A stretch of 64,000 bases of DNA from Sipunculus nudus. Taxonomy: Eukaryota; Annelida; Sipuncula; Golfingiida; Sipunculidae. The position numbers and the translations under genes are program-made. The notes beneath the pieces were generated by a model that did no database searches, was not told the origin of the DNA, and worked only from the letters and a program-made list of their open reading frames with translations. The stretch spans positions 20,644,176 through 20,708,175 of the forward strand of contig CM049311.1 in NCBI GenBank assembly GCA_026874595.1, in the 5' to 3' direction. Positions 1 through 64,000 of this stretch are shown in pieces (position 1 is the stretch's first letter; each line of letters opens with the position of its first letter).

Positions 1-1834
1 CAGTTGAGGAGATTATTTCAAAGAGAATCTTGCAAAATTGGCATAGACCTGGAGCATTTTTACACCGTACCGCCCATATTTTGCAATGAACATCTTGTTA
101 GAAAACTCCGCTTATTCTGCAGCTTCCTGCCAGTTCACAGAGGTTTAATAAGTCTTCCGTTCTCTCATCTACCGTGACATACTTAGTTATATATGGTGGT
201 TATTTGGGAACACTGACTCATATATAAAGTGCTGAATGTTGTAAAAAATGGAAGAGTAGTTTTTGCCTATAACTTAAAGACATTCTGGTAAAAACAATCA
301 TGAGTATGATGTAATCGATAGTTGCCTTTCGTAATTGAGCGCTTGAATGTTGCAGCAAACCAACTGACTTTAAAAAAAAAACTATGATCATCCCACCACT
401 AGTTGAAATAAATCAGTTGGTGGCAGCTCCATATCATATTTCGCATAACTGCAGCTGATATGAGGTGGTTGGAATAGTACCATCTATCCCTGTCTAAAGT
501 TCTTATGCAGCCATGATGAATACAATTAAACCTAGCAATGATACCCCTTCTTTCCAAAGTTTATCACAGGATGATTTGCAATGAAAATGTCATGCATCCT
601 CAGTTCCGTGAAATCTGCCATAGTTGCATCGTCAAGTGGACCAATTCAGTGACTCCCTGTGTTACATTTCAAGACAAAGAAGCAATGGGCAGAAAATCCA
701 TTGCATTAGTTGAATGTGCAATTGATTTCCAACTTTCAAAAATATTTTAAAATTTTATATATGCACAAATTTTTCTGGGTTTCACAGAAATTATGGAAGA
801 AATCAAAATTATGAAAAAATGTGGCTAATCTATGAGACAAAATACTGGTGGAGAGTTAACTCACTTTAGTCATAATCACAGAAAATGTAAATAAGTTAAC
901 AAAAAGTACAGTTTAAACAGTTTTATTTGTTCAAATCCTAATTCTCATGTTATTAATAACAATAAGTGCAGTTGAAACAGCTTTAGATTTCTTTAAACAT
1001 GGCCTTAATACATCACAATATTGTATCTCTCACTATTTACAAGAATAATACAATGTGCCTAATTTCTTATAATTTACATGTGCAGTTTCACTCAATACTA
1101 TGTTCTGTGTCAACTGGTATACTACTGTCCTTGTGTAACCTGATAAGGTTACCAAGGAAACCAATCTTCCACTATAAGTGATGCTGATAACACAAATTTG
1201 CAGACAACAATGCTGTTATAATTATTATGTGGTAACGATCATATTTGTAGCTGCTATACATTTGTCATTACCACAGAATTAAACAGCATTCACAAAATGG
1301 TTTAGCAAGTTTCAATTTCAAGATGTTAGATAATAAATTAGTAAGCTATCTTTTTGCTCAAGCTGTTTTACAGAGGCGTATGATGACAAATAAAAGATTC
1401 TAAGTACTTTATCGAATATTTTGATATACACCATACTGTGCATCCTCTGTGGTTAAATACTCCTCTGCAATATTACACAACATGTAATACATAAAGCTAA
1501 CTTTCAAGTTTATGTCCCAACCACCTTGTTTAACTAACTGTATGTCCCACCATTTCTTGTTTATCCAACATTCATGATTAAGCCAGACAAGGTATAATTG
1601 TAATACCGTAACTACCTATGTAACATTAAATGCTGAAAGATACATACTGGCAGTTAATTAAAACAACATGGAGATCAGATAAGACAACCTCTATTTACAA
1701 CTATACTGTAATCTGGATGTACGATGTTCTGTATTTGGTAATAAGACCAGTAACAAGTTCATGTGACATTAACATAAAAGTGTCATGTTGGGGATAATAT
1801 ATTGCACTAGAGGTGGAATGTTAAGGTGACACAA
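1..1834. other. 3' flank / probable 3' UTR of the V-ATPase E gene; no other gene seen
   Basis: No open frame here resembles a protein I recognise, and the short ORFs are unsupported. The stretch lies directly downstream (minus strand) of the V-ATPase E stop codon, so part of it should be that gene's 3' UTR. A minus-strand AATAAA at 922-927, followed in transcript direction by a T-rich stretch, is one possible poly(A) signal, but no cleavage site can be fixed from sequence alone. Confidence 0.4.
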
Positions 1835-4800
1835 TTAGTCCATGAATTTTCTGTTGGGGTTGTGTCCAAACAAGCATTCACGAAGTTCTGGCATCATCTG
1901 AAATGATAAATACACATCAGCAATCAGTCAAATTGTCGTTTCTGTCTTTTGGTGAAGAAAAAAAGATTAAATTGTTTCAAGACTAAGCCCAGCAAAGACG
2001 AGAAATAATTTCCTCATAATGGAAACGAACAGCATTAAAACTTAATCCTGTGTCCTTGACCTTTCAGCATGATGTTCAAGTTTAGAGTGAATTTACTCCG
2101 TCAATATTTTGGTTATATTTCCAAACAGCATAATACACAATAATATAGATTCACATAAAATAATGGATTTAAAATCAATTAGTTAGACATTTTTTTTTCA
2201 TTTTTCAATCATAAAATTTGACTTTACATCCAATTCCTACTTCTAGTATTTATATCAAAAGAAATCACAGTTTGCGACCACATGCACATTGTATAAGTGC
2301 ATGCCATAGAGTGCAAACATTCCAGCACTATTACACTGCCATTTAGCTGCAGATATGGGAATTACTTGTTTACTACATTGTTTTCTAACTGCTTCATGAA
2401 CATACCTGGTGACTGATCATGTCAAGGCGGCTCTCCAGCGTGTTTGTGACCAGGAACTTGGAACCCTGGGATACCAGCTCCACACCACCAGCACTGAAAC
2501 ACACAAACAAAACAATAACTAGAAATGAGTTTCAGTATTTGCTTATTAATACGTCACAAGGCCATTTATAGATCAAGGATGGTGATGACTGAATGTTCCA
2601 CACTTTTATCTGAACAGGCGGGAGAACCCTCAAAGAGACCAGAATATTACTTTTGTCACAAGTAGTGGTGTGCCAATTAATCAATTATATCAATGATTGG
2701 ATGTTTTCTTTCATAACTAATTGAATCGATTTCATTTTTTCATAACTGATCATGTATGCACATCCAAAAAATGTTATTCTGATAAAACATTTTTACTCTG
2801 TCAGATATAAGGAGGATGGGCACAAAACAGGGCACAGCATTATAATTAACCTTGAGCAACAAATACGTATCAACAACCCAGTGATTACCTTGACCTTGCT
2901 TGCATTATGTACAGTCAAGACTGATTTTACTAGGCCAATATTTTAGATATAATTATATACAGCATATTTAATGGGAATACAGATGGTGCATAAAATAACT
3001 GATTAATAATTTATCATTTTCTATCTTTCAATCATCAAATATGATTTTCCAACCAATTACTACCACTAGTCACAAGGTTAGCTAAGTTCAGCACCTTGGA
3101 ATGTTTTTAATGCTGTAGGAGAGCTACATTATTTAATAATTAATGTAATGAAATGTAAAATGGTGACAGGTTGCACTAACTACTGCCTTGTTTTTTTCCC
3201 CTTGTACTAGTCACTGTGCTAGTCAAACACTGGATGCTGACAGGCCTTATAAAACACAACACAACCCCCCCCCCCCCCCCCCAGCCCTGGCCAATCAGCA
3301 TCCAGCACAAAAGTGACATATCATTCTTCCAGCTGTCAGATCAGACCTGGAAGGCTTGTCCTGGCTAAATGCTAAAATCCCAGTCACGCCAATTGAAAAT
3401 TTTACCATGCTAAAATCCCAGTCCCGCCAATTGAAAATTTTACCATGCTAAAATCACAGTCCCGCCAACTGAAAATTTTACTTCAGAATTATGAAATGTA
3501 ACCTGCTTTACCTTCTCACAGGGATATTATGCTTGTCCTTTCACAAAATATCCAATAATAACTAGAGTTTGCATGACAGTGATGCTTATATTGCCGTTCA
3601 TCTGTTAAAGGGGCCCATTCACCTACCTGACAGTTATAAACTAAAGGTGATCACTTGGAGCTTTTATATAAACAGGCCAGAAAATGTGGATATCACCACA
3701 CACAGGCTGCTTGTTTTGTTATATCAACATGTTTATAATATGTGGGGGCCTGCCAAAATAATCAAAACAAATTAAACAATGGCATCTGGCAGAAAGTCAG
3801 ATAAGCCAGAGCTTTGCACATGGCCTTTTGCAACAAGTGACCTTTCCACCTCCGCATATATGCAACCTACCACCTTAGGTTACATGTTTTTCCTGTTTGT
3901 CAACAAAACTGTGTTTACAAACATGTTGTTGATAAACAAGTTCATACATGTTTCAGCAAAAATTACCCTAAGATCATTAATATATACACAGAGGAAGCCA
4001 GAAATCACAATTTTTTCTTTCAAAAGGTAAGTGAATGGGTACCTTTAAATGCACACAAATTTGATGGTAAATACATTACCTGTCTGGAGGGAGGTAGTTG
4101 TTTGTATCTATTGCTAACTTGACAGACTTTTTGGAAGCCGCTTGGTACGTAGCTGCAGCCTTGTCAAGGATATCCTGAAGAGTATATACATGTCAAGGAT
4201 ATCCTGAAGAGTATATACATGTCAAGGATATCCTGAAGAGTATATACAGAGATACATCTATTTCAAACAATATTTTCAGGGGAAGAATACCTGTATATGT
4301 CACCATTGTTACTGAAACATATACATTTGTGTTCACTGATATCTTTTAAACATGTTTATTATTTTACAATAATTTATTCATCAACCTTACTTAGTAGTAT
4401 TGCAATATATTCTTCTTATACTAGGCATTGTAATCAAATTTTTTAAATGTTGTATAAATAGAATAAACCTAGAAATAAGTAACAAATCATTCTGACGTAT
4501 ATTCCCAGAGGATAAAAGTCCTCCCCACCAACATCAGTCCTAATTATAGAGAGGAAAGACAGGACTTCCTTCAAATAAAATGCTCAGTATATATATATAC
4601 ATATGTGTGAATGTGTGTGTTTTTTGCTAAACTCCATTTGATAAGAAATTAAGAAATGTTACCTTAACCAGTTGAACATCATTCTCTCTGCAGCGGATGA
4701 GAACATTCTCTTCAAGTAGTTGGAACAGGCCCTGTGATAAATAATATATTAAAATATTCATACATTACATACATATATATGTTTCATGATCCAGACCATA

Positions 4801-7800
4801 TCCAGATTGGGATTCAGTCTTAACTATGATGACTGGTCATTTTCTTTCATAAATGATTAAAAACAATTATGTAGAACATGCAAAGAAGTAATATTAAAAA
4901 TATCAATAAAAAAATCCTACTCCATCAGAGAATTGAGAACAGCATTAAAACTGAATCTTGTGTAGCAAAGTATAAATGACCTGGCCATTACCTCGATGTT
5001 TTAGCATGATTTTAGCTTACTGTCTGAGTTTACTCAGATAATATTTTAGCTATAGGTCTATACAGCAGACCTCATGTTAAACTAGGGACCCATGGGTCTT
5101 GACTCTCAGCTGCATTTGTCTATAAGGATATATGCTTATGAGATTTTCCAAAATATTGTTCCTGTGATCAGTTTGAAGCCACCCTGTCTACCAAAACTGG
5201 AGTTATCATCCATAAACTAATTTGTGAATTGATAGCCCCCATGACCTTGACCTTGTGACCCAAAAATCCATCAGTTACTTCCACTATTGGCAGGTGAGCA
5301 ACATCTGGAAGATAGAATGTTTGGGACAAAAAGTTTGGCTAAAAATACATCAACAATCTTTTAAAAAAAGTGGGTCCTGTGACCTTGACCTTTGGCCTTA
5401 TGGCCTAATCAAAAGGGTTCTTAAATTATTGGTGGGTCATATATAAGTCAAAATTGAAACCAATATGTCAATCCAAACTGGAGTTATCATCCAGAAACCA
5501 ATATGTGGACAGATGGGCGCCTGTGACATTGACCTTTGACCTTGTGACCCCAAATCAACCAGTTTCTTCCCCTATTGGCAGCTATGTTTTATGTGCAAGA
5601 TGGAAGGTTTTGGATGAAAAGTTTAGCTTAAAATGTATCAACAATCTTTCTAAATAAGTGGGTACTGTGACCTTGACCTTTGACACCAAAATTGAACAGA
5701 ATCTTCCCCTATTGGCAGGTTAGCAATATCTTGAAGATGGAAGGTTTGGGATGAAAAGTTTGGCTTCAAATGCATATGCATTCTTTTTAAAGAAATGAAT
5801 ACTGTGACCATGACCTTTGACCATTGGACCCCAAAATCCACACGGTTCTTGTTTTAGTGGTGAGTCATATATAAGTTCAGTTTGAAACCAATATGTCAAA
5901 CTAAACTGGAGTTATCATCTGGAAACTAATTTGTGAACAGATGGCCCCTGTGACCTTGACCTTTGACCATGTGACCCAAAATTCATTTATGCTCTCCCCA
6001 TACTGGCAAGTCAGCTAAATGTGCAAAATGGAAAGTTTGGGATGAAAAGCTTGGCTTAAAATGCAGCCATAATCTTTTAAAAAAAAGCGAGTCCTGTGAC
6101 CTTGACCTCTGACCTCATGACCCCAAAATCATATAGGTTCTTGCTTTGGTGGTGGGCCATATGTAAGTTAAGTTTGAAAACCATGTGTCGATACAACCTG
6201 GAGTTATCATCTGGATACAAATTTGTGTGGATGGACGGATGGACAGACAAACAGACAGGGTCATAACTATATGGCATCCACTTGTGATCAATAAACACAC
6301 CAGGTTTTGGGACAATAGATGTAGTTACAGCTGAGAAACTGACATGATTGTTGTCATTTTATAGTAAAAAAAAATATAAAAAAATATTCGTTAAAATAAT
6401 AAAAAAATACAGATGGCACCACCACTTTTGGAGAACTGACAAAACTAGTCATGGTCAATATTCAAGGCAAGAATCATGATAATCTATGCATTAATTATCA
6501 AGATATTGGAGGTATTGTATTATATTTTTGATTATTCTCGGGGGTACTTTCAAGCCCCACAGCTTGGAGGATATAGGTCGCAGTGACCTAATTTCAGGTT
6601 TCCAAGGAGATTTTTTTTTTACCTCCCTTAATATTCACTTAGAAGTTTCTAGGTCCAGCAGTTACAATTTGTGCCCTGCTAATGGATGACCCGACGGCCG
6701 GACGGATCTTCAGTCAGTGTGATTTTTGGATCATTCCATGTTTCCCTTACTGAGATATTAAAGATTTTGTGTGAATTTCACCAAATATGGGAATATTCAA
6801 GGTCAAGGCCACTCTCATGACCCCAATCTAAATAAACATCATCCCATAACCCATGTCTATGTATATGCATAATATAAAAGAAATCTGTCCATTAGTTTTT
6901 TTACTTATAATGCTCACAGTACTGTCAAGTGGCAATTTTGGGAGTATTAAAAGGCACGAAAAAAAGGTAAAGAATAATAGGTGGCGCCACCAGTTTCTGA
7001 AACATGACATCCCTATCCATGATCTTCGATCAACTTGATTTTTTGACCAATCCTTGCAAGATTTCTTGAGATATTTAAGAATTTGTGTGATTTTCCCTAA
7101 AATTGGACCTATTCAAGGTCAAGGACACTCTCCTAGTAAATGTCATGACCTCATTTTAAATAGGCGTCGTCCTCTCACCCATATCTATACATAACCAAGT
7201 TTGGTAAAGATCCGTGAAATTTTTTTTGAGTTATTGCACCAACAAGATTTTTTGATCATAAGGTCTATCAAAAATTTCTTGAACATTTACAACTGTTCAA
7301 CTTTAATATCAGCAGAAACACTTTGCTCTGAACACAGCCTGTGACATCCCAGAGACTTTCCACTAACACCCTGTGAAAAACTGAAGGACTCGTCAGGTTT
7401 GGCAAGCTGCCAAACACCCAGAAAACTGACACTGGGTAAGACAATATCTTCTTGGCACAGCTTGTAAACAATGGCATCCATGCAGCTCATTGTGTGGCAT
7501 TAAAACAGAGGAAATTTGCAAATAGTGGGGCATAATTGACTGACCTAAGGCCAAACTAGCAAGTAAGTACAGAGACAATCCTGAATGGTTAAGACTGCAT
7601 TCTGTGCATTCCATGAGGGGCTGGTTAAATTTTACGCAGAAGGCAGTTCCACAGAGACAGCGCCTGGTGGCCAAACCCGAAGGGCAACTGCCGTTTTGTG
7701 CAGTGGTTACAGTGGAGCCAATAGCTAAGCAGAGCAAAACCCATGCTTATGGAGTGTACAGAAATGCTAGCAGACCAAGCTTGTACCTCATGGACTTCTT

Positions 7801-10800
7801 ATTCAAGTAATTTACAGACACAACAGCAGTTAACAGTTTACAAAAATTCATTTTGTCAAGTTTGACAAGGAAGCTGAAGATACTGATATAGGAAAAGACA
7901 TGAAAAATGCAAATCTCTGTATTGTGAAATACCAATATAACAATACTGGATACTCCTAGAATAAGTTGAAGCCTATAGGTTGTGACCCCCATCCTGGTAA
8001 CACGACAGTATTGTTTTCTTACCTGCATAACAAGGCCTTCAAGCAGTCTCTTGTAGCTAGCTCTGTCTTTGGTACTCTCTGAAAGTCTCCTGCGAGCTTC
8101 CTCTATCAAATTCTACAAGATAGAACTTCAGTTTCAGTTTTATCACTTTTTCTACTAGCACAAATAACTTTCCTCCAAATAAGGTTTATCAGGTATAGAT
8201 AATACTAGCCAAAGATACTCTTGTTTGATTTAAAATTTTCTCATTACTTTAATTAAATTCCTGAATATCTGAACTAAAAACAAATGAACCATTAAAAGTA
8301 CAATATATTTTGGTTAAACAACAGAAAGATTTTGCAAAAAAAAATCTTCTTATTTTCAAATGAAATTACACGTCAAATAAAAAATATGATTTTCCAGATG
8401 AAATTTCCTATGTAACTCCTTAAAGGTCACTTTCTAGGTACTCCTGGGAAATAACAAATCTTAAAAATAATTGCTTGTGGTATATAAATAATTTGTAAAG
8501 CTTACTTTCAAGTGGTCTTCTCTGTTCTTAAGTACACGTAATCTGGCCTGGTTTAACAGGTTGGAATTTTGGCTGCAAATAAAATTATAAATATATAATT
8601 AAATATATAATTTTATAAATACAATATCAGACCTTATGGATCTTGTAAGATCCTTTATTAATAAAACACCTGGTATCACATTAGTTTATGAATCTGTATA
8701 TATGATCTAAGATTTGCTGGGAAAAAAAATCAACTAGTGCATAAAACTGCATATCCATGTATAACATTTCACTAGTTTGCCTTAGACACACTGGTGAGGT
8801 TTGAACCACTGTGCTATGTGTAGCAACTAATTTAGCAGTTTAATTTTTTAAAACACTTTTGCATATTAACAAGGTGATGTGATTTAATAGTTAAGTGGAA
8901 ATGCAGAACAGGAAAGGTTACTGCTTATTTTAGCTTATTGGATTAAAGAGCGTGTTGATTGCAGCCAATGTCTTTTAGATAGAATGGTGGAATCTCAATA
9001 TAAGTACAGCCCTGTTTTTTTTCGTTTTATAATTGTAAGTTTCCATTTTAATAAAACCAAGATTGCAGAATTAAGCATCAAGGCATGGCACTTAATGTGA
9101 CGGTTAAGAGCCAGATTTTGCAGACCTTGCTGTTCGATGGTTGGCTCAGATAAAGATTTTTTACAGCATATTTTATGTATATAATTATCTTTATTTACAG
9201 GACATACAGTACATATCTTATCTAAACCTGACTCTCCATCATATTCTGGGCATTTGATAATTTTCCATTATTGCACCCTCGTTCCATTTTTTGTTTTTTT
9301 TTCCTGTTAAAATTGAAAATCCTAAGCTCTATCAAAGTAAAGAAATTTGCTCTGATGTTACAAAGGTCAGGCTATGCTTCCTGAATTATCCATGTCCTGT
9401 CCATATGAAACCTTAAATCCAATAGCTTCAATAATTACGTATTTTTCATATCATATACTTATCCTCATCATCATAAAACAGGCCTTGGACTTATTCGTTA
9501 AAAAAAAAAGAAAAATTTCTACCAAACACACTCTCATGATCAAAACAATTTCTATTTTAAAAAATCTACTCACATTTTCTTCTGGAGTTCAATCTGTTTT
9601 TCTTTACGTTCATAATATTCCATGATCTTAACACGCTGCTGTTGCACCAAGCGTCCTTTCTCGATGTTGAATTCTTCTTCTGCCTGTAAATGAGTTTTAT
9701 ATGTCTGTTACATAATTCAGCATTTAACACAGTGATTAGTGATCCTATAAATAGTATTATTAAATGAATAGTGACTTGATGATATAAATTTTTCAAAATA
9801 TACTAAAACATTTTATTCTCATGAATTTAAAAAATTAAGTAGCATTCTATATTTTAGCTCTTCAGTAAATATGATTAAATGTCTACAATGTACATGGATG
9901 AAGGGAAAACATCCATAAAGCAAACATAAATACCAACACACATATTACATCAGTGATAAAAATACAATTTTATCTCATTCAACTTAAGTCCATAGGGACA
10001 ATGCACAAGATTTGTTGAACATGGAAAGGTGAAAGATACTTAGAGATAAGTCATCATTGAAGAATCATGCATAGTAGAAAATGTATGTATATGGTAAATA
10101 AATATTTTGGGTCAGCTGTAAAATGCAAAGTTCTTTAGACCTCCATTAATTTTTATTGCATTTTTTTCTCATAAAATATATTTATACACTTTATCAAGTC
10201 CTATTTATTCACAAATTTGTGTTAAAGAACCGGTTTCATTTGTCTGATACGAAGTTTTGTTCCCTGTTTTGAATTACAGAATACATATATATATTTTTTA
10301 AGAATATATATGGAACATATAAAATGAGAGTATGTTCTAACAACATGTACAGTGGGACACAGTTGTGACTGGTACCACATCTGCTCATTTTAATCATCCA
10401 TGAAGATCGTATCTTACCTTAGCATCAATTTCTTCAACTTTTTCATTGGCCTCCTGGTCAATAAAGGCCATCATATGTTTGATCTGAAATTAAAAGATCT
10501 CATTATACTGCTGCATGATCAATATTTAATTCTGTGCAAAACTGATATGTGCCACCAAGAGGACCAAGATGAAAGCTGAGAAAGTCTGCAAAGCTGGGGA
10601 GATCCACAAGAAACACCTGTTGCCTTACATCCTCAGAACTGTCTCATGATTGTGTGTATTAAAGCACTGTTTTCATTTTTCCATAAAACTTTACAAACTT
10701 TACATGACTGGGACCCAAATACACTGACATGTACATTTTCTGAAAGCACAGAATGTATGTTACATTAAGGTGCATGTATACACTGGGTTTCTCAATACTA

Positions 10801-13800
10801 GTTGATATTACCTGGATTAAAAAAAAATGTTTTTAAATATTGTCATGTGGTACTTCCATTTTTTTCCCTGCATACCTACTAAACTACAGTTAAAACAATG
10901 GTTAAAACAGTAACACAAACATATTTTAACAAGGGTGTTTACTAATAAAATGATATCCTTCATAAGGTAATTAATATTGAAATGTGCATGAATAAAGGAC
11001 CTTTTTAGATTTCTTATTCAACATTGGGGGGAAAAAACAATTTTAAAGTATATTAATATGTGGACAGCTCCATATGATGAAAATGGAAAGTTTAATTAAA
11101 TACATCAAGGCTGAGAAGGGTCAATACAAGGTCAAAATTTAATCAAATTTTCTATAATCTTAAAAAAAACAGTTTTGGGAAATCCCAATGTTTTCATATA
11201 CCACACTGTAGCGAATAAAACAATGAGCATGTAAATGTAAATTGTGGTACTATCAGAGCAAAATTTTAGGTAAATTATGGGAAACCTTTGTTTTCAACTA
11301 CTATTGCAACAGTTCAGAAAACTTAATAATTATAAAGTGTATCTTATATATAAAACTAACAGGTTTTGAAATGTTACTTCAAATTAAAATATCAAGTAAA
11401 AAATGAAAATATGTAACAATTCAAAAATAAAGATATCAACCAAACACAATCAAAACCAAATCAGACAGGGGGAAGCATAAAGCATATGATGCAGAACTTT
11501 ACTTCTTATAAAGCCAAACAGATTTAACTCCATATTAATTGAACATATGAAGATTATATTTTGCGATGTGTTATTATAATCAAATATCAATTTGGCTAAA
11601 CACAACAGAGCTGAGTGACTGTGTGTATACCGCTGCTACCGGTAATTCTAAGTTCTAATGTATCATAACAGTATAAACTAGAATGGCTTGTTTTCGCACT
11701 TGCAAAAACAGATGTTTCCCCCTGCCCCCACCCCTCCATTTGCATATAAGTTTTATCAATAAAGAAACGGTGAGAGATCTGACCCTGTCAAGGTCACCAG
11801 ATTTGAAACTCATCCAAGATTTTTGTAGGAACAATCAGTGTTTCACATTTGGGAGGAAAATATGCAACCCTTCAAAAGTTATCGCTTTCACAAGACAATA
11901 ACTATAATTTGGCCGATTTGACCTTGGTCAAGGTCATCAGCTTTCGAACTCCTTCGAGAACTTGGAAGGAACAATCAGTGTCCTTAATTTGAGGACAAAA
12001 TGTGAAATACTTCAAAAGTTATGGGTTTCACAATAATTTTCCATTTCGGCAGATCTGACCTTTAAGATGAAGGTCTAGGTCACTGGGTTTCAAACTCTTC
12101 CCAGATTTAAATAGGAACCATTAGTGTGTCAAATTTCGGAGGAAAATATGCAGCCCTTAATAAGTTATCGCATTCACATGATATCCTACAGAAGACTACT
12201 GACGATGACCTTGTTTCCCCCGGGGGGGGGGGGGGGGGCACAAAATTATCCTAATGTATTAATGATCATATTAAAGATGAATATATATGCATCCAAGATG
12301 GGTATAGTTAAACCATGATGGAATATTTTTTGCTTTTTGGTTATGGTACTTGTACAAGACTTTACATGTAAAAGCCCCGAATTCAACCCCCATCACAGTT
12401 AACAGAATTGAACTTGTAGCATGGTATCAAAAGATTAGTTTCAAAACCTAGACGTTGGGCCATGACTTCAGAGTTAAGGCCAGTGGCAATATAGAAAACC
12501 TGAACCTGAAGATTTTAAAAAGAATCAATCAAATCACTGATTATTACATTCATGGATGTCATCATCCACACTTAACAGACAATAAAATATAACTGAAATA
12601 CATGACATGGTCCTATCCTACAAAATTAGTTTAAGATAAATTAATAAATTAACATTTTCTCGGAGTGTAAGATCCTAATCTGCTGTGTATGTAGATCACA
12701 CAGTGTCACTGGTAGATAATAACATGTGGTGTAGTAGAACATGAATATTGATCAATGTACACATGACCCACATCTTGTATCAGTATTCTGTATATGTGTG
12801 GCTTAATGTACACATTAATAAGAGAAGCTGCAATCTGGAACACACCTACTAACATACAATGTCTATACTATGTTCTGACAATATTTGAATGTTTTCTGTC
12901 TATTCAAATAAAAAAAATCAATAATTTTTTGAAATTTACCTTATATCAGAAATAAAATTTAAATTAGGGATAATACATATTTATATAAGATATGAGGAGG
13001 GAATCAGCAAAATTTGTTACAATAGAACCTCATATATCTGAATGATCTGGGGGATATATAATTTGTTGGGATCTTTGTGGTTACGGATCATATGCAAAGT
13101 CATACACTTTTCAAAAAGTATACCGCTAATACATTTGGCATATTAGTATCAACATTTAATTAATATATGTTAATCCTGGCATACAGCAAAGTAACCTCAT
13201 TAGACCATTTTTAATCATCATTGATCCATTTTCCTTTCAAAAGCAACAAAAAATTTGACTGAGGTAAATTTTGGTTCCTGACTTTAAATTTTCAAAAAAA
13301 AAGGGATACAGCAAAAAATTCTAGGCTGTACTGTATATATATGGCAGGTCTGAGTGATCATTTTTACAGTACTTAATTAAATGATTTTCAAGGTAGGAAT
13401 AATCAATCATGAATTAAGTAACAAGCTCAAGTTACCATCTGACTAAAGTTATATATATTATTAGGTTTTGTAACAGAACTTTTCAAAATGAAAAAAATAT
13501 ATATAAAATAACACAATTTCCTTTAAATGTGCTAAAACACAAACAATTTTCTAATTTCAATGATTATGAATTAACTTAAATATATCAATATATGAAATAG
13601 CAAGCATCCCACATCATGTTATCTTCATAGGCTTTAAGTATACTACACAGCATATATTTTTGTTTATTACTTAATAATATTGAACAAACTGCATTTGACC
13701 AAGAGACATTACTCTGATTATATAAGTAAGTATAGTTACAGTGAAAAATCTAATTACCCACATAATGTCATTGTCACATGGCAGTCACTAAATGTGACAA

Positions 13801-13968
13801 GGTCCCACCCCCTCCCACTCCAATAGCACATGCATATCATTTGGGCATGTCCACATATAAATTAAAATGCTTTATAACTGTAGAATATGAGCAGAAAATA
13901 CTTGTCTTACATAATAATTGTGAATTCATATTTACCTGTTTTTGAACTTCTGGGTCGCTGAGCGCCAT
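1835..13968 (-). CDS. ATP6V1E1: V-type proton ATPase subunit E (complete, 9 coding exons)
   Basis: Subunit E of the cytosolic V1 sector. With subunit G it forms the peripheral stator stalks that hold the catalytic A3B3 head still while the rotor turns, for acidification of lysosomes, endosomes and secretory vesicles. Coding exons in transcript order: 13936-13968, 10418-10483, 9574-9683, 8506-8572, 8023-8112, 4663-4731, 4080-4174, 2406-2493, 1835-1897. All introns are GT-AG and phases join, giving 226 aa, the usual family length. The protein starts [18 protein letters not shown], has the long charged N-terminal helix (about residues 5-100) that pairs with subunit G, then the globular C-terminal part with [11 protein letters not shown], and ends [20 protein letters not shown]. 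Every section aligns with animal ATP6V1E. Introns are repeat-rich; the 3.3 kb intron between exons 5 and 6 and the 3.5 kb first intron hold tandem and dispersed repeats. It is head-to-head with the BCL2L13-like gene. Confidence 0.97.
3265..3282. repeat. Poly-C homopolymer (18 C)
   Basis: Uninterrupted C run inside an intron of the V-ATPase E gene; one of several long C/G homopolymers in the window. Confidence 0.95.
3371..3481. repeat. 38-bp tandem repeat, 3 units
   Basis: Units begin at 3371, 3409 and 3447, each with the core AAAATCCCAGTCCCGCCAAT followed by TGAAAATTTTACCAT. They differ by one or a few substitutions; the last is truncated at ..TTTTAC. The array is intronic in the V-ATPase E gene. 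Confidence 0.95.
3889..4049 (+). repeat. Dispersed repeat, copy 1 (partner at about 62948-63133)
   Basis: About 160 bp matching 62948-63133 in the same orientation. Shared blocks include TGTGTTTACAAACATGTTGT, AGATCATTAATATATACACA and a final GGNACCTTTAA. The second copy carries a ~20 bp insertion. The two lie about 59 kb apart, so this is an interspersed family rather than a local duplication. Class unknown; no terminal inverted repeat or tRNA boxes were seen. Confidence 0.85.
4163..4248 (-). repeat. 29-bp minisatellite that triplicates the 3' splice site of V-ATPase E exon 7
   Basis: Three head-to-tail units start at 4163, 4192 and 4221. On the minus strand each contains a pyrimidine-containing tract, ATACTCTTCAG and the exon-7 start GATATCCTTGAC. 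The exon-proximal acceptor (AG complement ending at 4175) keeps the reading frame. The two upstream copies add 29 or 58 nt, neither divisible by 3, and both shifted frames reach a stop within exon 7. Confidence 0.95.
5090..6305. repeat. ~142-bp tandem array with TGACCTTTGACC-type motifs, about 7 units
   Basis: The landmark GTGACCTTGACCTTTGACC recurs, with variants, near 5240, 5378, 5520, 5665, 5801, 5947 and 6092, a spacing of 136-146 bp. Between the landmarks each unit holds TGGCAGGT-like and GATGAAAAGTTTGGCTTAAA-like segments. The array begins near GACCCATGGGTC (5088) and ends near GGACAGACAAACAGAC (about 6240), ends also seen around related repeats elsewhere in the window. It is intronic in the V-ATPase E gene. 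Several short ORFs that cross it are by-products. Confidence 0.92.
6395..6730 (+). repeat. Dispersed repeat, copy 1 (partner at 32340-32660)
   Basis: It shares with 32340-32660, same orientation, an AGATGGCACCACCA / AGGTGGCGCTACCA block, AAGAATCATG, GAATATAGGTCGCAGTGACC-like sequence, CCTAATTTCAGGTTTCCAAG and a CTAGGTCCAGCGGTTAC-like end before a GGACGG-rich stretch. Intronic. Confidence 0.88.
6960..7210 (-). repeat. Dispersed repeat with GGTGGCGCCACC palindrome (inverted partner at 19870-20070)
   Basis: The reverse complement aligns with 19870-20070. Shared blocks are GGCCTATTTAAAATGAGGTC-like, TTAGGAGAG, CCTTGACCTTGAATA, AAATATCTCA, and the palindrome GGTGGCGCCACC (6981-6992 here). One copy is in the V-ATPase E gene and the other in the last intron of the BCL2L13-like gene. 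Confidence 0.88.
11765..12200. repeat. ~145-bp tandem repeat, 3 degenerate units
   Basis: Units start near 11770, 11915 and 12050. Each contains a TCTGACC...AAGGTCA segment, TTTGAAACTC..CCAGATTT-like sequence, AGGAACAATCAGTGT, TTTGGGAGGAAAATATG and a TTCAAAAGTTATCGC-like end. The array lies in the first intron of the V-ATPase E gene and is followed by a poly-G run at 12222-12238. Confidence 0.88.
12222..12238. repeat. Poly-G homopolymer (17 G)
   Basis: Uninterrupted G run preceded by five C; intronic. Confidence 0.95.
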
Positions 13969-14520
13969 GGTGATGGTTTAGTTGGACAATTTAAACTCCC
14001 TATTTACAACTCTGATGATCTTGGGTCCAGACGGGTAATATGGCTTCGTGTGACAGCGGGTCATGTGATGTGGTAGGGAATTCCCTCCAATGGGGGTCCC
14101 CCGAATACAATAAAATTTATGTAAACACTATATTTAAGGGTAGTATCATGCGTTCATTATAAATTTTAAAGAGATACACGGCAGGTCCTAAGAATTGTTA
14201 TAAAAGTAAAATTCAAAATATTTAACTTTCGTTCGCACGGGATTTCCAGGGAGCCTCGTTTACACTCAGGTCTTTCCTCAATGGGGAATCCCGTGAAAAC
14301 ACGGTAACAAACAAGTGCGGTGTTCAATCATCCTATTGATCGTCAGGTGAGTTAGCGACGGTGTTTTTTCTTTGATCACGTGTAATAGGATTTCCTGCAT
14401 ATATTATGTAAAAGAGTAAACTTCTACATACAGCAAAAACAGCCTGACAGTAGATAATCAGAGAGTGTCCGAATTTGAAAATCTGCCCGCGTTCCTGGAG
14501 CCGGAGCCAGGCGTCTTGGT
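13969..14520. promoter_or_regulatory. Bidirectional promoter between V-ATPase E (-) and BCL2L13-like (+)
   Basis: The V-ATPase E start codon is at 13968. The first good plus-strand donor, TCTTGGT|GTGAGTG, is at 14520/14521 and probably ends the 5' non-coding exon of the BCL2L13-like gene, which must join the acceptor at 16080-16081. The interval is less AT-rich than its surroundings and has more CpG. E-boxes are at 14377-14382 (CACGTG within GATCACGTGTAA) and 14062-14067 (CATGTG within GGTCATGTGATG). No clear TATA box was seen. Transcription start sites are not determinable here. Confidence 0.7.
14377..14382. promoter_or_regulatory. CACGTG E-box (CLEAR/M-box-like, TFEB/MITF candidate)
   Basis: The palindromic core is in the context GATCACGTGT. 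V-ATPase genes in vertebrates carry TFEB-bound CLEAR elements (consensus GTCACGTGAC); this site matches the TCACGTG core only. Placement in the shared promoter is the main support. A six-base match alone could be chance. Confidence 0.4.
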
Positions 14521-15850
14521 GTGAGTGAACTTGTGCTGTGATGTTTGACTTGTACTAACATCGTGTTTCAGGCACCATATGAGGTAGGGATGGGGTTCTT
14601 AATAACAGGGTTTACTTTAATTTATGTGTCGTGCAAAATCGCTATGATAACGGATGTTAGTTTGGTCACTTTTTGCAGGTTTCCTTGGCGGGATCTTTTG
14701 GGAACTTTACGGTAATTCCACTGACGTAATTCGTCAGGTAAACAACAATGACAGCTGATGTCAGAGCTGTCTGACTCAAGTGGTACATACCTTAACATAC
14801 ACAGCTTGCTTTGTCATTGCTATCATTTTGAAAAGGAACACACTGTGTTACAAACAGATGCTGGGCATCTTCTGTATTTTACAGCATACTTTATTGGATA
14901 AGAAGAAAGGTCTGTTAAACAGTGGCATATCATTATCAATTATTATTTAATGAATATCAAAGTTATATTTAATCATATTTTGAACAGCCACATAAAACAA
15001 CAGCATCGCATTTCTTGGAATTGTTGCATTTATAATTGAATCAAACATCATACTTGTATTAACACAGGCATTGCCATCCACTTATTTAATTCCACTCTTG
15101 GTGGTGATCCTGACAATAATTGTGGGGAACATGGGTAAAAATTTGTCACATTCAAATCAGGGCAGATGTTAAGAATCCATATATGGGTATATATATGAAT
15201 TATAATACAAAGCCCATTCATCGTTATGATTGGTTCAGCAGCATGAACCAATGAAATCACCCCTTTGCTGTAAATTATTTAATTTAAATTAAATATCAAG
15301 GTACAACTTTATGAAGCCCCTATTTAGTTATGATGAATGATCTAGCTGTTTATCCTGTACATTTAGACTACAAGAAGGTTTCATATATTTAAGCAATGCA
15401 AAGCTTCATATTGAATAGGATGACATCATCAGTCTCTTGATTTCTGATCACTGTGAGCAGGAGACATAAGTGAGTGGTACACATCTTCTTAGACCAGGAT
15501 GATATCATCATTATATCTTGAGTTTATGGTTGGTGGTCATGCATTGAACAATGAATTGCTCTGCCATGCGTGGGATGGAGCAATCAGAGCCTTTTCAGAC
15601 AGTCTTCAAATTTCTCAGTGAGAATGTTAATCCAGATCTGTGTCACAATGCTGGGGCAGATTTAGAAGGAGCACAAAGGGCATGCACTCACCTTTTTTAG
15701 AACTAAAAATATTTTAAAAAAATAGACCAAAATTAATGCTTAATACCCAAAAAGAGTCTCACCCTTTTTTCCTTCTTACTTCTGGAGGCAATAGTAATAA
15801 AGCCAGCAGCATTCCCAGAACACTAGCATACCTGAGCCAGGGTGTTGGCT

Positions 15851-15879
15851 CCCCCCCCCCCCCCCCCCCCCCCCCCCCC
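15851..15879. repeat. Poly-C homopolymer (29 C)
   Basis: The longest uninterrupted C run in the window, in the 5' intron of the BCL2L13-like gene, about 200 bp upstream of the first coding exon. Confidence 0.95.
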
Positions 15880-16096
15880 GAAGCCATTTGTAATTGAGCC
15901 ATCAGGACACTGATGAGAAATCCAATTTATATTTCATGAAAGTTGTGTCAATGTTGGCAGCTGTTGCAGGTGATAAACTAGGGCCATTTACTTGAACTCT
16001 CCACAAAAGTCTGACATAAAAACACTAGTCCTACCATGTCCAGAAATGTTTTGTGTTTACAGTTTAGGTTTCTCTTTGCAGGTGTAACACAGTAAT

Positions 16097-19000
16097 ATGC
16101 CAGTGGAAGAGATGGCATCAGGTGCTATGCAAGATGAGGATACTTCCGATGAATTTATGTATGAAACGAGGAATGTTGTGCTTAACTACCTGGGACTGAT
16201 CCCCGTTGACCATGATCTTACATCCTCATCTTCCTCATCAGGAAAATCTCGTCATTCAGGTGCGTCTGCCGGCCACAGCCATGGCTCGTCATTGTGTAGC
16301 AAAGTAATCGAAGAAGTTCCGGGATATGAACTTGAAGATGAAGGTGAACACAGCATGAGGGACCTGGACACTGATGGTCACAGTCATGACATCCACGAAC
16401 TGGATGAACCTGAGCTTGTTGAAATAGAAATTAGCGCACATCTGGATGATCATAACTATACCGATGGGTTGCACAAACGTGTTGATGGTGTCAACAGTAC
16501 TGCTAAGCTGCCTAAGCCAAGCAGCCCAGCAAGGCCTACTTCGTTATCTTTATCCCCTGGGCCTGCATTGTCATTCCAGTTTCATTATAATGCTGCGGAA
16601 AACCACAATACTCCAAGCGGAGATGGTCCAGAAATAAAGCAGGAACAGAATAGTCTGAAAACTGACTCAAAATTAACTGATGAATCTGGTATCGAAACTG
16701 AAAAGTCCCAGGCTATAGCAACATCTAGTACGTTTGATTCTGGTGTTGGGGAGGAGCCGTTATCGACAGATACAGATAAGATTGCCAATAGAATGGTCAG
16801 TATGGAGTCTATAGCATCATCACAGTTTGACCTGCAGTCCCCAATAAGTGACGGTTCATCTTTGTCGTACAGCGGGTCAGGAATGGTAGATGTTCGTAGT
16901 CTGGACTGGGATACTGTGTCTCAGTATTCACAAGGGTCAAGCGGTTTAAGGAACTCAACAGAACAGCCAATTCTGGAGATTGCTGCACCGTTAAAGGAAG
17001 AGCTTGACAAGGAGTTCACAAAAACAGAACAAAAGTATAGAAGAGGTACTGGTTTATGATTCTCATATGTTCCCATATAATTAGGTCTGTGACAATACAT
17101 TGCCTCATGATACAATACATGTTGTGTTAATTAGCTAAAAAAATGATACTTCTAGGTTTATTATAGGTGGGAATCTGGGAAGTACAGATGAGAATTAAAA
17201 ATATGTTATTGTGATGTAGATTGCCTCCAAAATTCTGTTGATTGTTCTTTGAGTATTACCCTAGCATTCCACAGATGTTCATTACAAATTTAAATTTGTT
17301 TATAACTTTTTGCATAAAATTGATAACAGACAAATCAAAATTACTAAGGGAAGTAATAATACCTTCCTATGAAATTCCTTTCAGAATTTTAATAAAGACA
17401 GATAAATGATTATGATCTTGCCATCTGTGATTTAGGGCTGAAAGATCATACAAGTGGTATTATAACTGTACTTTGTTTCTATAAATAATAGTGAAAATCT
17501 TTTATTTTTCAGTAAGCAGACAGTCCAGTAAAATATCTAGGACCAGTGAGAGAGGGGAGACGCATGCCTTGAGCCCGGAGAGCGAGGTAGCTCGTAGACT
17601 TAATCTGATCAGCGAGATGGTTATGCAGCAGTATGGCCACCGCTTTTCATTTGATCAAGCAGTAGCGCACTTGTTAGATGTTCCACAGGACCAGATGACA
17701 TACCAACTCGTGCGGGAAACACTGCAGCACTATCACCTGTTGGACGGTGATTTACAAGGCTGGCCAATGGTTAGTGTTGCCCCTCTCTATCTGACAGTGG
17801 ATCAAATTACACTTTATCCCTACAATTATTTAATTTTATTCTATGGTTATATTCATCAGTAAATATAAACATATTTGTTCACAGATATATTTTAAACGTT
17901 GATGGACCAGTTGACAATTTAATCTTGTCCTGTTATTGGTACCAGAGAATGATGAACTACTGGATGGCCATTAGTCAGATGTTTTTCTTTAATTCTGGTA
18001 GCAGAAATTCCATGGTGTCTTCAGGTTTGTAAATAATAGTTCAAATTATCAGCTTTTTTAAATTGGAGTTGTTCTGGTAAAAGCTATATAAAAGTTACAG
18101 TTTCTATACATGTCAAAAATATGCTCTGGTCATGTAAAATAAACGGATCTACCAGATTCTACCTACTTGAGTTTGGTATTACATTTTAAAGTTGAGTTGA
18201 AAGAATGTTTTTCTTCTCAACATTTAGTGAATGCTATCTACAGATAATTATATTTCTAATCACCTTGTTTTCAGTGTCAAAAGAAGCGTTTAGATCATCA
18301 CACCATGTCTTCTTGATAGGTGAATGTAATACCTATTTATTAAGCAATCTTAAGTCTGCCTTTGTAGTTTATTTATTTATTTATTTTTTTGCATCTTTTA
18401 TAGCAGTGTCTTTTTCTTCAGGTGGCCATTCTTCTAAGATTTTCACAAAAGCTGACATTCAGCTTACTTGCTCGAGGACAACGAGGAATAGGACGGCTGG
18501 TAGACCACACAACAAAACTGATCTTTGACACAACTGCTGATTATATATTACAGCAAGGAGGATGGGTGGGTAGAGCATTAAATGTCCTGAAATGAAAAAA
18601 TTTTTTAATATTTTGGTGGAGGAAACCGCCTCCCTTTCTTAATGTTTTTTTTTTAACTAAGTGTACATCTGCAGAATTCCATTCCAGTTTAGGACTGTGG
18701 CAGGGGCTTACACGTGATTTTCCTGGCATCAACCAGGTACCACTGAGGGACCTGGGTGTGTGTCATCCCAATCGCTGGGTCATAACACTGAGGAACCTTC
18801 GAAAGGCGCACTTATTTGTGAGTGAAACATGGCTGTTGGGCAAAGTCTCCCCATTAAGTCTTACAAAACGCTCACCAAGAGGGTGGCTGACTGTGGAAAA
18901 TCTTCCCACTTTGGCTGAGTCTGTAACTCACAATATCCCTGTTTAAAGACCAGAAATTACTTATTCAAAGAATAATACTCAAACCTTTCCCATGAGCATT

Positions 19001-20864
19001 TGCATTAGTGTTGGGAGTTGCTTCCTTGATTGAAATTGATCATTGACATCTTATCAGCAACTGTTGATCTATTTGTAGTCACTTTTGAGAAGTGTTAGGA
19101 ATCAATAGTTATTTCAAGATCAGTCAACAGAGAAATTGGTTGACCTCCAGAGTATGAAATTTCTGATCAAATATAGACCTGTTGACCCAATTGATATATA
19201 GGCCTAATATTGGCTAATATATCTTATAACTCTATAGCCTCCATGTGTATATTATAAACATAGGTGTGAATCTGTTAATACATTCTTATTGTTCTAAAGT
19301 TTATTTGCATAAATTTTATGAAGCATACTATCCACAATTATAAAGACTAACCTTTGTGGAAAAACTCTAATCAATTATGGCAATACAAGATCTGTCATCT
19401 GCATCAGTCAACTGATCATCGATTATAATCAGCCATCAGTCCCAGCACTGATGTGCATTGTACATATAGTTTGTCTGCTGTGTAAGGGTCCAGTTAGTCC
19501 ACATCGCTGTGCTTTGTTAATTGAAACATGATACATGCCAGAAACATTGTCTTGTACTTCACAACATAATGATTTTATAAGAAATGTATCATAATTGTAT
19601 GATAAATACAATCAGATAAATTGATTCATATGTCACTAATGTGATTGGAAGTTCTTTGATGCTTTCTTTTTTTCTTTTACAACCCTAAAAAAATTAAAAT
19701 TAATCATATTCAGATACATTGTGAAAGCCCTCCTAGTGGCCTAACACGTTATTGTAACCCCAGACAAAGTCGGAATACTATGGTAAAGGCATGGTTGCGC
19801 TGCCGCTGCGGCAGAGATTTCTTTCAGGCATGATAACTAAAAAATATTTTACAGATCTTTACCAAACTTGAAATGTGCATAGATTTGGGTGAGAGCCTGA
19901 GAGGACGAGGCCTATTTAAAATGAGGTCATGACGTTTATTAGGAGAGAGACCTTGACCTTGAATATTGCCATATATGGTGAAAATCACACCAAATCATAA
20001 ATATCTCATTCAGGGATGCATGGATTGGTCCAAAAATCAAATGACCAAAGGTGGCGCCACCTGTCTTTTTCTTGTTTTCATGCCTTTAAATACCCCATCA
20101 TTGCCACTTGACAGTACTGTGTGTATTTTGATTATAAGTCAAAAACAAATGGACAGATTGGGCTGAAATTGTGCATGTCCATTGATCATGGATACCTCCA
20201 TCTTGGATTCAAGACTGGTGGGGCCATCTGCAATTGTTTTTGTACATGGCTTCCATCCATACGTTTGCTTTAGGTGAAAATTATTCATATCTCAGGAGTG
20301 CTTCAATGTATTGGTCTGAAATTTGGCATGTACATGTTTTGGAGTGTTTTCCTGATAAAGCATACAGGTGGTGCCACCTACTTTACTGTTTTTCATAGTA
20401 TAAATTAATGCCCTTTCCAAAGGAACGATTTGCTGTATTGGCCTGAAATTGTGCACTTATCATTTTGCACCAACTAGATAATCATTGTTAATAATTGATA
20501 TTCGGCCCATCACTAGTTAATGATTAAGTATTGTATATTCTGAATAAAAATATCGTGTAATTGTTTTCAGGATTCAGTGTTCGATGTAGATTTAGCTCAC
20601 AATATGGCAGGATGTTCAGAACACAGTGAGACACAGGATGGGAAGGAGGACAAAGATCAGACTGATGCTGTGAAATGCACAGATGCGAACGAGGTCAAGC
20701 GGGTGGTCGAATTTATCCGACAGAAGAGTAATAATCTCCGAGAAGACATGGAACGAGATCGCTTCAAAAAGCAGCTGCAAAAATACACCATGTTGGGGAT
20801 AGGTGTGGCTCTGCTAGGCGTGGCAGCCGGGTTAATGTACAGGTACAGCAGAGTTACAAGATGA
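16097..20864 (+). CDS. BCL2L13: BCL2L13 (Bcl-rambo)-like, tail-anchored Bcl-2 family protein (complete, 4 coding exons)
   Basis: BCL2L13 is a mitochondrial outer-membrane Bcl-2 protein with apoptotic and mitophagy-receptor roles in mammals. Coding exons are 16097-17045, 17513-17769, 18422-18565 and 20571-20864. Phases match across GT-AG introns, giving 547 aa. The start is the first ATG after an in-frame TAA at 16085; the exon begins at acceptor 16080-16081. Landmarks: N-terminal YETRNVVLNYLGLI (residues 22-35, close to the human BCL2L13 N-terminus); an acidic Ser-rich stretch (about 36-300); LKEELDKEF; BH3-like ARRLNLISEMV (343-353); MTYQLVRETLQ; BH2-like ADYILQQGGWDSVF (441-454); charged linker; and a hydrophobic anchor 523-540 followed by YSRVTR. 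The core aligns colinearly with human BCL2L13. The disordered region sits before the helical core, whereas in the human protein it sits after BH2. A 5' non-coding exon ends at about 14520. Confidence 0.93.
16907..16918 (+). other. Candidate LC3-interacting motif W271-D-T-V274 in the BCL2L13-like protein
   Basis: The codons encode LDWDTV, which fits the extended LIR pattern (acidic residue before W, then x-x-hydrophobic) in a Ser/Asp-rich, probably disordered region. Human BCL2L13 has a known W-x-x-I LIR, but in the linker after BH2. Function here is inferred. Confidence 0.45.
19870..20070 (+). repeat. Dispersed repeat with GGTGGCGCCACC palindrome (partner of 6960-7210)
   Basis: Inverted relative to 6960-7210; shared blocks are described there. 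The palindrome is at 20051-20062. Further variants of the same palindrome (CAGGTGGTGCCACC near 20366) occur downstream in this intron, so the repeat block probably continues to about 20400. Confidence 0.85.
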
Positions 20865-20865
20865 T

Positions 20866-21060
20866 CATCATGTGGAGGGTAGCCTAGTGGAGAAGGCATC
20901 CTTCTCCCAAATTGACAGGCCCCACTTCAAATCCCACCAGTCACCCAGGCTAACTGGGGAACTTCATCCCAACATCACAGGTCCACTCGGATGCCTGTAC
21001 AACTAGATATAGCCCAAGTAAAGACTTGGGTTTCCCCTAGGGGAAAAGTATATGTTTTCT
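20866..21060 (+). mobile_element. tRNA-derived SINE in the 3' UTR of the BCL2L13-like gene
   Basis: A pol III A-box TAGCCTAGTGG (20880-20890) matches the consensus TRGYNNANNGG at every fixed position. A B-box-like CTTCAAATCCC follows about 40 bp downstream. The cloverleaf is not intact, so it is not a tRNA gene. It begins within a few bases of the BCL2L13-like stop codon, so the transcript's 3' UTR is largely this element. A G-rich run (21077-21087) follows. Confidence 0.7.
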
Positions 21061-21104
21061 AGAGGGTGAAACTTGTGGGGGGGGGGGTGTTAAAAGCCTT
21101 AAGG

Positions 21105-21110
21105 AATAAA
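21105..21110 (+). terminator. Probable poly(A) signal AATAAA of the BCL2L13-like gene
   Basis: A canonical hexamer about 240 bp after the stop, followed by a GT-rich stretch (GAGTGTGTTT, from about 21118) suitable as a downstream element. No transcript data are available. Confidence 0.55.
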
Positions 21111-21880
21111 TTATATGAGTGTGTTTAAAACTGAAAAAAAAAATCAGTGTTAAGAGTACTTTCTCTGCTTATGCGTGTTTAAGATATGACTCACTCTCTC
21201 TGTGGCTGTCTCTAGGGGTATTTTTAATGAGCCTCCAGGAAAAGGTCCATTTAATGGCCTACATTTTGGTGGGCAGGAACCCTGTTTATGTAACCTGCAA
21301 TCCAGAAGGCTTGAAATAATGTCATACCATGCATTATCATTTGTGTTTCTCATCCTCATTTTGTCAGCAGAGCCACTTATAGGCCATCATGTTCCCCTAA
21401 CAGTGTTAAAGAATTGGTGATCAGAGGCATTAAATGGCAGCTATGCATGCTCTTAATATGTAATTTGCAAATGATGTACTTGTATTAAAAAATATGTTAT
21501 TGTATGAAGTTGCAGATGGGGCTCCGTGAAACTGCCATAAGATCTGTTTTACTCCACAGTCTTGTAGAGATATGCACACCTTTATTGACTTGCAGAACTG
21601 CCCACATGCACTATGCACTACATATTTAATGATGTAGCCAGGATAACAGTTTTCTGACAAAGTGACAGAACCCACCAACTGTAAAATGTATTGTTACGTG
21701 TAAATATGTATAAATGTTCTTCTGTGCACTTAACAACATGTCTCTTGTAAATAATACCTGTGATTAAAAAGGGCTTTAATAAGCTCAATTGCACACTCAG
21801 TGATAGAATACAGCTCAGAAGAGATGCTTGTGGGGGAAATCTTGTTATTTGAAACATTACAAAGGATACAGGTAATGCAA

Positions 21881-22126
21881 GGATCAGTATGCATGTACAA
21901 TTTGTGATAACATATTTGAGTCCAGTATGTTGTTTATGCTGACCTACATATTGCTGTCGAGTTAATTGTAGGATCAGTATGCATGTACAATTTGTGATAA
22001 CATACTTGAGTCACAGTATGTTTTTATGCTGACCTACAAATTGCTGTGGTGTCTCTTGTAGGACAGTCTCTTGTAGGACAGTCTCTCTACTAGAACAGTC
22101 TCTTGTAGGACAGTTTCTCTTGTACA
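21881..22126. repeat. 90-bp tandem duplication followed by a short GTCTCTTGTAGGACA minisatellite
   Basis: GGATCAGTATGCATGTACAA begins at 21881 and again at 21971, and the two copies stay alike through CTGACCTACA..TTGCTGT. From 22051 to about 22126 the motif GTCTCTTGTAGGACA recurs four to five times with small changes. It lies downstream of the BCL2L13-like gene. Confidence 0.9.
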
Positions 22127-23264
22127 GTATGTTGCAGTTCAGTGTTGACAATTCATGAATTAAGAGGTTTGTGCTGTGTAGGTACACTAAGTGTTTATGG
22201 TGAGACAATTTTGAGATAAGACACCATAGTTACCTTGAAATTGATAAGAATGTTTACTGTAAATTTTGAAATTTTATTCCAGGAATTTTTGCCCTACTGA
22301 ATATTATAGCCTTTGATTTCTTTAATGTACCAATATGTTCAGTGAAAATGTGTCTTTGTAAAAAAGAGTGTTTTAAACTGAAATTTATATAAATGTTTTA
22401 GGTAAATTGTAATTTTAATTCCAGGATACTTTGCATCATACAGTGTGATAATGTTGGACTTGCCTTTATTGGTTTTTAACATGTATATATGTAAATACAA
22501 CAGATGTTGATACAAGCACATTGTTTCTTCCAGAAACATTAGTTGGTTTATGGAACGTAATAAGGTTAAGTGATTTGATTGATATGCTTGGTGCACACCC
22601 ATGACAGATGTAACAATGTATGGTACCTGGTGATTGTATATACTAGTAGCGGTGCCACTTATTGTAAGTACTAGACAGGATTAAAATTATATTGCAGGAA
22701 AGACTACTTTGATACTTTTTCAGGCATTTTAAACTTTTTATACTTTTCCTCTAATCATCATGTCCATGATAGTAATATTAGACTACATAAATACTGTTGT
22801 TTGTTTTTTGTTTGTGATGGTTCCAAAATGGCAACATTCAAAAAAAGGGACATATTCTGTGACTAAGACACAGGTTAATAGTCATATATACTGTAGCTTC
22901 AGTGATATCTGATGAACATTAACCATGCCAGTAGCCTTGAACTTGCAAAAGGCAAAATGTCCACATTATACAGAACAACAGATCTTAACAGATGTTACCT
23001 AAAAATCGATGATTTAAGTGTGACTTAGCTTTCATGTAAAGCTGTACCAAAAGGGTAATGTCTTCTGTATGTTGGTTTGATGCCTTTACTATGAAATGTG
23101 ATTCAAGGATTACTATTTATTTCATGTTACTCTATCTAATGTCTGTTACATTCCATTATATACCTGTTCTTACATACACGTGTGTGTGTGCACATGCCCA
23201 ACACACAAATTAAACAAGGGTTGTAATTTTCTCAGGCACAATTTTAAGGGCCGAGCCCAAATTT

Positions 23265-23292
23265 GGGGGGGTGGGGGGGGGGGGGGGGGGGG
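23265..23292. repeat. Poly-G run (interrupted by one T)
   Basis: Seven G, T, then about twenty G. A 65-aa ORF crossing it (Gly run) is an artefact. Confidence 0.95.
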
Positions 23293-23552
23293 AGTAAATG
23301 CTTTGTCAGAGCAAAGCATAACTCCTCTGGAAGGGGGAGGGTGTTGTTCCCCCTCCCACGATGTTGAATTTTTTTAAAATGCATGCTTTAAATTGGCATT
23401 TCTGTTGGTTTTTTATTTCTTATAATATAAGCTTGAACCACAGAACATAATTGCTTGCTTTTATTCATGTGGCTTAAGAGTGATAGTCACCAGTCAAATT
23501 GAAATGTCTTGCAAGTACTGCTAATTTTTTTTTGCCTACAAATGCTCAGACC

Positions 23553-23568
23553 GGGGGGGGGGGGGGGG
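23553..23568. repeat. Poly-G homopolymer (16 G)
   Basis: G run preceded by GCTCAGACC; the similar lead-in GCCTCAGACCGG is seen near 63500 without the long run. Confidence 0.95.
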
Positions 23569-25229
23569 CACCCATATAAAAGTGTTATCATTTATAACCC
23601 TGAACACAAATACATAATTTTATCAAACCTCTTGGCCAAGCATTGATTATTCAATGATGAATATTGTATTGCCAGTTTATGGTAAAAGCTTAACTCCTCT
23701 GAACCTTATATTTACAGTATAAGTTGCAATTCACTAGTTTACACAAAGGATACAGAATCTCAAAGATTTAATACAAGATTTTGTTAAAGAATACAGAATT
23801 TATAAACCCTCAGGTTCAGTGCATCACAAACATATTATTACTTGACTTACTTTTGATGATAGAATTGGAAGGAAAAGGAGTCTTTGTTTCACAATGATTA
23901 AGGTGTATATGGAATGAATGAATATTACGTGTTTGAAAATTTCTGGTTTTACAGTATGTTAAATTTAGATTGCAATTATGTTAGTTGCAGCAGTTATAAC
24001 AAAAAATAAATACTCTGTGTATTTGGCCAGAAAGTGACTTACCATTTTACTGTTTGTATGTAATGGCTATTATAAACCCTACAAAAGCTGCCTAGTTTGT
24101 TATATTAGATTGTCTTCCACGGCAGTTGGTAGAACCAAGAATTACTATTATGTCACCCTCAATTGTTTCTGTGTATACCATATTGTGTATACTTGGATGT
24201 TAAATGTTATTGTAACAAAGAAAGATGTTTTTATTGTCCAATTACAGGAAAATGGTTTGATTGTCAGTTTCACCTGCACTACAGGATTCTATGCCATTAA
24301 ACCAGCTTAATGCCTTGGAACATGTATTTGTATTTGTCTACCATTTCTACCAAATCAGCCTTCGTTGGAAAACTGGAGAAACAGTTTTACGTGACCTGTA
24401 CATCTGCACACTTTTTGAGTGAATATTTTGCCCAACCGAAAACAATGCAGGACTTGCGCATGATAGGAAACCCGAGTTTAAAAAGCCTACAAATCTCACG
24501 ATGATATCTTTAGTTTTATATTATATACTAGATCTTTCTGAAACCCCACAAAGCTTATTTTAATATTTATTAGAATATAATTTAACTGATGACAAGGTAT
24601 GTTAACTTTGCAAAGTTGTAGACCTTTAATTGATTTCCCTTGGTGAATGGGCCTGTGTAAACAGTTATCAAATCCAGAATGCCGAGCCCTTGTAATTACA
24701 AATTCCGACATTGGTTACACAGAATTTTTATATGTAACATTCGTATTTTAAATTATCTAGAAAAACTGAGTATCAGAATCATTGCAATAATGGACAATAG
24801 ATGGCGCTGAAAAAAAGGGCAAGTGAGGTATCACTGAAATAATAGCCAAGACGGTTAAAGTATAGCCTGGAATGTTCCTTATTACACTCATTTTGCAGGT
24901 ATACAAAAGCAAATTTTCTGGTCATCCTGGTATTGAATTCACCATTCACAACATGTTTAACAATCCAGTACCAATATGATGCAATAATATCCACTATATA
25001 AATATGGTATCAAATCCGGGGGCGGACCAGGCCATCTGTAGGCCGGTCAGTTTCCCGGTATAAATAAACGCCCAAGGGTGGTCTATACCTTTTGTGACCA
25101 GTGCAAGTAAAGCTATACATTTTAAGTAATGGATCGTCATTAAAGTTGGCTGGGCATGTAAATATTAACAATAGGGTTTCAGTCATCCGGCATCTTTTTT
25201 TTATTCAATGTGGTCAGGAACATAAAAGA

Positions 25230-25480
25230 GTATCATTACAGTGATCTATTTTTGTCACCGCCAGGAGCTAGGATAAGCGTTCATGTGTGTCAGTAAGTTT
25301 GCGTGTGTTTGTTCACATCATTTCTCGTGCAATAATGAATGGAATACAACGAAATAATCAGGGCATTATAGGGATGAAGAATCTATATTCTTTAGATTGA
25401 TGATCAAATCAAAAGATTTTTTGTGTGGACCCGGATCTTGAACTGGATTCTGAAACGTCAAGGGATATTCACAAATGAAA
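25230..25480 (+). repeat. Dispersed repeat (partner at about 56735-56915)
   Basis: It shares with 56735-56915 the order TGTGTTTGTTCACA.CATTT, CAATAATGAATGGAATAC-like, AGATTTT.TGTGTGG and a GGATC..GGAT tract. Copies are same-orientation and clearly degenerate. The family resembles invertebrate repeats with GGATC-rich tracts, but I cannot name it. Confidence 0.65.
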
Positions 25481-27486
25481 AGTAACTTGTACACTGATGA
25501 ACTTATAAATGTAGCCGTACAAGTGAATGCAAACACGGTTTGGGAGCATCCCTAAATGGTGACCACAATAGTGCAGAGGATTGCTTGCATGCAGATTTCT
25601 AGTTCTCATTTCTAGTTCATCATTTCTAGTTCATCATGCTTACAAGATTTCGAATCTTGATTGCGGTTTTGAATACTCTGCTTGAATTCGGATTCTTTTT
25701 CAGAACTAAATTAGAATAATTTATTAATGAAAATGTTGAAAATTGTTACGGCTATACTTGAGTTACATGGTATTTATTAGTGATATTAGCTGAATAGTTC
25801 GAAGTGACGGTATAGGGCTGTAAATACATATATCAATCTTTGCAAGATGACTCGTATATTTTATTTTTTTTATGTAAAATCCATTGAAATTGATTGATAA
25901 TATATGTTATTGTAGAGATAGGCAGTGACTCTTTATATGACCATTGTGGACCTTTGTCCAGTTTGCATCAAGTTCATTTTATGGGGTCGTAGCCAGGGGG
26001 TGGGGGAGGGGGGCATGCAGCAAATGTAATGCCCCAACTAAATCATCATTTTTAACACCATTACAGATATTATGCAGAACTTGGAAATTATTATAAAAGA
26101 ATGAGTTGGATATTTTCTTGCCAATTTCACGGTTCCATATAATTAATTTGGGGGAAAAAATAATAATGGTTCCCTTGTACTATGTATGTAATTATAAAAA
26201 AAATACTTTAACCCTGCAAAATGTATATTTTTATTGTAATGAGTTACGTTTAATTCCTGAAACAAAATACAGCTTCAACCAACAGAAGGTAAAATGCAAT
26301 AAAAGGAAAATATCTACTTCGGTAATGAAAATTTTGGAGATTGAAGTATTTTTCTGATATGTTTTAAGTAAGTTTTGCTTGAAATTATGCCTATTTTTAA
26401 TATATAACAGTGTTGAAGACGGAAAACCGTGGTGAATATTAACAAATGTAATCATTGGCAAAATTATTATTTAAAGCATGAAGACCTTTTTTATATTATT
26501 GTAAAAATTTAATATTTAAAAATATAAAACCTGTGATTCCTATGAAAACAATTAAATTCTTAAGAGCAATATCAGTTTGAAAAATTAAGATGTCACGTCC
26601 ATCCTGTCACCTTATTGTTTCAACATCGTTAAACGTTATTCACAACCGTTAAAAGTAATTGTGTTGATATATAATGGTGTTGAAAAAAGATATGATATTT
26701 ATTCGAAAAAAATTAATTGCTCCTTTAACCTTTCAAGTACTCCGTATATTTGCGTTTTGATAGTGTGAACTATATTCCAAATCTAAGCAAAGCATTCATA
26801 CTTCAATCACTTTGGAGAAAGATAGGCATCGGTGTTAAAAAACAATAAATATACGGACATTTTTACACAGTTATGGAAATTTATTGTATAGTAAAATGAC
26901 AATACAAACCGATAATGATGCTTTTGTGGGAGTCATTCTTTGACGTTATATACTTCAACTTAGGCGGATTTTAAACAAGGAGTAATCAATCAACATCGTG
27001 TCATGGCGATCAAATCGTCTTTATAACAGTGTTGAAAAAAATCTGGTGATATGCATTTTAATCGCAATAAAAGTAAAATAATTAAAGGAATGTAAAGAAA
27101 CGTGAAGTTTTTAAGGAAGAATGACATTTCTCTTTTTAAGAATGATATTGTACATAAAAAGTGAAAAAAAAATCCTGGGTTATACTATTTTTAATAAAGA
27201 AAAGAGGATAATCATTTATTTATTATTGCATGGGGACAGGTACCTTTTAATGACTTCTGCTCCATTAGGAATAGATTTGAAGCATTTTAGGTATTAGGCC
27301 TACTTTGTTTAACAAATAAGCTCAAAATAAGCAGAAAATATAAAATACTAAAATTCAACCCCGAAAGCACGATGACAGATGATATATATGTACAACAGTA
27401 CTGTAAATGCCAGGGACAGGACTTTTCATGATTTGGGTCTTTTTCTGTAGAATGACCCTGATGCGTTTGGACAAAGTAGGAAGGTG
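25481..27486. other. Intergenic stretch, no gene recognised
   Basis: Strongly AT-rich. The short motif ATAACAGTGTTGAA recurs loosely near 26404, 26672 and 27027. A G-rich GTCGTAGCCAGGGGG start near 25986 looks like the terminus of a DNA element, but no second end was found. Confidence 0.45.
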
Positions 27487-27817
27487 TAAGGCCCCCCCCC
27501 CCCCAAAAAAAAAAAATTAATTAAAATAAACGGTATGGTTCTCAGGTACCGCCCGCGTCAATTTCAACTTCCCGCATAAAAAAATTTGTTTTTGACTTTC
27601 ATCTCTCAAGATGATAAAATAGTACAATTTTGATGAGATTTCCTTTGTTATGTAGTGCTTTTATCTGTTTAGCAAAATTCTGTTTTATTCATGCTTTTAC
27701 CTGACCATATTACATTTTAAACGAAACATACAAAACAAAGGTAAAAAAATAAAATATCGCCCATCCACACTGAATTCTGAAAAAAGTGCCAGAGAACCAT
27801 ACCTTTTTTTGGCCTTA
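27487..27817 (+). mobile_element. MITE, copy 1, TA-flanked (Tc1/mariner-like)
   Basis: The left end is TA-AGGCC(C)n(A)n..GGTATGGTTCTCAGGTAC; the right end, read in reverse complement, is TA-AGGCCAAAAAAAGG followed by TATGGTTCTCTGGCAC. The TA at each end fits a TA target duplication. No ORF. The left terminal repeat is swollen by a poly-C/poly-A run. It is about 80% identical, in inverted orientation, to 29391-29694. Confidence 0.85.
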
Positions 27818-28139
27818 CATTAGCACGATACGAGTAAGCACACTAGGTCGCCTATTATTATTCAAAATTTCTGTTATAAACACTTTAAACTACCAAGGTG
27901 AAACTCGAAAAAGAAAATAAATACTAATTACAGTTTTTCCTATATACTTCAGGACGATTGCCATGAAATGAAAAAAAATACAGGCAATCAGTTCAATAAC
28001 TTAGGCGGTATATCGCCAAACCTTTTGTTATGGTATCTGATCTAGAATAACACTAGACAAAACGTTACCGTATCTGCATGGACAAATAATATATTTTTAT
28101 AACCCGATATATAGGTAGTTCTGCACTTGTACAGGCTTA

Positions 28140-28620
28140 TTGCTATGAAGTTGAAGGTTACCGAGTCGACAGTGCTGATTGCTGCCCTTAGTTGTATAAA
28201 CAAGCCGTCTCCCGGTATATAATATACGCCAGGAAGAGATTAGTTCTAGGACGCGTCCGTTAGTCTGACCCCGTCAGCTGTATGGACATTATCATGTATT
28301 ATATACAGTACGTCCGGCTGATCTTGCATACCAGCACATTCCAGACAGCAGGCCAAGGTCATGGTCCAGTTCATAAAATATACGGATCACGACCAGCCAA
28401 GGTCAGAATCCAGTACACAGACCGTACAGTTTATCTATAGTTAGATCAACAGCTGTCGATTTATATCTGACATCCGTGCATTCACTGTAGACTGAATTTC
28501 TCCCCGTCAGAAATACTGTCTGTAGGAATCAAAGCCAAACCAGCAGGTCGATATAACCTCTGAGAGTATCATATACATGTATATACCAAATATCGTCCAT
28601 TATTAATTATTGTCTCTCAC
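28140..28620. other. Less AT-rich, CpG-containing intergenic block, unexplained
   Basis: It stands out from its AT-rich surroundings. It contains CTCCCGGTATATAATATACG (near 28207), which resembles CCCGGTATAAATAAACGCCC near 25053, and a repeated CCAAGGTCA. No ORF of note. It could be a promoter or an unannotated non-coding exon; nothing here proves it. Confidence 0.3.
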
Positions 28621-28761
28621 CCGGTATATTGAATAGACTTTTTGGCGTTTACATGTTATCTTCTATATATCAAATCTGTTGGCCCAGACGTTTCTTTTTA
28701 CTGGGGCTTTCCTCAGTCCCTCAAAGTGCAAAACCTGTTTCTCTTGTCTTTTTCCTTCTCT

Positions 28762-28784
28762 CCCCCCCCCCCCCCCCCCCCCCC
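28762..28784. repeat. Poly-C homopolymer (23 C)
   Basis: Uninterrupted; a 115-aa ORF that crosses it (Pro run) is not credible as a gene. Confidence 0.95.
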
Positions 28785-29205
28785 GTTTTTCAACTATAGA
28801 TTTCCGTTACGTCAGATTTTTCATAGATGGCCTGTTGTCAGTGTAAGAGGCAATAGTGCCCGATTTATACTGATATTTACTTGTGACTTTGACTTTTTTT
28901 TTGAAGTCGTGACTGAAAGAAGGCTTCTTACGATCTCTGGGGGTCTGCATGCAGACACCCTTTACGATCGCAGGATCGGCCAGGCCTAATTTGATCTGAT
29001 GGATGGCCTGAACTTTATTTCACTTATATACCGTCCTTTCTCATTTCGTATAGCTTACGCTCCGTTGTACGTTCACAGATATGTTATATGTTCTGAGTTT
29101 ATGTACATGACAATGACATTATTCTTAATTGTTCAAATTTTCAATTGCCTCGTTGTTTGCTATAAACAGGAATATGGTCCATCTTATGAGCGAGTATAAA
29201 ATTAC

Positions 29206-29208
<3 letters not shown>

Positions 29209-29254
<46 letters not shown>
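29209..29254. repeat. (TA)n microsatellite
   Basis: Nearly pure TA dinucleotides, with one TTT interruption. Confidence 0.95.
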
Positions 29255-29390
29255 ACTATTATGATAGTTATATGGTGTGTCATATAGTTATCTTATAGAA
29301 ATATGATAAACTTATTATGTTATATCATAATTATTTTGCCTTCTTCACTTGAACATGAAAAGGATAGGCCAATAATTAAAAACCAAAACA

Positions 29391-29694
29391 TAAGGCAAAT
29401 AAAAGGTATGGTTCTCTGGCACTTTTTTCAGAAATCAGTGCAGGCGGACGGGCTTTTTTTATTACCGTTTTTGTATGTTTCGATAAAAATGTCATTTGTT
29501 CAGGGAAAAGCATGAAAATAATATATTTTTTTCTAAACAGGTAAAAGAACTACATAACAAAGGAAAGCTTATCAAAATGGTATTATTTCATCTTCTTGAA
29601 AGATGAAAATCAAAACAAAAATTTTTGATGCAGGGGTTCTAATTGGCGCGGGCGGTGCCTGAGAACCATACCTTTCATTATTATTTTTTGCCTA
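29391..29694 (-). mobile_element. MITE, copy 2, inverted relative to copy 1
   Basis: The left end TAAGGCAAATAAAAGGTATG then GTTCTCTGGCAC and the right end ..GCCTGAGAACCATACC then TTTCATT..GCCTAA are inverted repeats. The interior aligns in reverse complement with 27487-27817, including CACCGCCCGCG and TTTCCTTTGTTATGTAGT. No ORF. With copy 1 it makes a ~2.2 kb inverted-repeat pair. Confidence 0.85.
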
Positions 29695-30160
29695 ATATGC
29701 AAGTGTTGAACTTAAGGCAAGAACAAAACAACATCATTTTTATAATGTTCTATGTACATGATAAGACTGAGTTAGTTCTGCATCTTGAACGGATTATTAT
29801 TCACACATCTATGCTATGATGAAAACTCCTACAAGATGTTGGTGAAATATATGTGATAGTTTAAAAGCAAATGAGCAAATAAAGTAGAAATTTAAAGCAT
29901 ATAATCACATATCCAAACAAATTTATACATTATAAAAGTAAATGCAGTAGAAAAGCAAGTAATCACATATCTAAACAAAATTACTGGCCTTGAAAATGTT
30001 GTTATAAAAGACTTTGGGTAAGGGTAAGCCTTTGTCCCGTAATACAAAACAGAGGGGCTTTTGATGCCCGCGTGGGCTTTTGTCCAGGACGATATAGATG
30101 AGTCTCTGGACGAACAACGCAATATGGGTTGGCCTGATTTTAGCTTGTCCATGTAGTGGG

Positions 30161-30635
30161 CAAGGTTGGGGTCAAATACAGTGTGTCAAATACAAATACA
30201 AATATAAATATGATAACTGGTCTCCTCCAAATACAAATACGAGTGACTGAAGATAAATACAAATACAAATACAGAATATCAAATACAAATACAATTACAA
30301 ATATGCAAATGTAGGTTATACAGAATATTTATTTATTTCCAGCACCATAAATATTCATAATTTCCAAGGGAGAAGTGAAACGCTTGACTTGATGTTTTTT
30401 TGGGTTGTTCAGAAGTTAGGTAGTAGTAAAATTTTAAAATTATGGCAGATATGAATATGTATTTATACATATGTATTTGTACAGTATTTGATCAAATACA
30501 TCAAATATTGAGATCAAATACAAATACGAATACAAATATTATCATTTTGCACAACACAAATACAAATATTAACACAAATACATACTTTGCCAGTATCTAA
30601 ATACAAATACAAATACGTATTTGACCCCAACCCTG
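30161..30635 (+). mobile_element. Non-autonomous hAT-like element with 8-bp target duplication
   Basis: The ends are CAAGGTTGGGGTCAAATAC (30161-30179) and, in reverse complement, CAGGGTTGGGGTCAAATAC (ending 30635), one mismatch in 19. Both sides carry the identical 8-bp duplication GTAGTGGG (30153-30160 and 30636-30643). An 8-bp duplication and CAGGG-type ends fit the hAT superfamily. The interior is largely interrupted (AAATAC)n with no ORF. Confidence 0.93.
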
Positions 30636-30769
30636 GTAGTGGGAGTGGTCCAGAGATCATGCATAGGCGTTATGCCTAACACAAACGTTAATCATGGATA
30701 TCCCCTGTTACCAATGCAAAACATTTATTCGTCTTCTATATCATTCGTTTTGGGAGCAGTTTTATTAAC

Positions 30770-31363
30770 AAGTGACCAATGGGTCCTGACGCTCAGCTGA
30801 ATTTGACATGTGACGCATGTATTAATTACTGATGTTATGATTTGGTGAAAAATATTTGTTAAGGAACCTTTAACAATGGGTAGAATGACTCAAAGAGTGC
30901 TCAAAATCATGTTTTCCCCCATAATCCTTAGAAAAGTAGCAGGAGCCAAGAAGTTTTAATAGGAGTTCCCTAGATGCTAAGTTAGAAGTTTCTATGTCAA
31001 ACTGCTATGATCTGTGTCCATCTGACGTATAGTGTAATCAAATCAAGTTGTTTACCATAGCTCATAGAATATAAATCACAATGACCTTACTTTGGATGTG
31101 AAAGGAGACATTACAATGACTTCCCTTTTCATTAAGAAAGGGGTTTCTAGATCCAACTGTTAGGAATTGTGACAGTGGCGTCAATTTTTCTTCCAGGGTG
31201 GGGGGGGGGGGGGGGATGACTTTGTATATTTATATACACATATACCTTTTTCAGCATCTATGAGTGACATATTCAACTATATATATATATATATATTTAT
31301 TATTATATATATATATCTATTTATATATATATATATGATTTTATATATATATATATTTATATG

Positions 31364-31409
<46 letters not shown>

Positions 31410-32700
31410 CATACCGATGTTAATCATATTTCAAATAATTATAAAATTGTAATAGAAAAAAAGTTTTTGTAATTCAAAGCAAGGTTAAGATAAAACATTT
31501 TTTAGTAAATGGATCCAAAGTCTTTAATTCTGTTTATAATATATATTTCATTTGCAATGTTATAATATTATTCTCTGAAAAGTGGTGGGGGGGGGATGAT
31601 TACATTGTCCATCCCCCCCTTGCCAAAAAGTGGGGGGTATATATACCCCCCCCATCCCCCCCCCTATATTCACGCCCCTGAATTGTGACCTGTCTGACTT
31701 TCCGTGTGCTAAATATTAGGTGTTCTGCTAATAGGATATTAGGTTCTCCTAATTTCAGGATTCAAAGGAGACTTGCCAAGGACCTCCCTAGATGTCATAT
31801 AAGAAGGTTCTAGGTTCAACGGTAATTTTTTTAGCCCTGCGCCTGCCTGTCTGGGTGCACCTAATCATGCTTTTGGCAAGTCGCTCGCAGAATATGGTCA
31901 TCTTGAACTAATTACAAGATTCTAGGGGTAAAGGATTTGAAGATTCTTGGATTAACGGATACAATCTATGTGTATCTGACATTCAGGGTATTCAAATCAT
32001 GTTTTTCCCAATAGCTCACTGAATAATGGTCACGGTGACCTTATTTTATATTTCTAAGGACAATTATCCAGGACCTCTCTGAAGGTCACATTAAAAGAAT
32101 CTGGGCCAAATGATTACAAATTGAGCCCGAACTGACTCTCTGGGTGTTCAAAATTATGTTTTCGGCCTGTAGCTCAGAATGTAGATCACCATGACCTAAT
32201 TTCACGTTTCTGAAGAGATTTGCCTAGGACATCCCTGGTTGTACAGTAAGAAGTATTTGGGTCTAACGATTATAATCGTACCCTGTTAACGTCCGGACTT
32301 CTTCATTTGAAGGTTAAAATACAGAGAAAAAATCGAAAAATTAGAAAAAAATACAGGTGGCGCTACCAGCCTTCAGGAATCAGGAACCGATGAAACCCTC
32401 CATGGCCAATATACATGGGAAGAATCATGTCAATCAATGCATTAGTTTTTCAAATAATGGAGCTTTTGTATCAAATTTTTAATTATTCTGGAGGGGTATA
32501 TGTGAGCCGAATAGCTCGGAGAATATAGGTCGCAGTGACCTAATTTCAGGTTTCCAAGGAGATTTTAAATGGAACTCCATAGATTTTAAGTGAGAATTTT
32601 CTAGGTCCAGCGGTTACGTTTTGTGCTCTGTTATCGGACAACCGGACAGGCGGACGGACAGAATGATCGCATTAGCTCAGATAACTTTCAGTCAGCTAAG
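30770..32700 (+). repeat. Degenerate tandem/dispersed repeat block (AGCTC..GAATATAGGTC..GTGACC family)
   Basis: It begins with AAGTGACCAATGGGTCCTGAC (30771), a variant of the GACCCATGGGTC start near 5090 and near 61195. It then repeats a ~120-150 bp unit: AGCTC..GAATAT.GGTCAC.GTGACCT, a TTTCAGGTTTCCAAGGAGA-like stretch, CTAGGTCCAACGGTTA-like and GTGCCCTGTT, near 31060, 31740, 31890, 32020, 32170 and 32510. The part 32340-32660 matches 6395-6730. It is interrupted by the hAT-like element at 31173-31680. Confidence 0.8.
31173..31680 (+). mobile_element. Second non-autonomous hAT-like element, inserted into the repeat block
   Basis: The ends CAGTGGCGTCAATTT and, in reverse complement, CAGGGGCGTGAATAT are imperfect inverted repeats. 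The flanking 8-bp duplication AATTGTGA is identical on both sides (31165-31172 and 31681-31688). CAGTGGCG-type ends with 8-bp duplications are typical of hAT. The interior holds a 16-G run (31200-31215), long (TA)n (about 31279-31404) and C/G-rich tracts. No ORF. Confidence 0.92.
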
Positions 32701-34480
32701 CTAAATATCCTACGTCTGAAATACCTTCTTAAAGTTTCACTTTGGGCTGTTTACTGCAAATATAGATATGTTGCACCTAGCAATACTAAACAAATTTTCA
32801 GAAATGCATTTATGTCTTTGGGATTATGTCTTTGAAATAATGAACAAATTGACTGGACAGTTTTAGAGAAGATTTAAGAAAAAAGGTTTTTTGGCCTTTT
32901 CTCTATAAAATCAAAGTTAATGCAGATAGCAAATAAATAAGTTCAATCCGATAAAGCTGCTAGCCCTGACGATTTTTGAGATAGTAAAGGTTAAGGTACG
33001 GACGAGGGCGGACGGTGGACGCCGCTGCGCCATCACATAACCTCACAGATTCTCTAAACAAAATTCCCGAATGAGGAGTTGGTCGACACTGTTAACAGGA
33101 TAAAATCAGACTTAAACGTTTAAATGCAAGAAAGGATTGCAAACAGACACACATACACGGAACCATTATAGTCGCCCTCAGACTATTTAGAGTACGCTTA
33201 ATCTTAGTGCTAGTCACCCTTCTGTACCCATCAATGATTATTAACTCAAGTGAAGATGACTGATTCATGGGTTCCCTTAAAGCTCTAATTATTGCTTTAG
33301 TAATTGAGATTATAATGGCTTCACAATCCCTCTATCTTCCCCAGCCACACCATATCCCCTCTGTGCACTGACCGACAGATCACAGTCTGCCTATCATGCT
33401 TCCGGCCAGTAATGCTATATCTACTGGAAATATTGACCAATGTCCAGACAGATCGACTCTAATGCACGAGGGTATGGCCAAAGTAAATTGGCAGGAAGTT
33501 CTCGCCGTGTGATTATATTCGTTTTCCCTGGTGTTCGTATATATTCCAATGAGGATGAAATTATACGGTCTGACAGGTTGTGTTATACCTATCCCTTCAC
33601 CCGCTAGGGGTATTACATTGTTATCTTGGTTGGACTGTCTGCAATTTCATTAAGATGTTATAAATGAACGCAGTTTTATGAAATTTCGTGGAGAGGCTGG
33701 GTAACATTCAATTAACAATCCATTGGATTTTGGACGTTATCACCGAGATTTTTTTTTATCGTGATTTTTTTTTGTTTACAGAATTCGTTATCATTGCTAG
33801 AGCAGTCATTCGAGACCGTTACTATTAAGTACTCTTAAGGGGAAACTTTAAATGTGTAAGTTTCAAACAGCCTGGGTGCCGTGTGCACAAGCGTCACCAA
33901 ACTGGTACTGTCTGTGTTCTGTCGGTCGGAGCTTACCTTTGATGCAACCATCGAATTGGTGATTCACGAAATTTATCTTGGCTTAAATTCATTTATATTT
34001 CCTTCTCTCACGCAGATCAGAATGCCGTAAAATTATTCATGCCGTAATACCGTAAAATGATTCACTGTCACGTTCAAGAAGTATATTTAAAATTGTTACA
34101 TTAAATTATTTAACGGAACACTGGTCCATTGTATCCTGGCTGGATGCGTTATAAAAGTTATATACTTTACATATGTTGATACTTATTCTGTGCATGTCCT
34201 CAGGGTACATCGTGAAGATATAGGATATACCTCCTTTGCAAATAATCATGATTTTTGTTGGTAAAACCTGGGCGAAAATATAGAATAAAAACAAAGACCT
34301 TGTGCACATTAGATGTGTATATTTTCTGTTTCAAACACAGCATGTAAACCTTGCCTATAATACACGGCATTCAGAATACACAAATGTATCAACAACAGGC
34401 TTCGCCTCATCCACATACAAAGATGTTTGTCAATACACAGGTACTGCTGTTTCAGCTCCCCGTACATATCATCTTAGCCA
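32701..34480. other. Intergenic stretch, no gene recognised
   Basis: Mostly unique-looking AT-rich sequence with a modestly GC-richer part (33000-33620). No credible ORF, RNA gene or element was seen. Confidence 0.45.
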
Positions 34481-34852
34481 TCTTCCTGTAAGCACAAGTC
34501 TCGCTAAGCTGCGCTCTGTCGCGAGGGACCTTGCTCTATAAGGTCGTCGTACCAGCGATCTAAGAATTATGAACAACACAGCTGAGCAAATCCAATGACT
34601 TTTGTACGCTAAATATACGCATCAAGCAAAACAAGTCTGTTGCTAATTTTAGATCAGCGGTCTTGCAATACTAAACGCCGGTAAAACTGACCGGTTCACA
34701 ATTGTTACATCATATTTGATTGGTCGTTTTAATTTCGGCCTCCAATCATGTGGGAGCTTGTTCATAATTCATGAAATAGCATGGAAGACGGCCTATTTAG
34801 ACCAAGGTTTCTCACGAGGAAGCGTAGCTTAGCGAACCTTGCTTGAAGGAAG
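34481..34852. mobile_element. Foldback (inverted-repeat) element with ~60-bp arms
   Basis: The left arm 34481-34543 (CTTCCTGTAAGC..TCGCTAAGCTGCGCT..) aligns with the reverse complement of the right arm 34792-34852 (TCGCTAAGCTACGCTTCCTCG..), roughly three quarters identical over about 60 bp. The ~250 bp spacer carries ATTGGTC and CCAATCATG. No clean target duplication was identified, so the class is uncertain. Confidence 0.6.
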
Positions 34853-37800
34853 CTACGCCTAGTATAAACAGCACAGATCTCTTGTACAAGATCCTACTCA
34901 TAGCTTTGTCTTTGCAATCCACTTTCCCTCTGACAAATAATAATTTATGCTCTAAATGACAGGCAAAACTTCTGAAAACCGATAACAGATTTGTGATTGT
35001 GGATATCAGAAATATCCCGTATATTTCTAACTATAAACTTTTTAAATCTTAATGGCCAGTGTCACTTTGAAAGTCTTTATCATTGTGTCAGTCACCAGAT
35101 ATATGTTTAAAGCTACACGGCAAATGCTGCTTTGTTTACATTTCTGTTATGTATACAAAGCTAATCACGTTCATATCTGCGTAAATATTTTACTAACTTG
35201 TATTGAAAGAACACTTTAATTGTTCAAAATGATAAAAAAAATATATTTAAAATAGCAAAGTATTTGAATGACAGCAACACTTATTGGAAAACTGACTATA
35301 ATGTACAACTCACTGAAGAGCCTTTTTCTCCCAACTCACGGTATATTGTACCATTATTAACTACCAGAACTGAAAGTTCATCATTTGAAATTATGATGAT
35401 GAGACATGTTTAATAACGGCAATTAAAATGATAACGTTAAAAAGAGTATGAATTATGCTGCCATCACAGTTGGCGGGATGGTTCCATTCAGCAACAGTAG
35501 AGGGTGCTGATAACGAATCCTGGTACCTCTTTCTATAAACATTACCTTACAGTAATCAATTGAGCCTGCTCATCTTTAAAACCCCAAAGTTCAAAACCAA
35601 TACTTCTCTGACGAAAGCACCTTTCAATTTCTGTATATCCATTTTTTATGTGTCCATAAGTTCTAGCTTATCAGTAAAATGACTAATTGATAAGAAGAAA
35701 AAATAAGACTTAGTTGAAGGACCAACCTCCTACTACAACATATCACGACCTATACACAACAAAAACAAATCATTTGTACTCTAACAAGATATGTTCAAAA
35801 CAATTTATGTTTCTCACATCTGGTGTTTGCTGCCTGGAAAGAGTCTCTAACAAAATCTATAATACACCGCCAGTGTAGGATGAAGTCATCTCACCGGTCA
35901 AACAGTACAGTTATAAACAAACACAATATTAAATAATCAAGTTTCCCCTGCATGTTAACATTTCTGCTAGCATATACCGTTCCATAAGTGAATCATCCCT
36001 ACTGCTTATATTTCAAACTTCTGCATTCTCATTTCCCTCACCCCGGAGGGGAAGGGCAATGGTTCTGCAATCAAGTCAGTGAGTATCTATGTATATCTGC
36101 ATGTAATAATTAATGGTGAAGCGATGTTAGTCTATGGTCGTGGTGTAGCGAAATAGGAAGACGGACGCCTTTTAGATAAAATAACTCGTGTATTATCACA
36201 CGTGCATTCGAAGCGTAAACAGGCATATTCGATAGCCTATTTTGCATTTTAGACTTTCAACACTGTTACCCTACTGTATAAAAACACTTCTCTACCCATT
36301 TCCACTTGATGAACATACCAATTAAGTTAGTCTATCTGCGTAACTCTTCCTCTTAACCCACACTATCTATATGTGTGTAAGCATGTTCAGACCTGTAACT
36401 CAAAAACTACAGCAAATTTCCGCTTAAAGATTACACCTAAGGTAGGTCTCTACAGTAGCTCAGTCCTACTTGAAGCTGATTTGGTATCAGAATCAAGATT
36501 CTACAATTCATATTGTGAAATAATATTAAACTCTAGTTCCCTCTTCAGTTGTGAGATGGCAGCACGGTCAGGGTCAGGAGTATCTTGTCATAAGTAAAAT
36601 GTGAAGCAGATGTGTTGAACATTTCATTGTAGCATATTTTTTTTTTTATTAAGAATTAAATGTAAATATTTGAATCTCAGAGAATATTAAGCTCAGTTTC
36701 TTGATGCACTGTCTGATGACCTAATATTGATTGACTTTGGTGAAAATATAGAAATAATGGGGAGACATGGTGACTGATGAAAATGGTTTATGTGTACGTT
36801 TACTTTAACTTTGGTAATGTAGCTGTATATTAATATATAAATGGTATGGTAAACTGACTGGTGACTGGTCTCACGATAAATTACAATTTCACAGCACAGG
36901 CTATATAAACATAGGTGACATTTAATAAAATATACTTTTGTTAGCAAAATAAGTTTCACAGTTTGTGGTAATACACAAAGATATTGTAACTTATATTCAT
37001 ATAGTTCAGAGTGCTTGTTTCACTGCATGGACACCAGGTGGTACTGAGAAGCAACTATGGTATTACTGTAAATATTGATAAAAATATTACTCAAAACTGC
37101 ATTTCTATCACTGAATTAAATGTTGACTTAAGTTTGCAATTCTTTGGAATGCCTATTGAAAAGCTTTATTAATTTACATAATGCAAAACTTCTTTCATAC
37201 TGTTCTAAAAATTCTGAAAAATTAAGTAAGCATCACATAATCATACAGATTGCGTTGAAAAAATTATGTAAAATATAGGTGCATCAATTGTAGACATTCA
37301 AACATTTGAAAATGAAATTTTAAGCCTAGAAAAAGTCCTAGAAAATAGAAGTAAAATTTTATTTTTATTTTCTCATTTAATGAAACTTATGGTTGCAAAA
37401 ATAAGTTAACACTGAAAAATATCTAGGTTTTGATTTGGTTTCGTTAATAGACTGATGGTGGCACTGCCTACTGAATCAGAATAAAAGTAACCTGATGATA
37501 ATTGATTACATGTCCTTATTACTAAATCTTCCTGTTCAGAACATTCTCTGTGTCAGGACCCTTGGCCAAGACTTTTGACACAACTGGTGCCCTCTCCATA
37601 TAGTACTGAATGTACACTATACATGTGAAGCAAGTAAAATGTGATACAAAAACATTCTGACAGCTACAGTTCTATGGTAGCTGAGGCCAAAGGGAGCTGA
37701 GAAATGCTATAAAACTGTTCAGATCAGTTTGATTAGAAATACAGAGTAAGATACAGACTGATATCACTAGTGAAGTATCACTATCAACTTAGAATCGTTA

Positions 37801-38270
37801 CTTTTATTGGCTTTGGCCTGATTCACACTGCAGAACTTTTAAAGCTTTAAAATGCATCATCTAAACCACTTCACTGTTGGTAATTTTTGGTTTCAGAACA
37901 AGAAATCCTGGCTGAATTGTATATATGTTTTACATCCCTGATGAAGCTAAGGGATTCATTCTGTATAGCTGACAAAAATGTTGACAAAATTCCACACAGA
38001 AACGTGCTGGAAATATAATATATGATACAAAAATAATGTACATGGCACAGATATACTGAATGTAATGTACATGGCACAGATATACTGAATGTAGCAGTCA
38101 CTCCCGTATATCACAAGGATGCATGCTATGAGCAAATTACATAAATAAATAAACGAGAAAAGTTCAAATAAATCTGTACAACACACCTTCATTTACCCAT
38201 TTTCATACAAATTTGAAATGATTTTGTTGATTATCAATTTGCGAACACTGTGATAAACATACATATGTGC
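34853..38270. other. Intergenic stretch, no gene recognised
   Basis: AT-rich sequence with short ORFs only. A 30-bp unit, AATGTACATGGCACAGATAT then ACTGAATGTA, is directly repeated at about 38034-38093. Confidence 0.45.
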
Positions 38271-38273
38271 AAG

Positions 38274-38292
38274 ATATATATATATAAATATA

Positions 38293-38340
<48 letters not shown>

Positions 38341-38354
38341 TATATATATATATA

Positions 38355-38404
<50 letters not shown>
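38274..38404. repeat. (TA)n microsatellite with TATGCATA interruptions
   Basis: About 130 bp of TA dinucleotides broken by two TGCA motifs and one ATATATTTATAT. The 106-aa minus-strand ORF here is an alternating Tyr-Ile artefact. Confidence 0.97.
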
Positions 38405-38408
<4 letters not shown>

Positions 38409-38665
38409 CCTGTTTAATAAGACCACCTGTGGCACTGGCAAAAAGTGTAATTCACAAATTGTCTTATTTGATTTGTCAGTTATAATTAATGTGAATGCTT
38501 TCAGTTCATTCAAGGATGGTCTTAAAAGACAGGTGGTCTATCAGACAGATTCCAGTATATCTATATATATATATTGGCCTGGCTTTAGTTTTTGATTTGA
38601 TCATCGGCTGAGGATCATATCCATCTAGATATTAATAGATCACACCAGCCTTATTATATTTAATT

Positions 38666-38669
<4 letters not shown>

Positions 38670-38742
<73 letters not shown>
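38670..38742. repeat. (AT)n microsatellite
   Basis: A pure AT dinucleotide run of about 70 bp. Confidence 0.97.
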
Positions 38743-38746
<4 letters not shown>

Positions 38747-40033
38747 AGAGATCATGTTGAAGATTTCACCAACACAACTAATGTGGTGCCTTATTAATTA
38801 ATTAACAAAAAATAAAGAGAACAAAGATTTGTTTGCAACAAAAATGTAACAAATGGCAGATAAAGTAACCAGTGCCTCTGACTAGACAGATCAGTATCCA
38901 TATACATAATCCTGGTATACAGTCATTCAATAAACATGAATATCTGACATTTAATGTCAATATTACATACACACATTTTTGTGCAATGTTAATTAATAAC
39001 ATATTACCTCATTAGTCCTAAACATATATACGTATTATACATATCTCTAAATAGTTTTATAACTGACTTGTTGCCCCTTATTCCTTAGATCAAAATATAG
39101 CATGCCTAATCTATTTTATACTGTAAAGAAATCTAAATATGAATGTGAAATATCTTAAAATATACTATAGGGTATAAGTAAGATACATTTTACTATGATT
39201 ATGCATATGATATACCTACTATATGCTACATCTACTTTGCATGACCTGAGTATCCTTACCAGTTGTGATACCAAGCTAATTAATCATTTACAATTAGTAA
39301 ATTAACAACCAATTAAAGTGTATAATACAAGGTGCAGAATCCTATACACGTGCATTAAAAACCCATAACCCCATTATATGCACAACACCATAGATATAAT
39401 TTCTATCTCTACATATACTTAAACATATAGATTCTGAAACCTTTAAGTTTACTTTATGATATCAATTAATCCCCTATTATATGTAAGTAACATCTATATT
39501 GCACACTTTGGAAAAATGCCTGATTTTGAAAGTAAATAAAAATATGTATTCCTTTTAAGTAGATGTGCTATACTGATAATTATTTCATGTTATATATTGA
39601 CTCTTATCTTTCTCATCCAAAATACAACCATAATATCAGTCATTCACCATGTAGTACTCTTTGGCATGTATAATGTTGATAAGCAGAAAGCATTTGATCT
39701 TGATATTCCATAATTATACAAGACAGGTAATAATCCTTTGGTATTATCTCGGGATGTGAGGATACCTGTGTTTTGACCCTGTAAGTAGATCCAGCTTGTG
39801 AAAGCCTGAGTGGTTTACATTATTTAACTGATTAAATAATCAATTTATGGATAAAAGATGTTATTTCATGTATACCTTCTCCACTGGTAAATCATGAGAC
39901 TAGGTCATCTTGACCTTGACCTTTGATGTTTTGACCTTGAACTCTGACGACCTTGACACTGACCGAGGTCAGGGTCATCCTTTGTGACCAGGTCGTACTC
40001 TGATCAACGCACCAGATGAAGCTTCTTTGAACA
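38743..40033. other. 3' flank of the second Bcl-2-family gene
   Basis: AT-rich sequence downstream (minus strand) of the stop codon at 40034-40036, so it should include that gene's 3' UTR. It contains a cluster of TGACCTTGACC-type half-sites at 39905-39995. No canonical AATAAA close to the stop was identified on the minus strand. Confidence 0.4.
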
Positions 40034-43000
40034 TCAGTCAATGTCATCGACAGAGTCAAAATCTGGATCTGTCGTGCTGTCGAAATCTTCCATCATGGAC
40101 TCCTACAAAACCAAAATTAAAATAAATTATAAGATATTAGCCAAAAGCCCTGACATTCTTTAAAGATATCTTTTTTTTTTGCTCACTGCACCCTTTTGTC
40201 AGAGATCCTTTACTTATCATTACAAACCTCTTCCAGTTGGGAATTGTTCGGATGGCTGGGACTACTTGTCTTAACTATCAAATTTTAAAATAAAAATAAA
40301 AATTCGTTACATTTTAAGGAAACACCATCTGTTTACATTTCACATACACATGCTTACAAAATATTACTCATTCAATGCAGTCCATGCCACAAAACACCCA
40401 TGTTTGTATAATTTGTAAATTCCTATCAAACATATTTGAAGGGACTACTTTACCCTCTACACTACATTATACTTAAGCCGCTGGTGTATTTATAACCCCA
40501 AATACATTGTGGGCATAAAATTTGTATACCTACCATCTTGAAAGAGCAGAGTCATACTCTTGCGAGTCTGATTTTGGAAAGTTCAGTCTGTTGGTGGCAG
40601 AGTCTATAGAATGCAGACGAAGGTCATCATATGATAAAGATGTATCATTATCTCAGATATTTGTTTTTGGCATTATTCTTCTTATTATTGTTAATCTGTT
40701 CCTTTTTTCATCTGATTTGATACTCACTCAGGATCTACCTTATGATGGTCAAATAAATTTGACCCAGTTTCAGTGACCTTGACCTATTTTTTAAGGTCAC
40801 AGGGTCAAAAGTGGCTTCTGGATATTAGGTTTTTAAATACATGAGGCTAGGAATTATCCAGAAGTATGAGTTGTCATTATTATTAATAATTCTCAGATTC
40901 TACAGTACAGCCCTTACCCAGCCTCCTTTGCTGATAATCCAGTTTGCAAACTTATCCTCAAAGAAACGAAGGGCCATTTCCTTGACCTGAACAGCCAGGG
41001 CTCCTCCAGCCCCAGCCAGGGTGACCGCTGAGCGAGCTGCCGTGAAGAAGAAGGCCAACTGGTGAAGGCTCGGCTCGTCCTTCATGTGTCTGTTCACCAC
41101 CCGACTGAACTCATCATAGGTGGCGCCAAGGGCAAGGTTTGTCACTGCTGGCTTGGCTTCAGGGTACTGAACAAAATTTCAAATAAATCTTGGATACTGT
41201 TTGACTGAAGTATTGTGATGATCTATTTAACAGAATTTTAATTTAGGCACTAACCAACATAGAATGTAATAAACAAAAGGATATTATTCTTATGCTACAT
41301 TTCCATATCACAACTGCATAATAAGTATATCAATGTTATTTGTATAAAAAGAAGCATCTTGCTTCTTTTTTAATTAGGTCAATTTATTTAACATTTAATA
41401 TACAATGTATAGGAAGAGTGATCAGAGAAGGCATAAGAATCAACTGTAAAATCAAATAAACACTAGATGTGTCGGAACGACACGAATGCCTCCGCCTGGG
41501 GAAAATTAGAAAACTTTGTTAAATTTTGTAAAATTTTTTAAGTTGAGGAGGCAAAAGTAGGTCAACAAGGGAAAAATGCAAACTCGATCTGTAACTGGTC
41601 ATTATCTGTCCACACACAAAAAATCAGGCCAGTATCTGCAGGCACTGCGAAAAAAAGTCCGTACATGTGTATTTGTCATGAAAATTCTAAGTTTAGGAGC
41701 CGTAAAACGGTCAAAAATAGGTCAACTCGGACGAACCTCAAACTCGGTCTGTAACTGGTCATTATCTGCCCACACACCAAAAATCAGGCCAATATCGGCA
41801 GGCATTGCGAAAAAAAGTCCGTACATGTGTATTTGTCATGAAAATTTCTATTTGTCATGAAATATTCTATGTTTAGGAGCTGTAAAACAGTCAAAAGTAG
41901 GTCAACTGGGACGAAACGCGAACTCCATCTGTAACTGGTCAATATCTGCCCACACACCAATATATTTGCAGGCATTGTGAAAAAAAGTCCTTACATGTGT
42001 ATTCATCATGAAAATTTCTATTTTTCATGAAAATTCTAAGTTTAGGAGCTGTAAAAAGGTCAAAAGTAGGTCAACTGGGACGAAACTCAAACTCGGTCTG
42101 TAACTGGTCATTATCTGCCCACACACCAAAAATCAGGCAAATATCGGCAGGCATTGTGAAAAAAAGTCTGTACATGTGTATTTGTCATGAAAATTTCTAT
42201 TTCTCATGAAATATTCTATGTTTAGGAGCTGTAAAACAGTCAACAAAAGTAGGTCAACTGGGACGAAACGCGAACTCCATCTGTAACTGGTCAATATCTG
42301 CCCACACACCAGAATATCTGCAGGCATTGCGAAAAAAAGTCCTTACATGTGTATTCATCATGAAAATTTCTATTTTTCACGAAATTTTCTAAGTTAAGGA
42401 GCCGTTAAACGGTCAAAAGTTGGTCAACTGGGACAAAACGCTAACTTGATCTGTAATTGGTCATTATCTGCCAACATACCAAAAATTAGGCCAATATCTG
42501 CAGGCATTGCGAAAAAAAGGTCCGTACATGAGTATTTGTCATGAAACTCCTGGAAAGATTCTTAAAACTTTTGGTTGGGAATATAATTAGAAGTGTAGCT
42601 ATAAATACAGAAATTACTGTACTTTATATATCTACCTTGTGTACTATTGTGTCACCTTTCAGTCTCAGGCACTCTGCTAACTCCTTTTCCAAGGCATCCA
42701 CACTATCTTTAGCAACTGAAAAATAAACATACTGGGAATGTCAATCCAATGAATATCTCCTGAAATTAAATCCATAATATGTTCCTCGAAGATAAGTTAC
42801 TCTTTGGCAGAAACCTTCTAAGAAAGATATAATATGATTTCAGGAGATACATAAATCTCCATGCTCTTGCATGAAACATTTTCTATCTGATTGACGAGAT
42901 ATTGAGCATAAAGGGTTTATAAAATTAAAACAAGCAGTTTTTTTTCATGCAGTTTAATGTTTTAGCAGTAATTACATAAAGTTCTCTTTGAATTATGAGC

Positions 43001-46000
43001 TCTGGCTATTACTGATGGTGTCATTTTTAAACTAAAAATTCTGAAGTTTACCTGCCATCGTAGTGATCCTAGGTTTAAATACTGTTAAATTTGTGAAGTA
43101 GTACAGCATATGTTAAGTAAATACTCCTAGTAGTCTGATACTCCTTGTTATATTCAGCTCATCTGAAGTATCTGAAGTATCTGATATGTAGTAAGTTGGT
43201 AACAGTTATTTAATCAGCCTTGCTTATTTGATTCATTATAATCATGCACTACACATAAACAAATTATACATCCACGTCAGATGTAAACACATAACCAGAA
43301 CTGGGTGTGACACGTCTACATCAACCACCATAGCACCAAAATAACCCAACCACCATGACGTAACAACCTACATTTACTTCACAAAATTATCTTTTCTCCA
43401 ATGTGTGAAATATCTGTTATATCCATATTTTTTTATTATTAGTATTATAACTATTATTTCTTTATTCATTCTATGTTTTTTATACCATTCAGATCTCCTA
43501 CTTATTTTTAAGTAATTCAGCAAGTGTGGTTTTAAAGCCTGCTTAACCAAACTTATACAAACTGTGGAACTAAAACTGCTCTTTGATAGGCTTTAATCTT
43601 CCTGGGTGAGATGGGAATTGCAATCTTGTCTAGGCAAATTTAACATCTACCAAGATAGTCACTGAGGCAAGATCACAATTGTAATATCATCAAGGCTAAA
43701 CCAAAAGAATCCTGGATATCACTCTAAAATGTAACATTGTAATTTCACTAATGCATTTTACTATTCCAATTATTATGCAATCAAAAGCAATCACTGGAAG
43801 ATCCCCCTAATATTAAAGAAGAATTTAACTCATCAACCCCCTACAAGTCTCATCTCCATACAGGAAAAGGCTTTTGAAATATTCATAATAGTCATTAACC
43901 CTACAACCAGTACAATAGGTGAGTAGTAAGTGCTGTGTACCTCTTGGACTGGGCGACCTTCTCTGTACCGGTGGTTCTAGTGGTTTTGTCTTATCTACCG
44001 GGCTGCCAGCAGTGATATTGTAGTTCTCTGCGATAGCGTTCAGTTTATCAGCGATCACACTATACAGCTTCTCTTTCTCCGCTTCCGACCTCTGCTGGAA
44101 CGGCTTCCTAGCAATCTCTGTCACAGAGCTGTCTGATATCACAATGGTAGGGGCAAGACCATCTGAAATGCACAACTGTTATACTCACACACAAATTTTG
44201 CCCACATAAAATCTGTTTGTCAGTCATGAATTCCCAAAATTAAACTTGTCTGAGTTGTCGAAAATGTCTGAGTCTTCACTCACTTAATTAAATTTCTCAC
44301 AAACAATGTTTGAGTCCTCATTTGCTAAATCCAACTTCTGCAAAATTATGTTCTAAATTTTCAATCATGAAAATTCATACTCAGCTAAAAAATGTCTGAG
44401 TCTTCAATATACAAATAAAAATAAGGCAAATAATGTCTGAGTTTTCAATCACATAATTTAACTTCTCTCAAATTATCCTTGACTCCCTACAACAGAACAG
44501 AGAAAATACCTTGATGATACCTAAATTTTCTAAGCATGGTCACTTTACTTGATTAAAATGACAGTTTCATCTGTTTAAACCAACAAATTTCAATCAGACT
44601 GACAACTCCTGCTTGCCTCTACGTGGTGTTAGCTGTATGAAAAACATGTGTGTTAGATTGTAGACCCCCTAACTGCAGTTTAGAAACTCTGATTTAAACT
44701 AGCCAACCCTTTAAATAAGTATGTTTACTCTATCCGAAGACCAAACATGGGCAAAACAAAAGATTATGTTATGACTCAGCATACTGGTGAATTTCACTGC
44801 ATGTTGCTGAATTTTGACCAAACATGCTTTGTGCAGAGGAAATAATGGTAGTCATAACAGAGACAAGATTTGTCCAGGATTTTTAATTCATATTATCTTT
44901 TCCTTTAAAAAATCTTCACTCTTAACCTAATATTAAGACTACTGGCTGTGTGATATTGGTGCAAAAAAATAGGAAGGATGGCCATTGCTCAGCAGTTTTC
45001 CACATGACTGGTGTAGGCCTTATCAATCCACATTAAATGCCTCCTGAGTCATACAATCATTTATGAATGCACCCCCCCCCCCCTTGTATCACCTGATAAT
45101 GAGCTGTAGTGGTCAGCCAGGCTGATTACATCTGATGTTATTAGAAAGGAATGTAGCTGTGTTATAGATTTAGCTTATTTCATTATAAGAATGAAAGTTG
45201 TTACAGTACCTGTCATATCACCATCAGAATCCACAGTGGTCAGCTCAACTCTCTCCTCTTCCACTGTGCTGTTCACTTTAAAATGTCCACCCGGCGTTTT
45301 ACTGTACTTATCAGTCCTATCTGTTATGTAATCCAACCGGTACGGCTTATCTGTGGCGGGCAGGTCAGGTCGATGAAGCACCACTCCGTCAAGCCGAAAC
45401 TTTCCTTTCTTATCTTGTATAGACAAACCAGTTGTTCGACCAGCTATAACATTTTTATTGGACAGTATTTGTGATGCTCGAGTTAGTGTTTTTTCTATCT
45501 CTTGTTTCTGCCATTTTGAGCTTGTGTGAACTCCAGGTGGCGCTGCTGGTCTGATATGCTGAGCTGTCACCTTTGTGGTCGACCTGCGAGGAAGGCTGCA
45601 ATAAATGGTTTGCTGGGCGGCATCAGGTTTAGGGATTGCCTGGGAGTGATGGACGCCATGTGTCTGGATGCTGTCGGCAGATTTGGATCGCACCGGCATA
45701 TCTAAATGAAAAATAATGACTTGCATGACACTTAATTTTATTTATATATTTCATTTAATGCACAGCAAAATACAACCTATTAAACTCAAATAAGTGGTAT
45801 TAGCAAATCTGGTGATCATTTCAAAGAGATTTATTAAAATTTACAGTGATACCTGTATTGCTCATCAATGCCATCTAGTGTCCATATCTAAAATGATTCT
45901 CTATTTTTTTGTTTCATGTAAACATCAATCTGGTGCTTGAAATATATCAAATTTTATGGAAATCAGACTTCTGGACTTTAAAGAGTTTTCACAGAATTTA

Positions 46001-49000
46001 AAAGTTTTATAGGTATATGAACCCTGACAGGAATAATTAACCATCAATTACCTTTTTTCTTCTTCTTGTGAGAAGAGTTCCTTCTGAGCAGCCTTCTGAT
46101 GGTTTCCAGTAACGTCTTGTCATCCTTGAGTTTGCGGGTACTGGGGTGACTCTCCTTCAGAGTAACGTTTATATCAATATGTCTGTCAGGGGAGCCCTCC
46201 CTGTGAATGTCCGTCGTCTGATGCGTTCTCTCGATATGAAGCACCGTTCCACAGCCGTCGGCACATATCGGCCTGTTATACTGGTCCACATGAGTGTGGG
46301 TGTGTGTGTGTATTTCACAAAATCCTTCCTTACTTTTATCTGACGACTTACTCCCATTGGATCGAGAGTGATCACTCTCTGGTTTGACAAAATTTCCATT
46401 TTCTTGACTTTTGTATTTTCTCTTGAATTTTTTCTTGTGTTTCCGTGGTAACGATGAGTAATCTGGATCAGAATCTACTGATTTTGATCTGCTGTGTGAA
46501 CGTCTGAAACTTTCCCGGAATCGCTCTTTGGCTTTCTTAAAGAAACTCTTTTTCTTTTTGTAATGGCTGTCATCAGAATCACTTGATTCTGAAGAATTAT
46601 CTGCAACATGTCCACTTTTCTTTTTCCTCGGCAATGTTCCAGCTGTACTGGTGCCAGTACTAGATAACGGCTGGCTCCGCATGCCCTGCTTATCCTCTGA
46701 TTCTGGACTGGATTTATCCAGAATTTCGCATTGATAATTAACCTTAAATCCACCGGCATCATTATGCAAGAAAGCTGGCAACTGTCCAGCTTTTTTCCTT
46801 GGCAACGTGCCAGCATTGCTGGTGCCAGTGCTAGATGGAGCGTAACTGCGATATTCTTCGACTTTTTCTTCAACCTCAGGACTAGATGTGACCAAGTTAA
46901 CGATGTCTCCCTCAGAGATGGTTTTAAAGCCACCACTCTGAACATAATTAACTAGGTACTGATCCTTGTCCTGATCTGGGAGACTACTGTCTATGTTGTC
47001 TTCTGATATGACCTCTTCTGTGACCTCTACCTCTGTGATGGCCTGGAATTCTTGCTGAACGGGTGACGCATCATTTGCACTTAGGCTACGCTTTAAGAAT
47101 TGTTCCAACACCCGCCTCGCCTCTTCTGTGATGTCCGCTGGCCCCATCGGCACCGCAGATGCCATAGTGAGACCTAGTAATGCCAGGAACTCAGCTGAAG
47201 TAGACAAAACAATCATTATAAGCACTGGTAGTATAATGTATTTATAACACAATTATAGTATGTTTGGCTTAAGGATGCTTGATGGTTTTTGGGCTAAATA
47301 CAAAAAGTCAGCTTATTTTGACAAAATTATCTGTCAGTGACTGAACCATATACCACGGCAATTATTTAAGAAGGAAACTAACACAATATGATTCTTTGCA
47401 TAGAATTTGAGTGAAATAATTAACTTTTATTTTTCTTTTTTTTTTATTAAGGATAGGTCCATGGCCTGCTGGTGACTCCCTATTAAATGAGGATGAATGT
47501 ATTCATATGATAAAAATGATATGTTATTATTAAGCCTTCTGGATTTCAGGTTTTATATGCACAGGGTTAGGAATAATCCAGAATTCATAACCTGTCATTT
47601 AGACATTAGAGAAAATCTGTGAGTTTCTATAACGAGATTTCACCATTATGCCATTGAGGCACCGGGGGGTTCGAACAAGGGACATACGGCTCATAAGTCC
47701 AACGCTTTAACCACTAGGCCATGTCCTATCCCACGAACATGAGAGAAACCAGTCTATTTTTCTCAAAATATGTTGCCTGAATTGACAAGGTCAATTGCAC
47801 CTTTTAACATCTGTTGACTGGATGATGGCAGTGATTGGTACCATGGATATTATAAAATGATTTATCAACTTATAGTTGTCAAACGCGCAATTGTTTCATG
47901 AAAGCAAATCTAGAAAACTACAACGTATACAATTAATAAATTTGAAACAAGTGTTCACTTATTTATTGCCAGAGAGGTAATTTTGTCCCTTCATAATCCC
48001 ATATTGAAAAGAAATATAATAGCATTTCATGATTATTGCGAAAAAAGGTGGACACCTACTGGTGGAATTGATTCTGACCTGCTGAAAACTTTATCGCTGT
48101 ATAACACTATTTCAGCAGAAATTACTGGGTTTTTTTGGTGATCATAAATTACTGCAAGATGGTAAAGCAGGTCATCAGAAGAGTTCTTGAGACAGAGTAG
48201 ATATTTTTGGGAGACCCCCTTCAAAAATCTTATGCATCTTGAAACTTTACTCTCATATTCAAGAAACTTCCATGTTATAATTTTAATGGTAGTTTTCAGA
48301 TATGGAAACTACATGTACTGTAAATGACGTAATGAGTGCCCTTACCTAATGAGCGCCCCCCTCTCCCTAGATTTTTAAGTGTTCTCTATAAGAAAATGGA
48401 AGAAATGAGCCATATTCACCTAAAAAGCTATGTTAGTACTTATGGTCACCGTTATTTTTCCACCTCGCTTGGTGATTTTAATGGCGTGAAATTATGTCAG
48501 GGTTTCTCAATCTCATAAATATTGGCTAGCAAAAGGAAATTTTCTCTAAATTAGCACCTTAATGTTTCCCTAGAATCCTCCAAAAAGGTCATACCTTAGG
48601 CCAGAACATCACCACATCGTACAATAGAATCAGCCATATTGTATTTACAATTAACACCGTGGCTTTCCGTCTTTTGGGATATAAAAAATATTTGTTGAAA
48701 ATCAATTTTGAGAGCACACGGGGTGCTCATTACATCAAATACAGTACAGCAGTTTTCAAGAGACATTAAAAAAAATTTCCTGGACCAGATCTCACTTGGC
48801 CTAAGCAATTCTTTAAGTTTAAAACATTTAAAACCATACTGAACTTACCCTAAAACCACCTGGTACTAATAAACAGACAATGCTGGCAGGCCTGGTTCCA
48901 GGTAAAACCACTGGCGCTGATTACATAACAACAACATATAACCACAGTGCACCTAAACACTTGATTAGAGTTAACAAATAATCAAAGGCCAAGGTTATCT

Positions 49001-51583
49001 GACACACTCCCATAAGTTTTTATCATTCCCAAATTACAAATTAATGTAGTTTGGGATATCATTTTACATTCCCTAAGATTTGACAATTGAACAGCTTGCC
49101 ATAATTGCTTAATGCTAGTTATATAGAAACTGATACTAGCAGTAATCAAATTAACATTTAAGGTGCATATTTAACATTTAAAAAGAAATATCATCAGTTT
49201 AACTTTAAACTACTTTTAAAAATGGCTAGTTACATGAAACATACCTCACATAATTAAATCATATACTTATACTGACAATTTTAAGACTTGGATCTCATAT
49301 ATTATATTATAAATATGTATTTTCAAAGCTTTTCCTTGATGAATATAAAAACAGGATTTTTGTTAATGTTTAATGTAGTTGAAATAGTTTTTGCAATGTT
49401 TACATCATGAATTGATGTTTAACAATCATTTCACTAATATTCAACAAATAATTGTTCAAAATCAATTTTGAGAGCACACGGGGTGCTCATTACATCAAAT
49501 ACAGTACAGCAGTTTTCAAGAGACATTTAAAAAAATTTCCTGGACCAGATCCCACTTGGCCTAAGTCAAGGCCAGTAATACAGAACTTATGCATGGGATA
49601 AAGACCAGAAATCAGGGATTGATTTGAAATGTTGTGATCATTGGTATACAACAGGGTCAGAGGCAAGGGTGTTAAAAGATTTTACTCAGGTGTGAAGAAA
49701 TAACTAATAGCACTAGTATAGCAGGGCTGTAACAACGCATTGAATAATCGATGCACTGAACTGGGTTGCCAGCAGCTTTTCACAATCATTTCACTAGCTT
49801 TCAGCTGGTATTCTGGGATTAATGAACATGTGAAACTTTGAGATCGGCCTCTGTATGATCTCATTTTATGGCCAACCTGAATCCAACATAAATATTTATG
49901 GTCAGCTTTTTTTATTTGTGCCTTGCTTACAAAGTTCAAAATTTATTATCTTGCATGGATTGTACAACTAGCTATATAACTAATGTTTAAGTTCATTATG
50001 TAATCAGAAGAACATTTTTTGAAGACATACCTATCAGACAGAATATTATGATTACCCAATAATCAAAGTAAGGACTGATTTAAAAAGCACTAACCCATAA
50101 GTAAAATGAATCAAAGACCCCATAACAAATGATAGGTCTAATTAAGAGTTAATAAGTTACTCCGCCTGTCTGAACAGCATTTCTTTCCTTTGACCTATAG
50201 AGAAGCTGCCTGCGAACAGGTTTTTATCAACACAAACAGAATCTAATGACAAAATGAACCACAGGAGATCCAAGGAAATGTTGTTTAATGTGCTGTTTAA
50301 CTTGTTGTTTGGTCTCAGATAGAGCCACTGATAGCAATTCTTTAAGTTTAAAACATTTAAAACCATACTGAACTTACCCTAAAACCACCTGGTACTAATA
50401 AACAGACAATGCTGGCAGGCCTGGTTCCAGGTAAAACCACTGGCGCTGATTACATAACAACAACATATCACCACAGTGTACTTAAACACCTGACTAGAGA
50501 TAACAAATAATCAAAGGCCAAGGTTATCTGACACACTCCCACAAGTTCTAATCATTCCCAAATTACAAATTAATGTAGTTTGGAATATCAAATTATATTC
50601 CCTAAGTTTTGACAATTGAACAGCTTGCCATAATTGCTTAATGCTAGTTATATAGAAACTGATACCAGCAGTAATCAAATTAACATTTAAGGTGCATATT
50701 TAACATTTAAAAAGAAATTTAACTTTTGACTGTTTTTGAAAACTGCTAGTTTACATGAACATACCTCACATAATTTAATCATATACTTATACTGACAATT
50801 TTAAGACTTGGATCCCATATATTATATTATAAATATGTATTTTCAAAGCTTTTCCTTGATGAATATAAAAACAGGATTTTTGTTAATGTTTAATGTAGTT
50901 GAAATTGCTGTTGCAATGTTTACATCATGAATTGTGGTTTCAGTGCAGAAACTGATAAATTCAGCTTATTTAAATGGAGCAAATACATTTGTAGCATGGG
51001 AGCGTATTTCAAACCTAGGTAAAAACGTGATTACCATAATTAAAATTCAAGGCAGATAAACATGTTTTCAACTGTGATTACAGAACTGTGAATGCAAAAT
51101 GGCTATGTGCAAAAGTATTGATGATCTCTCTTAAATTTATTTCTGCACAGTCAATTTCATAATTAAAAATGAAGGTGACTATACATGTTTTAAACTGTGT
51201 TAAAAATATGATTACTGTAATTTAAATTGGAGATGGATAGACATTTTTAAACTGTGTTAAAACATGATTATCATAATTTAATTTGAAGGTGAGTATTCAT
51301 GTTTTAAACTTTGTTAAACATGATAACCATAATTTAAATTGAAGGTGGATAAACATGTTTTAAAATCACTGTAAATGCAAAATTGCTATGTGTAAAAGTA
51401 TTGATGATCTCTCTAAAAATAATTTCTCCACAATTAATTGTGAAGGCCCTGACACTAACACCAAAAGACTGCGGACTACTTACTTGAGCCCCTAGCACCC
51501 TGGTCATCAGTGGGGTTATCGTTCATTTTGCCCTGACTTTGAGCCGTTAGCTGCTCAGGTATTGCTAACTTCCCTGTGTACAT
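40034..51583 (-). CDS. Bcl-2 family protein, BCL2L14 (Bcl-G)-like, with BH3, BH1-like and BH2 (7 coding exons)
   Basis: Coding exons in transcript order: 51484-51583, 46052-47194, 45210-45701, 43941-44162, 42636-42715, 40918-41166, 40034-40102. All GT-AG with matching phases; about 784 aa from the ATG at 51583, the first after an in-frame TGA, or 765 aa from the ATG at 51526. Exon 2 encodes a low-complexity region: two GGFK...GTLPRKK repeats, a Ser/Asp tract, a strongly basic RS-like segment, and HTHTHTH followed by a Cys/His-rich stretch. The exon at 42636-42715 carries BH3-like LAECLRLKGDTIV, very close to the BAX BH3 (L-x-E-C-L-x-x-x-G-D). Exon 40918-41166 gives GATYDEFSRVVNRHM (Bcl-G-like), a BH1-like helix LAFFFTAARSAV and BH2 FEDKFANWIISKGGW. 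The tail is acidic with no membrane anchor. The family is clear; the exact orthologue (BCL2L14, BCL2L12 or BID-related) is not. Confidence 0.87.
40049..40060 (-). other. Candidate F-type LIR motif (FDSV) in the acidic C-terminal tail
   Basis: The last coding exon reads ..TTDPDFDSVDDID. PDFDSV fits the extended LIR pattern with acidic residues on both sides, in a short, probably unstructured tail. Inference only. Confidence 0.35.
40228..40269 (-). other. Candidate 42-nt cassette exon between the last two exons of the BCL2L14-like gene
   Basis: On the minus strand TAGTTAAG|ACAAGTAGT...CTGGAAGAG|GTTTGT reads through in phase 0 at both ends and would insert TSSPSHPNNSQLEE between ..SKGGW and ESMMEDF. 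Both neighbouring junctions are phase 0, so inclusion or skipping keeps the frame. The acceptor tract is poor, so it could be chance. Confidence 0.4.
41540..42545. repeat. Higher-order tandem repeat (six monomers, alternating ~167/184 bp)
   Basis: TAGGTCAACTGGGACGAAAC or a variant recurs near 41557, 41715, 41899, 42066, 42250 and 42419 (spacings 158, 184, 167, 184, 169). Monomers at 41899 and 42250 share ACGCGAACTCCATCTG; those at 41715 and 42066 share CTCAAACTCGGTCTG. So the later array is built of ~351-bp dimers. It nearly fills the intron between the BH3 and BH2 exons. Several 60-94 aa ORFs here are repeat artefacts. Confidence 0.93.
44225..44480. repeat. Degenerate ~60-bp tandem repeat (AATGTCTGAGTCTTCA)
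   Basis: AATGTCTGAGTCTTCA or a close variant occurs near 44261, 44305, 44392 and 44430, each followed by a CTTCTC.CAAA-like segment. Intronic in the BCL2L14-like gene. Confidence 0.75.
46613..46960 (-). repeat. Internal coding repeat: GGFK...STGTSNAGTLPRKK, two copies
   Basis: Within exon 2 of the BCL2L14-like gene the blocks SGGFK..SSTGTSNAGTLPRKK and AGGFKV..SSTGTSTAGTLPRKK are tandem. The GTLPRKK parts are 171 bp (57 codons) apart. A third, diverged GGHFKV occurs in the next exon (about 45270), and further SLPRK/SLPRR motifs follow. Confidence 0.9.
47650..47735 (-). mobile_element. tRNA-derived SINE head (minus strand)
   Basis: The reverse complement has the A-box TGGCCTAGTGG, then about 30 bases and the B-box GTTCGAACCCC. 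The acceptor stem does not pair, so it is not a functional tRNA gene. The SINE body probably runs toward 47455. Located in the large first coding intron of the BCL2L14-like gene. Confidence 0.75.
48318..48744 (+). mobile_element. MITE with TA target duplication (Tc1/mariner or pogo-like)
   Basis: The left end CTGTAAATGACGTAATGAGT then GCCC pairs with the right end, read in reverse complement, CTGTATTTGATGTAATGAGC then ACCC. TA lies at both flanks (48316-48317 and 48745-48746). 427 bp, no credible ORF. The right end is also present alone near 49475-49505, as part of a local duplication. Confidence 0.85.
48691..50940 (+). repeat. Split tandem duplication
   Basis: Block X is at 48691-48805 and again at 49451-49565; block Y is at 48806-49420 and again at 50335-50940. 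In the first copy X and Y abut (CCTAAG|CAATTC). In the second they are separated by 769 bp (49566-50334). The copies are very similar apart from substitutions and a few short indels in Y. Either a 769-bp piece was lost from one copy or gained by the other; no terminal repeats mark it as a transposon. Intronic. Confidence 0.95.
51005..51440. repeat. ~60-bp degenerate tandem repeat (AACATGTTTTAAACTGTGTT)
   Basis: Units with ACATGTTTTAAACTGTGTTA, AACATGATTACCATAATTTA and a GAAGGTGGATA-like end recur about five times. They are bracketed by a longer direct repeat, AAGTATTGATGATCTCTCT, at about 51115 and 51399. It abuts the first coding exon of the BCL2L14-like gene. Confidence 0.85.
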
Positions 51584-52727
51584 GGTTTGTTTGTGTGACA
51601 ACACCGTGCAGTGTACTTCTATTAGTAGTGTGCCACAGTCATAAGTGCAATGTCATTTGTTGATTCAAGAGGTTTATCTGTCCGTGACCACGCTGATCAC
51701 ATATCCTCATTCCAGAAGACTACCCATAGTTTCACAGGTGACTCTACACAAAATCACTTCCACAAGGAAGTTAGGGAATCCCCGAACTGTTAAATTTATG
51801 ACCTGACATGGACAAATGAAATGGAGCATGTTGGCAGGTGTGTCACCGGGAAGTCCAAACCTTTAGAGAACAAAAATTCCTGCTTAAATCCTGTTTGCAA
51901 GCCCAACATTCAAACAACACTGTATTGTGTATGAGTGTTCACATGATAACCATTGGATAAATATTCTGATGCAAACCTGGGTCAGGTACTAATATACATA
52001 TCTGAGTATGTGTGTATTTAAATTCACAGGGATGTTTGTCACTTTGCCCAAATCAACGGGTTAAACACCCACACTGTGATAATACAGAGCCACAGCTGGG
52101 TCTCCTGCATGGTCCATGATAAATGTAAATGCAACACTATCCCAATGGTTAAGATAATGAATGTATTATTTTCTTTGAAGTAACAGCAGTTAGTTATGTA
52201 AACAGCTCTGACTACCAGTATCGTTCATACAGGTCTCACTAACAACTAATTTAACTCATTACTAACAATAAAGGCTCAATATCAGGAAGCGTGTTCATGT
52301 TATTTTATGGCTAATTGAGGCAAGATTCATTATAAAAAATATTGACACAATCTTTGCCAGGGGAGTCTTGAACAAGAATGTACAATGTACACAAATAACC
52401 CAGCCTGACACAATATTATGTTCTGAGCATGAAGCACTGATTAACAACAAAATTGCTATAGTCAGGAGACACCAGTTAATGGGCTAATAATAAACTACAT
52501 GAAAATATCTCAAATTAATTACCAGGTAACTTTATTTGGTTTAAAATACAAGATTTCACTTTTTTCATTAAATAATATCAAAATTATTAATTATTATTAT
52601 ATTTATGAAAAGCATTAGAGAGAAGAAAAATATAAACACAAACGTATGAAACTAGGTTACCTTGATAATATATTGAAAAATCAAGTGTCAGCATTAGATG
52701 GGACTATTGACCAGATATTGAATAATG

Positions 52728-52905
52728 TACTTCTGAAGTTCAGCTGAATGAACTTTTGGAGCTCGGTTGAATGTACTTCTGGAGATCAATATAATGTACT
52801 TCAAGACTTGGATTAATGTACTTCTGGAGGTTAGTAAAATGAATTTCTGGAGCTCTGTTTAATGTACCTCTGAAGCTTGGCTTAATTTTTATCTGAAACT
52901 CGGTT
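52728..52905. repeat. ~30-bp minisatellite (AATGTACTTCTGGAGCTCGG), about 6 units
   Basis: AATGTACTTCTGAAG.., AATGAACTTTTGGAGCTCGG, AATGTACTTCTGGAGATCA, AATGTACTTCAAGACTTGG, AATGTACTTCTGGAGGTTAG, AATGAATTTCTGGAGCTCTG and AATGTACCTCTGAAGCTTGG follow each other at intervals of about 30 bp. Confidence 0.9.
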
Positions 52906-55900
52906 AAAGTCCTCATTCCATTTTGAAGTTAAACACTTAAGCCTCTTGGCTATGCTCCACCCCAAAGAATAAGCTATTTTTCTTTATAGTCTCTCAAGTA
53001 AAAGTTATCAGCGAATTCTAGGTACTATTTTTCTTCTCCTGATGTAGGTGGTATTTCTGTAGTTATCATATATGGTTTTATCTTGGCAAAAGAATTTATA
53101 TTGACTAAAAACAATCAATAATGAATTGTCAGTTTTTGGTTCAGGAATAAAAGCTGTGATATCAGCTCTGACCAAATGCTAATCCATGTCTGTATCCATA
53201 GCCATGTCCTCAAAAGTGGTAATAAAGTTTAAGCCTCAAGGCTTCATTCGAAGAATAACTCAGTTCTACCTCTTGCGTAAGAGTCAAAACATTTCAAACC
53301 CTGGGACGGGTGATCTGTTTTATCCAAACCTCTGTCACAGAATGCTTACTGACTGGAATTGAAGCAATCAGGCACAGGCTGCAGCAGCAAGAACAGAGTC
53401 TTTGCCAAAGAAGACCAGTCTTTAATCAAAAAGAGGTTTTGAGTTCTGATTACAGTGAGACAAATGCTACAAAGGGCTAGAAAAACAACTGTGGTAATTT
53501 GGTACCAGCTGGCGATACAGTCAAAAACCTATCAAACTAATCTTGTAACAACGTTAGCAGATTACAATAAGGGTATAAGATGTGGTAAACTGATATTATG
53601 ATCTATGCATTAGATTACATAAGGATATCAGGTATACATAAGGGAATGAAAAAGAAACAGGCTTTGTCTGTAGTATCCTTATTGATTACATCATAGAAGA
53701 CAGTAGTTAATATGTAATATGACATGAGCCAAGTATGTTTTGTTGCAATGTCATGTATTAAAAACTTAACCCAATCCACTATGAAATGAAATATGGGAGA
53801 TGTACAATGACAAAATGAATATACATAAAAAATATTTATTTAATTTGTTTAAATGTCCAAACATAAAAATTGAGTTTGGCAGCTTATTTTCATTACAGAA
53901 ACTGAAGATAAAACACTTGTTTTTAATCACCAGACAACATTGTGACTGACAAAATATTTATCATGTTAATTTGTATGTAACTGGATAAAGTTGTAGTTTT
54001 AGGGAAAATAGATAAGTATATTTTGAATTGTATCATTTGTAGTGGCAATTCATTTATCATCTTCAAACAACAGAAAACTGTTTGTAGATGGCACTTCCTA
54101 AATAAAATATATTTTTCCCTAAAACAACCAAACAGGGTGTACAATATAATGTCTATGCCACTATGATGATAATTCTTTACCTTTCATCATCATTGACAAA
54201 TTGTTTAAAATGTTTTTTTTTTCTGGCAGAGTCTTCAACAGCATGTTAATTGTGTAAAACACTATTTCATGATATTCCCTGATTTTTCAACATTTTCTAA
54301 ATTCCAAAGCCTGGGAAACAGAAAAAAATCTGAAAGTTTCAAGGTTCCATTATTTATGTATACTTTGTAAATCTGGATCACTGGTTCCTCAAACTGTCAG
54401 GATATAATTTTTTATTAATAATTGACATAGAGAGGTTTAGTTGTTTGTGCTGGTCTCCAGTGGCAAACACAGACACTAATCATTCTTCCCCCAGCTTGAA
54501 AAAAGATGAGTGGTATTTTAAATTTTTAAGTCCTTAGCTCTGAGGATCATAAGTGAACTGTAAAAAAGTCTTTAGTACATCAAATATGTCAATGGCTATT
54601 CAGGTTTTAGTCCACATGTTCTGCTTTGTCAAAATTAGGTGATAAAATAATACTGATTGCTACAGAATAAACTACAAACATGTTGTCTGTTCAGAGAACC
54701 AAATGTCCTGACAAGTTTCAAAGTGACAACTTCATACTTTTGCATTTAATTTATTATACTCAAAAAACAATGATGAACTCACCTAATTTGAAGCCTTATT
54801 ATTAAATTTTTCAAAATACACGTCTTCTCCAAAACCATACATTGAATGAGGAATGCAGGAAAAAACTGAGAGGATAAAGCTTGACACTTTGATATTAGGG
54901 CCATATCTGCACTTATTTTATGTACATCAAACCTGGATTACACTTAACCAGTTTACTGAAGTCTTGAAAAAGTACGCTTTGCATCCCTACTGTAGTTAAC
55001 TTCTCAAAAGCCACAATGGTTTTATTCAATGAAATGTGATTTTGCTGAGTGCACTTAGTTGTTAATCAGATTTACTGGGTTGCAAAAAAAGTGATATTTT
55101 GTGTGAAGGATTGGGTCAGATGGTACAGCAAAATGGCCTCAAGCAGAATAGAAACAGATCTGCCTTTACACACTAGAACCGGTTTACTGTAAACTGGACT
55201 AAAGGAAACTAAACTACTGTAGATCCCTTTTCAAGTAAACCAAACTGATGTGTATTAGTGGCCCAGTGAGGACAGAGTAAACCATTTCATGATCTGGATT
55301 ATTTGGTAGTGGGAATACGGCTCAATAAATCAACAGAACACCATTGAACTTTTAAAAGTTTCTAGCCTATAAAACTTCTTAATCAGAAATATCTTGTGGA
55401 CAACTGACATGGAATCCAGCAAAGTGCCAGTAAAATTTAGTTAAGTACTGCCCTGCTAATGGACAATGAAACAAACAAACAAAGACCCATTACTGTAAGC
55501 AAAGCAAGCCTGCAAATCAGCTGAGCTTTTTCTGAGCCGAATAACAGTGAATTCAACTGGATATAATTATTCAACAAGAGCACCTCAAATAATGCATAAT
55601 ACCCCTGTCGCATAGCTTGTGACCTCTGACCTCATTAACCAAGCATGAATTTTGTTGAGAATGTAATCCAGTGAGAAAATGTATTGGTTATTAAATATTC
55701 ATGAGTTTCATGAAAATCCATCAGAATTTTGATAAGTCTTCATGGCAAGTCGTTAAGGTGAGTTTCGTGAAAGTCCATCAAAGCCTGGGTAAGTTACTGT
55801 GGTGACACTAAAAGTTAACAGATTGACAGACAGATGGACAGTGGATATACCTAAACACAATTACTGAAGTTTCAGAAAGTCTTGAATTGGATTCAAATTG

Positions 55901-56734
55901 GAATTGAAAAATCTGAATCACCCCCTGGTCTGCTACACATGTCACTGAGATAGCCACAGAAAGAGTACAGAATGTACCAGCAGTGGTGCTGACATGGATG
56001 CTTTTCCTGATGACTGTAACAGCTTGTTGCTGTACTGGGCACTGATCCTGGACAAGTGATGAGGTGCAAATGAAAAAGCTCTAAAAAGCAGATGCAAGAA
56101 ACAATGAATAGCTAATGCTTGAGGACAGTTACTTTGTTTCCAGAAGCTATGACTGGGTGTCAGAGAAATTGACTGTTGGTGAAATATAGACATTGGTACT
56201 GCAAGACATGAAGTGAAATTATAATTAATCATGACAACATTTGATGAATTAGGGCTATTGTGTCTCTTTGGTGTAAGTAACTATTCTAATTAGTGTACGG
56301 AAACAGGCAACAGAAAAGCTTACATTTCATCTGTTTTTCATACATATTAGCACTCAAGAGACTATTAACTTTGTCCAAAAAAAGGCTTAACATAAAACTG
56401 AAAAATGATCAACGTTCCCACTCTTTTAAGCTGTTACATGTAAAATGGTACCAATATTGTCAGAGCCAGATAAAGCCATATGGGTATTCTTGCATCAATT
56501 CTCATGTCATTTGTCAATGTATTTATGGAAGTCAAACCTAAGAACAGTGAATGCATGAAAAGTCACACCATAAAAATCATAAAAAATTTTAGGAAGTAAA
56601 ATGTCACAATCAGTGATAGAAAATAGTCAAAGGTTCTACAAAGAAAAAGTGACTGAGAATAAATCTACAATATGGGGTAGCATTACAGTGAGAAGAGGTG
56701 TATGGCCTATCAACTGGATATATTTATTGCCTCC

Positions 56735-56915
56735 GTCAGAAGGGAATGCATTTATTCCTTTTCATGTGTGTGTTTGTTCACAACATTTATAACTCAAGCA
56801 ATCATAAACAGAATCACATGAAATTTTCAGAGCATCTCGGAAAAGGGCCAGAAAAGAATTGACTAGATTTTGGTGTGGGTCTGGCTCATGATCCGGATAT
56901 GGGATGAACTTACAG
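56735..56915 (+). repeat. Dispersed repeat (partner at 25230-25480)
   Basis: See the partner entry for shared landmarks. The nearby 57060-57110 segment, GACCGCCCACACGGCGGAGG then CCTGCATATGG, contains a short inverted CCGCC/GGCGG and may be its 3' end. Confidence 0.6.
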
Positions 56916-57630
56916 GAAGATTCACAAATGTGCAGTCACATATACCTGATTGAAATAGGAATATGGGCCGATTAAAAGGGAATGCAAACACTTGTTGAAG
57001 AACATATGCACCAATGAATCTGGGATATGGGCCAATAAGTGAAAAAAAAACAAGTTGCCAAATATACTACAGGACCGCCCACACGGCGGAGGCCTGCATA
57101 TGGAGGGAATGCATATTTCCACTTATGCTGTTATAGTTTCTATTAACTGGAATTCTAAGTTGTACCCCAAAGATTTTAACATGATAGGTATGACCTAATA
57201 CTTGGACTGAACCACAGGAAAATTTTAATTGAATTTAACGTACCTTGCCTGTGCCACAACACAGTCTAGATTTGATATTTTTTTTTTATAACAAAGAGGT
57301 TTCACAAGACAGCCTCTTGAACAAAATAATACCTGAGTTGCATCACAGTAAAACCAAGATGTACAAAATTATGTGTCTTTAAAGTATCACTTTAACACAC
57401 ACATCAATAGAATGAAAAATGTATAAACCAAACAACACATACAGTATCCAATGGTTCTAACAATTAGAGTACCCAAGTTGGCTACTTGATATTTCCTATT
57501 CTTAAAATTTTATCCTTTGATGCATTTTCAACAATGATACCTCCATAAAAAAATTTATAAAATATTATTATAAATAAATAAATCATTATAATCAAAAACA
57601 ACTGATAATAATTAATAAGATAATACTCAC

Positions 57631-57671
57631 CAAATAATGCAAGTCCTTTCTTCTGTCTTTAAAACTTCATG
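57631..57671 (-). other. Candidate 5' non-coding exon of the BCL2L14-like gene
   Basis: On the minus strand a strong acceptor (TTTTTTTCAG|C) and a strong donor (TTTG|GTGAGT) enclose 41 nt containing ATG AAG TTT TAA, a three-codon upstream ORF. The assignment rests on splice-site quality and position only. Confidence 0.4.
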
Positions 57672-60600
57672 CTGAAAAAAAACCAAAGTCTATATATAAT
57701 AACCCAGTAATACTATGTAATAGGAGCCACTTCCACTGACAATCCTAACTGTACAACAACTGGCCTCTGGTACCACTCTATCTCAGTCTACTACTAATCT
57801 GCTGTCTATATTGACTTGTACATACCATGACCTCACTGCACTGACCGCCACTGGCTATCCTCCAAATCTACGAAGGAATATTTGCTTAGGCTGAAAATCA
57901 ACTGCTGCTTTCCCACACTGACATAAAATAAAGTCTGTGCTGACCAGACGTCCCCTGACAGGTAATAACGATACATGACTGCACGGAATTGGAGCAGATT
58001 ATGTCTGATGATCAGACGTCTGTTGCTTGGTCATTTGTTGTAATAGCTCCGGTCGTTTTATTTGGATCAAGGTCTGTACTTGTTGTCGAAGGAAAGGAAG
58101 CACTGGTCGAGTAAAAAATTCATTGCTTTTTACATGACTAAAAAGTGTTTAATTTAAGTTTGAATATATCTATTCAGTGATTTATTATATGATAAACATA
58201 AGTCATTATTGCTACCACTTATGCCTCAATAATATTAAATATGATATGAAAATCAGTTCATCGATGGCTTGGTTATTCACAACATCAGTGTAAAATGTTA
58301 AAATATGATAATCTAATGTTCATTTCAGATCATATTTCTCTGTAGGTAATCTGTTTTCAAGACACAAATAAGTAGTCCCAAGAACTGCTACGGTATCTTT
58401 CGATTCAAATTTAATTCCATAATATTACTTTTCAAAATCAATTACCAGTACTGTAAACAAATATATGATATTTTGTTGGATGGATTTTCTTCTCAGATGA
58501 TGCTGAGAACAGTTTAAAGGACCCAATATATGTAGACCAACTAATATTTAAATCTTCATAACTTCACTTACATCTGAAGCAGGATAAAATTTAACCTTGT
58601 TTTAAGATTAACAGTGCTTACTACTGTTATTTATTATGTATATTCTTTTATCTGTCCCTAGAAATGAGCTAGAGATAATGACAGAAAATACATTGATGTG
58701 AATTAACTTATTTATAACACTGCATGTCCGATATGATTACCATTTGATGAATGGGTTTGATTCAATGCATCTAATATTTTTCTTTAAAGCAACAAGAAAC
58801 ATATATGTAGGTAATATTAAAATCCATGGCAAGTGGCCCTGATTCCAATATAAAATGTAATTTAGTTAAACCACTTATTCAGCTGAAGGCTTAAACATAA
58901 AGTGTATCCAAGACTATCAAAATTAGTGTAATAAAGAAGTTATATGAACAAATGTTGCTTCAAGCATATTCTTGTAAGATTCATAATTAAATAATATCTC
59001 CTGATAGTTAGTCCATTGTGTTATGAAACACCATTTTTATGTGATAATAGAATTTAACAAGGGGTTTATTATGCTTCACTTTTAAATTGCAGTTTTTCGA
59101 AGTTCATGTAGTTCCTGATGGATGGCAATACAATGGCCCCTTAACGAAAGAATGTCAAATTTCTCAGGATTTAAGGGAACATGAGCCCCCCTTAGGACAT
59201 ACTTGGTATCATTCTGGACAATTCAAGACCAAAAACATGTACATCTATTATATAAGCCATGGCCACAGATGCATTGTGTGACAAAAGTCAAGTGGTACCA
59301 CTGTCAATTATAATACCGATGCCAGGATTTGTTACGATCACATATCAAGTCATCATTACTGGATTATCCGTCAGAATATAAATCTGGTTTGGAATAGCTG
59401 TGACCTGATTTCTTGTTTCCAGGTCAGTGGTGATCACATACAAAGACAAACAAAACTTTCACCACCTTTCCAGACAGGAGTGGTTTCTAAATGACCTTTA
59501 CTAAGTTGAATGAAATTTCCAACCTTTACCATGTGGCATGGAATTTCCATCCCGTTTTCTATCATGGGAATACAAACTGTGGACCCTCATTAGTTGGAGA
59601 GGTATTTCTAACCCTTTTTCTTTCACAGGACTGGTAGAATCTCATTTAATACTGGAGTAAAACAAGGAAGTACTTGTATAGCTTTTGCCTATGTTTATAA
59701 TCATCCTAAATATATATTTCAGTCACCTGCTGTCACAGGCAACTATTCACATGTTTCAGATGCCCAAATAATAAATTCATAAATGTTTTTTATGTTCAAT
59801 TTTGGGTTTTCCTTAATGCAATCTTGGTGATTCGCTAAGCATTTAAAACAAGGATTTCAAATGATTGTGTCTACAATATCTACTTTTGGTGGGCAGTCTT
59901 TATTAAGGCTGTGTATCATCAGGCAACTCACAAGATAAATTGATTCACAATACAGAATGTCAATTGCAATATGCAAAAATAAAATAACTTGCATGTTGAT
60001 TACTATGTAATCTAATCTAATCTAATATTTTTTATATTCTGGTTCAGTATTAATGTATCATATGCAATAAACCAAGTACTTTGGGACCTCTGGTTTTACG
60101 CAGTACCAATGAGGACACACAGCAAATCACCAGATACTGAATATTAGATAAAGTTCACTCTAATAAGAGACTGTATTTTGTTTAATTTATTCTTTGCTAT
60201 TTCTATATGTCCATTTGCTAAAATATTGTTTCTCAAAAGATTAATATACTGGGTGATATTGCAGTAGGAAAAATAGACATGCTTATGTTTCGTGCTCAAT
60301 TTCTTGGATAGATCATTAACTCGCAAGTGTTCAAATGTTCATTACAACCCTAGTCTTTATACTACACAAGTTTGTATCATTTACTCTGTCATTAATAATA
60401 TGGTTCTACCACGAACAGTTAAATCCTGCATACCAAGTTTCCAGAGTTCATGCCTGTTTATTGTAAGTAGCAGAACTAAGAAACCCTGGTCCAAAAAGAA
60501 GAAAACCCACAGATCTGTTTCAAAGCCTGAATGTTCAATAATCTCTCAGATGTCTCAATTTTACAAAGAACTGTTTTGACAGAAGTCAAGGTAGTCCAAT

Positions 60601-61909
60601 GCAGAATATATGTGGTTGTATACAATCAATAAAACTAGCTGAGATAAGAAATTTAAATAAAATGTCCATTTACTTATAACTTTATACCATCATGGAATTT
60701 GGATCTATACAGAATGGCAGAAAAGTAGCTTTTAAAAGTTTATGCATAGTTTCTAAATCTATCTATTATCCATCTCTTAAACTGCAGCAGTTATTTGATC
60801 CATAAAGCAGTATTAGGACTGCTCCTTTTCAAGTCAGCTTCATATGGATAAGCATCTAAATCACTGGCAGTGAAAAGCAATATGAATGATCATCATGACA
60901 TAAATGACTTATAGCTGCCCCACTCTGCAAAATACCAGCAGTGCAAGTGGTCCGCAAGGTCAGACAATTGATCCCGAGACAGAAATTGTATTGCCTCGGC
61001 TCCCTAATGTGCTACACCTTTCCTTGGTCTAGTAGATCAATGAACACATTACACTGACCTTCTGTTAAAACTCAATTATATCACTCACGCTAAGTGGAGG
61101 ACTGAGCTTAACCTGAAGGCCAAATACTAACACTAACACTGGGCTGGTGCAAATAGGTCTCAATATAAGAAATCTAAGCATATTAATACAAGTGACCCAT
61201 GGGTCAGGACACTCTGCCTAGTGGTAGTGCAAAATGTATTTTGTGCCAACTGTGTTTTCACAAACCAGCACAGAATGATTAATTTTTTGTACAATCCATG
61301 TATGAATATTGTATTAAAAATGTATCACATATTTATGACTTTATTTTCTGACAAAAAAAAGAGAGACCAAGATGTTCAAGGCTTCTTCAGAACTTCTCCG
61401 GGTAAAATGTAAAAAGAGTGTTTGGATTAAAATAACAGACAAATTGATCTTAATTGCTGGGAATAAATTTATACCAGAAAACATCCTGAACTGGTTGAAT
61501 TGGCACAAAGCCATCATGCAGGGCCCTTCAGTCTTTTAGGTGACTGAAGTAACCACATGTCCAATATACTACATGTACACACCACACAATACAAGTATGT
61601 GGGCCTATTTGGATTTTAGATGATACCTTTTTTCACATGGACCTAAGGTCAAGTTATATATAACACATTATAGGAGCCTATTCTGATATCACACATTAAT
61701 AGGGTTTCCACTTCCACCCATTGGCTAAACCAACTTTCCAGTTTTTCAATATTTTTCAGGACAAAAACCTCAATTTTCCAGCAGTCAACACTGATGATGT
61801 GGTTTAACTTAAACATATTTTTATATATGTCACACTGAGAAAACCTGATTAGATGGACCATACTGGTTTTTGCAAATGAAATTAATTTATTTGAATAATT
61901 AAGTATACA
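57672..61909. other. Intergenic stretch, no gene recognised
   Basis: AT-rich with short ORFs only. 57830-58090 is slightly GC-richer and could hold the promoter of the BCL2L14-like gene, but no diagnostic motif was seen. AAGTGACCCATGGGTCAGGA at about 61191 is another copy of the start motif of the repeats at 5090 and 30771. Confidence 0.4.
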
Positions 61910-62660
61910 TCAAGTAGTCTTTGATTTCAAGAGATTAAATTCTTTAACTACCCCAGTTGCTATCAAAAATGAAGATGTAGATATTGTAGAAAATTATTAA
62001 TACTAGGGATGTACTATTGGCAAAAATCTGAATTGGAAAGAACGTGTTGAATCAATCTAAGAAAGCAAACAAAAATTTATATATTACCTGTATTATCTAA
62101 GAAAGCTAAATATTGACAAAACCATTATTATCATGTTTTATAATTCAGTAATTTCCAGTGTCCAAACTTATGCACTGGAGTGCTGGTTTACAAATATATC
62201 TGATAAGTTAAAGAAACAGCTAAATAATACCAGGACGAGAAGTTGTAGAATAACTAGTACTTCTCTTGCCACATGAGGAAATCTTTGAAACCAAATCAAT
62301 GGCCTTCATATCAAAGGTCATGAACAACACACCTCATCCCCTAAATTCAGAGTTCAGTTTTTTCCTTCAGGTAAATGCTTAGATGTTACATTCTGCAGAA
62401 CTATTTAAATCTCTTGTGCCATACAGTATAAGACGTTTTAACTCACAACCCTCTAGATATTTAATGTTTTGAAATATGCGTTTTACCTGCAGAATTATCT
62501 GTTTTATGATTTTTACATGCTTATTTTTACTTGCTTACTTTTACATGCATTGTCAAATATGTTCTGTGTTATTTTTATGTATTTATTTATTTTATGTAAT
62601 GAATTGCAAGTCAACAACAAATTCCTGGAACTGAAGGCTAATAAATGTTATATTATCAAA
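61910..62660 (+). mobile_element. Decayed non-LTR retrotransposon (LINE): 3' end of reverse transcriptase plus 3' UTR
   Basis: Read across frameshifts and stops, the plus strand gives DFKRLNSLTTPVAIKNEDVD then IVENY, a GCTIGKNLNWKERV-like piece, SKKANKNLY, a VISSVQTYALECWFTN-like piece, ISDKLKKQLNNTRTRSC, ETKSMAFISKVMNNTPHPLN and ISCAIQYKTF-like sequence. This is the usual order of the C-terminal part of LINE reverse transcriptases. An AT-rich tail with CTAATAAATG (about 62638) ends it. The element is 5'-truncated and non-functional. Confidence 0.8.
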
Positions 62661-62947
62661 CAGACTGGACAAGTCACAGCTCATATAGCCAGACCCATAG
62701 TAATAGAGAAAGTCTGTGAAGTGGCACTTGGGGAGTGATTGTGATCACTGATACTGGTGATAGCCACAGGCAGCCAGCATGAGCAGGGTCATTAAGTCCA
62801 TACACCACATCATTAGCAAGCAGCCAGATGCTTGGACGGAGGTCATTTAATAAACCAGCATTATCATCAGGTGTGCAAAAGGCATACACTTATCAGCTGT
62901 ACACTGCACAGATTCAGAAATCAAGAACTTTGCTAGCAAAATGCCGA

Positions 62948-63133
62948 TTTCCTTTTTTGTCAACATTGCTGTGTTTACAAACATGTTGTTGATTAACAAG
63001 TTCAAACATCCCTAACGAAGGCCTTTTAAGAGCCTTTCACAACCAAAATTACCCTTAGATCATTAATATATACACAGAAGAAGTCAGAAACCACAAATTC
63101 TTTTTCAAAGGGTAGGTGATTGGGAACCTTTAA
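62948..63133 (+). repeat. Dispersed repeat, copy 2 (partner at 3889-4049)
   Basis: Same orientation as copy 1. It contains an extra ~20 bp near 63013-63035 (CGAAGGCCTTTTAAGAGCC) that is itself partly palindromic (GGCCTTTTAAGAGCC). Confidence 0.85.
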
Positions 63134-64000
63134 CCCTTTTGATTAACCATTCCCCCCCCCCCCCATTTAAAAACATGGATGGCTAAATGCCAAGCATGCT
63201 AATATGCCTTATAAAAATTTCCATCCCTTACTTTCTTGCTATGTGCAGGGTGTTTAATTTACAAATGGGTTGTTTCTTGGTATTCAACTTTGGAGTAAAG
63301 GTATCAAAGTTGTTAAATACATGATTTCATATGCTTAAGCCAATGATCAGTATCCGTACTCAGAATGTCAAAATAATAGAAAGTAACAAAAATGTTAATA
63401 GGGAGGAAAATGATAAATATTTGATGAGTGCTTTTCACTTTCTGGCCATTTCAACCTCAGGTACTGAATTAATATTTTGTTATTGTGTTATTATTTATGC
63501 CTCAGACCGGTGACAAATTACCTTCATTCATGTATAACAAATATATACATGCCCCAATTATCAATGATGAAACTGTTTCTATGGCTACAGCGTACATGCA
63601 GATAATACACTCGCTCACTGACACTGCACTCAGTCAACTTGTTCACTTGGCGCTGGCAAAGCACACCTATTTATTGATGAAACCGGGGGGGGGGGGGGGG
63701 GGGGGGGTGACAAGTCTTTGTTGGAAGAAAATTATAATAGTCAACAAAATGAACGATATTGTCAATTTACTATGCAACCTGCATAATCACTTAGTAAACC
63801 AGCCTGAAAGGGTTGTTTTATTCCAGTGCTGCCCTTGTCATACAGTGCTGCTTGGTTTTATCTGCACTGTTGACAGAGGCGACTGCGGATAAAAATACCG
63901 GCTGACTCATACAAGCCATGCCCTGGGACAGTTCTATGTAGGATGACGCCAGCACTAAGCATAGCATCATGGGGCTTGCGACAAACTTGTGCAAATTCAA
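63134..64000. other. Intergenic stretch to the window edge, no gene recognised
   Basis: It contains poly-C (63152-63164) and poly-G (63685-63707, 23 G) runs. A 135-aa ORF crosses the G run (Gly-8) and has no recognisable domain. Confidence 0.45.

Follow-up and report, generated by a model that had tools for sequence, protein, structure and literature searches.

The window analysed here (the whole stretch of 64,000 nucleotides, G000:C6:20644176-20708175, on a chromosome that makes up 6.2% of a 1.43-Gb assembly of 153 contigs) carries an ATP6V1E gene and a BCL2L13 gene head to head, followed by a third, convergent gene of the Bcl-2 family. The best explanation, held as a whole with about even confidence, is that the window represents an old gene neighbourhood. 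Within this neighbourhood the third gene may be the positional orthologue of BID, and perhaps also the source of BCL2L14, an assignment that we regard as evenly balanced.

All three genes were modelled from both strands with GT-AG introns that were all in phase, and the coordinates held (Table 1). The order and orientation were ATP6V1E (-), BCL2L13 (+) and the third gene (-). This is the same layout as in human 22q11, given the strands that we take ATP6V1E1, BCL2L13 and BID to have there, and the starts of human ATP6V1E1 and BCL2L13 presumably also lie head to head. The gene models bear out the three genes and their layout as the earlier note had described them, and the third gene, convergent with BCL2L13 beside ATP6V1E, lies in the position of BID. 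One study gives the human order as CECR2, SLC25A18 and ATP6V1E1, with BCL2L13, BID and MICAL3 more distal (PMC7862319).

Table 1. Genes, exons and other features modelled in the window.
Feature	Position	Strand	Description
ATP6V1E (V-ATPase subunit E)	1835..13968	-	9 coding exons, 226 aa
ATP6V1E exons, first five	13936-13968, 10418-10483, 9574-9683, 8506-8572, 8023-8112	-	
ATP6V1E exons, last four	4663-4731, 4080-4174, 2406-2493, 1835-1897	-	
CpG-rich stretch between ATP6V1E and BCL2L13 start regions	13950..14750	.	CpG observed/expected 0.93 vs 0.38 in the window
BCL2L13 (Bcl-rambo) orthologue	16097..20864	+	4 coding exons, 547 aa
BCL2L13 exons	16097-17045, 17513-17769, 18422-18565, 20571-20864	+	
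Third gene, BH3-bearing Bcl-2-family	40583..51583	-	7 coding exons; stop in last exon
Tentative first coding exon	51484-51583	-	Weak; has a GT donor and joins in phase; 4.3 kb upstream of the long exon, with direct duplications in between
Long exon	46052..47194	-	Ser/Lys-rich N-terminal region, probably disordered
Exon	45210..45701	-	N-terminal region continued
Exon	43941..44162	-	Possible alpha-1 helix KLYSVIADKLNAIAENY
BH3 exon	42636..42715	-	LAECLRLKGDTI
BH1-to-BH2 exon	40918..41166	-	Ends ANWIISKGGW before phase-0 intron
Last coding exon	40583..40603	-	TLPPTD, then stop; no tail anchor

The ATP6V1E protein belonged to the vATP-synt_E family (PF01991), with an E value of 3.1e-67 and 226 bits against a cut-off of 24.2 (215 aa scanned). 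It was the sole copy found in the assembly, all three matches of the PF01991 genome search being inside the window. Among the 120 matches listed, identity was 66-72% to mollusc proteins (Dreissena 72%, Mactra 71%, Liolophura 71%), 72% and 71% to those of the annelids Lamellibrachia and Paralvinella and 71% to that of the hemichordate Glandiceps, while the top identity (75%) was to a metagenome protein. The stretch between the start regions of ATP6V1E and BCL2L13 is a candidate bidirectional promoter that would serve both genes, since its CpG ratio is as high as a shared promoter would show.

The plus-strand gene was firmly identified from its sequence as a BCL2L13 orthologue. Its protein had the N-terminal MYETRNVVLNYLGL, a core ending in YILQQGGW and a C-terminal hydrophobic segment at residues 522-540. 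Compared with 13 human members, the core scored z 19.4 with human BCL2L13 (next BAK, 9.5), and in a comparison with 12 human members the score was 21.6 (next MCL1, 10.5). Human BCL2L13 in turn matched the window gene best among 10 members of this genome (next 7.2), which makes the two reciprocal best matches. The first 60 residues scored z 8.3 against the human sequence, so that both the N-terminal part and the membrane segment of a BCL2L13 protein were present, and the maximum-likelihood tree joined the two genes with a UFBoot of 94. The protein was below the PF00452 cut-off (26.5 bits vs 31.4, E 9.9e-6; human BCL2L13, 50.6 bits), and its N-terminal part had no meaningful match in the PDB (best E 0.21). 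A coral has BCL2L13 according to PMC4715348, which indicates that the gene predates bilaterians. Between BCL2L13 and the third gene (26200-34500), several 500-base stretches were high in CpG (observed/expected about 1 or above); no gene was recognised in them, and they may be repeats of recent origin or regulatory sequence that is unmethylated.

The third gene encodes 768 aa if its first exon is right, and 725 aa from Met-44 (47165, read by hand), which is a good alternative start; at either length the protein is long, as had been claimed. Direct duplications 91-96% alike, with a spacing of 0.8 to 1.5 kb, were found at 48683-50940 in the would-be intron 1, and the intron between the BH3 and BH1-BH2 exons contained a tandem-like block (41505-42596, 63-96% repeats). 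About 600 low-complexity residues precede the Bcl-2 part. A strict BH3 pattern occurred once in the protein (24 of 5000 shuffles had one) and a BH2 ending in GGW was present, whereas NWGR (BH1) and a tail anchor were absent from it. The description 'multi-BH' therefore held for BH3 and BH2 and failed for BH1. The phase-0 intron directly after GGW is a family feature that was present in all ten members examined, namely L001-L008 and the two window genes, the ninth PF00452 place being outside this count. Four DxxD sites were found, at 99, 239, 576 and 656; their presence is not evidence of cleavage.

The BH1-BH2 exon matched PF00452 with E 0.0012 and 19.8 bits and the whole protein with E 0.021 and 15.8 bits, both below the Pfam cut-off of 31.4. 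Human BID (15.6 bits), BCL2L14 (23.6) and BCL2L15 (16.1) were likewise below it, so this shortfall does not exclude atypical family members. The best PDB sequence for a spliced piece of the gene was Bcl-w (E 0.00024). The predicted model of the C-terminal half had a pLDDT of 68 and its best Foldseek match was Bcl-xL (prob 0.98, E 0.2); BID, BAX and BAK were absent among the 50 VIA rows listed, which excludes nothing. Exon 6 matched only itself across the genome. Judged by its sequence, the third gene is a divergent Bcl-2-family gene with a C-terminal half resembling Bcl-xL, and a Bcl-2 fold is probable for that half from the sequence and, less firmly, from the model. A chance open frame was ruled out by the PF00452 and Bcl-w matches, the GGW intron and the BH3.

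The earlier note had also linked the third gene to BID, which the position supported and the sequence did not. Against human members (BLOSUM62), the third protein scored highest with BAX (z 11.5), Bcl-w (10.2), Bcl-xL (9.7) and BCL2L14 (8.5), compared with -0.2 for BID and 0.3 for BCL2L15. The BID profile PF06393 had no match in the protein at E up to 1 and none in a genome search that recovered no control. In the comparison of human with own members, from which the BCL2 row was left out, human BID was best with the BOK-like L002 (z 5.1; 7.0 with BLOSUM45) among ten own members and BCL2L15 with the BAX-like L008 (z 4.6); both were low against every own member, which makes the pairwise scores weak for these two. 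Human BCL2L14 was best with the MCL1-like L003 (z 13.2) rather than with the third gene, and the two were thus not reciprocal best matches. Among human members, BID was closest to BOK (4.4) and then BCL2L15 (3.9), and BCL2L15 to BCL2A1 (4.3), BCL2L14 (4.2) and BID (3.8). An alpha-1 helix shared by the exon at 43941..44162 and BCL2L14 was rejected, the score (z 0.1) being not above shuffles. The human BID and BCL2L15 sequences used were letter-for-letter equal to 2bid and 7ccl. The BH3 and BH2 coordinates of BCL2L14 in PMC10244440 agree with the sequence used here, as do the BH3 letters for BCL2L14, BAX and BCL2L13 in PMC9171138 (position checked for BCL2L14).

Gene linkage was examined with seven families, and that without a match (the ADA2 N-domain, not found in a genome search in which the control was silent) was outside the six that were placed. 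MICAL was located 7.3 Mb from the trio on the same chromosome, C6, with both FAD and bMERB domains; bMERB domains were found on C2, C3 and C6 and FAD domains on C6, C9 and C10, and C6 alone had both. A TEA gene and both places of Tub were also on C6. PEX26 was on C1 and PHTF on C5, while AMPD was on C17 and had one further, weak place on C1. Within 100 kb on each side, SLC25A18, CECR2, MICAL3 and PEX26 were not recognised in codon-scored segments inspected by eye. Three of the six placed families on C6 gave a binomial P of 0.004 under a null that treats families as independent. This value flatters the linkage, because Tub was chosen once TEA was known to be on C6, the FAD domain of MICAL was searched for after the bMERB hit there, and the human relatives of TEA and Tub lie close to each other. 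The human TEA and Tub genes are taken to lie at 12p13/11p15, among other places, and human BCL2L14 presumably at 12p13, with BCL2L15, PHTF and AMPD at 1p13. TEA and Tub on C6 would agree with a single gene as the origin of both BID and BCL2L14. A third heir in BCL2L15 was rejected, as the places of PHTF and AMPD gave it no support. Overall, the linkage helps the BID descent of the third gene a little. The interpretation of the earlier note was therefore partly supported: the trio, order and orientation stood, and of the two 22q11 neighbours that were placed, MICAL was on C6 and PEX26 was not.

The maximum-likelihood tree (21 sequences, poorly supported) was built without L006, L007 and the ninth PF00452 place (C14), and the BAK and BAX of this genome entered it without their BH3 exon. 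The third gene was placed weakly beside the BCL2L13 pair (UFBoot 52), and approximately unbiased (AU) tests rejected none of 14 topologies, so the tree that had been proposed as a check of the BID link neither refutes nor confirms it. The AU values for the third protein were 0.53 with BID, 0.53 with BCL2L14 and 0.51 with BID, BCL2L14 and BCL2L15. A single clan of BID, BCL2L15 and BCL2L14 was not retained (UFBoot only 56 and 44).

Descent from BID's ancestor is favoured by the human 22q11 order and orientation, the firm BCL2L13 orthology and MICAL, TEA and Tub on C6, and by a protein with a BH3, no NWGR, no tail anchor and a stop soon after BH2, like BID, BCL2L14 and BCL2L15. It is weakened by the missing BID sequence signal, by PEX26, PHTF and AMPD being elsewhere and by the failure to find an orthologue in other animals, as well as by the preferences of BCL2L14 for L003 and BID for L002 and the tree position near BCL2L13. 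In the protein database, none of 2129 candidates qualified as a relative of the third gene at E 0.01, nor did any of 155 at E 0.1; as the database does contain molluscs, this blank points either to limited search sensitivity or to a fast-evolving protein.

An ancient ATP6V1E-BCL2L13 pair beside which a lineage-specific inverted tandem copy of BCL2L13 (or another family member that landed there) diverged, with BID arriving there independently, is the alternative that survives best, although we consider it unlikely. It agrees with the tree position and with the AU value for the third protein beside the BCL2L13 pair (0.62), which exceeded those of its other constrained placements. It also agrees with two introns that both window genes have, one of phase 1 ahead of BH3 and one of phase 0 after GGW, and with the failure to find a third-gene orthologue in the protein database. 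Against it, the score between the two window proteins was near noise (z 3.5, from an alignment limited to 13 residues around GGW) and below those of the third protein with the BAK (12.9), BAX (10.1), BOK (8.4), BCL2 (6.5) and MCL1 (6.0) of this genome. In addition, an exclusive pair with the window BCL2L13 scored poorly among the topologies, with an AU value of 0.15 that fell short of rejection, and the same place and orientation would have been reached twice by coincidence. A recent inverted copy was not favoured given the same score.

A somewhat less probable reading is that the third gene is an orthologue of BCL2L14 alone, of BCL2L12 or of a tail-less BAX/BAK-type effector, unrelated to the place of BID. 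The leading human scores (BAX, Bcl-w and Bcl-xL, then BCL2L14), the AU value of 0.48 for the third protein with BAX, the BAK relative on C6 (80.4 Mb) and a long N-terminal extension in common with BCL2L14 would fit such an origin, but high Bcl-w and Bcl-xL scores are expected from slow-evolving members, and BAX-, BAK-, BOK-, BCL2- and MCL1-like genes are already in the genome. These had NWGR or a close form except for the BAX-like exon (TRER). The PF00452 genome search returned nine matches, the two window genes not among them. The BAK-like L005 (G000:C6:80376160-80379381) thus shares C6 with the trio. As to a post-BH3 intron in common with BAX, that of the third gene was located 5 residues after GD, and the likely BH3 exon of the BAX-like gene was ADSFSRTKERQR, with a tentative splice place. 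From the intron before BH3 onwards, the third gene has the phase pattern 1, 0, 0.

Finally, a chance neighbour or degenerating gene of no consequence is very improbable: one genome was read, no relative was found and the N-terminus is of low complexity, but the seven in-phase exons, the GGW intron, the intact BH3 and the lack of an in-frame stop are against it, and it is improbable, by estimate, that a neighbour drawn at random from tens of thousands of genes would belong to the roughly 11 of the Bcl-2 family.

Two further genes on C13, L006 (G000:C13:27275252-27278581) and L007 (27255167-27258496), were neighbours with one long open frame each. Both had an N-terminal CARD (PF00619, E 3.7e-10 and 7.5e-7) and a C-terminal PF00452 domain (E 4.2e-18 and 1.9e-14), all over the cut-offs, and are CARD-Bcl-2 fusions, an unusual link of caspase-recruitment and Bcl-2 modules. 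L021-L028, which lie some 26-93 kb beyond the right end of the window, comprised several peptidase-M20-like copies on both strands, PM20D2-like by eye. The tRNA scan found none.

Under the preferred explanation, the third gene and vertebrate BID (22q11), perhaps with BCL2L14 (Bcl-G, 12p13), would descend from one bilaterian ancestor gene, the vertebrate genes having taken shape after the vertebrate genome duplications; the descent shared with BID is what we infer from the evidence above. The extended form, in which BID and BCL2L14 are shortened 2R duplicates of a single long Bcl-2-fold gene, already convergent to BCL2L13/ATP6V1E in the protostome-vertebrate ancestor, is put forward more tentatively, at a little under even. 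The third protein would be a soluble, tail-less Bcl-2 fold with its own BH3 in the second helix, preceded by a long N-terminal part that is rich in Ser and Lys and probably disordered. From these parts it may be a latent BH3 donor, with the BH3 buried in its own fold. The long N-terminal part would be open to kinases and proteases, and cleavage or modification could free the BH3, as in BID; the freed BH3 might then engage the BCL2-like guardian of the animal (L001) or its effectors of the BAX/BAK type (L008, L005). Cleavage of Bid by caspase-8 is described in PMC4715348.

BID has a Bcl-2 fold, unlike most BH3-only proteins, and the third gene, if the assignment is true, would help to explain this. 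With a gene in the BID position of a protostome, the locus would date from the bilaterian ancestor at the latest; BID and BCL2L14 would not be late inventions, with the full-length ancestral form kept in a protostome, and the link that BID makes from death-receptor to mitochondrial signalling may have a protostome counterpart. In the literature, the first Bid is placed in cartilaginous fishes, with none in lamprey or hagfish (PMC8998228), BH3-only proteins are given as not identified in molluscs or bivalves (PMC5550854, PMC3634015, PMC8917759) and the conservation of BCL-G is called an open question (PMC10244440). Among the matches listed in a full-text search of open-licence PMC papers, no title or abstract concerned the trio in an invertebrate. 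The third gene would be a concrete candidate for invertebrate cell-death tests.

Compared with known members, the third gene resembles BID in its position and orientation beside BCL2L13, a probable Bcl-2 fold with BH3, the lack of NWGR and of a tail anchor, and a stop soon after BH2. BID differs in its length of 195 aa and in its N-terminal alpha-1. In the third protein about 600 residues come first and a GGW is retained, which is absent in BID, and neither BID nor the BID Pfam profile gives a sequence signal with it. BCL2L15 (Bfk; 7ccl) shares BH3, BH2, GGW near the C-terminus and the lack of a tail anchor, but differs in its near-zero score and in that both tested 1p13 families are off C6. 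The third gene is not a close copy of BCL2L13 (Bcl-rambo), as the low score between them showed; the plus-strand gene, in contrast, likewise has the N-terminal YETxxVVLxYLGL, the core, QQGGW and the C-terminal hydrophobic segment of that protein. BCL2L14 (Bcl-G) is like the third protein in its long N-terminal extension, BH3, lack of NWGR, WIxxxGGW end and lack of a tail anchor, with the fourth-highest human score; it differs in that its best partner in the genome is L003 and in that the human gene is on chromosome 12, not 22, as stated in PMC10244440.
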